DNA of 64,000 nt from Ceratodon purpureus (Eukaryota > Streptophyta > Bryopsida > Pseudoditrichales > Ditrichaceae): assembly GCA_014871385.1 (NCBI GenBank), contig CM026424.1, positions 4,615,041-4,679,040 of the forward strand, written 5' to 3'. Shown piece by piece: positions 1-64,000 of this stretch (its first letter is position 1; each line of letters begins with the position of its first letter). The position numbers and the translations under genes are program-made. Under the pieces are notes generated by a model that ran no database searches, had not been told where the DNA came from, and was given only the letters and a program-made list of their open reading frames with translations.

Positions 1-1187
1 ATGCCTGATCCACTTCGCCTCCTTATTTCCATCCTCATCTGTAGTAATGAGCAGCTGATTCCAGATAGGAACCTCCTTCGCAGGTGGGAATCCAGGAACA
101 GGTAAGCCCTCGGGCACGTCACAAATAATAAGGTCCACGCATTCGTTTGTTTCCTGCCCCTTGTATGTCCGACGCTTACGTCCTTGATGTTCCTGCACAA
201 AGCTCAGAATCTTCGAATACAGCGGCGGCTTCTTGTCCTCTTCAGCAATCGACTCGACCACGAACTCGTCGAGGATACTCGTGGCGCTCTCGTTCAGAAT
301 GAGGATTTCCGCATTGTCTTCCGCCGAATCTTGAGTCTTGATGGTGTAGACAGATTGCGAAGGCAAGCTAGATGTCCCGTGAATACTATCAGAAGGTATG
401 CTACTGCCAGAAGGTGAAATACCTTCATCCTCAGCAACCTTCTTCAAGCCCATTTCCTTACCTTCTTGGCTTGAGTGAGAAATATGAGCTTCTCTTCCTT
501 CCGTCTGGTGGATTCCGCCCTCTCCTTTTCCTTCTTCTCAGCCTTTGCTTTTGCCCTCTGCTCTTCACGTTCAAGCTTTTTCGACATCTTCTTCCGCTGC
601 TGTTCAGTCAAATTCAATAGCGCATCTGCATTCGCAAGGTCCAGGCCTTTAGACTTCATCTCCTCAATCTCCCTCTTGCAGATGGCGAATGTCTCCAGCT
701 CATGATCTGGGCAACGGTCTCCAGGCTTGAGCTCAATGTACCAAGGGCACCGATGAAGGTGCGGCCTCGTGAAATCGCGTCGCTGGCTTGGTGTAAAAAT
801 GCAGTCCTCGCTTGCCGTGTCCAACCATTTCCTGAAACGAGCTGGAAATTGGTCTTCGGTAATTGCCCCTTTCTTCAACAACTCCTGCTCAAAGTATCTC
901 ACCACAACCCTGCACGCAGCTTCCTTTGTATTCTCCCACTCCAGAAACTCCTTCTGCTTATTAAATTTTGAGGGCTTCCCAACCAGATCTGGATAGCCTT
1001 TCTTCCAGATTATCTGGCTTCTGTCAAGAACAATTTCCGGATGTCAACAATGGATCCCTCAAAGCCCGCGCGCGGAATCTAGAGATCGTCTTCATCAATG
1101 ATATTGTTATAAATATTTCCTGCTGCTTCCTCAAGCTGCATCAAACTTCAGAAGATTAGTAAAATTTCGCCCCCTCCAAACGGACTC

Positions 1188-1431
1188 TCGGATCCGAAAG
1201 TACCCTGGGCAGTGCAAAAATTATTTTCTCTGAATAAAAAATGGGTATAGAAATTGACGACCTATGCGTTTTGGGAGGTAAAACAGCCTCCTCCGAAAGG
1301 ACTCTCGGATCCGAAAGTACTCTGGACCCTGCACGAATTTGTTTTATAGAACTCTAATGGGTACAGGAATTGACGACCTACGAGTTTTTGGAGTTAGTAA
1401 TAGCTCCCTCCAAAAGGACTTTCGGATCCGA
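1188..1431. repeat. Three TCGGATCCGA sites at exact 117-bp period
   Basis: The 10-bp palindrome TCGGATCCGA occurs at 1188-1197, 1305-1314 and 1422-1431, exactly 117 bp apart, within diverged tandem units that share text such as GACGACCTA. The block lies in the 344-nt intron 1136-1479 of gene C; the corresponding intron in the element 2 copy is only 95 nt. Confidence 0.9.
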
Positions 1432-1860
1432 AAGTACCCCTGGAGGTAGAATATCAAGAATATGGTACCGAGAACTTACGCCTGCGTAGAAGGAAGCAGT
1501 TTCCACCCATGGTCTCAGTTGGGTAGTAGCGCAAGGTTGCTCTGGGAAGTTGTTGGCCTGTCGTCCATCCTTGCTCATATTCCACCATTTCAACCATCGT
1601 TGCTTGTACTGGGCTGGAACTTTGGCGGTCGCTATCAACTGAAGTTTCTCAGGACTCATCTCCGGCTGAGACATATTACAATTGTAATGCGCAATAATCT
1701 GTCCAACAACATCAAAATATTCATTAATAAAGTCAATATCATCATAAGCTGACCATTTAATCAAACAGAACCTGAATTAAATGGTGATGACTTGAACTAG
1801 GCTGAAATTAGGGCTGTTTATCAAGAATTAAAGTAAATATCCAGTTCCACAGAACTACTC

Positions 1861-2350
1861 TCGGATCCGAAAGTACATTGGGCTGCATCTACTTTCATTT
1901 TAAAATTGAGAATTAGCCTAAGAAAACAACAACTCTGTTGCACTGCAAAACTACTCTCGGATCCGAAAGTACATTTGGCTGCATCTACTTTCATTTTAAA
2001 ATTGAGAATTAGCCTAAGAAAACAACAACTCTGTTACACTGCAAAACTACTCTCGGATCCGAAAGTACATTGGGCTGCATCTACTTTCATTTTAAAATTG
2101 AGAATTAGCCTAAGAAAACAACAACTCTGTTACACTGCAAAACTACTCTCGGATCCGAAAGTACATTGGGCTACATCTACTTTCATCCAAAGTTGGAGGA
2201 TTTGCCTACTAAAACACTGATTTTTATGTAACAGAAAACTACTCTCGGATCCGAAAATACATTGCCATGCCTCTACTTGGATCTATAGTAAGTATTTTTG
2301 GCCAGAGAATACATGAGTTTCCTTTACAACAAGAATACTCTCGGATCCGA
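1861..2350. repeat. Six TCGGATCCGA sites at exact 96-bp period
   Basis: Sites start at 1861, 1957, 2053, 2149, 2245 and 2341, each exactly 96 bp from the next. Units include the flanking text CTACTCTCGGATCCGAAAGT and an AAAATTGAGAATTAGCC stretch. The array fills the 704-nt intron 1699-2402 of gene C, whose counterpart in element 2 is 90 nt. The middle units are nearly identical and the last two are more diverged. Confidence 0.95.
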
Positions 2351-3648
2351 AAGTGCTTCTAACAGTATAGAATTGATGCTTCACATGAGAGAATCGAGAT
2401 ACCTCATCGATGAATCCCTCGCCATTTGCGGGGTCCGCGATGGCAAGCAAGCGGTCCATATTGGTGTGCAACTTCTTTTTGCAAGCCGCGATAGCTTCTT
2501 CGGATTTTTTTTTGACGTCAATAGATGAGCCTTCCAGGGCTTTTCCCTCGTACTTCAGCAGCGTGTCCTCGTACTGTTGAATCGCAGCGTCCTCTACCAT
2601 ATTGATTTCCCTCTGTAGAGTACATAAAGCACACATTAAAATGACATATAATCAAACGATGAATCATAATATCACGGATGTAGGTTTGTTCAGTACCCCA
2701 TACAAGAAGTTGCAAAAGGCATCTGCCGTCATATGGTACCACTTCTTCTTCTTCTTGGTCACCTTCTCCCACTCCGCAACACTAGCTGCATAGTCCCGTT
2801 TGGGAAGAATGGTCTTTAACGTCTCGAAGGGCATAGTGCCGAACTGTATGATTCGGCGTAATTCATGAGTCCAATGCTGTTCGACATGGTCGACTTCGTT
2901 CTTCCTGCAACAGTAAATCGTTAGCACCACTACTCATTAAATAAAGAAGAATGCAGAAATCCGTATTTCAAGATACTTACTTGTTCGAATGAGTCATCGC
3001 GTTTAATAGCTGCTGATTGTTTTCTTCGGAAACGCGCAATACGATTGACTTCACTGCCGGATGGAAATCAGGGTCGTCATAATGAAACTGATGAATCTCC
3101 TCCATCCAAGCCTTGAATCTATGATTCCCATCCCAAATGAAGAACATTTTGTTTGAGAAGATTCTCAATTCCGGAATAGCTTGGCATTGATCTTCGAATG
3201 TCTTCTCAGCATTCTTCCAAGTGTCTGACCACCCGGCTCTAATCTCGTCTGTTACCTCCTGTGTCTGCAATGCATAACTGTGAAGCGACACATAGAAGCA
3301 TGGTCCACCTCGCCTGTAGGCAGTAGCAAATTCCGCCTTCAGCTTCGCAATATCTTTCAACAGAGGACTTCGTACATCTGTCATTGCCACCATCCTACAA
3401 AGCGGAATATCCAACTCCCCAATCGGCTGCTCCACCGATTCATTAAGGACGATGTGTGAGTTTCCAGCACGTTTCTGCCTCAACCTCGCAACCGTATAAT
3501 GAACTCCACGGTCTTCAGATGGCTCTTCTTCTTCTCCAGCTCCCTCCACATCCATGGGTACAATCTCAGACTCCTGTACAATCCACCCACGAGTACATGA
3601 ATATTCCATGTAACAATTAGAAATTTCATGTAACATTCTACTTTGGAG

Positions 3649-4332
3649 GAAGAAACTTCCCCCTGCCAAAGGACCTTCGGATCCGAAGGTCCTTTGGCAG
3701 GGGGAAGTTTCTTCTTCGGAAACCCCAGCAACTACCCTCCCCCCTCTATCATCCTCTCTTCCCCCCGCCATCCCCTCCCCTTGCCGATCCCCTAATCCTC
3801 ACTATTCTCTCCTCCCTCCTACTTCGAAGCAAGAAACCCTCCCCTGCCAAAGGACCTTCGGATCCGAAGGTCCTTTGGCAGGAGGGGGTTCTACCTCTAT
3901 CATCCTCTCCCCTCCTCGCCCTCCCCTCTCCTTCCACTGCCGCGACTCTCCTCTCCCCTCTCCCTCACCCTCTTCTCCCTCCTCTCGGTAGGTCCCTCAC
4001 CCTCCCTCTAAGGTCCCTCACCCTCCTCTCCCTCCTCTCGTTCTGCCGCGGGAAGAGAAAGAGCAGGGGCAGAGAGGGACCTTCGGATCCGAAGGTCCTT
4101 CTCTGCCCCTGCTCTTTCTCCTCTGGTAGCAACTCTCTCCTCTTGCTTCCTGACATCCTCTCTACTATCCTATCCCTGTTCTCTCCCTTCTCCCTTCTCC
4201 CTCCCTTCTCCCTTCGCCCTCTCCCTTCTCCCCTCTCTTCTGTGCTCTCTCAACACTACTCCCTTTGCGGGGGGGAGAGAAAATGCCATGGTCCGCAAGG
4301 ACCTTCGGATCCGAAGGTCCTTGCGGACCATG
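3649..4332. repeat. Four long palindromes centred on TCGGATCCGA
   Basis: Within the 1004-nt intron 3574-4577 of gene C, four inverted repeats share the core GGACCTTCGGATCCGAAGGT but have different outer arms. They lie at 3649-3714 (66 bp, perfect), 3843-3882 (40 bp, perfect core), 4055-4120 (66 bp, one mismatch) and 4287-4332 (46 bp, perfect). Core spacings are 181, 225 and 222 bp. Each could form a long hairpin in the spliced-out RNA or a cruciform in DNA. Confidence 0.95.
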
Positions 4333-4510
4333 ACAACTTCTCCTCCTAACCCATCAACTATCTCTCTACACCTCTCCTCTGTCCCCTCCTCTGTTCCTAA
4401 ACCTTAACTCTCCTTTCTCCCTCTGACCTTCAACCCCTCTCTTCTCCCTTCTCCTTTTACCCATCTTCTTCCCTTCTCCCCTCCCTACTCTCCCTCTCAT
4501 CTCAGTCATC
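3715..4510. repeat. Polypyrimidine-rich intron tract
   Basis: The plus strand here is dominated by CT-rich runs such as CTCCCTTCTCCC, interrupted only by the TCGGATCCGA palindromes. It fills most of gene C intron 1 and accounts for the low-complexity reading frames in this stretch. Confidence 0.75.
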
Positions 4511-5810
4511 CTTCCTTAAGCAATCCGAATACAAGATTTCAATACAAAATCTATTTTAAATAAAGCGTAAAACTTACCTCTTCCGCGACTTCTTCCTCCA
4601 TCGCGGACCTTGAAGCTGCAGACGCTGATCCTGGTGTATTCATCTTCTTCGAGGTTCCTCCTTTCTTCACCTTCTTCGACCCTCCAGAACCCTGCGCCGC
4701 GCCAATGCTTAAACCCTTCATCTTTTTTCTGTCCCCCTCGTCACTACTCCCAGACTCACTTAGCACAATACTAGACTCTGGTTTCTGAACCCTTCCCTTC
4801 TTCCTCCCAGTCATAGCTCTTATACCCAGCGAACCACGGTACCCTCACAGCCCTAACCTTAAACACAGCCGTCACAAAAATCTAACTAAGAATTCACAAA
4901 GAACGCAGACAATAGAAAACAACCTAAGATAACCAAGCACAAAAGAAAGCACGCAAATGAAGCATCTGAAGTGGGGGTTCATATACCTTGCCTCCGCGGC
5001 CTAGAGGAATCCTACAACAGAGAGAAGGGGAAGGGCAAAGAGTAGGGAAGAATGAGGAGATAAGACAAGTCGCGCAGCAAGAGGGACAGAATGAGTGCAG
5101 ATGAGCCCTTCTTATACCTCTAAGTCCTCAAGTGGGAAGCTACTCGCGACCTTCCCGCCCACGCAGCCCAATCCGAGACCAGCGAGAAGTGAGCCGCAAG
5201 TCTCTTCCACGCCCCCAAGCTCGAGTATTGCCTCTACTGCGCCATCATGCACCTCTTCGGGAACCGCTGAAGTGACGTCCAGCACCTCAGGTGCAACCGT
5301 TGCAATAATTGGTGTCTCCACTTCAATTGAGTGGCACTTGGGCCCCTCCTCTAAAATATCTGAGACCCTTCGCAGCGGTCGTTTACTAACTCCCTCGTCA
5401 ATACAATCCTCAAACGTTAACGACCTAACTAGAGTGTCCACCTCCTCTAGCAATTTCTTTTGTTTCTTCCTAGCTATTGCAACCCTCTTGCCTTTAGGTA
5501 CACCTGAATTATTTTCGTGCCCATCCTTCTTCTCAGGACTAGTAATCGATTCTAGAACTACTAACTTTCTCCCTTTCCTTTCCCTCATGTATATGACATA
5601 GACTCAACGCACCAATCTAGACACAGAACTTAAGCGCAGATTTAAAGAATAAAATGGACCTTATCAATCTAAGCTCTTATACTGCCTCTGAGTACTGAAC
5701 TACTTGGCGATTCAAAACACTTTAATTAACCTACCCGTAAATATCTCCTTGATTCCAGATCTAGGATTAGACTGCAGTCGGCGGCGATACCACGTCGCCG
5801 ATACGAGCAC

Positions 5811-5817
5811 TATAAAA
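5811..5817 (+). promoter_or_regulatory. TATA box of gene B
   Basis: TATAAAA lies 72 bp before the ATG of gene B. Genes B (rightward, ATG 5889) and C (leftward, possible ATG at 5588) diverge from this 300-bp interval, so it may act as a shared two-way promoter. Confidence 0.5.
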
Positions 5818-5888
5818 TCAGAAGTTGAATCACTTCTATGGCTCTCTTTATGTCAGTTCTCGTTGCTAAACGGCCGTAGAATTCGAAT

Positions 5889-6368
5889 ATGACTCATGTA
5901 ATGCAGATGAAGTTTGCGGACAGTGCAGCAACGAAGGAACCTGCCACAGACGAAATCGTTTCTCTGGATGATCTTCATGGACCGTTTGATCCACTCATAG
6001 ATGTTGAAGCCGGGATTACCAACGTCTCCGGAGATGCGGCTACTCCGGTCCAGCCCGTGGAAGACATTGTGGAACATGAAGCGATTCATCCATCCGATGA
6101 CCACGTGGAGGACGGCAATATGAGATTGACGCCTGCTCCAGAAGCGTCGAGGATTCACGCCTATTCGAAGGTAGGAATTATCCCACGTGGAACATACCAC
6201 AGGACAATGTTTAGTGGGACACATAGGCGTAGAGGTCATAAACTTAGCACGCCAGGCTGTAGGTCCTTACCCATACCCGACAATATCAATCGTGGAACTG
6301 AGAATTCCGCTGATGCAATAAATGTAGACCGCAAAGACGGCCCTTGCAAGCGATATAAGAGGCTGTAA
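5889..6368 (+). CDS. Accessory gene B of element 1
   Basis: Small single-exon protein of 159 residues. It has an acidic N-terminal two thirds (EPATDEIVSLDDL) and a basic end (KRYKRL). Residues about 98-111 read HAYSKVGIIPRGTY followed by an HRRRG run. The same block (HAYSKVGKIPRGTY, then QRRGG) occurs in the 150-residue protein at 47957-48409 inside element 2, which is the main reason to call it a real gene. I recognise no known domain. It lies between the divergent gene C and the co-directional transposase gene A. The start at 5889 follows a plausible TATA box. The conserved block may bind nucleic acid or a protein partner (inference). Confidence 0.7.
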   Translation: MTHVMQMKFADSAATKEPATDEIVSLDDLHGPFDPLIDVEAGITNVSGDAATPVQPVEDIVEHEAIHPSDDHVEDGNMRLTPAPEASRIHAYSKVGIIPRGTYHRTMFSGTHRRRGHKLSTPGCRSLPIPDNINRGTENSADAINVDRKDGPCKRYKRL

Positions 6369-6945
6369 TTCTCTTTCCCTTTTAAGGCTTTAATATTAAT
6401 ACATTTGCCTGCGTATTTGATCAACATGCTCTTAACCTCATTCGTCAGTTTTAATCGTGGTGGAAAGTCTTTATTCCAAATTAATATTATCAACAGAATG
6501 ATCGGAAAGTGCATTCATATTCCTGACCATCGCCGTTACAGGCCTCTCTAAGAATATCCACGACAGTAATCCAAGTACATAGATTCCGTAAATGGTAAAG
6601 GAATTGTGTCCACTTAATGGCTCATTTATGCAGAGTCTTCTGGATACCCGCGCACTAATATCGTATCTGGAGGAAAATAGTTTATATGACTCATGTACTC
6701 TCGGATCCGAAAGTCGTTTCTCAACCCAGACATTTCGTCTGTAATCTTGAATTAGGACACTCATAATTTAGAACTTACAGGATGCCTGTCTGATTTAACC
6801 CTCCTAAACTGGACACCTGGCAGAGGGAATCATGTATGCACCTAACATCCTAAGTATATTACAACGACAATTATAATTTAAGCAAGGAGTCATTGTATAT
6901 GAAGCTCCAAGTCCTTCCCCAATTCATTCCTTCAAGTCATCTACT
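6369..6945. other. Spacer between genes B and A with one palindrome site
   Basis: No gene seen. One TCGGATCCGA copy at 6701-6710 lies 245 bp before the first ATG of gene A. It is preceded by the same CTC and followed by the same AAGT as the intron copies. Confidence 0.7.
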
Positions 6946-9900
6946 GTGGCCTCTTCCTTCTTGTTCTCTGTAATGCACGACTGTACCACTCCCATCTTCT
7001 TCCAGGCTCTAAGGATGGCGTCTCTACGTGCACATGGTAGAGCAACGCCCTTCACAACACCCTTAGGGGAGGACGGCACAGTTACCATTCCGGAGCAACT
7101 GCTTAGTCTTAGGTTCAACTTTAGAATTGGGTCAATGTACGTGGAGAGAGAGATTTATGATGATAGCGGAGAACTAAGTGAGACCATTTTGCAGACGAGG
7201 TCTAGAGATGAGGAGGGTTATTTCTGGACTTTGTCGAGCGGCACGTTTAAGGTTTATGGTTTGTCTGATTCTGACATGTCGATGTCAACAGTCATTCTGA
7301 CTCCTCCGTCCTCAACGTCAACAGTCCAAGTCCCAGCGTTAGTGAGAGTGAAAGTCGAGAATCCTGAGGTCCATGTCATTAGTGATTCTGACGATGACAT
7401 TGTTCCGGATATCAATATAGCTGATACAAAGGTCAACCCCTTTGTACGACGTACAAGTATTGGCTCCACTCGATCTCTACCAATAGGCAGCTTAAGGCGA
7501 TCTCCGTCAGTCTCCTCTGGTCGTCCCCCAGCTCATCCAAACACGAAGAAACGTCGTAGTATCCTCGATGCGATTAAAGCGACGGCAAAGCGCAAAGGGT
7601 CCCGGTCAGAGATTGTGTTGGTTGACTTAGACTCCCTAGAGCATGTGAAGGTTAAGTATCTCCCTTCGACATGTAACGGTGACAAGATCTTTGAGTTGCC
7701 TCCGATTCCTGAAGGCGTTCCGGCATCATTTAGCGGTGAACTGGATGGAATGGGAAAACAGTATGACGGACATGCTTGGTGTAAGACCATGACCACGAAC
7801 ATTAGGAATGATTTCGGTCTGAAATTCCGGAAATCTCTGTGTACTGGGCATTTGCAATGTCCGAATCCTGCTTGTGATTTTGTTGACAGGAATCCCGGGA
7901 AGGTGAATTCAACAGAGTGGGCTGGATTAACTCCTACACAAATTCCAGTAAGCGGGGCGCATCCTCCTTCGTCGACTCTGGTTTGCAAGCTGTGCCACAC
8001 ACCTCCTATTTGTTTAGCGTCTTGTGATGCTCGAATTTATCATGTGACATCGAGAGAGCCAGATTACACACGCGCTGCAATACACTTGGGGGTTCATGAC
8101 CATCCAGTTTCCGATGGCACTTGCCAGGATACACTAGACCATATATATGAGTGTATCGGCGAGCAGGTCCTACGTACTCCGAATGCCAAGAATTCGGCGA
8201 TTGTGATGGGCGCATCCAAGCTTTTCTTAGCCGACTACCTAATTCGAGCAACTCCAGGACAGAACCATCTCCGTGGTGTTTCGATGGAGGAGGCTATGGA
8301 CAAGTTCGAGACGATGTCGGATGCCAATGTCAGGAACTTTGTTGCAGGTACGAAGAAGTTTCTTCGGCAAGACAACGGCCTCATCGACAACATTATGCGA
8401 TTGAAGGAACACAATAACTTCAAGTTTGTGCACGATAGCCGATTTCCAGGCCAAACTAAGGGGAAAGTCTTCATCTTCAAGATGTCCGTCCATTTGCCGG
8501 GCAGTGGAACGGATTTGGTGAAGCGCATGCAACCTGGAGGAGACTTGCAAGATTCATGGATAATGTTCGACCACGTGAAGCGCGTGAAGAAGTGGAGCAC
8601 CATGGCTTGCCACGTGTACGACAGCAAATACTGTAAGGTGATGACCATTGCAAACTGTGACATCCAGTCAGAGGATGCGACAGCGCAAGAACTCTTCTGG
8701 GAGCAGCTGAATGGAGTGATGGTGGATAACGGACATCCAAAACCAAACTTCAAGGGCTTCATGGCGGACAGCGCTGGGGCAAATTGGCACGCAGTACGCA
8801 AGGTATACAGGAATGGTAATATTGACGACAAAATGGAAGACAGAGAGCGGACGTGTTTGTTTCATTGGACGAAATGTCTGGAGAGGGTCACCTTAGCTCA
8901 TATCAAGACAGACTGCTAGGACCAGATGAGAGCTCTTTGTAAACAGTGGAAGGATGCAAAGACTCAAGAGGAGGCAGAGGACATGTACAACGTCATACGG
9001 GGATGGTGGCAATCTGGAGGTTGTGTCCCATCTGAGGGCAGCAAACGAGCGCTAAATGACTGGATGGTATTCTGGCATTACAGATACAGGCAGTGGGATG
9101 GATCTATGCAACTTGTAAGTGTCTTCCGAACTACTTAATTGATGAGTACCATTAGAGCTTCTAATTGATATCATCTCACATTCACACTTCTACTTGCCTA
9201 TGCAGAACCTATCTCTGGAAGAGAGAGCGGACATGCCGTCGTGCAACCTAGCAGAGACTATACACAACAAGTGGCTTCAACAGCCCGGCAACACAGGCGA
9301 CTGCCTCTACGCTGCGACTGTGGACGACATGATGCGTGCGTTCATGCAGATCACTCAGTACAGAATGTATCTGAAGGGAGGGAGGGGAGGCAAAGGACCA
9401 GACAAGGCAGAGCTTCGCCTCCGTCAAGCACAGCGTAGCTTAGACCCAGAAATGATAGCTGAGGCAATGAAGGCGTGTCTCGAAGCTGCAGACGTTTTAA
9501 CGAAGGAGAAGGGACTCGAGGGAGCTGAAATCTTCGGATCTATGAAGAGAAAGCTTGATCACCCTCCTGGTTCAGCCCATGACTCTCACCGCTCCGATAC
9601 GGTCAATTATTCAATTCCTGCGATGGGGACACGGTCAACAAGGGCCCGGATTCAGGAGGCTCTTTCGGATCCAACGTGTGGTGTACAGCACACCACGTCC
9701 GTGCAGGAGTCAGAATGCGATCCATCCAAGTGGCACATTGCCCGCCTTTCAAACCGGTCTGGACGAAAATGTCAAGCACTTCAGGCACAGACTCGTAAGA
9801 AGTGCGACGCTAAGATTTCGAAGGGAGCTCAGGGTATAGCGGCGCCTACATATTCTGGACAGAAGAAGGACTTCCACACTAGACGCTTGACTGCAGCGGA

Positions 9901-10564
9901 GTTTTGGTTCTGCTCTGATGATATCAACCGATGCGTGAAGAGAGGTCCTAAGTCATTTGTTGTGGATTGGCCGGAAATTCCTGTGGTTTGGCCAGTCAAA
10001 ATTGGAACAAATCTCACTCGACAGGAGGTACTCTCCCTCGAAGAAGCGGGTTTCGAACTGCAACAGCGTGGCGCTCTATCACCACGCCGCCAATTCCAAG
10101 CAGCTTGTAACTGGCCTCTTCCGAGATCCCATTTCAAGGCACCAGCGGATCCCAATGCACACCCAACGCTTCGAGGTGGGCATTTCATTCGCATGAACTC
10201 TGATGCCCCAACTGTGGAGCACCGTAACAAGTGGGAAAGCGCCGCTCTCATGGACCATTGCGGTATTACGGGGGTAACGACTATTCCGTATCCTGGATAT
10301 GGTTGTGTTGTTACCCTTAACACGGGAAATGACAAGCTCTACCGCGTCACCATTGGGTGTTTTCCGGAATGCACTTGTCCAGATTTCATCAAGATGCTAT
10401 CAAAGACTCTAGGAAAAAACAAGCAATGGAAATACTGCAAACATATGTATTATGTTCTTCGATACATGTGCAAGATGGACCCTAAAGAACACTCCTTCAT
10501 GCACGCTCCGAGTTACAGCTTCGACGAGGTTATGGAAATCCTCGAACGAATGGGTGCTTTTTGA
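6946..10564 (+). CDS. MULE transposase with SWIM zinc finger (gene A, element 1; premature stop)
   Basis: Predicted cut-and-paste transposase, two exons: 6946-9114 and 9206-10564, with a 91-nt GT-AG intron. Residues about 299-386 form a zinc cluster ending in HLGVHDHP, like the WRKY/GCM1-type DNA-binding fold before MULE cores. The RNase-H-like core has an aspartate in IMFD (about 542), one in FMADSAGANW (about 608) and the MULE-type CLFHW after it. Exon 2 ends in a SWIM finger (CTC, then CKH). A stretch at about 142-151 (VHVISDSDDD) looks like a SUMO-interacting motif. An in-frame TAG at 8917-8919 interrupts the core; the aligned element 3 gene has no stop there (KTDC-stop-DQMRALC against RQDLRAQHIKLC). 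The ATG at 7015 is an alternative start. Confidence 0.85.
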
Positions 10565-10672
10565 AGAACTATTCAGTTTATAACGTACAAGTAGTCCAGC
10601 AGTGGACAGTAGGTAATCTATATCAGCAGTGTTTTGTTCTGGATTGGTTTTGTCTTGATTTGAACTGTGGAA

Positions 10673-10678
10673 AATAAA
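10673..10678 (+). terminator. Poly(A) signal after gene A
   Basis: AATAAA in the context GGAAAATAAAGA lies about 110 bp after the stop of gene A, a normal distance for 3' end formation. Confidence 0.5.
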
Positions 10679-10842
10679 GATAGTTTCTTTCTATGCCATT
10701 ATATACAATCAAAAAGGTGAATTCTTTTGCACAGCAAAATAGAAATCCTTCAACCCTATGACAAACAACTCTATTTTTCTGGTGAGAAAACTCAGCAACG
10801 TATCATGAAGTTCCCACAATGTGTATCCACTAGAGATGTATC

Positions 10843-11012
10843 TCGGATCCGAGGGTCCCCTGGAGGCAGAGTGAAATGGACTCTCGGATCCGAGATACAT
10901 CTTAAGCATTGCAAAACCACCCTAAAAAAAAAAGACAAATTGGATACACAGGAGGTGACTTTCGGATCCGAGGGTCTCTTTGTGGCAGAGCCAAGGGGAC
11001 TCTCGGATCCGA
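10843..11012. repeat. Two pairs of TCGGATCCGA sites near the right end of element 1
   Basis: Sites start at 10843, 10884, 10962 and 11003. Within each pair the spacing is 41 bp, and the pairs are 119 bp apart. Arms extend inversely across pairs: GATGTATCTCGG before the first site matches GAGATACATC after the second, and GGAGGTGACTTTCGG matches CCGAGAGCCACCTCC. They lie between the poly(A) signal and the terminal repeat. Confidence 0.9.
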
Positions 11013-11204
11013 GAGCCACCTCCTGCGCATCCAATTTTTTATTTTTTTTTAAATTTGATATTAAAATAATTCAGGCAATGTCGTAAAAATCTGGAAAAAA
11101 ATCATTGTAAACTGATCTGCATTTCAGTAAATTCAGTGTATATTCGATGATTTTTTTTTTTAATTCTATATTTAGCTTTTTTGACAAAAATATCCTCGAT
11201 CCCA

Positions 11205-11395
11205 CGGAATTCCACGGTGATAGGTCCTTTACTAATTTTAGTAATTTATCTCCAATTTCGTCAAAAATTCCAAAAAAATTCAAAATTAGGTCAAAAAACG
11301 GAGCGTTTTTCAAAAAAAAAAAAAAAAAAACGTCAAAAACGGCTCCACTGCTCTCTGCTCCCGTTCGCTGCTCACAAGATAGCTTCGCTGATTTC
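11205..11395 (+). repeat. Right terminal inverted repeat of element 1
   Basis: CCACGGTGATAGGTCC (11212-11227), a TTTAGTAATTT stretch, a homopolymer-rich AT tract, then CTGCTCTCTGCTC and GCTCAC up to 11375. The same order occurs at the right end of element 2 and, inverted, at the left ends of elements 2 and 3. The outer edge is not precisely defined. Confidence 0.7.
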
Positions 11396-12437
11396 CTTCA
11401 AATAATTATGATAGTCTTTGAAGAAAACATTTGGTAGCCAAACCAATTATGTTGTTGAGCAAGACAATACACTAGTTTTACTATGAGTAAAAAGAGCACA
11501 ACATTTCATTCACCATGATGTTCTTCATTATAATCAAGTTACTCTCATGGTGAAGAAATTATTAGATTTTTTTTAATACTATTTTACATTTGATATGAAT
11601 TTTCTTTACAGATCCTTAAGAATGTTATAATAATTTAACATTTTAAACCAAATGTTATGAAAATCTTGAAATAGAACTCTGGACACATAGTTTCATTTAG
11701 ATGTTTGAAAAACTACATTCAAATTTTTTGAATTTGAAGTGGAAAAGTTGGTTGTTAGTTTAAGGATTGAGTTTATAGTAAGAGGTCCAGCGTTTCAGGG
11801 CTAAGGCAGGTTTACAATTAGTGCCTAACTGTGTTCAGTATCATATAATTTACTATACTTATTGAGCCATAGTAGTACCATCTATGAGATTGTAAAATAA
11901 TTGTGGGCATTGAGGTAACTGTTGGTAATACGCTCAACGCTTGCAACAGAGAAAATGCTCGTGTCTGAGTCTGGGGTTGAAAGTCATCATGCCATATATG
12001 CAGGCAATCCTTACTGATTGGTGAAGAATATGCTGCGTTGCGTTATTTTCACTTTGGATGGATTATGGATTTTGGAAGGGGGCAAGTTGTCAGTGGTCCC
12101 TCATTTGAGTTCAACAACTCCTGCAGGGCCCACAGATATATGTATGACACTGTGACTTGCTCACAACTTCATGCAATTAATCAGTACCATGAGTTATCCA
12201 TTTGGTCCAAGCTCCACCGAGAACAGACTCAAAAGAACCATCTCTGGAATTATGATCCACTTCTGTTTTCTAACAACAAAATCTCCAAGTACCCCTGCCA
12301 ATGATTCATGAACAATGTTCAACTTCTGTGTTGACAAGTGTGCTTGCATTGTAGCCTGGAGGGTACACTCCCTTAATTACCATAGATCTCTACGATCCCA
12401 CTTACTTTGCAAACTTTGTCATCACCATATCAGCTTG
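11396..12437. other. Gene-free interval
   Basis: AT-rich sequence between the end of element 1 and a MITE. No coding region, RNA gene or repeat structure recognised. Confidence 0.5.
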
Positions 12438-12439
12438 TA

Positions 12440-12814
12440 AGGTAGTGCTGTCAAAAACCGTCCGAATTTCAGGTTTGCTCATTTGGAATAGTGGTGGAAT
12501 TTTTTTATAATTTTTGGATGAAGTGCAAAGCTAGTGCAAAGCCATCCCAAAAAAAAAATCATTTTTTGAGTAAGTCTACAATTTCCTATGAATTTTTGAA
12601 TGTTCAGCCCTAGGTGCTCCACTAACCGTCCCTAGAGTCATGGTTAATATGACCACTTGGATTCTGTGAATAGGACGTTTCTACACCAATCACAAGCACT
12701 CAATTTCTGCAGCCATAGACGGAATTAGAATGATTTTGCGCAGTTTCAGGAACAGCCTACAGTGAAGCCTATGGGACGATTTTTGGGACGGGACGGTTTT
12801 TGACAGCACTACCT
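12440..12814. mobile_element. 375-bp MITE with TA target duplication
   Basis: Terminal inverted repeats of 24 bp: AGGTAGTGCTGTCAAAAACC followed by GTCC at the left, with the exact reverse complement ending at 12814. TA lies directly outside each end (12438-12439 and 12815-12816), as for Tc1/mariner-type (Stowaway-like) MITEs. There is no coding capacity. The right arm carries an extra inward copy of GGGAC. Confidence 0.85.
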
Positions 12815-13158
12815 TACACAGTTTGACTCTTGAATACGACCACACTTACATTTATTGCGAGACACAATTATCAGACCAAGGGTCACGGTCTACGATCGCT
12901 TCGGATTTCCAAATAACTGCTACCTAACACAAGAGCTAGCCATGTAAACTAACCACTTTCACGGCACGGTAGATAATGTGAGCAATGTAGGTTTGAGCAA
13001 CTCTGAGACAACCGCAACATCCACAAATCAACAAATCTTTACATTACCATGAAGGTGAAGAGTTCCAGCCCAATCTACATATTACATGCATTATTTTTGA
13101 GTCATGTTAGGCTGAATGGATATAGTAATCTCAAATGTCCATGTCGGTTTATACATAC

Positions 13159-15768
13159 CTCCAAACTGTTGTTCGACTTTGTCCATAGTTTAGCCAAACT
13201 TGTACTATGTGAAAAGTCCAATTCAGTAAGTAGAAAAAGATTTAGCCCCGTTGGTATGTGTGTAAATGGCATCGCTTGCCACCGTAGCAATCTTAGATCC
13301 CTTGATATGGATCTAAAATCTCCATTTACTTTACATCCCCGTGGCAATTGAAGGTAATGTAAATGTGGCATGTTTGTAAAATTTTCAGTTTCAAATACTT
13401 GAATTTTACTTTCCGCTAAATTTAGTCCCATTGTGTTCTCAGATCCCTACAAAACAAATAATCTTAACATTTTTAAATTTTGATATGCTGAACCAAAATA
13501 ATAATCAATATCTAACACACTCGAATGAAGTGCATCCAAAACATTTATAAATTACATGAAGCATCATGCATATTATAATTTAGACAAAAACGTGAACAAA
13601 TGGAAAGAAATAGAAAATCAATTTAAAACATTCCATATAATTTGATAGTATCAATCACACTCACTTCTTTAGCTTTAGCTACACTCAGTTTGCTACAATT
13701 AAAGAAATAAACAATTTAATACTTTCAACTACTAGTCATCCATATGATGAATTTATATATTAGACCAATTCATTTTGATATTCAAACTTCACTATATCAT
13801 TAAATTCATAAAAGATATGACACTAAAAAACCTTACCTGATTCTTCGTAACAATTGCCTCAGCATCTCTACCATTTACAAAATGTCTCTTTGTCTTCATT
13901 CCAATCTCTTGACCGAGCTCTTTCAAGAGGTCGTGCACCTTGAATCCATCTCTTAGGCCATGATCTTCGATTGACATGACCAGATTTTTGTTGATAAGGT
14001 TCCTCAATGAAATATAAGGCACGGGTACACCCCCACATGACATGCAATTTTTGCAACTTCCCCAATATGCAAAAGCCTCTTCTCTGCTTCTTCCAAGAAA
14101 TAGACAAGTGATATCCAAAAACATGTGTTTCTCTGATTCTGGAAGATTATCGTAGCTCCACCTCAAAACACCCATCACATCTGTGTTTTTCCTTAACTCA
14201 ATCACTGCTTCTTGCCATATAGTTTCCTCATCTCCATCCAACTGCTTGTCGAACAAGCTCGATCCAACCACCTTCAGTGCAAGTGGCACACCACTACATG
14301 CTCTCACTACATCCTTAGCTACACCTTCATATCCCTTCACCGCTTTCCTGGCTTGGAATGCATGCCAATTGAATAGCTCATTTGCCTCATTCCAATCCAG
14401 AGGGCAAACATCAAACACATGGTGATTGAGTTTTGATTTTCCTGCAACATGGTTCAAAACTCCTCGATCACGAGATGTGACTATGAGCCGGCTGTCTGGA
14501 TGCAAGACGGATGTGAAAGGTATGAGCTCTTCAAACTGGCCAAGTTTGTGGACATCATCTACCGCAATAAACACCGGTCCCAAGGTAGATAGCTTCCGGA
14601 ACCAAGAGCTGTAATTGGACTTGGAAGAATTGTCTGGAACAGAGAGGAGATCCCACAACAACTGTTTTCGCAAATCCATACTCTGGGTCGGTCTAACCTC
14701 AACATTAGATGTTGAAGAATCACGATGAATCTCTAAAAACGTCATGTGTTTGAACCTCCTCAGAGCTACAAAATGGTTGTAGATTTCTCTTGCGAGAGTG
14801 GTCTTACCAATACCTCCCATTCCCACAAGCCCCAACATCCCTGGGCCGGCACCAATGTCCTCCAATATCTGAATGCATCTGTTAACCGAGCCGTCCAACC
14901 CAACTCTGAACTGTTCCACCTCGACGGGCTGGTTTGAAGGTGTGAGGCGTGATACTTCGTTCACTACATCCCGCTTCAGAAGCGCTTCATCGCTGCAAAA
15001 GAGACCAGATATACACACTGGTAAGTGTCGAGTGACAAGCAATATTTCTCAGAAACCAATGTCTCATTGCCTGAATCTCCATCCAGATGGAACAGTAGCA
15101 GTTGAGTCCTTGATATTTCGAAGTGAATTAAGCAGGGCATCTAAAAGTAGCATGCTGGCCTAGGTACGATAGCAAAAATGATTTTTCAGTTACCAGATCT
15201 TACACCGAATGGAGAACACATACACGTTGCACAACGTAGCGTAAGTCTAGAAGCGGTGGACTTACCGTTTGTAATCAGCGGAGCGAAACCCTGTGATTTC
15301 TGACAGCGCTTGCAGAGCATCTCTCCACTCCTGCAGTTTCGTGTCCGTTGACTCCGTTCTCCCCCTCGACTTGTGCTTTTCGAAGGCTTCGGCAAACGGC
15401 CCATCCTCCACCCACCGCAAGTCTACAGGCTCCACATCGTAGAACACGGGAATCACCGGCTTGCCGCTCCTCATTATGGCCACCAGCTCCGTCAGGCAGT
15501 ACTTCGACTCCGCGTATCTCTTGGACACAACCGCCACATGAACATTGGCCACATCCAGCGCCTGGTCGATGGATTTGAGAGCGGGATTTCCCTTTATCTG
15601 AGACCGAGCGTCCAGAAACGGACGGAACCCTGCGCATCGGAGGGCTTCCTCCAGATGCGCCACGAAGGTGGCTTTGACATCGGGCCCGCGGTGGTTCAGA
15701 AACACGTCGAAGTCGTCCATCACCGCATGGCTCATCCCGGCCCCTTCCTGCTCCCGTTTCCGCTTCAT
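13159..15768 (-). CDS. TIR-NB-ARC resistance protein (TNL type, LRR part missing)
   Basis: Intracellular immune receptor. Exons: 15266-15768, 13837-14992 and 13159-13446, phases consistent, GT-AG borders. Exon 1 is a TIR domain (FDVFLNHRGPDVK, then VAVVSKRYAESKYCLTEL; the catalytic-type glutamate of NADase TIRs is in CLTEL). Exon 2 is NB-ARC with P-loop GMGGIGKTT (about residue 225), kinase-2 VFIAVDDVH, RNBS-B SRLIVTSRD, GLPL-type GVPLALKVVG, FLDITCLF and an MHD-like VHDLLKELG. Exon 3 is the linker with a first LRR-like stretch (LRLLRWQAMPFTHIP). I found no further LRR exons down to 11.4 kb, so the gene is truncated after the linker or continues in exons I cannot see. The NB-ARC itself has no visible interruption. 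ATG 15768 is upstream of a second methionine before the TIR. Confidence 0.85.
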
Positions 15769-18438
15769 GGTGGAAGGCGGGGCTAACAGCTGTGATCACC
15801 ACCGCTGTGCACTTGGAAACAATATCGCAGTCCAAGTTCCTCTCGACTCCACCGCCGCTTCTGCGTGCTTCAGCAAGAAGTGGACACCACTAAATTGTTG
15901 CTCTCCAGCCACCCTCCGGTGCTTTTCTTACAGCTCTACCGTGTCGAATGAGCTCGGACAATATACTCCGACTTCACTACCCTGCATCAAAGTGATACGC
16001 CATAGCTGCACGCGAAACCGTGCTTAGACCGCTGCAAAAAATCTGAGTAAAATTTCTCAGCTCAAGACGCTATATAACACCATCAACTTACACGCTCCTG
16101 CGCAGATGTTCTGAACTTCTGACCAATTACTTAGTCTGTTCAGTCCCGAGGTCTTATAGGTTCTGGAAATGAACAACGTAAGTTAGTCGGAACTCGGCTG
16201 TTGTCCAAAATGTTGCTCCGACTGACCAAGTTGCCGACTGGCCTGTAAAGTGCCTGCAGACAAATTGCCGTTACTTACAAGAGTGATCTTCTCGTTATAG
16301 ACCACAAGGGGTGGCCGTCGATCATTAAGGACGGATAACTCATGGACTCGTTCCGTCGGTGATTCTTAACACTGTAGACACCTCTTCGGTAGTGATGACG
16401 TGTTAGCTGGTATTGCTGTGTTGCACCGTTCCACATGTTTGCAAATGTGGAAATTAATTTACCATGTTATGTTTTGTGTTTTTGAGTGGTCGGTCACAAT
16501 GTTTGTACTCGGATTCTAAGTTTTGGCGGCAGTTTCCTGAAATCTCAAGCTCTGCGTCAACGTTGAACAATAGGTTTTGCAGGTAGACCAAGAATTTAAT
16601 TGTTGAAATTTTGGCTTGTAGATAGTGATCGGAGATACCGATCATGTGCTAGAATTTGACGGTATTCCCCTTCAGCAACTGTGAGTGGCGTGATACAGGA
16701 TATTTGGGTCACCCAAAGCAGCTCATGTCACTGTTCAATCATGCTCAATGCCCCGGGCATTTGATCATTGTGGCGTATGTATGTACGTACCCGCGACCCC
16801 AGTGCTACTCCGCCAAGTCCCTTACCGATGATTCTAGTGGCATGCAGCTTTGTGCTTATCGACCTTCTGGAATATGATACTGTCTGCAAGCACTACACAG
16901 CTACAGAAGTATCCAACATACGTGTTGATAAATAGGTTGGTGCTGATAGGCTGGAGAAAAAGTTGTGTGGGATTAAGAGAAGAGAACATCTAATCCCTTG
17001 TTCTACACGTAACTTTCAATTGGTGATAGTATTCAAGCGTGTCACTATACATCTGCTATAAGCTCTTGAATTGAGTAAGCCCAAGTTCCACGATCTTGGT
17101 AGTATCCAGCTTATGGTGTATGTCATCACACTCCATGTTCAAGCACCTGCATCAGGATCATGTTCACTGCTTAGCTGATGCTTGAAACACAACACACCAA
17201 TGCCGAATGACTTGGGAAAAGAACTTGTAAACTCAACATATAGAGTATATGAACTTAGAGCCTTGTCTGCACAATGTAGAACAACCTGCCACTAAACGTT
17301 TCATTGATTCTTGTGAGACGAAGCTAGTGTGTGCAAATTCACCTTGAAGCCTGAATCCGCAGTCAGGGATACTTGGTAAATTGCGACATGCTCATCATGA
17401 TGTCCTCGAAGTGTGCAACATCTGATGAGCATATACATATCGGCCATATGTATGTCTGTCTTTTCAAGCAAGTTCAAATCCAAATCTAAATTATACCTAA
17501 TTAAGGAGTCTTTCAAAATATGTGAAAGAATTCCAAATCCTCCTAATGTTACGCTTTTGGTGGGAATTTTGGATTGAGGTGGTAGAGGAAATTTCAAACA
17601 ATCTTAGCAGAACTGCACCTCATCCTCTCTAACGTACAGTAAATACTGGCCATCATTGTGCAGTTTGACTGACAAATGGGGCCTATCTGTAGGGCGGGAA
17701 ATAGTACCATGCTTGCGTATGCTAATTGCTTACCATGAATATGCTTGCGTGTTTATACTATCATTTCTAGCATTTAATGGTGGACATCATGTTGAGATGC
17801 AGAGAAGACATCATTTACATCAATTTCAGACACGGAGTTTCAGGTAAAGTTGATGAGCAATATGATCACACATTTAGCAAGCAACCAAAATTATATGTGC
17901 GAATTGTGCAGATAACTCTTAACAGCTAATTTAGTTCTCAGCAGCATCTAGAGCAATTTCATTAACCAAAAAGGACCTCAACTTATATTACTGAGTGCTA
18001 CTCATAGCACAATCCGTGACTGACTCGACAGCCTTAGACCATCTCTGAACACAAACAAAAGACGAAACACCAAAATCGCAGCACTGTGTCGGTCTCGAAG
18101 AACATCCACGTCGTTCACTGTACTGTACTCATTTACAATTACAAACAGAACTAAAGTTGTGTGCCACTCTTGGAAAGAGTGCTGGAGCCTGTCGAGCCTG
18201 TTTAATGTACAATCAGTAAGTGAAACACCGTCAATTGCCTGTTTGCAATTCACGTGATACTCACTCCAATCTACAACCTCCTAAAAAATAAGAAGGAATA
18301 TATTCCAGATGACGGGGTCACGAGCATGAGCCTTTCACCTTCAAGGAATCCTGCAAAAAGAAATGCAGGAATCTCGGCATTTAATGAGGATGATCTCAGC
18401 GAGTTCCTCTGTTTTCTGCGAAGCTGGAGTTGCCATGA
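15769..18438. other. Gene-free interval upstream of the TNL gene
   Basis: Contains the probable promoter of the leftward TNL gene nearest 15.8 kb. I see no convincing exon; the longest open frames are short and lack recognisable motifs. Confidence 0.5.
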
Positions 18439-18933
18439 TCAAGCGCCAGCCATCAAACACTTGGGCATCTGCACACACGACGGGCGCAGGTACTGAACCC
18501 CGTTGCTGAGATACTGTGAGCTCTTGATGATCATCCTCTCCTTGAGGATGCGAGCCCGCAGCGGGAGGCGGTACTTGCACGCCACCACGGCCCACGCCGC
18601 GGCCTTCAAGCGCAGCAGCGACTTCTTCACCTTCTCCGGCGCTTTCGCATTCGGCTCCGCTCTCGTGAACGTGTACGAGCGCAAGTACGCCTGCCGGCTG
18701 CCGTAGTCGCGAGGCGAGATGAAAAGCTCGTCCATGTCGTCTGTGTCGGACCAGGTGTTCAGCAATGGCGAGAACGGCATCTCGATCATCCTGAACCCTT
18801 CCATTCTATCGCCCTCCGTTGCCAACGCCGAGCGCTTCCCTGCTGAATTCCCGTACGAGCACATCGTCACTCCCACTCTCACCAAATCCCTGACCTCCCT
18901 GCTCGCAACTCCAGTGAACGAAATCTCGCTCAA
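18439..18933 (-). CDS. Small plant protein with YLRSYTFTR motif
   Basis: Single-exon frame of 164 residues. The middle reads EGFRMIEMPFSPLLNTWSD, followed by an acidic DDMDELFISPRDYG and a basic RQAYLRSYTFTR, then EKVKKSLLRLKAAAWAVV and KYRLPLRARILKER. The YLRSYTF[ST]R block followed by a basic helix occurs, from memory, in uncharacterised small plant proteins; I cannot name the family. There is no signal peptide or clear membrane segment. The third position is GC-rich (many GCC/CTC codons), unlike the AT-rich surroundings, which favours real coding. The last 30 residues after RILKER look less constrained, so the true 3' end could be spliced differently. Confidence 0.6.
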   Translation of the reverse strand: MSEISFTGVASREVRDLVRVGVTMCSYGNSAGKRSALATEGDRMEGFRMIEMPFSPLLNTWSDTDDMDELFISPRDYGSRQAYLRSYTFTRAEPNAKAPEKVKKSLLRLKAAAWAVVACKYRLPLRARILKERMIIKSSQYLSNGVQYLRPSCVQMPKCLMAGA

Positions 18934-21900
18934 GCTAAATTCACATCAACATGCAACTCTGTTCCCCACACACACACAAACAAAACCGTCAACGACTAAG
19001 AGGAAATTCACAGCTTCCTCACCAAAAAAGTCTCCAACAAACTCTACCATCAGTTACTGCAATCACCAACCAATTTGCACGCAATTCACGCTTCCTTGGA
19101 ACTGCCCCTACTGATTTCGATCACAATATATGCATCCGCTCTGTTCCATCCGTCACTAGAAAATACAAGCAAGCGCAAAAACAAGGCTGACCTTGAAATT
19201 CGCATGCAACTCTCACCTCATCAACCCACATTAAAACTGTTCCTGGTGATCCTCACAACATACACACATACGCACCCACCCTATCACACTAAAACTAAGT
19301 CAATCTAATACTAGAACCTCGTGTCTGGAGAAGAAGCTCCAGATCTAGATTCATCCACAACGAAAGTCTAGAACTGCTACTTGGTGATCAGTAATACTCA
19401 CAACATACACACATACACAACAACTAAGTTGCACCCATATTTACTCATAATTAGTCCAGAGTGTGGATATGTTCTACAAGGAAGTTCGATTACTCACTTG
19501 AACATACATACCATATAAGAACTTTATTGCACTCATATTTAGACATGAATACTCCGAGTGAACCAGGAGCAGTGAAGATGTTCTACAAGGAGACTGACCT
19601 TAGTAGGTGATGTCGAATTGGCAGCCAAACCTTGGAGAGCCTGGGTGAGTGATCCACATGGAGAGGGCAGCTTATTGTAACTCAGAGAGAGGGGTGGAAC
19701 AAGTTGGGATATGGTGACTGACACGGTGATTGTTGCAACGCACAACTGCCATTCTTGTGCAGATGCATAGACTCAAAGTTGTTCAAACCAGGCACTTTGC
19801 TAGTGAAAAACGAGGGTCCACGTGGCAGGATCTACAGGAATGGGGGGGAGTAGAAGTGGAGAGTGGAGCAGTTGAAAAGCAGCGTCGGAGTGCTTGAATG
19901 AGGGGGTGCCCCGGGGCCCGGAATACAGTCTACAGTGGAGCTGATGTCATGTGTTTTGTACTCAACTTGGGGACTCGGGAGGGAGGGAGTGGCTGGGCAT
20001 GGGTGTAGGAAGTTGCAAGTTTATGGCACCTGGTGTTGTTTTGTTTTGTTTTTTTTCGGAAGACACGTCACACATTGTATTACTGCAAAAGCAGTTTAAC
20101 CCCCAAACGCCCGTGCCTGTAGCCGTGGAGAAATCTGCAGTTGGGACCCATGGCCGTGGAGACTCCATTTGGACTCAAATCAGTTGGTGATTTGGAGTAG
20201 TTTAGGTGGTGTGAGGAATAGAAACTGTAGAGAATACATGGTGCAACACCCTTGTGGTGATTGATTGCAAATCAAGTGAGTGAATAGTGCAAAAATGAGC
20301 TTTGAATCTCAAAATGGAGAGTTGACCAAAGCAGGGCAGCAATAGAAAATTGGATCTAGGAGAGTGGGATTCATGTACACGGTAGGTTTGGTGGATAAGA
20401 ATCAAACTCTAAGTATAGGCGAACCATTTGCAAAAAGAATCCCTCAAAGATCTACAGTAGATAGGGAGAAAATGAGCTTGCAATCACGGCCACCTCTACA
20501 GTCTAAAAACAGTGAGAGATTGGAAAGTGAGCTCCAATTCAACTTACACACATGAGAATCACACACAAATGAATCACAATGAAAGTATAGTATATTAGAA
20601 AAGAGAAGAGCATCAAAGTTGCTACAAAACAAACCAAAATTGCAAGTTGTGGAGGCCCGATTTGGAGGTGCAGCACATGTGCTGCCCCACAAGCTCGGCG
20701 TCCTTGTGAAGACACCACACCGGAATTCAAGGAAGACAGGGCAGCACATGTGGTCGCGCTGACCTGCTGCCCTCAAAATTACAAGAGTACTCCCCATTGG
20801 AGGGGAAGCTGCCCCTCTATGTCGACCCCTGCCCCGTCAGCTCGAGAGACCGTTGGGATCTGAAATGCTGGCTACAGCCCACGCCGGGTGTGTCCCCGCC
20901 AGCGATGATGCGTTCCACTTGCTGCGGCCCCGCGTTCTCCATTTGTGTGCCCGCGCGTTCCCGCTCTGTCGCTCTCTCACGTTCCCTCCCTTCCCGTCGT
21001 CCTTGCAGCCGCTCGCTTTCGCTCCCTCACACTCGCACGTTCCCGACCCTTGCGTCCTCGCGTTCCCTCATTCTCCCGCCCCACTGTGAATGGAGTGTAG
21101 TGTTGCGATCCCACTCTGACCGGTCTTTTCTGGGTCGATTTCTTGATATTCTTGTGGAGGAGGCACCCTAAATCCTTGACGGGGAGCGCGCTACACTGGC
21201 GGCCGCCCTCGAGGAGGATGCCGCAGCGGTCAAGAGGGATGTCGAATTTGGTGAACTCAGAGGGTTTAGAAGGGTTGTTTTCGAAGATATGGAAGAAGTC
21301 GGTTCCTCTCGGTGGCTCTGATTTGTTGGTGCTGCTGGTGCAGCTGATGGGAGCCGATTGACGTTGGTTTCGGTGCTTTTGGAAGTTGACGAGTATGTGG
21401 GTTGGATTGCAGGTTTTTGAGCCACTTTTGAAGAACTTGTGGCTGAGAATGGGGAGTAATAGAGTGGCACTCTTGAAGAGTGTGGTAAGGGTTTTGTGTG
21501 ATCTATACAGAGTTGTCGATGGCGCTGTTTCAGGGAGAGCCTAGTCCAAATCTTGTCTAGTCAAACCATTTCACTCCAAGATCTGCACTCGCATGGCCGG
21601 CCTATCAACAGAGAAATGTATAAGTACACAGAAACCACCACCTTGAGTCGCCGCCCTGAGATTGATTGGTGACTGAGTCTGAAGCATTGGATTGCGGCTT
21701 TTTGTTGTGTTGGGCATCAAGGCTTTATATCATCTGTGCCAAAGTTTGTGGAAGAGAAGAAAGCACCGCTATCAGCTGCAGAACACACGTAATGGTGATT
21801 GTGCACTTTCTTGTGCACAAGCTGTGGCAACCCGATGCCTTTCCATCGATTCTGCGACTGAAGAGCACCTGATCCCAAAGGATTAGTAGTCTCCTCCTTC

Positions 21901-24661
21901 CCCTTCCCGAATCCTCTTTCCCGAGTTTGGTTTCGTTTCGTTTCGGCATTCTTCTTCAGCATTTTCTCCTTCGCTGCTTCTCCTCTGTACCAGCGTTTGG
22001 TTTCGTTTTAGTTTTGTTTGATTTCGGTTTAGTCAGATATGGAGTTGGTAAGTGATGTATCCAGGTTTTGTAGATGGTTTGGTTTTGGTGATTGATTGTG
22101 AAATTGTAGATGTATTGGTTGAGGTGTGTTTTTGGAAGGGCTTGGAGTTACACTCCTTCCCAATCCTCCCATTTTGAATTCCTTTATTTGAATGTGGTTG
22201 TGCCAGGTGGTCTCTAGTGTTTTGAAGGGATTTGTTCCCTCTTCCACCGTGGCTGCCTACTTGGACTGGTTTTTGAACTTTCTCCAACTGCCCCTTCAAA
22301 CTACAACCTGCCCACCCCCATCTGAAGCACTTGCCGGGCAGCAGTCAATTTGTTTTTCTACCGCACTTTTTCTCCCCCCACACCACTGCCCTTGCAAACC
22401 AAGCAACCTCAAGTTGGAAAAATGTCACTGCGCGGTATTGATCATTTCCACTTTGGAGTGGCTCTAAAAATCACCAACATTGAATTTTACATCAAAAAAA
22501 AGTGTTTTGGAAAGATTTTACCGTCCAGAACTTTAAAAAAATTACGTGGATGAAAAACCGTCAACTGAATGACGGCTGCGAACGGTCAAAGAATGAAATC
22601 GACCAGTTTTTGGTCGTTTAGGCGTTTAGGGGTTAAGTTATGGTGTTGTTTGCAGAGTTTGTGGCCCGGGTGCAGTGGGTGCCTCGGTCTCTGGGACAGA
22701 TGTGCATATCCTTAGATGTGCATATATCCTTTGGTGTGCGGTTTCGGTACTGTAATCTAGTCAGGATGCGGCTTGCATCGGGATAGGTGGAGGTGCTTCT
22801 TGAGACCTTGTTTTGGTGTTATAAGTGAGAATGGAATTTGTTGCTGGAAAAAGAGTCTGCGGATTTTATGAAATTTGTAACTTCTGGAATGAAGATAATT
22901 TTTATTGTTAAAAATTGGGGTAAAGGAATGGGAGTGAGAAGTTTGCGTTTGAAGAATCTTAGAGGTTACTTCTTTAGAAATACATTTATCCCCTAAAGTT
23001 TTGAGGGTATTTTTCATCAAAACTGCCTCAAAACAGCTCCTCTTCAAAGCAAGGTGGATTTTGCAAACTTGGGATCTTTTTTAGTACATCTAACCGTAAG
23101 ATCTTGTAGCTTACTTCTATGTCTACATGTCCACCAAGTCTCACACACTCATTCCTCACCAATTGCAAGATCATAACGTTCAAAGTTGGATAACAAGTTT
23201 TTTTTCACTGCGAAAAAAGGGGACAGCAGAGTTTTGAAGGCCCAAAAAACCATTTTTAAACGTAGATATGGAATGAATCTCTCCTTATTATTGTTAGTAA
23301 GTGAGTTAGGTACATGTCCAAAAAATATCATATTCAAAAAAGTTGTGGAAGGTTTCCAAAAAAATCATTTTCCACTAGGGGGTATGCTGAAAGTCACGTA
23401 CAAAGGCCGTTTTTTGACAATAAAAATAGCATATGAAAAATTCTTGGATTGAAAATCGGAACAGTGGAAACATGCTCTACTGCCTTCTCTATAAATAGAA
23501 TTTTTTATTTTTGAAAACTATCAAAATCTCAATTTTTGGTGGAATTTCAAAGTTTTGTCATTGGACAGATTTGGGCAGATTTGGGCAGTTTTGGGCAGTT
23601 TTGGGCAGAATTTGCTGCATTCATAGTGGCTTAGGAAATTTCTGCAACTGCCCATCGAGTAGCGTTTGACACTTAAACCTTCATAACTTTTGATCCCAAT
23701 GTCGGAATTGAAAAATAAAAATATGCACACGGAGCTCTTGGAACGGCACACCCCAATTTAAAATTTCAAAAAATCCCGATTTAAATTGAAGTCGTAGGTA
23801 CATGCCCAAATTCTAAAAAAGCCCAAATGTGGAAGATTGTCCTTTAGGGGTTAAAGAATTAACGAAGATACAGATGATTTCTACCTTTGGTTACAAAATT
23901 GGAAGATCAACAATCAAAATTACACTAGACAAAACAATCAACAGAACCTCGAAAGGTTAGGACGTAATTCTTTAGAGATCACAGTCTCAGAATTTTCAAA
24001 ATTTCTTGGCCATGTATCTAGCTACAATTGTGATTGGATTCTAGTCACTGGATAATCGAGGGTGGAGGCCTCCTCGATGAGTTTCCAGTGATCTCTTTTT
24101 ACCTCATGAGCACACGACTCACGAGATGCGAAAGTTGCCCTCCTCTTTCCAATAGTTGAATGTCTGGAGCTCTGCATCTGCGCAGTGCGCTTAAGGCGAT
24201 GGATTCTTTAGATTATTCTTTTGCTGCAAGACATTCTTCGTGGCACTGAGTGTGTATGTACACCCCCATTTTTTTCCTATCTATTGTCAAGCCTGACATC
24301 TTTCTTACTACGGTGTGGCAATGTCTGTGGCATTTGTTAGTTTGGTAGATTGCTGCCTTTGGTTTAGTCAGATTGGTAGCTCGATAGATTGTCTTCGTAG
24401 ATTGTTTTCAGAGGAGAGTTTGATAGAATTTTAACTCGTGTTGAATCAGGGGTTTGTAAGGATATTTTGATACTCTCAAATCAATTCCAGTTTCCGAAGT
24501 TCTCAGTATTTATGGGTTTTGTTAAATGTGGGTTGGTTGCCTTGAGGCGCCATGGTCTAATTCGGATTTGGGTTCCCTGGTTTCATTGAATTTGAGCAGA
24601 GAAAGGTGTTGGAAGTCTCAGTTTTTGGGTTTCATACCTTGTTGTGATCACACACTCACAG
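18934..24661. other. Long gene-poor interval
   Basis: Includes CT-rich low complexity near 20.9-21.1 kb and many homopolymer runs at 22.4-23.9 kb, such as a GGGCAGATTT/GGGCAGTTTT triplication near 23.57-23.61 kb. A short minus-strand stretch near 21.18-21.29 kb (PSEFTKFDIPLDRCGILLEGG) reads like a coding remnant but I cannot place it. No complete gene seen. Confidence 0.5.
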
Positions 24662-24963
24662 GATTGAAGGTATTGAAGGATTGAAGGATTGAAGGATTGA
24701 AGGATTGAAGGATTGAAGGATTGAAGGATTGAAGGATTGAAGGATTGAAGGATTGAAGGATTGAAGGATTGAAGGATTGAAGGATTGAAGGATTGAAGGA
24801 TTGAAGGATTGAAGGATTGAAGGATTGAAGGATTGAAGGATTGAAGGATTGAAGGATTGAAGGATTGAAGGATTGAAGGATTGAAGGATTGAAGGATTGA
24901 AGGATTGAAGGATTGAAGGATTGAAGGATTGAAGGATTGAAGGATTGAAGGATTGAAGGATTG
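24662..24963. repeat. Microsatellite, unit ATTGAAGG
   Basis: About 36 nearly perfect copies of the 8-bp unit ATTGAAGG. The first unit differs slightly (GGTATTGAAGG). Because 8 is not a multiple of 3, the minus strand reads as an 8-residue repeat (FNPSILQS) without stops, which is a by-product and not a gene. Confidence 0.97.
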
Positions 24964-26237
24964 TCACTAACAGGATTGTCTTACCCATGCTGTTACTAGT
25001 GAAGTGAAATCATATTCGGAAGAAAAAGTGACATGGATATTTTATGTGAGCAAGACTTTCTGGTTTTGTTATCAATCTCCAGGGAATTTACACAATGTTT
25101 TGCTCATTAGCTGTTAACTCACTGCTCAAATTTACCCAGTCAGATTTACGGGTGCACTTGGTCAACAAACATAAAGTCAATAATCAAGTGGGTGAAATCA
25201 AGTGGACGCAAAAACAGTGGCTCACGCTTCAAGTAGCTTCCTCAATTGCTATTGGATAATAACTTGAATTTAAGTGGCTCCTTCAAGTGGCCTCCTTGGT
25301 CACTCTGAACGGATCTGTCTATTTTCCCCCATCAAGCAGTGCTTGGGGGGTGGGCTGGATGCCAGGCTCGGGGGGTGGGGAGGGGAGGGGGCAAATCTCT
25401 GCCGGGGGCAAGCATGGTAAAGTGTACCACAAAGTGCAATCTGTGATCAAAATTCAGTGAATTCGCAGTGCCACTTTCGGGGACGTCTGGGGACTTTGGG
25501 AACGTCGTTGGCGTTGAACCACCACCTGACAGAGAAGGGAACGCGATGACACTTGTTCACGAGTTCTGGGGTGGACACAGAAGTCGAGTGAGCTTCTTCA
25601 TTGCGCCATTTCTAGCGAAGGGCTGCACCTGAATGCTCCGCAGCCGTTTCCCCTTCACCATTTGCAGCGTCTCCATTTTCGAGGAACAGCATTTGATGTT
25701 GCAGGTGCGCGGCCAACGCTATTGACGCAGGTGAGGTCTATGTTTGAGGATGCGGGTAGGGTGCAGGTGCTTGGGAATGGAGTTTTCAATTTGCTGCACA
25801 CTTTACTTCCTCCGCACTTTGCCGAGGATCGATCAAGGGTTTTGTGCGGGTTCTGTCGGTAGAGGAGACGGCATCGCGTGGGGGGGTTACGCTGATTTCT
25901 TGAATTTTGCTGTCTGGGTTTCACGGAAACTGTTGCCGCGATTTGTTGTGTGCCTTCGTGTGGGTGAAATCACGAACGGAGAGGGTTGTGCGGGAGAGGC
26001 CGCATCTACTGCTGAGGCGATCGCTGAGATAAGCAGCCGTAGGTTTAGGGTTCCGGGACTTCGTGCAGTTTCGAAGCTTGGAAGGATCAGCATCGTGGGG
26101 CAGGCTGGCTGTCGCGCGGTTTGCGGAAGACAGCGAAGAGCTCGCAGGATCGATTCCAGAAGGATAGGATACAGGGCAGTAACCGCCGTAGTGGGATTAG
26201 GGTTCCTCGCAGGAGTGTGTAGAGTCCGGCAACCTCC

Positions 26238-26912
26238 ATGACAATGGAGCTGAGTGACCAGGTTGCTTCAGTGCCGAAGGTCGAGCACGATCTGAACAGG
26301 AAGAATGTGGAACGAATCAGGTTTGCGAAGGCTTTGCATGACCGTGCGAAATGGACTGTGCAGGATTTTGCGGAGCGGCTTGAATTGGAAGACGCCGGAA
26401 TTTGCGGGAAGACGGAATGCGGGTCGTCGCACATCACCGACTCGCATTTGCAGCGGGTGTTTCCAAACAAGGGAGGGAGCGGTATCAGAGTTGCGCCGAA
26501 TGAGCTCATTTCGGAGGAGGAGTGCGCGAAGGTGTACCAGCGATACTTGGTGGTGTATAATCACCCGCCCCCTAACAAGGAGTACGCGCGGTATTTCCTC
26601 AGGAGCTGGCTCGCGGAAAGAGAAGGACGGGCCAAAATAAACTGGGCGAAATTCGCCTTCGATATATGCCGCAAGCAGTACGCCAGTTGGGAGAGGGATG
26701 GGAGAGTAGAAGACGCATGCCGACAGAAGTGGGACGAGCTGCGAGGTCTTGAACTTCTGGGGAATGCGGGGGAGGGAAGTGTACAGGGTCAACGTCGGCA
26801 ATTTGGAGCAGCCTGTGAGGGTCTCCGATTCTCCCCTGCACAAACATCCGATGTGCTCGAGCTACTGAAGACTGCAGAGGCTGACAGCAGCAGCAGTGGA
26901 CCGAAAATGTGA
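26238..26912 (+). CDS. Unrecognised protein P, copy 1
   Basis: Open frame of 224 residues with start codons at 26238 and 26244. The central part, VAPNELISEEECAKVYQRY through RAKINWAKFAFDICRKQ, resembles the minus-strand protein at 44080-44640 (VTPAEYMPSRRALAGFFTHR through VEVNWAEFAFRQ). The shared NWA[KE]FAF motif at similar distance is the best evidence that both are real. Sequence further upstream (25.66-26.24 kb) may hold 5' exons. I recognise no known domain. Both copies of P lie in a region that also has a coiled-coil gene R (32833-33486 and 43212-44024), so P and R could belong to one mobile element family (inference). Confidence 0.5.
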   Translation: MTMELSDQVASVPKVEHDLNRKNVERIRFAKALHDRAKWTVQDFAERLELEDAGICGKTECGSSHITDSHLQRVFPNKGGSGIRVAPNELISEEECAKVYQRYLVVYNHPPPNKEYARYFLRSWLAEREGRAKINWAKFAFDICRKQYASWERDGRVEDACRQKWDELRGLELLGNAGEGSVQGQRRQFGAACEGLRFSPAQTSDVLELLKTAEADSSSSGPKM

Positions 26913-28381
26913 GCATGCTTTAACTCTGACTCTGTGCTTCTTAGAATCTTTGGTCCTGAGAACTGTCCACCGACGTGGTCTTGGTCGAGTCCTGTCAATG
27001 TCGTAATGGCCTCATGTTCTCCGAATTAGCATTTAGTGCTGCCAGCATAGATAGCTTCTGAGTAGCGTAGATAATGCACGTACCATGAGAACAACCCTAA
27101 TCTGAGAGACAGCGCCATCAACTTTCCAAGAGAGACGATATCTAGACAATCTGGAGCTCGATAATGGGTTCTCGATGCCGGCATTTCGGCCATGTTATCA
27201 GCAGCAGAAGCAGCTACAAAACGCGACAGAGCATGCGGCTGATGGCAAGAAGGTTATTAACCATTTTCAAGTAACGCTTCCCGCTCTTTACATCTCGACT
27301 AGGAGGCTCTGTTCAGGTGCGTTAGCAGTCACTGTCGTGCGATCATGATCAGTCAGAAATCTATGTCTGCATCTTATGCTAGTGTTATAGTATGTAGAGA
27401 ATGGAGTGAACGCTCTGCCGAACTCAAATTTTCAAACAATGCATCTATTTATTGGTAGTGCGTCAAATTGATTCAAAGGATCACTTTTATATGAAAAAGT
27501 ATGCGGAGCTCAGAGTGCTTACGGTTTAGTTTCATGGGAGTACAGAGGCAGACAAATCTATAGCTCTATCTGATAGAGGTTATGGGTACAGCAAATGGCG
27601 AAAACGCTAGGCAACGTTCTCCTCTCTTGGCTGTTTTGTTGTAAGTTGCTGTGTAACACTTGGAATTCATGGATGTGCAGATAATGGATACAGGTGAATT
27701 AAGTGCGGCTGCAGAGGGTTTCATCGGCGAAAATCGGGCCGTCTGGGCTGTTTACCTGACGACTAGAAGGGGTTTTCCTGAATGTAACACGTGTGGATAC
27801 TTCACTGGAGATGATAATTTCTAGGCTTTTGCCTTACCCATGCATGTGAGCATGACGTTTTTGAGTTTATCAGCACTCCTGTTTTGCGAACCGCTACTCC
27901 TCAGGATGGCCATTTCCGTAGTTTTTATTCGGAATGATGTTCCGGTTGCTGACGGAATTTCTTATATGTTTCAGCTCGAACATGACATTGTTTGAGCACA
28001 AATTGGTACCCAGTAGCAGGGACGACGCTCCTGGTTTAGGGTGCTTTTTACTTTTATCAGCACGGTGATGAAGATGTGGTATTTGTGTCTAATGCATACG
28101 AGCAAAAGCTGGTGACAAGTTCTCTTTCTCGACCAGAAGGGTGCCAAGAGGTAAGTCATATTTTTGCTATTTACTTTCCTGAAGATGAATCACGGACCAC
28201 GATATTCTGTTGAAAGTAATGAGTTAAACAATAAGCAGCACTTGATATGTTTAGAGTTTACTTCAAGAGCACCGGTTACCGTTGTTGTAGGTCTATCGCA
28301 CTGGTACAGATGTTTTCGACAAGAGAAGAGCACAGTTTACATGTGTATAAGACCTACATTTGTCCAGTTGACTTGATGCAG
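26913..28381. other. Gene-free interval
   Basis: No convincing exon. A few short open frames without motifs. Confidence 0.4.
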
Positions 28382-28798
28382 ATCAAGGAAATGAAGGACG
28401 CAGCGTGGATGGCAGTGGGTTCGCATGTTCTGGACATAAAGATTGCTACGTTAGGTGTCGAAACCGCGGCCCTGAAGACCATGCAGTCGATATTCGATTA
28501 CGGGACGTTCATTTCATTGGTGAACCTAGTCGAAGAAATCTATCAGGTGAGTTAAGAGAGAGAGCAATCCTCTTAAGAGGAAACCGGTTGACATGGATGG
28601 GTTTGATTTAAGCAACAGGAGGTTGAAGACGTTGGACGGTATGATGGGATTGAACATAGATGACGATGACGAGGTTGCACTTGATTGCAGCCCGATGTTG
28701 AGCCCGGGAATGGAAGTAAGTGCGTGTATAACGAACGATGGCAGCTGCATTCCTCTTCGGAAGCTTGGCAGCTTGGAAGTTCCAACTCGAAGTCACAG
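28382..28798 (+). CDS. Unassigned exons upstream of the reductase remnant
   Basis: One likely exon, 28382-28549, is bordered by GATGCAG and GTGAGT and encodes a hydrophobic-patterned stretch (MKDAAWMAVGSHVLDIKIATL onward is one helix-rich segment). A second frame from ATG 28593 to a donor after 28798 includes GLNIDDDDEVALDCSP and ends IPLRKLGSLEVPT. That ending resembles the LRKLGxxGLEVP start of aldo/keto reductases, so this may be the first exon of the gene at 29367-30410. Function otherwise unknown. Confidence 0.35.
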
Positions 28799-29366
28799 GT
28801 ACTTAAATCTTTCTTTGTTCTGCTCAACTTCTGCTTTCTTTGGATGGGCCCAGTTCTATTGCTACCGAGAAATTTGTACTCTAGGCAAAATATGGCGAAC
28901 TGAAGGGTTCTTAAGACTGCTAGTCCGAGGATTTTGTGTCAGGAAATGTGTGTTTCTTCTCTCTGATCAATTTCTCATCCTGTGAGCATGAAGAAATGAA
29001 ACAGCGAGTATTCTTTCTTAGAAATCTTGTGAAACGAAATCTCATACTCATTAAAGCATTGTGCCTTTACGAAACCCTAATTACGTATCTAAAGAACCTG
29101 ATGCTCTGTTCCTTCAGATTTAGTTGCTCGGAAGGATGACGCAGGAGTTTTGCATTTGGTTCTGTTTGTGTAGGCATGTCTGAAGTACGGGTCAGTTTTG
29201 AGCAGGTGTTGTGTGGAAGGCATTTGGGTTAATTAGGTCGGAAATGAGCACGACTGTTATTAAGGAAAAATGATTGTCTCTAGGCAGCTTGGAAGGCTAC
29301 GTAATTCTTGCAGATGATTTGAACATCATAAGCGTGTCTCTTATGAACCTCTTGTTTGTTGAATAG

Positions 29367-30410
29367 GAATGTGGCAGGTGGCTGGACGACATGGAGACAT
29401 TGATATGAAGAAAGCTGTGACTGACATGAACTTCTATGCATTTGCTCGGCTCGGCGCCTTCGACATGGCTGATACGTGTAAGTGATTAAACTGTTGAGAT
29501 TCATACTCAATCATCTTATCATTACAGTCCACGTTTGACAGGTTTAAAAATGTGACTGAATATCACAAGTACTGCTCTTAATTGCCAAACTCACAATGTA
29601 GGTTACGTTTTCACTCGGAATCAGAGGTTTTGCTCGACTTTGAATACTTTTTGTTTGTGCGGATGGGCCAGCAGAGGAATTGTATGGCATGTTCCGTCAG
29701 CAATATTGGGGTCACAAACCGGTCCTTGGCTTAACAAATTTTGTTCCTCGCTATGGTAAGGTCCTCCCCTTCTACCCATTACGTTTCTGCAAAGTTATAT
29801 TCTAGCCTGCGCAATTACTTCTTGCTGTTACACTACCTTTTTTTCGCTACTGTAGGCAACAGTGGTTCCGACGCACGATCTGAGGTAGGGGCTGTTATAG
29901 ATCGATCTCGAAATAGGATGGGAGTGGCCATATTGGATATGGTTCAAATTCATTGGTACGTTATCAGGGACGTGTCCATTTAGCCTAGTGAATAGCAACA
30001 TACTCCTGCCGGGTATCCACTTGGTACTGCACTTCTCTTTGCAAATTTCGATTTCTGTGCTTTCAGTTTTCCTCTCAATCGAAGAAGAATTAACTATTAG
30101 ATAGCATACCATTTAGTCACTCCTGGTGAATAATGACTTGTTCTGTATTATGACACTCTTCTGTAATAGAAACCCCTAATTCATTAGTTTTTGTCAACTC
30201 ATCCAGCTCTGAAGTGACCATAACAGGACTATTGAAATCTGTGGAGTTTACAGGTGGGATTTTAGCGATGGTCGTTATTGTGATTCCATGAAGTGGCTCC
30301 ATACCCTTCAAAAAGAGGGTAAGATGAAGGAGCTGGGAGTAACAAGTTTTGATACTGAGCACATGATCAAAATAGTCGAAAATTGCGGGATTCCAGTAGT
30401 TTCTACTCAG
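29367..30410 (+). pseudogene. Aldo/keto reductase remnant (At2g27680-like)
   Basis: Exons at 29367-29477, about 29673-29756, 29856-29955 and 30254-30410. They encode [31 protein letters not shown], then DRSRNRMGVAILDMVQIHW, WDFSDGRYCDSMKWL, and KELGVTSFDTEHM through GIPVVSTQ. This follows, in order, the plant NAD(P)-linked oxidoreductase family typified by Arabidopsis At2g27680 (FDMADHYGPAEDLYGIF; ISRKRMDVAALDMLQFHWWDY). The acceptor before the second exon reads TTTGTGCGG where a CAG is expected, and the next AG would create a stop. The C-terminal third of the barrel is not found downstream. Likely a decayed host gene or captured fragment. Confidence 0.7.
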
Positions 30411-30765
30411 GTTATTGATCTAACAGTACTTTTCCTTCAATCATTCTTTTTTCGTGGAAAATAAGAGTAGACAATTACGAGGCAGCTTCTTTATTGCATT
30501 GGTTGGATATCACACGAAGCAGTACAATTGTATGTTGGTTTCTGGCTAAATCTTGGATGATTAGACAGGACTCCTGAGGATTGCTCTCCCTCTTAACCGG
30601 ACTGTTTTGTTGGCTTCTTGTGCGACATTCTGACTCTTAGGATAAGGCTGCGTGCTGCAGGATTTGATGAGCGGTAAAGTCCTTTACCGGGATCTAACGA
30701 GTACTTTGAAGGTGGGTGTCAATTCTGTAACTGAGCGTTGCACTGGTGCTGACGCTATGGTCCAG

Positions 30766-32100
30766 CTTTGGAGGAAGCAATACCCGAGTGTCTCCAAAGA
30801 TGCGCAACTTCCTCTATCGATTTAACAACTTACTTGCCGATGCTTCGCGCTCTGTATATCAGGTACTTCTCTACCTTTGTTCATTCTGCCTGTCCGCTCA
30901 ATGTTGGTTTCGCTATCAATTTTGGTATACTTATAGAACTTAGAATTTGTCCACTTCCACTCTCTTGATTTGAAACATTTGTGTTTCATATCCAGTTTGG
31001 TTGCAAGTGCTTTGCTTCACAATTTGGATTTAAGATGGTCCATTTGTTTGTGTTCTGCTTTGCTTGGCACGTTTCTTTTACAGCCAGAAGATATAATTCG
31101 GATGAGACGAATCAAGACGGATTGTGACTGTGCTGGAATTCGCCACATAAGAATCGTCCACCACTACTTCAGCGGATCTCTGCTTAATTACGGAGCTCCT
31201 GAGGTAAAATATGTAGCAAGTCCGTCTTCTTCAAGATTTCTCTCCGTAGACTACTGTTATTACAGATTCTGGAATTACGACAGTACTATGAGAGGATGGG
31301 CACCGTCTGTGCTGGGCTCGGAAGAAATGGCCTCCTTACTAAAATCACTGCTCTTCTGTTTTACTCAGGGCGCGAATGCCACACTTGGTGAAAATTATCT
31401 TAGAGGCAGGAGCGGCATCAAACATTGTAGAAGACTATGTTGCAGCAGCTTCAGACTCCAAGGAGGACTGCCAAGCCCCTTGAATGAAGATGAGGATACC
31501 GGCTCCCTCATTTTACGTGTACGTGTGCCATTCTCATACACTTTAATGTCTTCGCATTCACATTTTTTAAAAGTTGATTTTTCAGCTGGAAGTATTACTC
31601 TCATAGTTTAGTTGCATTAGGACATCTCGGACCTGTGTTTATTATTCCTTCCATTATGAGGCCACTGTCCTCGGTTTTGAAAATTTCTTCACAAGTTGTA
31701 GACATATGCCGCGGGCATTCATAAGTCTGTGTATGACATTGGTAGTCCGGTTAATGGCATTACATGTGGGGTGCAGCTTCTCTTGGCCAATCTGGATCAG
31801 CCTGTTCAACACATTCCGCATCCTCTCTTCAAATTAGACGTTATTCAACTTCTAGAGAGAACCATGCATCAGCCGAAACGTCATTGCAGGCAAGAGTTTG
31901 GTCGTTCCTCTCCGGAACTTATAGACCATCTTCTGCGGCGTGCATCGGACAAACAAGGAACAGAACTCTGCACGTTTTTGTCATTGGCGTACCTTTCAGT
32001 CATGCACCTGTTTGCAACTGAGAACAGATGTGTTGGACACTCTTCCAAGAGCAGTAGTGAAAGCGGAACTTCATGGACATGGTTTCCAGGTTGAACTACC
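30766..32100 (+). CDS. Unrecognised multi-exon coding stretch
   Basis: Exons that splice in frame: 30766-30862 (ending RFNNLLADASRSVYQ), 31084-31203 (PEDIIRMRRIKTDCDCAG, then HIRIVHHYFSGSLLNYGAPE) and one starting at 31266 (ILELRQYYERMGTVCAGLG). Further coding-like segments follow: MPHLVKIILEAGAASNIVEDY near 31387, and AGIHKSVYDIGSPVNGI then GVQLLLANLDQPVQ from about 31702. The links between the last three segments are unclear. I cannot identify the protein. It may continue from, or be unrelated to, the reductase remnant just upstream. Confidence 0.4.
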
Positions 32101-32832
32101 AATCTCTAGTGCACTAAACCAGGTCTACAGCAGAACGGCCTCGTAGACGTTTCCACGGTAATTCTTCGTGATTACACATTGTTTCCGCAGTCCAACTTAA
32201 TGAGTGGGATTTCTGCGAGGGGTAGAAGTCGTTTGAATCCTCATTGCGGAGTTACTGTTCCTGACATATCGACTACAATGTTTGGACACTTCTTTCTTCC
32301 GGCAGGTATTGTGAACGTGGGAAGGGTGCAGAGACCGAGAACACTGAGGACAGTGACAGCCCCGCACAGTTGCGGTGCCCGGGAGAAGTGCGATTGAGGT
32401 TTACAAAGGACGGGGAACAAATTGGGCCTCGCATTCTCTCAGTCAGAAGACGGCAAAACAGGGCAGTGACTACGACTGCGGACTCAGCTTGCTCAAAGGA
32501 CATGGAAGACGACATGCTCTTCTGCAGAGACGGACACGGTTGCAGAGGAATGCTGCTGCGACAAACAGACCGGCAGAGGTCAGGGACCCTGCACAGGGGA
32601 TTGAAATGTCGTCGACAAACGAGGACCTCCAATTCGTGCCTGCGGGGATGCAGAGAGGTCGTCCAGAGTGACGAGGAATTGAATACTGGGAAATGTTAAA
32701 TAAGTGGAGGCCACAGAAGATTAGTCTGTGGCGCCAATGAGTCGCCATCATAGGGAGATACTTCCGTCGATGTCATGTGGAAGTGTGAATGGTTCGTTCA
32801 GTCGCTGAAGTTTCTGTCTGACTTGCAGATCC

Positions 32833-33486
32833 GTGCTTGAGCACCGGCAGCGTGAGCTACAGCAGCAGTGCAAGGGAGTGGACGGGGCGCTGGCGGAGAG
32901 ACAGAAATCTCTGCGGGAGGAGGAGCTGAGCTGCGCGAACATGCGGCGACGGGGTGAAAGCTTGGTGGCGCACTTCCAGGAGGTAAGAAGAGAAGACGAC
33001 ATTCGGGACACCCAAATCCAGGGAGTAGGGGACACGGAAATGGTTGGAGAGGAGGAGCTCAGACAAATAGATAAGGACTTGGAGTTTGCGATGCACATTC
33101 TCAGCAGGGAGAGTGCACGGACAGAGGAGCTTCGGAAGGAGCAGGAGGGGCTGGAGCGCGATTTGAGAAGTGTTGAAACTGAAATCTTCCAGCGTGGGAT
33201 GGACTCTACGCGTGCGGAGCTTTGGGTGGCAAGGTTAACAGATCAAGTGCAGCTCATGGCAGAAGGTTCGGGGATGGGAACAACACCGCTGCCGATTCGA
33301 AATCCGAGACAGCCAGTGGCAGGCAGGGCTGAGGTTATTTATATAGAGAACTGCCCTGTTTGCGGCTACAACTTCAAATGCCATAATATTTCTATAGCTG
33401 ACTGCGGATGCACATATCATCATTTTTGCTTGGCAGCGTGGTTAAGTGATGGGAAAACACGATGTGCTGGTCAGCTGTGCGAGTAG
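32833..33486 (+). CDS. Coiled-coil protein with C-terminal RING-like zinc finger (R, copy 1)
   Basis: Open frame of 217 residues. Residues 1-140 are a charged heptad-like coiled coil (HRQRELQQQCKGVDG, EELRQIDKDLEFAMHIL, EELRKEQEGLERDL). The C-terminus (about 172-216) has CPVCGYNF, then DCGCTYHHFCLAAWL and CAGQLC, spaced like a variant RING finger (C-x2-C, C-x-C, H-x2-C, C-x4-C). A RING would suggest ubiquitin or SUMO ligase activity, but the spacing is unusual, so this is inference. The minus-strand gene at 43212-44024 has a comparable coiled coil without the finger. The frame is open upstream of the ATG, so there may be a 5' exon. Confidence 0.55.
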   Translation: MLEHRQRELQQQCKGVDGALAERQKSLREEELSCANMRRRGESLVAHFQEVRREDDIRDTQIQGVGDTEMVGEEELRQIDKDLEFAMHILSRESARTEELRKEQEGLERDLRSVETEIFQRGMDSTRAELWVARLTDQVQLMAEGSGMGTTPLPIRNPRQPVAGRAEVIYIENCPVCGYNFKCHNISIADCGCTYHHFCLAAWLSDGKTRCAGQLCE

Positions 33487-35464
33487 GAATTCTGCACCGA
33501 CTGGATGGCAAGTTTTGGGGCAAATGAAGTCCGCATTCCTCCGTTACGGCAGCCCAAACAGGAGGGTCTCGTGGGTAGATTCAACAGAGTTGACTCCGGA
33601 AATGTTGCTGCAGCCGCATCCACGAACTGTAAGTCCTTACTTTCAATCCCATTTGGTTCCAATTAGAATGCTCTCCCTTCTATGTGATGCGTTGTAGAAT
33701 GTGGCACATGGGTTGACCCCTACCGGAGGTCAGATCCCCTATTTTACTTGAAGTTCGTCCCCTCTTTGTCGGAGACTCGGAGTGCTCGTCTGTACGTTTG
33801 CTTCCTAGTATCTACCAAACCGACCCTGCGTTGAGAACATACTCTCGGAATTTGGATGTCTCTGAGAAGTCGGGGATGGAGTACTCGTCTGATACCGTTC
33901 GGGGGGTAAATGTTGTCGGTTGCTTGCCTAGGGGCTTCAATCAGTGTCCCGGATTCGGCGAGTCCAGGCACTGTCTATTACTGCGTCAGAGAGCTCCCCG
34001 GGTGTCATCCACTTCGTAATTAGAGAGGAGTCACATTCTTGTGCCATAGAGGGCGAACGCAGTCTCCACACGGGGCTATGTGCTGGCGTATTCTCGTTCG
34101 CTGTGGACGGGGGTTTCGGTTCTCTCGAGGTTCTTCTAGGACAGCACTTTCAATGTTAGTTTTGTGTACCTGCCCGTATTCATATGTAAATCAGAGGCTC
34201 CGCTTCTGCAAGCTACTTGTGTACAGTGCCGTCCACTTGGTTCTGGGTTCATTCATGACTACTTTCCACTTCCCGGAGATATCAGTTCACCTAGCCACTG
34301 AAAATCGGTCATATCCACAGTCAGGGTACTGCGGTGCCAGGAGGGTGGCACGTTGAGGTCATTCGCTTTCTGGCCCCGACAGTGATTACCTTGACCACTG
34401 TAGTGTCTGAGCGCAGTGTCTGATCCGCTAAGGTGTAGCAAGGAAGTTAGAATCCCATGCAAACCACAGAGAGGCAGCCGTGTGGACAAAAAAGACACTT
34501 TGCTTTGCTTCCACCTTGCGATGGCAATGCCTGCTCTCGTAGTGGACTCGGGTTTGATCAAAATTTGTCTGATCAATCACTGGATGGTAGTACGCATGCC
34601 TTTCACTTCACTTCACCTGCTTGTTTGGTTGAGTTCTACTTTGCGGTTTCTACTCTCTAACACATCAGTTTATTGTCCTCCTCCGAGACTGATGTGTTCT
34701 GTGACATAACCTTGGAGGGTATGGTTAGTGCATCACAGGGCGGGTCAAAGGGATTCTGAAGCGTGACGGGTACAAATTAACCTAGGTTCACTTCTGGAGC
34801 TCTGTGGGGGCCCTGAGTCACTGGAGAAGGACTGTAGAAGGGCTTTCAAGCAAACATGTCCTTGCTTACCACGAAGCAGCCGGTTTGCCCCTCCATTCCG
34901 TTGAAGCTAGTCACTTTCTGGGTAGTGGAGTTCGGGTGTGGCATATTCTGAGGTTACACATGTTCACTTTCACTGTCGAGGGCCTTCTACGGAGACGTGA
35001 GAGGCGCTTTAAAAGTACTTCGATGGGGCCATGTCAATTGCTTGCTTTCTTTTCATGGAATTCTCACTAGCACAGTCCTGCAGTTCATAGGGACACGTTG
35101 AATGCACTGGATGATTAGTTCGACGTTGCCTTTGTCGCACCTGCACTGCCCACTTAGACACTGGTTCACTTGTGAGGAGCTGGGGAAGTGCTTTGACAGT
35201 GGTGAGGCACTGCTCTTTCGGTGGGCACAATGACTTTGACTTTACTTTCACTTGCGACGTGGCAATTCAAGGGAAGTAAAGTGTAGCAGGGAGGCAACGT
35301 AGTCAGGGGACGTTTTGTAGGACCTAATGTTCTCCCGGGACTTACTTAGACGGAGCTTCGGAATGCTCTGTTGTATACGCATACATGTATATTGAGTAAA
35401 GAGTTGAATTGGTTGTTGATACACTTGTGATGCCAAGCGTGGCTGAGGAGCTGATTGAACTAAC
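33487..35464. other. Gene-free interval
   Basis: Only short open frames without motifs. No repeats recognised. Confidence 0.4.
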
Positions 35465-36460
35465 ATGCGGATTTTGGCAGTTGCATTTCATCTGCCGTCT
35501 GCATCAGGAACACCTGTGTCTCAGCGACACGAAGGGCCGGGAACACCGTCATCGGGGCAATTGGGCACTCCCGCGTCTGGAAGCTGGAGGACCCCAACGG
35601 GGAGTGTTGGCAAGAGGGATTCGTTCGGGAAAGGGCTGCACGGCGAGGACGTGCCCTGCCGAAGCCTGGGCCAGGCTCAAAAATCAGGGACGCGGTCAAA
35701 CCTGGGATCAGGCACGGGCCGGACTTCCGATGAGAGCGTACTTTTTGCAGAGGAAGACGTCTGTCTGAGTCAGGCGCCATCGGCATTGGTCGTGGCGCAA
35801 GAGGGGGTCCGCTGTAATGCGAAGGAGACCGTCATCCCGGAGACCGTCATCCCGGAGACATTGCCAGTGATTGGCGGCCCGGATGAAGGACTTCTGCAAG
35901 AGACAGCATCGAAGAAGGGCATGGCTGACACGGCGGACAGTGACGACGATGGTGTCGAAGTTCCAGAACCACCGATGGATACTATCCTACTCGATAGGGC
36001 CACCAGCGACGGAACCGCGGCAAATGAATCGTCTGCGCTCACCAAGGGAGTCGTGGAGTGGGCCTTGCCAGCAACCGAGTTCCAATCACTTGAGGGGGAC
36101 ACGGTAAGTGCTGAAACCCACGCTGAACCAGGCTCCTCCCCGACTACCCAGAAGGTAAATTCTCAAGGGACACGTCCGCACGGCACGCGACGTCAAGCGG
36201 CTCTGCACAATAAACTGTGCCCGTCCCCGGCTGTCACCCCTGGGAGTACAAGTGATGCAGGGAGGGAGACAGCGAACAAGAAAGTCAATCTGGGGCGAGG
36301 GCGATCTGCCCAGGGCGTTGCAAGGGGAGAGAAAGGGAGCAATATGAAGCCACTTGCGCAAATCGGGATACAAGAGAAATTCCGAGCGCCAGCTGTAGTC
36401 AATGAAGCAGGGAAGGGGCGAGGTCGTGGAGGCAAGCCATCGAAGCGAAAGCGCGACTGA
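35465..36460 (+). CDS. Low-complexity basic-tailed protein (unrecognised)
   Basis: Open frame of 331 residues. It is rich in glycine, serine, proline and threonine, has an internal 18-bp duplication (ETVIPETVIPET, 35827-35862), an acidic stretch DTADSDDDGVEVPEPP, and ends in GRGRGGKPSKRKRD, a likely nuclear localisation signal. No known domain. Splice-like GTAAGT and GTAAAT sites inside the frame (near 36103 and 36154) leave open that part is intronic. It follows the P/R region on the same strand and may belong with it. An accidental open frame in GC-rich DNA cannot be excluded. Confidence 0.4.
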   Translation: MRILAVAFHLPSASGTPVSQRHEGPGTPSSGQLGTPASGSWRTPTGSVGKRDSFGKGLHGEDVPCRSLGQAQKSGTRSNLGSGTGRTSDESVLFAEEDVCLSQAPSALVVAQEGVRCNAKETVIPETVIPETLPVIGGPDEGLLQETASKKGMADTADSDDDGVEVPEPPMDTILLDRATSDGTAANESSALTKGVVEWALPATEFQSLEGDTVSAETHAEPGSSPTTQKVNSQGTRPHGTRRQAALHNKLCPSPAVTPGSTSDAGRETANKKVNLGRGRSAQGVARGEKGSNMKPLAQIGIQEKFRAPAVVNEAGKGRGRGGKPSKRKRD

Positions 36461-38706
36461 GGTACAGAGTGCGAGAGGTCCATCGTAGCAAGTTATTAGA
36501 GAAATGAGCTTGCAAATTTTGTCCCCCCCCCCCGCCCCCCAATTTCGAGGGTGTATCGTACCGTGTGTTGTGGGGGAGATGTAGACCAGCCAGGTGAGTA
36601 GGCATGGTTCGGATTTAGGATACTGCAAATCTAACTCCAGCATATGTATAGTTTAGAGCGGGTCTGAACTCTGAGGGGTTGGCCATGGTGTCGACCGTAC
36701 ATGTATGTTTCGCTGGCCGTTTTTCTACCGGCCATATGAATATGAACATAGCCAAGGCTGTTGCAATGGTCATGCCTAGAGCCTGCATTGTTCCAACTTC
36801 GGTGTGAGGGTTTTGTTATGTCTGGGCTTGAGCAGCAATTGTGTGACCCGAGGCAAGCAGATCGAGTTTCACGATCGACGTCACGGAGATTGGTGCCACG
36901 AAAGTTTTCTGATATCCAGCCCACTTCGGTGGCATAGCGTCGTCTGAGCACGTGCCTCCGTATCTGAAGGTTAGTAAAAACAGGACGTGCTCTTGGATCT
37001 GGAAATGGAACGTATTTAAATCTATATTTCATTTCCTATGTTTTACTTTTACTACCTTCGAGCTTTAGGAATGAGTCAGGTTGTGATGACGACAGTGTTT
37101 TCTGGTTTTGATTGTGTGCTTTTTTCTAATTCCAGGGTGGGCAGGGAATGGAATTCCAACTTATCCACAGTTTGGCTTCGGCAGGGCGCAGAAGTCCTAC
37201 ACGGGCTAATATGCCTAAGTTCTCTGAATGCCAGGTATGGACTACTTTAGGGGTGCATGGTGAGGTACCTTAGGGATTCTTTCGTTTTGGTAGGTGTAGG
37301 GCACCTTCTTCCTGAAATTGAGATGTTCATTGTACAGGCCGTTCATGTTTTACGGTGAAGAATTTTCGGATGGTTAGGGAGAGAATATTATCCACTGCAT
37401 GAGCCGATTACAGCAGGTCGTAACGGATCCAGAACTGAACGGCTGGCGAGCTGCGGTATTTTGGCCGTGTTGCAATGTATGGGTAATAGGAATGGTTATG
37501 AGTTGCTTCTATTTAATCTCCATGTAATAATATGATGGATCGCTTTCAACTCTTTTGGACAGGGTGTTGGTAGGCTAGCATTCGGTAGGATAAAGTTGTG
37601 CGCAGTGCCAGTATTGTGACAGCAGGGATGTGGGAGCGTTTCGTTTGGGGATGCACCTGAATGCTGGTGTCAGAATAAGGCTGGTGTTGGTGTCTATGTG
37701 TAGCCAGAGGAGAGGTTCACGCAACGAGGTTCCTGTCCCGTGACCCGGGGCTGCGGAGACGATGGGAGGTGTCAAGAGGCAGGCCCCGTTTTGAGTGAAG
37801 GTCTCTGTTGCGCTTTACTCAAGTAGTTGATCTTCGCAGCGTTGTGTAGCACTGTACGCTGATTGGTATCCCCTTATGATTTGCGACTGTGAAGCGTGTT
37901 TCAGAGCAGTTTCGATGGTTGTAGGAAGAAGGTTGCAGTCTGTCGGTTGCATGAGTGGAATGGTCGATTCTCGTGTCGACTGGATGGGTCTTTGGATCCA
38001 TTGGTTGGTTGGTATGCAGCCAGTAGTATTGATACGACGATGACCGGATTTTGAATAGTGCAGATGTTTTTAGAGCTTCACAGTTATTGCTGTGTGCTTA
38101 AATGTTTAAATTGCTGTAAGTTTCGCGTACGTGTCTTGAAATTTGTATTCTGAACTGGCTGATGTTGATAATGATGCGTGTACACTGTCCGATTATGAGA
38201 GTATGACGGACTCTTCTGATAACAATAGAATCATTCATGTATTTAACTGGATTGGTTACCTCTCGCTTAGTTCTTCTATTGGGTAGAGCTTATTTCGATC
38301 ATGTTTTGTAATGTCTTTGGCCGCTGTTCCGGTTTTGGAATCCAGTGGGTACATGTATTCTTCTTTAAAATTTGGATAGTTTCAGATTGGTTCTTTCGAC
38401 ATATGCTTGTTTTCTTTTAGTGATCCTGTAGAGCTTAGGAATCCATCATTTTCACCGACAGTGCATCATTACGAATGTGATGGGCTGAGCTTCTGTGATG
38501 TGTTTGACGTCCAGGGTTGCGGCTCATTGAATCTGGGATTTAATGACCTTTGGCGGCGTCCTTAATGCAGGGAGCTCTGAGGAAGAAACACATATAAGTG
38601 GAAGGTGAGAGTGGCCACGCCTGCGCATACCATTCCCGAAGCGTAGGATCAATCCGGATTCCTCTGACGCTGTTGCATTCCTTCACTGGTTACTGCTCTT
38701 CGCTCG
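36461..38706. other. Gene-free interval before the B3 gene
   Basis: No convincing exon. A run of C residues at about 36522-36539. The 5' region of the B3 gene is expected at its right end. Confidence 0.4.
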
Positions 38707-39729
38707 ATGGATGAGCAAGATGAACAAGAGGTCGCGGAGATTGAGGACGTGAGGCAATTCTACTTCACAGTGAACATGCTGACGCGATCGCGGCGCACCC
38801 ACCTCGTACATGCTCCACTTCACGCAGCTTTGTCAATTTAGTCCTTCGCCTCATCCTCTTTCCCTTAATGGTTAAACTTGGATAGTGGTGCTGCTGCTAC
38901 TGCTCTCTGTAGCACACGAGGCAGATGACTTTGCACACCTGCGTGCAGGAAATCCCCGAGGCATTCACCGACAAGACCGGGTGGCCTACGTGTGAGGAAT
39001 GCGCTCTGGTGACGTCCACTTCGGACAGAAGGGAGTGGCCCGTCCATTTCAGGTTTGAAGATGTTGGTGGCGGCAAACGCAGAGCAAGGAGTGTTGGCCA
39101 TGGCTGGACCGTGTTTCTTCGAGATCAAAACGTCAAGAGTGGTAGTCTTCTCATCCTCGAAGTGATGGACTCCAGATCGTTGGCGGTGACCATCTGCCAT
39201 CCTGATAGTCCACGAAAGCACGTTGTCAAAACACAGGAAGCAGCGCTGAGACGAAGGTCGGACGGCCCAGTCTTCACAAAGACAGTCAGGGCATCACATC
39301 TCCGGCCCGGGCTCGCAGCCAGATTGGTGAGCCTCATCCTACGATCTTGAAGTCTTCACAGCATGTCCCTCACCAGCTCCTTTTTTTCTTCACGTTTCTT
39401 TAGTTTCTTCCATTTATGATTTGGGCATGGTACCGGATCACTCGAGGCTTGGGTCAGTGTTTTCTCTCTATGTTGGTTGTTCGTAGGATTTACCAACATC
39501 GTACTGGCGTGAGGTTGGTGCGGAGCGCTTCAGAGACACATGGTTCACGCTCGTCGGGCCATTGTCGGCAGTACGGGTGAAGAGTGCGGCGTACGTCACC
39601 CCGACTCAGACGTTCTGCTATCTCAGCAGGGGTTGGTCCGATTTTGTCGCTCTGAACGATTTCAAGCTCGGGGATACGCTCCAGTTCGCAGCAGTGGGCA
39701 CGGCGGAGTTTAATGTCTCCCTGAGTTGA
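38707..39729 (+). CDS. Tandem B3-domain DNA-binding protein
   Basis: Putative plant transcription factor with two B3 domains, closest in pattern to the REM group. Exons 38707-38805, 38949-39326 and 39487-39729, all phase 0, give 239 residues. The first B3 domain runs from RQFYFTVNMLTRSRRTHL across the first intron to EIPEAFT, then LVTSTSDRREWPV, GHGWTVFLRDQNVKSGSLLI and SLAVTICH. The second starts GPVFTKTVRASHLRP, continues DLPTSYWREVG after the second intron, then WFTLVGP, YLSRGWSDFVALNDFKLGDTL and ends FNVSLS with the stop. Both introns interrupt a B3 domain near the same point, after the first strands, which supports an internal duplication. No interruption seen. It could be a full short REM protein or the end of a longer one with upstream exons. 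Confidence 0.8.
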
Positions 39730-40442
39730 TGGTCTCTAGGGTATGATGATGATATTTGCTCTTCGTAGATAGTTAAGCACGAATTTTCATGGGTCCTCAC
39801 AGTACTTTCCAGAGTTTCAATTACTGTGCTACTTTAGTCGTGCATACCGGCTTTTAATCGCTGGAAGCTATGGTGCCAGCACAGTCTTCTCTATGATTCC
39901 CGAGGCATGTTACATCAGGAAAGTCTCCCCCTTAGAGTTTTATGTAAATTTGATATCAAATTGACTCAACAATAATCAATGTGAACTTTATATTAATTTG
40001 GTATTTTTTGGTGGTTACTGTTACATGCGCGGCTGAGTATGTGCGTGGTTCTTAGTGAGGTGCGTTTCTGGGCAGTGAATTGAGTTTTTTTGAGTTGTGC
40101 TGTGGTGGAGTGGTTTGGGGGTGTGAGATCCTTGCAGCTGCCAAGGTATGTTGGAACCTCAGTTTTTTATGTTGTTCTGATTATTTTGAGTGTAGATAGT
40201 ACTTACGAAATTATGAACGCGTTGTAGACAGTGCCAATTTCTAATGAGTTCGTTTAGTTTCCATGGGTTGATGGTGTTCCCTCTAGCTAAGACTGAGTTC
40301 TTTATCTTTCCATTTTATTCTACATTTATGCATGGTTGAGTGATAAGCTCTTTACGATCCATTTTCGTCACCGTCTCATTCTCACTTCACCCAAAGATCA
40401 ATCACTGGCTAGTTTTGACCAAACTGACATGTATGTTTTCAG

Positions 40443-41477
40443 GTAACTGCAAATAACTGGGAAAGTGGTGTTCTTATCCTCTTTCTGGTCTTTTTCGCAC
40501 TTATTGCTGCTGGTTATGTGCTGAAAAAGGTGACGACTCTACATTCCATAGTGCTTGCAGCCTGTTGTTGTTTATCTGATAATATTGTGATCACTCGGCC
40601 ATACTTTCACTGTGAAAACAATAAACATTTGAAATTGAAGTTCAAGGAGAAATTCAAAGAAAGGGGAATGTACATATAGCATCTGCATCGAGGCTTTAGA
40701 ATGTTACGGTGAATGTCATCTGTTAACCTTAATTTCTGCACGCCAGAGTTTGTTTAGTGCTTTGCAAGATGCTGACCGTATTCTCAAATTTTATCCGGTT
40801 TGTGTAGGATTTGGAAGATCCAAGAAGGAGCAAGTATAAGTTGTTCCTGACCTGCTCGCTTATTTTCACTTCAGTGATTCCTCCCGAACTGCCTATGGAG
40901 CTCTCTATTGCTGTCAACACGTCTCTCATCGCTCTAGCTCGCAAAGGCATATATTGCAAGGAGCCGTTTCGTATCCCATTTGGTAGCAAGGTTTGTTTTG
41001 TTTACTATTCTGAAAGATTTTGCTGTGTTAATGGATAAATCTCGTGTTCTTAGTGAATTGAGGATTGATTGTTTTGTAGAATCCAGAGCATTCTAAGATC
41101 AATTTGTTCTGTACGACAGATTCATATGTTCCACTTGCAATTTTTATGGTTGTATCGCGCAGCTGATTGTGCTGGCGCTATTGACAGGTGGACGTTTGCT
41201 GCTTCGACAAAACTGGTACCTTGACAAGTGATGACATGGTAATCCACATTTAATTAGGCATCGATGTTTGTTTCCGTTTGCTCTTTTGGCACCGCTGTGT
41301 AAGCAGCATAGAAACAGTTTTTATTTGATAAAAGAACTAGTGTTTTTTTACTCATAGTAGTTAATGATCAGTACTGCCGCGATTATGTGGTGGCGTCTTC
41401 TGCTGGATTTGTAATATTGTTATCAGGAATTTCGAGGAGTAGTTGGTGCTGATGGAAACCCGAATTTGGTGCTGATG
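40443..41477 (+). pseudogene. P5A-type ATPase gene fragment (four middle exons)
   Basis: Four exons with intact GT-AG borders and phase 0 throughout: 40443-40529 (NNWESGVLILFLVFFALIAAG), 40808-40990 ([18 protein letters not shown], then [20 protein letters not shown] and [10 protein letters not shown]), 41188-41238 (VDVCCFDKTGTLTSDDM) and about 41427-41477 (EFRGVVGADGNP). They match in order the segment around the phosphorylation site of plant P5A ATPases (the Arabidopsis MIA/PDR2 protein, an ER-membrane P-type pump), including the PPELP signature of P5 pumps and DKTGT. The full protein is about 1180 residues; nothing upstream or downstream in the window supplies the rest. Introns are kept, so it arose by DNA-level duplication or capture, not by reverse transcription. 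Confidence 0.85.
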
Positions 41478-43211
41478 TTAGTCTGATTAATTGTTACATT
41501 TGATCTATTATGAATTTGCCGCATTATTACATTGTATGAATATGAAATGTACATTTATTTGTGTTTTATGCACTAGAAATCTACCGTATGCATACAATTC
41601 ACTGATCCTAAATCTACCCTATTATTTCATTTTCCCAACCCTAAGTCTACCCTGTAGCTACATCACTATTCAGTCCTGAATCTATAAATATTCAAAATTC
41701 CACCTCCAAAATTTTACTCAAAAGTAGATTTATGTGTGCAATTTTAAGATTTATTTCATGTAGATTTTATATGCAATTTATATAAATTTAATATCTATTT
41801 TACCTTCAAAATTGTACGCAAAATTTATGTTTTTTTATTAATACAAAGGGTACTACTTAAATTGGCAAAAGATTAACGAAATGTTTTTATAAAAGGCTAG
41901 CTTATCAGATTTAATAGTAAAATTTTGTAGAATTTATATAAAATCTACTCCAGTAGACATTCCTGATGTAGGCATGTTAATGCACGTTTCTGCTGATCCT
42001 TCGTCTAAAACCAAAACTGCAATTATTCAACGGAATTCACTACATGTGGATGCAGTGCATCAAGTGCACAGGGAGATAGTTGATTGCCAAATCAGGTTAG
42101 GAGGGTACGGCGAACATTTTGCCCAATTTGTAGGGGCTTGAAATCAAATTATCGTCGTTCAGAATCGGCGCATAACATTTTAGACAGGCTTTGTGCTTCG
42201 TGCTGCTACACATATAAGTGTTGGCCTTGAGTGGTGTGCATTCACTCTGTTGGAATACCTTGTTGACAAGTATGCCTGAGCTCCACTGTAACGAGCACAG
42301 TGAAGTGATAAGTAAGAGGGCAGTGTTAGTGAGCTCATCTTTTTGGTCATGTGAGTGTACAATACAATTGCGAAAATAATGATACGAACGTATGAAGGAA
42401 CGTGTTTATTGGCCTCCCTGCTGAAATAGAACCTTAGAGTTTAATCAAGTTAAAGAGATATGGAGAATCGAAACTGTCGAAATGCTGATGGGTATTGGAA
42501 TTGTACCGAACTCAGTTTTATCATTTTAAAGACCTCGCACAATTTTGAAACTTGCTACCTCCTGGAGAAGTCTTGTTCTTTACTGCTTCGTGCTGTAGAG
42601 ATACTAGCCGAAAAACAACAGTGGAAAGACAGTGAAAGAGTGAAAAGCCATTGGAAAAAGTGAACACACTGAAGAAGTGAAAAGACACTGAAAAATTGAA
42701 GAACAGCAAACAAGGAATTGACAGTTGGAGAGTCCGCGGACCACTTCTTCGTATCAAGATGTGAAACCAGCAGAAATGGCTTTCAGTGTGTCGATTTCTC
42801 CGAAAATAAGTTGCCCATCACATGGCATACCACTAGTAGGGGTGGCCAGGAACTACATATCGTACTTAATGAGTGTTTGATTTAAAAGTTCCACACTACA
42901 TGCATATGCTGTCGAAGACATTCTTGGAGGCCATATTTCCAAGTTCAGCAGTGTTGGTAAATCAATACGGTAAATCCAAAAGCATAAACTCGTAATGACG
43001 TTTCAAGAAATTTCCGGAAAAAGCTGTCTCTACACCACTTATCAGCTCCATCTTATACCGGCATCACAGCCGACGGGGGACCACGAATCCCCAACCAGAT
43101 ACACTACTAGAACCTTGTATGCACACCAGGGAGAGAACGGGACAACGTCGCAGACATGCTATAAACATGGACAAAAGAAGCACACCCTCTACTCCTGTTG
43201 AACCTGTCGCC
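41478..43211. other. Gene-free interval
   Basis: AT-rich, with short open frames only. A degenerate GTGAAAAGACACTGAAAAATTG-type tandem at about 42.60-42.71 kb explains the local lysine/glutamate-rich frames. Confidence 0.4.
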
Positions 43212-44024
43212 TCACAGACCACCGAGCAGATTGGCGACTGAATGCAGCTTTTCCAGAGCCGTGTCGAGCACTTCAAGTTTCTCCTGCAATGACTGCTCAG
43301 CTGCGGTGAGTTCTTCAGATGTTCGAGCGACTACATCCTTCTGCCTCTGCATCTTCAGCTCCCAAAATTGCAGCTGAGAGTACGAGACTGCAACATTATC
43401 CAACCTGGAGGCAACGAGGTGCTCACACATTCGGTTGGGGGGTTTTTTAACTGATGGCGGCTCCTTCGTGGTGGAAGCACCGTCGTCGAGTTCGGTTGCT
43501 TTCAGGTACTCTCGGGCTCTACGAAATTGATCTGCAGCTCTGTCATGGCTGCGTGACTTCTCCACCACTTTTCTCTGCAGCACATTCAGACGCTCCCGCT
43601 GCTCGGTCAGGCAGTGCCGGGTTCTCCCAACAGATTCTCCGAGGTCCTCGCGCACCCTCTGTAGACGCACGCGCTCGTTGTTCACCGCGACCAGGAAGCT
43701 CGGTCGGAGAAGCGCCATAGGGGAAAGTGCGGAAACGTCCAGAGAGATAGGTCGGGGGGGGTTCTGCGGACCGTCGCTGTGGACTTCGCGACCATACATC
43801 ACAGGTTCTGGAACGGGAATCCGGGACGACAATGTCGGAGCTACATTGTTCGCAGGAGCCGGTCCAATTGGAGAAGCCATGGCCGGGGTCTCTGAATCGT
43901 CTGCGCTCTGTTCCTCTTCTCCGATGACGTCCATGCCGGCCGATGTCCCTCCTTCTGCATTGAGGTGTTCCGCGATGTTGGCCACTAGAGGGGATGATCT
44001 CTGCGATTTATAACTCACACACAC
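43212..44024 (-). CDS. Coiled-coil protein (R, copy 2)
   Basis: Open frame of 270 residues. Residues about 1-110 are proline- and serine-rich (PTLSSRIPVPEPVMYG). Residues about 110-265 are a long charged coiled coil (VNNERVRLQRVREDLGESVG, LTEQRERLNVLQRKVVEKS, SEELTAAEQSLQEKLEVLD), ending VANLLGGL. The organisation resembles the coiled-coil part of the plus-strand protein at 32833-33486, but no zinc finger is present here. It directly follows P copy 2 on the same strand (56 bp apart), so the two may be co-transcribed or exons of one gene. Function unknown. Confidence 0.5.
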   Translation of the reverse strand: MCVSYKSQRSSPLVANIAEHLNAEGGTSAGMDVIGEEEQSADDSETPAMASPIGPAPANNVAPTLSSRIPVPEPVMYGREVHSDGPQNPPRPISLDVSALSPMALLRPSFLVAVNNERVRLQRVREDLGESVGRTRHCLTEQRERLNVLQRKVVEKSRSHDRAADQFRRAREYLKATELDDGASTTKEPPSVKKPPNRMCEHLVASRLDNVAVSYSQLQFWELKMQRQKDVVARTSEELTAAEQSLQEKLEVLDTALEKLHSVANLLGGL

Positions 44025-44079
44025 AATAGTTAAGCACGTTAAGCAGTTCGTAGAACTAGTGATTCAGAAATTCAGAGAA

Positions 44080-44640
44080 TTAGACCAACCAGGAATTCAG
44101 AGAAATGACGGAGACATGGACAAACAAGAGCATCGGAGGTATTACACAGAGGTGTGCCCGAGGCATCACGATGGCCAGAGGGGGCAGGGGATCAGACAGT
44201 GCGGTGTATTCCGGGAGGATTCTGGGGGCGCCGCTCAGCGCCGGACGAGGGTGAGCTTGACGGAAGGCAAATTCAGCCCAATTTACCTCCACGCCCATAG
44301 CCTCCACGAGCAAGCCACGCGCGAATTCGGATGGCATCACGGAGGTCAATGGCCATAGCAGCTGCAGTACTCTCGAGTACAGCTCCCGCACGTAGAGTTC
44401 GTACTCCGGGAGACCGTGATCGCTGAATACGTACCCGTGGCCAATGCGGTGAGTGAAGAACCCAGCCAGTGCTCTGCGTGACGGCATGTACTCCGCAGGA
44501 GTCACCGTTGGAATCACGCCACGGCTGTGAAGTCGCATGTACGCGACATACCAGTTGAAGGAAGAAACTTCGACCATAGCCATCCTGGAGCCAATGCAGA
44601 GAAACGAGAGGTGAGTCAGGTACACGGCGAGCTTTGGCAA
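44080..44640 (-). CDS. Unrecognised protein P, copy 2
   Basis: Open frame of 186 residues. The first 20 residues probably lie in an intron: an acceptor-like GGCTCCAG precedes the segment starting MAMVEVSSFNWYVAYMRL. The core, VTPAEYMPSRRALAGFFTHR, YELYVRELYSRVLQLLWPLT, then EAMGVEVNWAEFAFRQ, corresponds to the P copy at 26238-26912. The last 40 residues are hydrophobic and may be past the true end. No known domain recognised. Confidence 0.45.
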   Translation of the reverse strand: MPKLAVYLTHLSFLCIGSRMAMVEVSSFNWYVAYMRLHSRGVIPTVTPAEYMPSRRALAGFFTHRIGHGYVFSDHGLPEYELYVRELYSRVLQLLWPLTSVMPSEFARGLLVEAMGVEVNWAEFAFRQAHPRPALSGAPRILPEYTALSDPLPPLAIVMPRAHLCVIPPMLLFVHVSVISLNSWLV

Positions 44641-46989
44641 AGGAGTAAGCCGGGTTGGTATTCACACAGTCTGAAACGTAATAGGATCCGGAGACTGACG
44701 AAACTCGCAGACAAACACTCTTACAATGGACATGGGAAATGCAGCTCGCAATCAAGAGAGAATGGCGTCACTCAAGCATGCAATTACAAGGAGCACAATG
44801 ACTATGTGTCCCCAGTTAGGAAAAACATGCACACCACATGAAGATAAGCACCGGCGTCGGAGCACTACCTTGGGTTCGGTGATCAGAGATGCGGAAACGG
44901 GACTTAGGCGGAATGGTGACGCCGTTGAGGACAATTGCGAGCGGAGCCCTGAAGTGTGAGAGACACAGTGCAAGAGAAATAGCAGAGAACGCTGAAACCA
45001 GGGACAAGGATGTGGCTAAGAGGAAAAAGAGACTGGCGGAGTGCAGTGGCACAAAGCTGAGTTTTTGGACGAGTACCCGGTGATGGTTGATTTGATCTGG
45101 TGGTGAAGAGGGATTGAGGATCATTGATGCAGCAGGGACACATCCGTCATGAATCCCATGCATAAAGTTGCTCCCATTACGGCGCCCACATCTTCTATAT
45201 CTTTGCTCATCATTTCTGGATCATGCCGAGGATGTCAATTCACATGGCCAGTAATGTCACTACTCACTAATTATAATTCAGATTTTAGTGCGTTTAGGAA
45301 CTGACTAATCCTGCGTGGATTAGAAGTCACTACTTGTACTTACTAGTACTTTAGCAGACTCCGAGCAGAGTAAGGGCCAATGATTCACTGAAATCAACCC
45401 TCGGAATTCGATAAGTGCATCTGCAGCCTGCAATGTAAAGAAATTTAGTGGAATAAATAACTGTTACGGTGAGAAACTATCATAAGACAACTGATACTAT
45501 GTAAGAACCACAGAAAAGGCTTACCTTATTACCGATGTGTGATAGTTCAGGAAGCTGCAGTCGTGGATGCGAATTCATTGTCAGTCACAGATCTGCCCAA
45601 CTTCGCTGCTACCCTCAGAGGCTGAGGAGAACCAGACGATGATGCTTGTGATTGAGGAGATCGGTGCATTGCGACAGTGGAGATCGGTGCCATCTCCATC
45701 ACAAAGCTCGGCTCAAAGTATACATCAGCAGCATCATAGACCGGGTGAAGACACAAGCAAGAGCAAAGTGTGCGGTGAGCATTTTCAAATGACAGCTTAA
45801 TGTTAGACCCGCGACAGAATGACATAGACACTGTGCAGATCCGTGCCACCATCTTCTAGACTGTGTGACCACAAGCAAACGCTAAAGCGTCATGTTACAT
45901 ACGGATGTAGTGGAAATTGCGTCGTGTACCACAGTATAGATCCGAGAAGCCGTTGATGAGTTCTAACGGACTCGGGCACTAACCACTTTAATTCCACTAC
46001 CTAAACACTGATGGAGTACGCCAAGTGGTCCATACCTTTCTGTCCACTTCGATTACCCTGTACACTTCATTGTACTTTACAAAGTGGAATAGAGTGGAAG
46101 CACTACGATGAACACGTCTAATTGACTGACTTATCGCGTATGCACTTTCTCCACTGTAATACAAGTTCTGCAAGACGGGAGTACACTACCGGAAGTGGAA
46201 AGCAAGCAGGGGCTGAGCACAAATTGCAGTCACTCCTACAATCAGCAAGAACCAATCGTTCTGTAAGTGGTGACAAAGTACATGACGAAGTTGCGAAATG
46301 GCTGAAGTGCAGCCTACTTAATCAGAAGTGGTACTTTACAGCGTTCTAGGGATGAAGTGCACTTGAAGAACAACAAGTGTTTTGTCACCGACTAATGCTA
46401 CCCTTCTCTACATCACAGTAAAGCTTTCAGGCACTTCAAGTATACAAAAGCCCACAATAGTCTCCAGTGAATGTGACATCGCTGCTAGCAAGTGGAGTGA
46501 AAGTGATACAGGGGATCGGACAGGGATCACGATGGCTAGTTAGGACATGAAGGGGTGAAAGACGTGTTAACAACGGGTATAAGCACTGGTCAACGGGCAA
46601 TCACAGCGTGGGAATTGTAAGTAATGGACGCTAAGTGCCGACCTAAGCGAACCAAACCGGAAAACCACATACGGGTAGTACCATGCAAGTGTAAAATCCT
46701 GACGAAGTAAGCGGGTGGATGAGTACGTGCAACCGCGGCCCTTGTAAGTAACAGCAAAGCAGTTTCTAAGCAGAAGCACATCTACTCCAAGGAAATCCAG
46801 CGCAATTTCAACATACCTCCAGAAGCTTGTCCGGATAGGGCTTCTTCGTTTCTCTGGATAAGTCGTTTATCACCCGTCGGCCGTGCAATTCCCCCTGCCC
46901 AACTGTACTGTAAATAGCACTTCCGTTGTAAAAACCAGAGGCCGACGGCAACTTCGACCAGAATGCCCTTAACCGAACAAAACCACGAA
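44641..46989. other. Gene-free interval up to element 2
   Basis: No supported gene. Short open frames only, no repeats recognised. Confidence 0.4.
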
Positions 46990-46999
46990 GGTGGAATAC
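46990..46999. repeat. Left target-site duplication of element 2
   Basis: GGTGGAATAC, identical to 57379-57388. Ten base pairs is within the 8-11 bp range known for MULE insertions. Confidence 0.85.
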
Positions 47000-47210
47000 G
47001 AGGGTAGCTTGTACGTGAGCGCAGAGCGCAGAGCGGAGAGCGGTGAGCGCAGATTTGGAGAGCGGAGAGCACAGAATGGGGGACAGAACCTAAAAATGGC
47101 ATTTTTTTTACTAAAAATAAATTAGAAAATTAGAAAATTCGAATATTCTTAAAATATTTTTGGAAAGTTACTAATTTTAGTAATTTTATTGACCCTATAA
47201 CCGTGGATTA
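47000..47210 (+). repeat. Left terminal inverted repeat of element 2
   Basis: Starts GAGGGTAGCTTGTACGTGAG, passes through repeated GAGCGCAGAGCGGAGAGCGG-like units, an AT-rich stretch, and ends at the GACCCTATAACCGTGG block. It is about 90 bp longer than the right repeat because of extra AT-rich sequence. Confidence 0.85.
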
Positions 47211-47495
47211 ATTACAGTATTTTCATTGAATTTGTAGTTCGTTTTCTCTTTTCTTGGTGATTAATTTTTTAGCGTGCACCAATTACTATGCTCCAGCTCC
47301 TTCTAACTAGTTCAGGCATACATTAATTTTCCTTATCTCCTCAAATTTATATGCAAATTACTACTTAAAATGTATTGGTATTGAACCTCTTAAAAGGAAT
47401 CAAGTAACATTTAATTTCCTAACATTTTCTTAACATTGCTAGAACTCATCCATTCTAGTCTACGTGCCTTTAATCTTTTTATTAATTTTATTTGT

Positions 47496-47640
47496 AATTA
47501 TCTTGTATTTTGTATTAACTTCCTCTATTCTATCTATCTCATTAATGGAGTCGAAAGAGTCCTTTTATTTATTTTTATCTTTCATTTAATTTTCTCTTTC
47601 AATTTTATAATCTCCTTCATATTATTTTCAACCTTAATAT
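47496..47640 (+). repeat. Direct repeat upstream of gene B (pair of 48598-48740)
   Basis: About 140 bp beginning near CTTGTATTTTGTATTAACTT and containing a TTAATGGAGT block. It recurs in the same orientation after gene B. The pair brackets gene B. Confidence 0.75.
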
Positions 47641-47956
47641 TTTTTTTTTTTTCTTTTTTTTTTCTTTTTTAATTTCATTTTTTATAAATGTTTCTTTTTT
47701 TCTTTTTTCTTTTATAATTTCATTTTTTAAGATGTTTTTTAATTTTTTAATTTTTAAATGGTAAATGACTTCTGCACAACCATCGTCCTTTTTCATTAAG
47801 TTTAGGAGGATGATAACTTTTAAATGAATGAAATGCCGATTTTCAAGGGCGCCAAGCATCTTCTTCAGGGATATTTAAGTTAAGATTATGGAATGTCTCT
47901 TCCTCTTTTGTGTTGGTGTTTTGTAAAGCTCTTTTTCGTAGTGGCGGACAGCGGTT

Positions 47957-48409
47957 ATGGAAGACGTCAGAGATATTGTTGTTTCACTCGCTAACGATGT
48001 TTGCCCATTTCAACCGTATATTGAGGTGGAGGACAAAGAGGAGGTGATGGCCAACAGCCAAGGGCGTCCTTTGACCACGGCTGTGGATGTGCAATCGGAT
48101 GTGAGAGCTGACCCTCCACGTTCAAAAAATTCGGATGAGATCATAGTGCTCGAGGAGGACGCAGATGTGCCTTTGCAACCTCATGCATACTCCAAGGTAG
48201 GAAAGATCCCAAGGGGAACCTATTCGAGGAAATCAGTGAATCAGAGGCGGGGAGGTAGGCCATTGGTGAAACGTTCATACCAAGGACACTTGCCAAGTGT
48301 GGGACCAAAAGTGAACGCGAATGTAGTTTGTCATGTAGTACAGTCAGAGGCTGGCAGTCCTGCTGATAATGTAGTGGGCAACCCTGAACGTGTTAAGTTC
48401 AAAGATTAG
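47957..48409 (+). CDS. Accessory gene B of element 2
   Basis: Single-exon protein of 150 residues with no interruption. An acidic N-terminal half contains NSDEIIVLEEDAD (about residues 63-75), a hydrophobic run followed by acidic residues like a SUMO-interacting motif. Residues about 82-95 are HAYSKVGKIPRGTY followed by SRKSVNQRRGGRP. This block is shared with the element 1 protein at 5889-6368. The C-terminus is less conserved. A TATTTAAG at about 47872-47879 could be its TATA box. No known domain. It is the only gene in the left half of element 2. Confidence 0.75.
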   Translation: MEDVRDIVVSLANDVCPFQPYIEVEDKEEVMANSQGRPLTTAVDVQSDVRADPPRSKNSDEIIVLEEDADVPLQPHAYSKVGKIPRGTYSRKSVNQRRGGRPLVKRSYQGHLPSVGPKVNANVVCHVVQSEAGSPADNVVGNPERVKFKD

Positions 48410-48597
48410 GACGTCTAATAACAAGTATATCTTGGCTGTAATAAAAGGTACATGTCAGGGGATACGAGGTTCATAGTGCACTTGTTCAAGCTGGATTGTA
48501 TTGAAATAGAATGCAATTAATGTGAACGACAAAGCCTTTATAATGAAAAAGTCAATACAGCTTCTGTATTGCTGACTTAGTACATGGAATATTATAT

Positions 48598-48740
48598 AAC
48601 TATCTTGTATTTTTTATTAACTTCCTTTATTCTATCTAAATTGTTAATGGAGTTGAAACAGTTCTTTCATTTAATTTTAACTTTCATATTACTTTCACTT
48701 TATTTTCTTCATTTCTTTCATATCATTTTCAGTTTGGTGT
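48598..48740 (+). repeat. Direct repeat downstream of gene B (pair of 47496-47640)
   Basis: Shares the CTTGTATTTT, TTAACTTCCT and TTAATGGAGT blocks with the upstream copy, in the same order. Confidence 0.75.
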
Positions 48741-51160
48741 GTCAATGAGGGCCATTGCTTAGGTGAGTGGAACCCATATTAATGACATTCAATTTAGTGA
48801 TCTACTTATTTTGAAAATATTCAATCGTTTCAAAATCAAGTTTGTTTTTGAAGAGTGAACCTTTTATTTCCCAAAAAGAAAAGACAAATTTTTCTTGGAG
48901 GGTAGCTACTATAACGACTTATCTAATGATGTGGTTATGGTGCATTAGATAAGAGTACCAATAAGTTATAACCCAAAACGACTTCTGGTCAACGTAGGTG
49001 CACTAATAAATAGAAGCAACCTAAAGCAACAAGTGGATGTATGTAAGTAGCTTTAATCAACAAGACTCTTTCTTGGTTTCTGGTTCACTTAGAAATAACT
49101 CTAGCACCCTCCTATCACCATTTATTAGAACTTTTGATTTTAGATTGGTAAAATTCACAAAAAATTAAATTTCTAAAAACCATATTCTCTATGATTACCC
49201 AACCTTTGTGTATTTTTCCACACCAACTGTGCCATTCAACCAGCAAAAAGGCTCAGAAAGCTGCGATGGTTTCTGGTGCTGCTACCTTAAAAGCTGGTGA
49301 TACTCCAACCACCTTGAAGCTCGTCATGCTCTGATATTCTTGAGGCTTAAAGGCTTGAACTACCATATTTTAGTTCACATCAATGATAGAGCCTTTCTTT
49401 GAATGGGCAGCTCCTAAGGAGCTTGAAGGAGGAATTTTCTTATTTAAAGTAACATTGTTAAACCTTTGTCATAATCTATTTTTGTAATGAATTTTCTTAA
49501 TTTGCTCCCCCCAAAAAAAAAACCTTTGTCATGTGTAAAATCTTCGACTGTGCAGCACAAGATTTCTTTAACAAGGCCTTATTCCTTCTTATGTCAGAAT
49601 TTGCCGCCAATCATCTCATATGTTGGAGCCACAGCCAACCTTCTGTCATTAAGAGTGAATGCTACTATTAAAAAATAATATTACTATGTACCCCATTGTT
49701 TAATTCTGGATGTTGAGTCCCTCAAATATGATACTCCATAGTGATTTTCAGGCAGAGATCCGTAGATGGAAGGCAGTATTCTCTTCAATTATATTTTTGT
49801 ACTTTTCAAATGTTATATGTTGTCAGCTGTTGAATGGTCTGATCATCAGCGGGTCACACAACTTAGATCAAAATTTTAGTAAATAAAGACAGCACAAATT
49901 CATTTAATAGTCAATCCTTTTGGAAAAAGCGAGCATACCTTAGTTTGCTGGGGCTCTATAGGTGGGCGTATGAAGACGATTGAATGCTCATATGATGGAA
50001 CTTCGTAATAACTGGGAGCTACAAATTCAAAGTATTGCAACAAAAATGTAGGAAGTGATTTTTCAGAAATCATTCATATGCTATAGAGCCAAGTCTGTCA
50101 AAGCATATTGAAGGAGTAGAGTTCTACAAAAAGCACCTTTAGCAATTGCACATGTGATTCGTGTACTGTCATTCAAGATTACCATTCACAAGAGTTCATA
50201 TTATGTACAAATGCGGAGGCATTCACAGGAATATCTACCAGCAGTAGTATTTTAGACTTGACGTGTAAGGTGTTAGTAAATGATATGGTGAGATTGTATA
50301 TGCATATACGCTTGACGTGCAGATCACAAAGATTTAATTCAGGTACAGTTTCTTCTTCTCAGTTGGCCTCAAAGACAATTGCAGAATCTACAGCAAACAG
50401 ACGGAAGCTACGAAGAGGATACATCTTAGAAGGAAGTTATCTACGTTTTAAGCTTTGAACTAATCTGATGTCCAGACTCAAAGTATCTATCGGAAAGCAA
50501 GCATCCATATGAGATGCTCGGTATTTGTGTTGGTCACGGCTATGGAGATCCAAGTATCGTTGTGTCTGAACTAATTGGATACTAGCCTAAAGATTTTCAT
50601 CACATTTTATGCTTGTCATGTATTCCAAAGGACGGACTTTGGAACGTCAGTTCCTTGAGATGCAACAACAGGTGATATACTTGCAAAATTTGCATGGAAG
50701 TGCATGCTTGCTTTTGGATACCGTATACGGCTTGTCGATCTTATTTGATGGTTTGTAGAGTATGGGGGAGATTGGAGAATTTTAAGTCAAATTCAATGTT
50801 ATATCTTTGAGCTCATGGAGGTGGCGCTCTCATCATTATAGATTGAAGGTAAAACGTTAAAAATCATGATTGCTTATTGAATACAAACTAAGGAAGACAT
50901 CGCATGTGTAGAAAATATTGAAATGATCTTATGATTGTTTCAGAATGAGTCTTTGAACCACTGTGTCTGTGTTTCTCTTCCATGTTCTATAGCGGTGAAC
51001 GGTCCCCCAGGATTTGGAACAAGAGAATGTAATTGAACTCGCGCAACTGAACCGACGTTAAAACTCGCCATTAGCCATATCTTCATCCTCTTCCTCGCAA
51101 AGAAAAATCTTTTGCAAACTTTATACTTTGCAAAATAACAAATGGTCCATGCTCTCAACT
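48741..51160. other. Gene-free interior of element 2
   Basis: AT-rich sequence between gene B and the palindrome array. Short open frames without motifs; no trace of the transposase domains found in elements 1 and 3. Confidence 0.5.
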
Positions 51161-51340
51161 AAACCACCCAAAAATTTCATCAGTCTTCAAAAGTCACCAC
51201 AGGGATTCGAACTCCCGACCTCCAAGTCCACAAATAAATTCCATGAGTCTTCGATAAACACCAGGAGGATTCGAACTTCCGACCTCCCAATCCACGACAC
51301 GTCGCTCTATGTATACTGACCGGATGGGTTTACAGAGTCG
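51161..51340 (-). repeat. tRNA-like (T-arm) repeats, degenerate
   Basis: On the minus strand GGAGGTCGGAAGTTCGAATCC and GGAGGTCGGGAGTTCGAATCC-type text occurs twice, about 68 bp apart, each followed by similar sequence (GGTG, then GAAGACT-ATG). GTTCGAATCC is the consensus of a tRNA T-arm (B box). A second segment, TGGTTTAGTTGAGAGCATGG, recalls a D-arm but lies on the wrong side. Probably a tRNA-derived SINE remnant and not a functional tRNA. Confidence 0.45.
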
Positions 51341-51468
51341 AACCACTCATTCTACGGGATTCGGGAGACTGTCCACCCAGCTTGTTCATTTCGTTTGTCG
51401 GAGTGTACTGTATCTTCGGCCTAAGAGGTTTTTTATTTTTTTAATTTGAGAATTCAAAAATCCACAAA

Positions 51469-53634
51469 CCTACTGTCGTCAACGACAGTAGGCCGGGTGG
51501 AGGGTGATGATTTTGGGGATTTTTGAATTGGTTTTTTTTTAATTTTTTTTGGTGACATATATTGTGATATGAATGTATGGATGCTTAGAAATTATCAATT
51601 AAAATTTGTTTGGTTTGTAGATATTCACGTATTTTATTGGTTTTTTGATATTCACGTATTTTATTGGATTTCTGCAATTTTTGTTTTTTTATTCTTTTTT
51701 TGACATTTTGTGTTATAGATTTGATTGCAAACTCACAAAATAAAAATGTAAATCTAAACATTTTGGTTTTAATTTATGCATTTTGTTAATTTGTATTGAA
51801 TATTTTGAAAATTAAAAGAACCCAGAGCCTACTGTCGTCAACGACAGTAGGCCCAGGGCATGAATAAAAATTTCGGGATTTCTGCAATTTTTGTTTTTTT
51901 ATTCTCTTTTTGACATTTTGTGTTATAGATTTGATTGCAAACTCACAAAATAAAAATATAAATCTAAACATTTTGGTTTTAATTTATGCATTTTGTTAAT
52001 TTGTATTGAATATTTTGAAAATTACAAAAAACCCAGAGCCTACTGTCGTCAACGACAGTAGGCCGAGGGCATGAATATGAATTTCGGGATTTCTGCAATG
52101 TTTGTTTATTTATTCTCTTTTTGACATTTTGTGTTATAGATTTGATTGCAAACTCACAAAATAAAAATATAAATCTAAACATTTTGGATTTATTTTATGC
52201 ATTTTGTTAATTTATTTTCAATATTTTGAAAATTAAAAAACCCCAGAGCCTACTGTCGTCAACGACAGTAGGCCGGGGGCACACTAATGAATTTGGGGAT
52301 ATTTTATTTGTTTGTATTTTTTTTTTTTGTTGGTGACATTGTGTGATAATGAAATGCATAATTGCCCACAATTTGTTAATTAAAATCTGAATTCTTTTTT
52401 GAGTTTTAGTATTTTCTTGATATTTATTTTTTATTTTGAATTTTTAAAAAACCCCAAACCTACTGTCGTCAACGACAGTAGGCCGGGGGCACTTCAATGA
52501 ATTCGGGGATTTTTTATTTGTTTGTCTTTATTTCTTTTGTTGGTGACATTGTGTGATAATGAAATGCATAATTGCTCACAATTTGTTAATTAAAATCAGA
52601 AATTTCGTAGATTTTCGGTATTTTCTTGATTTATTTCTTTTATTTTGAATATTTGGAAAACCCCAAACCTACTGTCGTCAACGACAGTAGGTTTGAGGCA
52701 CTTCAAAGAATTCGGGGATTTTATATTTGTTTGTCTTTATTTCTTTTGTTGGTGACATTGTGTGATAATGAAATGCATAATTGCTCACAATTTGTTAATT
52801 AAAATCAGAAATTTCGTAGATTTTCGGTATTTTCTTGATTTATTTCTTTTATTTTGAATATTTGAAAAACCCCAAACCTACTGTCGTCAACGACAGTAGG
52901 TTTGGGGCACTTCAATGAATTCGGGGATTTTATATTTGTTTGTCTTTATTTCTTTTGTTGGTGACATTGTGTGATAATGAAATGCATAATTGCTCACAAT
53001 TTGTTAATTAAAATCTGAATTATTTTTTGATTTTCAGTATTTCCTTGAAATATTTCTTTTATTTTGAATATTTGAAAAACCCCAAACCTACTGTCGTCAA
53101 CGACAGTAGGTTTGGGGCACTTCAATGAATTCGGGGATTTTATATTTGTTTGTCTTTATTTCTTTTGTTGGTGACATTGTGTGATAATGAAATGCATAAT
53201 TGCTCAAAATTTGTTAATTAAAATCTGAATTATTTTTTGATTTTCAGTATTTCCTTGATATTAATTTTTTATTTTGAATTTTTGAAAAAACCCAAACCTA
53301 CTGTCGTCAACGACAGTAGGCCGGAGGCACTTCAATGAATTCGGGGATTTTTTATTTTTTTATTTATTTTTTTTTTTTTGGTGGCATTGTGTGATAATGA
53401 ACTTCATCATTGCTCACAACTTCTTAATTTAATTTTGAATATTTTGTAGATTTTGAGTATTATCTTTATCATTTTTTAAATTTTGAAATTTTTAAAAAAT
53501 CCCAAACCTGGATTGCTTGAGAATGCTTTGTTTTCTTTGAATTTTTGATGGATTTTATTGATTTTTTAAAAGTTTTTATTGATAATTAAAAAAATAAAGA
53601 AAACCCCAAACCTACTGTCGTTGACGACAGTAGG
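51469..53634. repeat. Element 2 palindrome array (about 210-bp units)
   Basis: Ten copies of a 24-bp inverted repeat, arms CCTACTGTCGT and ACGACAGTAGG around CA, start at 51469, 51828, 52039, 52249, 52459, 52668, 52877, 53087, 53297 and 53611. The eight central intervals are 209-211 bp. The last copy has TG at the centre. The palindromes are unchanged although the AT-rich sequence between them varies, which suggests selection on the palindrome. Spacer text includes GGTGACATTGTGTGATAATG. The array lies just before the first visible exon of gene C. Confidence 0.95.
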
Positions 53635-53853
53635 CCGAGGGCGTGGGGGTTGCTTTGGGGATTGTTTCCATTTTTTTATTTCTTTGAATTTTTCTGTTGA
53701 TTGAGTGGGATTTCGTAACTATTCTCTCCAGTCGCTGCTGCTGCTTGGGCTGGATTGCTTGAGAATGCTTTGTTTTCTTTGAATTTTTGATGGATTTTAT
53801 TGATTTTTTAAAGGGTTTTATTGAGAATTAAAAAAATAAAAAAAACCCCAAAC
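53510..53853 (+). repeat. 103-bp direct repeat around the last palindrome
   Basis: GGATTGCTTGAGAATGCTTT and about 80 bp after it occur at about 53510-53612 and again at about 53751-53853. The first copy ends in the palindrome; the second ends CCCCAAACCTCGTATG, where the palindrome is absent. Confidence 0.7.
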
Positions 53854-53959
53854 CTCGTATGTTTTTATGAGTTTTTAATATTTGATTGGGAGCCCTGTCT
53901 AGGTTGTGGTTTGATTCTTCATAGTTGTAAGTTTCTCTAATAATTATCAATTTCCTCAG

Positions 53960-56875
53960 GACGTTGATGGTGATCATCTGGGGAGCGAACGTCAAGACCC
54001 TACGCCAGCAGAAACTGAGGTATTTCATTCAATCTACAATTTATATTCTTTTTTTATGTTCATGATTTTGAGTTCTATTCGCCCTCTTCCCTTCTTTGTT
54101 TCCTACTCTTTTAATTATGGAAGTTAATCCTCTCTTCATTTCTCCTACTCTAGGTATCATCCGATGCTCCTGCGATGTCCGCCACCTCTCCCATTTCTGT
54201 GATCAATGTTTCCGATCTATCGGATTCATTTGATCAGCCTTATTGTACCTGTGATGTAGCCAACCCTGTAGGTGTGGAAAGTGGACCTCTCGAGGTCCAC
54301 TCTCCTCAGTACATGCCTACATCCCCGGTTTATGAGCCAACCTCCCCGGGCTATATGCCCACGTCTCCTCCACAGGGCTCCCCGCCGATGTCTCCACCCT
54401 CTCCTTCCTCGCCGATTAGAGTCAGGAGGCCAGCCCATGTGGTCTTTGCTCTGCCGGCTATTCTGCCGTGCCCTGTCCAACAGACCAGGCGATTTTGGAG
54501 GAGGCGCCGTCACTGGAACTGTAGACAGTCTAAGGAGTACTATAGTCGATCCTCACGTAGATAGTTTTATCAATCACGATTGATGATTGAGTTGTTAAAA
54601 GAGAGATGACAGTATGAAGATATATTGTTACTTTCTTTTACATACTTGTCAACTTTGCATGACTTTCTTCGATTGTGCTTGTTCTCCTAATTTGCGTACC
54701 TTCTGGCAGGTTACGCAAACAGAAGATGTGTTGGTGAAACCATCTTGTCCGTTAAACTTGAAGACTGCCACAGAAGGGGAATTGGAACATCAAACCAAAT
54801 ACAAGGTGGACACCAACGCCGTCATCAACAAGCTCAGGATCAAGCCATCGCAGAAGTCCCGAATGTCGGTGCCCCCGTGCAGGATGATCCCAATGGCAAA
54901 GGTCAGACCAGTGGGCGAAGTGGGTGTGCAGCATTTGGAGCGGGAGTTCGTCAAGGGGTATAGAGATGGCGACCGCGTCATGTACATCTCCATGTACAAC
55001 AACGAGGAGCAGACACGAGATGTTACGGATGAGGTCATGGCTAAATGGAGCCCATTGTGGAGGGACGCGAATGATGCATTTGAATCTGAGCTTCTAAGTG
55101 ACGAGGACTAGTCGCAATTCTCGGGGAAGATGTTTTTTGTCTGGGAAGGTAACCATCGCCTCTCAGCATGGCTTCGTCATATCAACAAGCATCATGCAGA
55201 CGACCCGTCATGGCACATATCTGTGAACTGCATAGTACTCGATCCCCGTGGCCATGTTGGCAATCTTCTTCACGCAATGCATGACATCAACTGGTAAGTA
55301 CTTGTTTCTTTTTTCCTGTTTTTCTTTTGTTACTTTATCTCATCTCTTTTATTCATCATACGGATTTTGGTTCATTTTCAGGTCGACTGAGAATGACCAC
55401 GTGAAGAGTTATCTCCCCGCAAAACTATTTCGAATCCGCTCATTCGGAATTATGAAGCTGGAGGAATTCAAAGACCTCCTCAGTCCTGAAGAGTATGACG
55501 CATGTTTGAAGAACAAGGCACCTAATCCCTCCTGGTTTCCCTTGACAACTAAAATTTTCATCGCATTTTTGTACCGAGTAAGTCCTACCTCCTCTCTCTA
55601 TTTGCTTCTTATTATTCAATACTCATGAAATTTCCTAAGTCTGAATTCTCTTTCTACAGCGGGAACTCGCTGCGGCCTCCGATGAAGCAGCAAATGCCTA
55701 CCGCATGAAGACACCCGAGGATGAGCAGTCTGCAAGTGCAGTTTGGGATGTCATGAATGAGGCATCAGAGAGAATGGTCGAAGCCATCAAGAAGAAGGAC
55801 TTTACCAAGTACTTGGCCATTGCAAATCCCAAGAATGGTGACGACTTCCTCAACGAGGTGACTCACTGATCATTGTTCAATTCACTGTTTCCCATGACTT
55901 CCATAATTTCTGTATTTATCTTTTTCAAACTTCGGTGCTTCTTGCAGATTAATCGCCATTTCAGTCTCAACAATAAGCCTGAGATGTCAGTGGATAAGCT
56001 TCAGAAGATTGTTCCTGCGGCCGTTGAGGCCAAATACAAGGCTCGTTGGTTGAAGTGGTGGAACTCATCCCCGAGTGCTCGAACGTCTTACAGATTTCTG
56101 CCATCTGAATTCAAGGACACCGAATTCGACCCATGGTTGAACAAAGCTTCATTCTGGGCTGGGGTAATTTTCATAAAAAATCCATTCCAATTCCTTGTTC
56201 CTTTAAATTTTTACCATATTCATTCTTCGATGCTACTTATATGAATTTTGTATTACAGTTGGAGGAAGCCGTCATCCACGAAGTCGAGGACGTATTCAAG
56301 TCTGAGAACCTCGATATCAATTGGATGGCATTTCCTGATGTCCAACAGCCGGGCGATTTTGTCGAGAGTTCACGTATTCTCTTGTGGGACAAGGCCTTCC
56401 CTACGTTCATTGGAAAAAAAGCTGAGAAGCACTTCGACAAGAAGTCCAACTTTGCTAAATTCCCGGGAACCGCTCAAGTTGTCAAGCGGGTTACTTACCG
56501 GTACATTACCTTACTTAATCTCATTTCCATTTCATAGTTTTCATTGTAATTGTTTTTTATACTTACCTCCTTCTTGTCTTCCCATAGGTACTTCAAGCGA
56601 GAGCTTATATTTAAGGGGGCCATCAGCGTTCAGCACCTCCCCAAGTACTTCAAGCTTTGGACGCAGACATCCTCGGACGAGTGTATGTACTCTCCTCAGC
56701 AGATAAAAGGTACAAACCTGCTCACTATCCTAATACGCCTCCTAGAGACAAGCTCAAGAAACCAAGAGTGACCTCCTTCTCTGGAACCCAGCTTACCAAG
56801 TGTTGTTTCATGATGAAAATCTCCTACTTGTATCACTCAAATGAAGATGCTTTGCTGCCTAGGAAGAGAGAGTAA
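53960..56875 (+). pseudogene. Accessory gene C of element 2
   Basis: Exons 53960-54019, 54154 to about 54564, 54710-55293, 55382-55577, 55660-55857, 55948-56163, 56259-56500 and 56588 onward. GT-AG borders and phases agree from 54710 on, with introns of 82-95 nt. It is the homologue of the element 1 gene C (for example GKMFFVWEGNHR, PEMSVDKLQKIV, RWLKWWN, DKAFPTFIGKKAEK, YFKRELIFKGAIS). Exon 54154 encodes three YxPTSPx heptads like the RNA polymerase II tail. An in-frame TAG lies at about 55109-55111, just before SQFSGKMFF, and the 3' end after CMYSPQQ loses similarity or shifts frame. The start codon is uncertain (ATG 54175 possible). No known domain; unknown role. Confidence 0.7.
54310..54372 (+). 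other. Three RNA polymerase II CTD-like heptads in gene C
   Basis: Encodes YMPTSPV, YEPTSPG and YMPTSPP in tandem, followed by SPPMSPPSPSSP. The Pol II tail consensus is YSPTSPS; positions 1 and 3-6 match exactly in all three. I saw no such repeats in the element 1 copy. Confidence 0.85.
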
Positions 56876-57254
56876 TCTTCGATGAAGACAAGGACTCTGA
56901 CAAGGTATATCTTGGTTTCAGCAGTTAAGATAATATACACGAATTTCGAAATATTCCAGGAAGTTTTCAAACCTTGCCTCCTTTACGTTCTTTCAAATTT
57001 GTTTTTCCCCTTGTGCATTTACATAATCCTATGAAAGAATTATTTGTTTGATCTAAAACTCAACGCCTGATCATTGTATCTTGCCTAAACCCATGACAAA
57101 TCTAAAGGAATGTATGCATGACGTCAGCATGACATCAGCCCTAATTTGTATCTTTGAGAACAAACGTAATAAATTCTTACTAGAGATAATCCTAATTTCC
57201 ACGGTAATATACTCTTTTTCTAAAAAAAGTGTCACAATTAAGCCTTAATTTAGT

Positions 57255-57378
57255 AATTTTCCACGGTTATAGGGTCTACTTTGCTTTTGAAAATTTTCGT
57301 AATTGTCAATTCTGTGCTCTCCATTCTGCGCTCACTGCTCTCCGCTCTACGCTCTCCGCTCACGTACGAACTTTCCCC
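57255..57378 (-). repeat. Right terminal inverted repeat of element 2
   Basis: CCACGGTTATAGGGTC (57261-57276), CTGTGCTCTCC, TCTGCGCTCACTGCTCTCCG and CGTACGAACTTTCCCC at the tip (57363-57378). Inverse of 47000-47210. Confidence 0.85.
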
Positions 57379-57388
57379 GGTGGAATAC
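57379..57388. repeat. Right target-site duplication of element 2
   Basis: GGTGGAATAC, identical to 46990-46999. Confidence 0.85.
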
Positions 57389-58982
57389 TTACGAACTTCA
57401 CTTCTGCACGCTTACATGGCGAATTCCGCGCCATGTAAACCATGAGATTGCAGTTAGCAGGGGCATTCAGAATGTATTCGCGTCTCCTAGGAGGTCTGTT
57501 GCCGTGGGTATCCCAAACGTCATTGCTCCCTGCAACGTCACGGTTTACACAGCGCGGCATTTCGGCCATGGGACGCTCACGTAGAATATTCATATGTAAT
57601 GCGATCAGATGGAGGGCAGAAGGGCTGCGGGCACATGGCACGACGATAAATTAGTACGTCAATTGGGTGTTGCTCATACTCCAACGGATAGAATATGCAC
57701 CCAAGAGAACAAAACAGAGTTACGCTCCGCAACGGGAATCCACATACATGTACATCGGTGAAATAAGAATCAACAACGATCTATTACCTAAGAGCATGTA
57801 TACTGCAGTCGGTCGCAAGAAGCCTGACACCCTCACTGCTGACGCGCAATGTAAAGAAATTTTTCCTGGCTTCTGATACGATATTCTGTTGGCAGAAACG
57901 AGAGGACCATTATTAGTTTCCCTTGTATACACACGGGTACAAGCTATGTAAGTTGCGTATGGACAAGAACCCAACTTCATTAAGAACACACCCGTGGATC
58001 ACGGGCGAGAGAACATCTTGCACTCAAAATCCAGGAACGAAAGGAAGGGAACCACGACATGCAGTGCAACAGCCAAAGTACTTTAACTCCGGACAGAGCA
58101 GCGAGCGGAGAAATTCCCCACAAATGTCCTCTTGCAACTGACCCATAAGAGCAAATGTAAGAGAGTAAGTGCTGACCTAGTAGTCCAGCGCAGCGATCGG
58201 AAAATGTCATTGCAACGCCTTCTCGCGAAGCGTCACGGCGCCTAGCGCGCTCCACTCCCAGCAGCCATGGCCGCAAATCTTCCGAGCTTCACTTTGTGCC
58301 TCACAGAATAAGCCCAGGGCCGCTATTATCCTCCTGGATTTCAGTGGACGCACCCTCGTCATAGCGAGATCAAACTCTGGAGCTGCTGTCTTCAAGTGCT
58401 CCGTATCTCCTAAAACATGTCAGGCAATCTGAGGAAGCCCCATCACAGGTGGACCTCGATTTCGTGCGTGGGAAGCAAGCACCATACAATCTCCGGTCGC
58501 TGGGCGCAAGACACCCCGTACTGTCCTCGCCACAGAGTCAGAGACCTCAATATTACAGAATCTCCTTCTGCACACTGATTTTCCGATTCCTGCACTTATC
58601 TCTCACAACTTTCCGTGTAGATCCCTGTCTACTGTACCTGAACAAGAGGTCGCGGGTAGCATTTCCAGTTGGTTGCCACGCCCGCACTTCCCCACGTGCA
58701 GAACAGTGCCTTTTTCAGTGGCCCACCTCAGTAAGCCAGAAAAGAGATGCTACCCCCAGGCTACTGTTTTGGACGTAGTGCAGCATTATCTGATGCAGAA
58801 GGAGACAAACCATACCTGCACACCAGTGTACCAATTCTTTTAGGAAACAACTGTGATTTCAATACCCTAAAAATTGCAATTCACAATGCCATTCTCCTCT
58901 TCTTTCTGAAAGCAAAATCATAATTATGTCATGACCGAAGTTTACAGATGATCTAAACATCAGGAAGTAGATATCGACTTAC
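57389..58982. other. Gene-free interval between element 2 and the kinase fragment
   Basis: No supported exon. The missing 3' exons of the kinase should lie here on the minus strand but I do not see them. Confidence 0.45.
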
Positions 58983-59983
58983 ATAACAGCATAGAGAGTG
59001 CACCCAAGAGCCCGAATATCTGTGCGCTCATCTAAACTTGACTCGCTAGGAGGGTCCCATAGCTCGGGCGCTCTATAAGGAGCTGTACAATGTTGTGCAG
59101 CCCATTCCTGCATCACAAATACTAAACATCGTTAGGGGCCACAACAAGATGACATTCTTGAGTTTCATATTTGAGACTTACCATCTGGTCAACTAGAATT
59201 CCAACAGATGAATCGTAAAACTAACAAAACGTGAGAGTACATGTTCTCTTGCAATGGTATAATACCTGGACAGCCATTGCTTCCTTCCAATTTTGCAACT
59301 CTCTTCGAGCAGGTCCAGCGCTACCGAAATCCATGATCACTGTCTCCGGAGGTTGATTCTTTGGAAGGGTTAGCAACACGTTCCCAGGTTTCAAGTCGTT
59401 GTGAGCGGACGGCGGGTCATGAGAATGCCTGTGCTTCAATCCTGCGCAGATCTGTTTCATTGACTAGTGTTACATACGACCCTCTGTAGACCAGCTAGAG
59501 TCCTATGATAAAACTTTAGGCGCGTATTGGTAGAGTGCAAAATAAAAGAAATTAGAAACTCGTGATCGCAGAAACCACATACTTGTTGGAATATATGAAG
59601 GACAGTGATAGTGGGGAGGTACGTCTTCGCTTCCTGCATTCGAGTTAAGTGGTCAAGCACAGTCCCGTCTCGGTAAACTGGAAACAGCAGTTAAGCCTCT
59701 TGACCCCACGTCGCTTCGGGTGACTGTACAGAAGCACACAAGCACAGAACCTCAGAAATTTTGAAGGCATTAGCAGAACTTTGATATCCTCAAAAGATTA
59801 CGGCTGCCGCAAACAAAATGGTAGGATAACATTGACGTACGTTTACAGTGATAATTGAATGCTCCAGAAGACGGATTAAATTGGGATGATCGAAAAGGGA
59901 AGGGACTTCGATCTCCTTATTCACCAATTCCAGCTGCTCGTCAGACTGGATCAGTACCTTCTTCAACGCATACATCCCATCTT
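58983..59983 (-). pseudogene. STK16-family protein kinase gene fragment
   Basis: Four exons, minus strand, GT-AG borders: 59841-59983 (DGMYALKKVLIQ, then LFDHPNLIRLLEH), 59583-59677 (VYRDGTVLDHLTRMQ), 59266-59451 (CAGLKHRHSHDPPSAHNDLK, PGNVLL, then VIMDFGSAGPARRE) and 58983-59107 (EWAAQHCTAPYRAPELWDPP, then DERTDIRALGCTLYAVM). This is the NAK/STK16 kinase order of plant homologues such as Arabidopsis ATPK3: VAIK-type lysine in ALKK, catalytic HND, DFG, and a PYRAPELW activation segment. HRD is HND, as usual for this family. The glycine-loop exon upstream and the C-lobe end downstream are missing. Visible exons keep their frame. Likely a partial duplication, not a working kinase. Confidence 0.8.
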
Positions 59984-60194
59984 CTGTACACAAAATCCAA
60001 TCCCCGCCAAGAATTTATTTGGTTTGCGCTCAATGCTACACTAAAATTGCCATTCCAAGAGAAATACAGAAGAAGTCTTCTCTTCCCCTCAAAACCCTGT
60101 TTGAGATCGAATACCATATACATCTCCTTATGATACTACTGTTGGACACGAAAAAAATGCAGCACGACCTGAGAAAGCAGGGACGTCACTAAAG

Positions 60195-60410
60195 TGCGAG
60201 CCTTGAGCGGTGAGCGGAGAGCGGTGAGCGGTAACTTTGCGGATATTTTGATGTATTTGGGAATTTAGAGCGATATGGTTATGGTATTTTATGGATTAAC
60301 AATTTTTTGGGTTTTGAAATTTCTAAATTTAGTTCGTAATGGGACCTATTACCGTGGACAGTCTCAGCAAAATTAATACTTGGCCTGATCTATGGCCGTG
60401 GAAATTATTG
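60195..60410 (+). repeat. Left terminal inverted repeat of element 3
   Basis: Repeated GAGCGG/GTGAGCGG units, AT-rich tract, TTTAGTTCGTAATGGGACC and TTACCGTGGA. An additional GGCCGTGGAAATTATT follows at about 60393. Outer edge uncertain by about 10 bp. Confidence 0.7.
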
Positions 60411-61082
60411 TATTACGGTTTTCGGGTGCGTTAGTGGCCTCCACTCGTGGATTCCTGTTATAGAGACTGGTCAGCCGGGTCTTTTTATAAGGACAGGCCG
60501 TGAGGTAACACTGTAGCGCTGAATTTCTCTTCAGTGTGTCGTGAGCCACGGAGGTAGGGGATGAACGTCAGCCAACAGCCACTGCCGATGATTCCAACCC
60601 AAGCAAGCGTCGAAAACTGGAGGACTCAGAATTCTCACTTTGCGCACGAACAAAAAGATTAGACCATACATGTGCAACATATCATACAAAAGTATGCACG
60701 TTCTGCAAAGTACAACAGAACAAGTGGTAGTTTATCCCATTCATGGACCTATGACAAAGGTGGGTCAGTAGTACACCTCCCCTTCAGTAAGAGTTCTCTC
60801 GGTTTAGGGAGTCTGGAAAAGGATTGTTCGGGCCTAGGCACACATATGTGACTTCCTCCCAGACCCTTTTACATGGACCTCTTTAGGAATTACACAGTTC
60901 TTTAAATGACTTGCAAAATGGTTCTTAACAGCGCTTAAGAAAAATAAGGGCGTGATTCACAAGAATGGGAACAACGGTTTACAGTGCAAGTGGAAATTTG
61001 TGGTAGTGGCCCTTTTAGTCTCACTACTTCGTCATCCAGATGAATTCAGGCGATACATGTGTGAATAACGAATCAGATATCA
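60411..61082. other. 3' flank of the element 3 transposase
   Basis: No gene seen. It lies between the terminal repeat and the stop codon of gene A and should hold its 3' untranslated region. Confidence 0.5.
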
Positions 61083-64000
61083 CTACTTCTCCAGGTGCTT
61101 CAAAAGGCCACTCTCTAGGACTCGCTTGACTTCGTTGAAGCTAAAACTAGCTGCATGAATGAATGTATCCGACTCCGAATCAAGACCGCAAACTACACTG
61201 AGAAGGTAGTACAAATGCTTACAATTAGCCCATTGACCCCGCTTCCCAAGTGCCGTCATTGCCATCTCCTTGAAGTTTGGGCAAGTGCAGGCAGGGTGCT
61301 GCGAAATGGTCAGGTAGTATTGTTGTACCTTTGGAGGCTTCCCAGAATCCAATGTGACAATGCATCCCAGGGCTGGGGCAGGCAGCATGCAAAGCTTGCT
61401 GACCTTCGCGTTCAACGATAAGGCAGAGGCACAATTATTGCTATGCTTGGTCGACGGGGCCTTCTTGTTCCGTCGGATGAGCTTCCCTGATCGCCGGGTA
61501 GGGAACTCATCCGGGTATGCCGGCGTAGGGTACGCGGAGAGGTCCACTGCCGCGGCCCGGTCTTGGAAGAGTCTTCTTGGTGACATCTCCTTCAGTTGAG
61601 GGAGTCTGAAGCCGGCATTCTCTAGAGAGAGGATCTCTTTCTTCGTCAACTTCGTCCCAATCTTCACAGGCCACACCTCAGGTACCTTTGGCACCGATAG
61701 TACCCACTTCCGCTTGCTACCCTTGACGCACCTGTCAATGTCGTCATTGCAGAAAAAGAACTGATGAGTCTCTATTCTGTCCTTCTGGTAGTTCTTCATG
61801 GGGCCTGTGTATGTCGGCGCAGCCGTGCTCTTCCCGTGCTGCACAATTCGTGCCACGCATTTCTTCTTAGTCACAGCGTGTTGGGCGAAGCAAGCCTTAG
61901 CGGACGTCTTAGGAAGTCGTGCAATGTGCCACTCGGAAGGGTTGCAGGCGGTCTCTTCAACTGAAGTGACGTGATGGTACTCGACTGGAGGTGGACAGTG
62001 CTCAGGGTGGAGGTCGGCTTCGTCCGCTTCAGTGCTTGTAGGAGAGTCTGCTATTTCCACCATCGGAGGGTAGTCGCTCTCCAGACGTGCAGCTCTAGTC
62101 TGGACACGAGGTCTTGACACGGTGATCTTGTCTGGCCTATGAGACTCTCGTTCATCTCCGAAGGCAACATCAGGTTTTCGTTTTAGTGAGACACAGACCT
62201 CCTCCCCTTCGAGATGCGGGTCCCTTGTGCACCACTCGCCCGCTCCTGGCATGTTCATAATCGCTTCATGTAGGACCTTCGGGTTCCCTGTCCTCGCTGC
62301 AGATCTCTGTGCACGTCGGAGGCTGAGCTCTTCTTTTGACGGACCTTTCCCGGGACGCTCCCCCTTCAAGAACTGGAAGTAGGCAACGCATTGCATGAAC
62401 GCCCTTACAAAGTCGTCGACAGCTGCAACGTACAAGTCGCTGCCCCGATCTCCAGACTGCTGCTTCCACCTGTTGTGAATTGATTCAGCAAGATTGCACG
62501 ACGGCATTTCCGCCAGCTCTTCCTCAGTGTGATTCTGCGCACATTAGGGGTTAGGTTAGGGTTTAGGGTCCAATTACTGACTGCGAAGCAAAAACAGTGC
62601 CACCAGCAAGAGTCCTCGTCACCGAGGCCAATTGCCAAGCGCTGCAAGGCTGCTGCATTGGGCGCTAACTCAAGGCATGGAGCAACATGAAAGACCAGAC
62701 TGAGTACCCCCAGCAAGAGTCCTCGGCACCGAGGCAAATTGCCAAGGGCTGCAAGGCTGCTGCATTGGGCGCTTAGTCAAGGCATGGAGCATCATGAAAG
62801 ACCAGACTCAGTACCCCCAGCAAGAGTCCTCGGCACCGAGGCAAATTGCCAAGGGCTGCAAGGCTGCTGCATTGGGCGCTTAGTCAAGGCATGGAGCATC
62901 ATGAAAGACCAGACTCAGTACCCCCAGCAAGAGTCCTCGGCACCGAGGCCAATAGCCAAGGGCTGCAAGGCTGCTGGATTCGGCGGTAGGTCATGCCTCG
63001 GAGGATCAGAAATGAGCAGATTCTGTACTCCCACCTGGAGTACTCGGCACCGAGGGCTGAAAGGGTGCTGCACTGGACGCTAGGGCATCGGAAGGAGCAT
63101 CACGAGAGAGCAGATTCTTTACCTTCACCAAGTCACCTAAGATGCGATAGACACCTGAAAGGCCGAGAGATAGCTTACCAGTTCCATGAAGCCTCCCCAC
63201 TGCCGATAGCGATGGTGCCAGAACGAGAGCCACGTCTCCATGTTGGAGAGCCCTTTTCCAGTTGCAGCGCCGGATGACATCCACCATGCTCGGATTGCCA
63301 AGAATTTTGTTTCAGCTTCGGCCAGTGTCGTCGCATTCTTGTACTGTTGGCAGAGTTTGATATGTTGTGCTCGGAGGTCCTGTCGAATGTTTGCGTTTGT
63401 ATGTTGCTCCAAAGACTGCCTCCAATGAAATAGGCATGTCCTCTCCCTGTCAACCATCCTCTCGGAGGCGTTACCGCTCCCATAGATAATTCGAACTGCG
63501 TTCCAATTCGCTTGGGCACCGTCTGCCATGAAGCCCTTAAAGTTAACTCTCGCGACCCCGTGAGTCTCCATGATGGCATTCAAATTCTTCCACAGCACGG
63601 ACTGGGCTGCCGTGTCCTCCGACTGCATGTCGCACGCAGCGATTGTCATTATCCGACAGTAAGTTGGGTCGTAGACGTGGCAGGCCATCGTTACCCAGTC
63701 CCTTACTCGCCTCACGTAGTCAAACATGATCCACGCATCCTCCAAGTCACCGCCTGTCTGCATACGCTTAACTAGATCGACTCCAGAACCCGGCCCTACC
63801 TCAGACATCTTGAAGACATACACCTTTGCCGCATCATCGCCTTGCCCCGGGAACATGTTATTCTGGATAAACTTCCAGTTGCTGAACCCCCGCAGCATCC
63901 TGATGCCATCCATAGTCCCAAAGCGCCTAACATTCTTGAACGACGTAATGCAATTTCGGATGTTTGGAGAAGAGAGGTGCTTACAGCGGTCGAATATTGG
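61083..64000 (-). CDS. MULE transposase with SWIM zinc finger (gene A, element 3; 5' part outside window)
   Basis: Two exons on the minus strand: 63179 to the window edge and 61083-62534, joined in phase 0 across a 644-nt intron (donor GTAAGC, acceptor GCGCAG). No stop or frame change is visible. Exon 1 carries the MULE core: GSGVDLVKRMQTGGDLEDAW, IMFDYV with the first aspartate, FKGFMADGAQANWNAV with the second, and RTCLFHWRQS. Exon 2 starts NHTEEELAEMPSCNLAESIH and ends with a SWIM finger (CTCPNF, then NCKHLYYLL). It aligns with the element 1 gene over its whole visible length, roughly half the residues identical in the core. The DNA-binding N-terminus would lie beyond 64000. This is the best candidate in the window for an active transposase. 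Confidence 0.9.
62614..63055. repeat. Element 3 palindrome array, exact 107-bp period
   Basis: Five copies of CCTCGGCACCGAGG (arms CCTCGG and CCGAGG around CA) start at 62614, 62721, 62828, 62935 and 63042, each exactly 107 bp apart. The first has CGTCA in place of CGGCA, the last ACTCGG at its start. Units share AAGGCTGCTGCATTGGGCGC. The array makes up most of the transposase intron 62535-63178. Confidence 0.95.

Follow-up and report, generated by a model that had tools for sequence, protein, structure and literature searches.

Palindrome arrays beside a gene with a predicted ParB/Srx fold in Mutator-like transposons of the moss Ceratodon purpureus: perhaps a clamp that recognises its own element

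Three elements and their palindromes

The window, which is the whole stretch of 64,000 nucleotides (64 kb) analysed from contig CM026424.1 of Ceratodon purpureus, contains one complete and two partial elements (Table 1), and these are Mutator-like DNA transposons (MULEs) of a moss. A 10-bp duplication, GGTGGAATAC, was found on both sides of element 2 and nowhere else in 90 kb; target duplications of MULEs have about 8–11 bp. Terminal inverted repeats together with a target duplication were found in element 2 only, elements 1 and 3 each having one end that lies outside the sequence examined or was not located. The right terminal region of element 1 carries CCACGGT at 11212, and a search of 10 kb of flank did not reveal the left end of this element. 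The heptamer repeats at the element ends are unlike the internal palindromes and are more likely the sites of the transposase.

Gene A is a putative transposase; the Mutator-type model PF00872 gave matches in 2 of 24 relatives at E 0.034 at best, and the SWIM similarity was below cut-off (E 0.12). Its frame in element 1 is interrupted by a TAG at 8917–8919. Element 2 was searched for gene A and none was found, with genes B and C present. The Pfam search of gene B gave no accepted assignment. The later exons of gene C in element 1 (about 447–1134) are degraded, and exon 1 in element 2 contains an in-frame TAG, while intact copies are present elsewhere. The sharing of B and C between elements 1 and 2, stated in the first-pass annotation, was confirmed and extends to element 3, which has both genes past the window end.

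Table 1. Elements, genes and palindrome arrays located in the window
Feature	Position	Strand	Remark
Element 1 (family I), right part	1..11380		extends left of window; right limit approximate
Element 1, 3 TCGGATCCGA copies, gene C intron	1188..1431		117-bp repeat
Element 1 gene C, further exons 2697-2904, 2403-2612, 1480-1698	1480..2904	-	hand-drawn
Element 1, 6 TCGGATCCGA copies, gene C intron	1861..2350		96-bp repeat
Element 1 gene C, predicted ParB-fold exon, 201-202 aa	2981..3585	-	5' limit approximate
Element 1, 4 TCGGATCCGA copies upstream of predicted ParB-fold exon	3677..4314		
Element 1 gene B, small open frame	5889..6368	+	conserved HAYSKVGxIPRGTY
Element 1, TCGGATCCGA between genes B and A	6701..6710		
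Element 1 gene A, putative transposase	6946..10564	+	weak SWIM-like end
Element 1, 4 TCGGATCCGA copies 3' of gene A	10843..11012		
Element 2 left target-site duplication GGTGGAATAC	46990..46999	+	
Element 2, complete, 10.4 kb	47000..57378		terminal inverted repeats, GAGCGGA-type heptamers
Element 2 gene B	47957..48409	+	
Element 2, CCTACTGTCGT-NN-ACGACAGTAGG x10, upstream of gene C	51469..53634		~210-bp array
Element 2 gene C, exons 54710-55293, 55382-55577, 55660-55857, 55948-56163, 56259-56499, 56588-~56750	54710..56750	+	hand-drawn
Element 2 right target-site duplication GGTGGAATAC	57379..57388	+	
Element 3, left part	60200..64000		terminal heptamers from 60205; reaches at least 79884
Element 3 gene A	61083..64000	-	similarity runs on to 65311
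Element 3, CCTCGG-CA-CCGAGG x5 (3 exact)	62614..63055		107-bp repeat

TCGGATCCGA occurs in 18 exact copies between 1188 and 11012, all inside element 1; among the 66 distinct 10-bp palindromes of the window, the runner-up occurs three times. In the ten copies of CCTACTGTCGT-NN-ACGACAGTAGG (motif 2), 22 arm positions are invariant, with flanking columns conserved in 4–10 of 10. The counts of 18 and 10 in the first-pass annotation were borne out; its CA spacer of motif 2 holds in nine copies, the tenth having TG, and its five copies of CCTCGG-CA-CCGAGG (motif 3) are three exact copies and two with one mismatch. The motif 3 array lies in the gap between two open frames of gene A, a putative intron; of the 67 copies counted as far as position 80000 in window numbering, three are within the window. 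The stretches between the elements contain no exact copy of the three palindromes, in agreement with the claim that within the window each is absent outside its own element.

Most palindrome copies are held by tandem repeats (units of 117, 96, 210 and 107 bp), and in element 1 the arrays with one core differ in repeat unit. By the hand-drawn gene models the copies map to introns or spacers, as had been annotated, with one candidate exception: the TCGGATCCGA at 3677 is inside an ATG-started open frame (2977–3771) upstream of the conserved C exon, a part whose translation is putative. From 3677 to 4314 each TCGGATCCGA is the centre of a longer palindrome, and the self-complementary arms differ between copies. 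An array is located 1.0–1.2 kb upstream of gene C in 11 of 12 cases.

For family I, a subset of 43 of the 135 distinct sites, picked by the CCT/AGG flank after looking, gave an outer-arm complementarity of 14.81/17 against 9.43 (sd 0.50) with the arms exchanged, and all 135 sites gave 8.95/15 against 7.97 (sd 0.22). The 36 sites of family II gave 11.75/14 against 8.36 (sd 0.41) after arm exchange, and the same test revealed no covariation in the element-2 and element-3 sites. In some copies the arms covary and the palindrome is perfect over about 50 bp. At one place, motif b has grown into two satellite blocks of about 11 kb and about 13 kb.

Gene C protein and the motif types of its lineages

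The fold was predicted for one exon of gene C and compared through re-alignment of Foldseek matches. The predicted structure of this exon agrees with the ParB/Srx fold, and we consider it very probable that the gene C protein has this fold. The P motif GxxR, as defined in a passage of PMC12704722, is present as GNHR at residues 153–156; N154, H155 and R156 are invariant in 27 C sequences and G153 is found in at least 90%. The exon is under purifying selection. Gene C is present in at least 150 copies in one moss transposon family, and thousands of palindromic sites lie beside these copies. A nearly full-length C as query found two partial open frames (P0015 and P0016). The PDB sequence search returned eL24 (E 0.005), which we read as chance or local resemblance and rejected as a relative.

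The 2025 survey of the ParB-CTPase fold selected its proteins with the models TIGR00180, PF02195 and K03496 (PMC12704722). The first two do not match the gene C family (27 C sequences, Pfam and NCBIfam, E up to 1), and therefore gene C, which differs in this from bacterial ParB, is not filed in the ParB family.

Motif type tracks the deep gene C lineages (tree support 0.78 for the TCGGATCCGA-lineage clade and 0.99 for C2). TCGGATCCGA is kept across three lineages in which the C exon is just 42–53% identical. No single element therefore owns it, and the first-pass view of private palindromes does not strictly hold, at least three C lineages having TCGGATCCGA in common. Among the sites of the element-2 family, TG has given way to AT in both arms at once; mixed sites also occur, and the change follows the C phylogeny only loosely. 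Copies of the C2 family with motif a and motif b are up to 97–98% identical in exon 1, and it is motif a that lies upstream in C5:4828305 (98% identical). A strict co-divergence of palindrome and protein, proposed earlier, was rejected, because motif-a copies reach 97% identity to b-type C while TCGGATCCGA stays constant at 42–53%; the agreement of motif type with C phylogeny is found for deep lineages and is loose within C2. Co-occurrence of motif and C is expected from descent alone because both travel on one element.

In the first comparison, the b-type copies looked apart from the 20 copies then labelled motif a. After four 97%-identical motif-a copies were added to the tree, two b and two mixed copies cluster (SH-like support 0.81), and this cluster contains one palindrome-free copy and sits among 15 copies labelled a. 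The motif labels were assigned partly by family, and the tree omits the exons of C5:4828305 and of the motif-b copies L085 and L087. C6 is presumably the sex chromosome. Among L052–L071, an exact motif-2 site was found in 14 of 20, an imperfect one in L063, and none in the 1.5 kb examined of L055–L057, L060 and L061. Within about 0.6 kb beyond the exon, L041–L050 have no palindrome in three or more copies; the reading "no array" was dropped after two of the ten were extended by 1.5 kb and both had TCGGATCCGA in downstream introns. These two come from a single lineage and can be aligned at the DNA level, and so are not independent. The tree label "none" is wrong for at least two of the ten, eight having been judged on about 0.6 kb only.

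Comparison with known systems

VANC of the Arabidopsis VANDAL transposons targets tandem noncoding motif arrays and is an accessory gene encoded by the element (passages in PMC5735166), and the VANDAL-like anatomy noticed in the first-pass annotation fits this description. Common to both are a transposon-encoded accessory protein and short tandem noncoding motifs that differ between related families (passages in PMC5735166 and PMC10398659). The moss motifs are also family-specific, tandem and noncoding, but TCGGATCCGA is common to three C lineages. VANC has DUF1985/DUF287, whereas C matches neither and has a predicted ParB/Srx fold: 27 members of the C alignment A3 (first conserved exon) had no match to either model in Pfam at E up to 1, nor had two further exon stretches of element-1 C, which agrees with the absence of VANC similarity annotated before. 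In the same passages the VANC motifs YAGTATTAY, AGTTGTCC and AGTTGTAC are non-palindromic, whereas the moss sites are palindromic, and demethylation is demonstrated for VANC, whereas for C a removal of silencing is a proposal. C is not a VANC homologue, though by analogy it may work like the VANDAL/VANC system. If C were a diverged VANC in a genuine VANDAL element, this would explain why the layouts are alike (a transposase, a small gene and an accessory gene, with noncoding motifs in tandem), but such a reading is hardly credible given the A3 members without DUF1985/DUF287 match and the ParB/Srx fold, a contrast drawn from the prediction for C only.

The bacterial CTP-dependent clamps ParB–parS, VirB–virS, Noc–NBS and KorB, according to passages in the cited articles, have the ParB/Srx fold, GxxR and clustered palindromic sites. 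Gene C likewise has a cluster of palindromic sites beside it. KorB operators are palindromic. An HTH domain reading palindromes, a C-terminal dimerisation domain, CTP binding and a ParA partner are features found among such systems, whereas the likeness of C extends to the predicted exon fold, GxxR and the site cluster. C also differs in being carried by a DNA transposon in the nucleus of a plant. The superfamily includes DNA-binding members that load at palindromes, and the anti-silencer VirB does its work through spreading (passages in PMC10770331); VirB acts against H-NS, whereas C is proposed, by analogy, to counter host silencing.

TnpA of maize Spm and MURA of MuDR are also element proteins, reported to activate or hypomethylate their own family, and MURA acts on inverted ends (passages in PMC10398659); both are transposition proteins, whereas C is a separate gene with internal arrays as its candidate sites. 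Sulfiredoxin of eukaryotes and the other enzymes with this fold lack an HTH, and sulfiredoxin is the most common eukaryotic representative of the fold (passages in PMC12704722). C differs from sulfiredoxin-type enzymes in that its gene has several exons, belongs to a transposon and is linked to arrays of palindromes. The main text of that survey has no words beginning "plant" or "transpos", and our searches of an open-access library listed no report of such a moss transposon system.

A possible self-marking system and its alternatives

The best explanation overall, to which we give a probability of about 0.55, is an element-borne system for site-specific DNA marking, in which C is perhaps a ParB-type clamp that recognises the palindromes of its own element and acts against silencing. 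Gene C would encode a protein with the predicted ParB/Srx fold and the GxxR nucleotide motif; a dimer of C would read the two palindrome half-sites and load there, and binding of C to its own palindrome is rather likely. C would probably then close as an NTP-dependent clamp and spread over the element like ParB and VirB, for which loading and spreading we put the chance a little under even. The tandem duplications observed in introns and spacers would multiply the palindromes and so provide many loading sites. The purpose would probably be protection of the element from silencing or control of its own transcription; this is the weakest step, and an anti-silencing role is a tentative suggestion. 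Taken as a whole, a ParB–parS-like system in a eukaryotic nuclear transposon (nucleotide-dependent clamp, loading at palindromes, spreading, silencing kept off, paired half-site changes) is possible, at odds that we place somewhat against it. The predicted fold with the arrays suggests that each transposon lineage may mark its own DNA with a clamp-like protein.

Another binder (transposase A, protein B or a host factor) might use the palindromes, with C being for example a nucleotide-binding enzyme like sulfiredoxin or SerK. There are indeed also arrays within the element 3 copy of gene A and, in element 1, on the 3' side of this gene, the superfamily includes enzymes without DNA binding (passages in PMC12704722), and the fold prediction covers the conserved exon of C, from which DNA recognition is inferred. 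This is unlikely, however, because element 2 has B, C and arrays with no A found, the array sits at 1.0–1.2 kb upstream of C in 11 of 12 cases, and the heptamers of the element ends would better suit a transposase. B had been named earlier as a possible recognition factor, but nothing implicates it.

We regard as quite improbable that the palindromes are by-products of tandem duplication and quasi-palindrome correction, which is a repair process, with no protein recognition. Such an origin would suit the tandem repeats, the satellite blocks of motif b, and the outer arms of the 43 family I sites and of family II, which vary yet stay self-complementary. Repair would preserve symmetry but not letters, and the core letters are identical in lineages whose DNA matches only at or beside the exons; the outer arms of elements 2 and 3 do not covary, and one core recurs in element 1 in different repeat units. 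Intronic RNA hairpins for processing or small RNA, instead of DNA sites, have still less in their favour: many copies are intronic and some are the perfect palindromes with covarying arms, but further copies are placed beyond the inferred genes (6701, 10843–11012), arms outward of the core do not covary in elements 2 and 3, and one would expect silencing to be attracted by hairpin RNA.

If the marking system is real, the paired arm changes would alter half-site identity and let each lineage mark its own copies, and the strategy of VANC would have been invented independently with another protein fold. Three questions would then become testable: do DNA clamps of the CTP type function on chromatin, is sequence-specific self-recognition against silencing something that transposons invent time and again, and in what way do protein and palindrome shift specificity together? 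Designed local removal of silencing is a possible use. The Ceratodon genome contains natural variants for specificity, namely motif a, motif b and mixed sites.

Elements, genes and palindromes of the window

The window corresponds to C4:4615041-4679040 of assembly G000. As the first-pass annotation described, each of the three Mutator-like elements had its own palindrome: motif 1 (TCGGATCCGA) in element 1, motif 2 (a 24-mer of two arms and NN) in element 2, and motif 3 (CCTCGG-CA-CCGAGG) in element 3. No exact copy was present in the inter-element stretches of the window, in agreement with its observation that none of the motifs was seen outside its own element. Most palindrome copies were held by tandem repeats, and tandem repetition by itself could multiply any sequence. 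Yet in element 1 repeat units of several kinds were all centred on an identical 10-mer, and in element 2 the arms were invariant in 10 of 10 copies whereas many flanking columns were variable. These two findings show that the palindrome itself matters.

The 10 bp target duplication of element 2 fits Mutator-like elements. A protein database search gave 55 relatives for gene A (putative transposase) of element 1. None of the 55 had been given a family name or carried a precomputed Pfam assignment; two of the 24 relatives scanned matched Transposase_mut weakly (E 0.034). Element 2 contained gene B (a small open frame) and gene C (encoding a predicted ParB/Srx-fold protein), and gene A was not found in it. 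Element 3, followed up to position 80000, contained all three genes (A, B and C) together with 67 copies of motif 3. Therefore the accessory genes B and C, previously assigned to elements 1 and 2, belong to all three elements. Gene B was conserved across the three, and no link to the palindromic sites was found for it in this analysis. The only named gene C relative, hypothetical protein M758_9G115400 [Ceratodon purpureus], grouped tightly with genomic copy L048 in the tree.

Outside the elements, the resistance-like open frames resemble a TIR-NBS-LRR gene by their motifs, and the frame at 43215 matched Mod_r below the cut-off (E 0.0026).

Features in the window and in assembly G000
Feature	Location	Strand	Remarks
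Element 1	1-~11380		extends left of the window
Gene C exon, middle	2980-3585	-	weak profile match to ribosomal protein eL24 (E 0.005)
Long fixed-core palindromes, covarying arms	3669-4322; family II introns (L032, L036, L038)
Open frames	13105-15795	-	resemble resistance-type gene
Minisatellite AGGATTGA	24660-24963		38 near-perfect copies
Long open frame	32809-33483	+	outside the elements; coiled-coil look by eye
Long open frame	43215-44063	-	outside the elements; coiled-coil look by eye
Element 2, complete	47000-57378		flanked by two copies of GGTGGAATAC; inverted ends with GAGCGGA-type heptamers
Element 3	from 60200		runs past window end
Mixed sites	C1:355095-382247		30 sites over ~27 kb, adjoining C2 copy at 353464
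Probable second element-3-type copy	C1:9546424-9566504		motif-3 blocks, ~108-bp spacing, order over 20 kb similar to that in L040 and L051 (window 68171-79884)
Motif b satellite	C1:18511317-18545295		two blocks, ~11 and ~13 kb, beside C2 copy 18546343

Motif type and gene C lineage

Every locus of family I (element 1; 22 loci, 243 copies) and family II (8 loci, 46 copies) contained TCGGATCCGA, with at least four copies in 28 of the 30, and the two families shared 48-53% identity in the gene C exon. In the C2 family (gene C copies of element-2 type; 44 loci), neither motif 1 nor motif 3 occurred; motif 2 and its variants were present with 113 sites in 23 loci, 21 sites in 4 loci and 7 sites in 1 locus, and several of the 44 comprise the exon or short upstream DNA only. 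The two element-3 pieces carried motif 3 and no other of the three motifs. Among the loci compared, L001-L008 are mutually overlapping. A third gene C lineage (41-47% exon identity) was initially scored as lacking a palindrome from the part of ten loci near the exon; this was wrong for both members read into their downstream introns, which contained 4 copies and 1 copy of TCGGATCCGA. One motif type per element fits the first-pass claim of private motifs, but TCGGATCCGA is common to at least three gene C lineages.

With six sequences and the low-complexity filter on, inter-lineage DNA matches (E up to 1e-3) covered exons and adjoining DNA only; in a separate comparison the palindromes appeared, among the matches listed, as short, low-scoring ones. 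Conservation of the 10-base core across lineages that match only at or beside exons indicates that selection acts on its letters.

A fixed core with outer arms that varied by site yet stayed self-complementary was seen in family II and in one class of family I sites, which comprised 43 of the 135 distinct ones: 14.81 of 17 positions versus 9.43 (sd 0.50) after arm exchange between sites in the 43, and 11.75 of 14 versus 8.36 (sd 0.41) in 36 family II sites. All 135 gave 8.95 of 15 versus 7.97 (sd 0.22). Outer-arm covariation was not found in element-2 (4.52 of 12 versus 5.92) or element-3 sites (5.36 of 12 versus 6.33). This arm covariation, a matter distinct from the fixed core, may have its origin in repair or in DNA structure; the long palindromes possibly reflect cruciforms or quasi-palindrome repair.

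Arrays and motif change in the C2 family

The exact motif-2 24-mer occurred 758 + 948 times in the 362-Mb assembly (reversed control 0), and a search for motif 3 with a YR spacer gave 2,657 places (control 0), its pattern matching both strands and hence giving 2,657 for each. The first 100 motif-2 matches listed, all on contigs C1 and C2, fell into 12 arrays. In eleven cases one of the 150 scored C2 exons followed, with the array 1.0-1.2 kb upstream of it, and the twelfth array (C1:28269636) had none of these at that distance. Within 3 kb upstream, the 13 C2 copies on C1 among the 150 had a motif-2 array (9), its two-arm variant motif b (2), mixed sites (1) or no palindrome (1). Stops were present in 13 of the 150 C2 exons, and 6 of these 13 lay on contig C6 (110 Mb, 30% of the assembly), perhaps the sex chromosome.

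Four loci (L072, L075, L085, L087) had TACATTCGTGCACGAATGTA (motif b) in place of the motif-2 core (motif a), with the identical two-base difference in both arms, and L073 had mixed sites, in which an a-type arm is paired with a b-type arm. Motif b occurred at 126 sites in the genome, and all 98 distinct sites among the matches listed fell within its satellite region. Mixed sites, 32 in total, were confined to C1:355-382 kb and C8:1348 kb; this non-palindromic form is itself amplified. In the tree of 20 exon-1 sequences, two b and two mixed copies clustered with one palindrome-less copy (SH-like support 0.81), nested inside motif-a diversity, and no single exon-1 residue separated types a and b. 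Motif type agrees with the deep gene C lineages, but the proposal that palindrome and protein diverge together does not hold strictly: within C2 the copy at C5:4828305 has motif a though its C is 98% identical to a b-type C. At the C2-family level the motif tracks gene C only loosely.

Likeness to known systems

ParB-type dimers load at palindromic parS and close as CTP-dependent sliding clamps, and VirB counters H-NS silencing from a distance via parS-like palindromes (PMC10770331). The motifs bound by VANC lie in tandem repeats of noncoding DNA, and VANC strips methylation over the whole element (PMC5735166 and PMC10398659). The moss anatomy, a predicted ParB-fold protein adjoining the palindrome arrays of its own element, combines features of both. 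The arrays, their specific distribution and selection on the C exon were observed, and the ParB-type fold is a model prediction. The gene C product would dimerise, bind the palindromes of its own element, undergo a nucleotide switch and spread over the element, the outcome perhaps being anti-silencing. A ParB-fold palindrome system in Mutator-like or moss transposons was not found described in the open-access library searched, outside which lie most subscription papers and all preprints.

In line with the earlier impression of no resemblance to VANC, VANC domains were unmatched in the gene C exons scanned; the elements are therefore not VANDAL by membership, but may work alike. Gene C also did not match the PF02195 or TIGR00180 models, and so is not a member by model match. 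The eL24 match in its exon is either chance or a common local motif.
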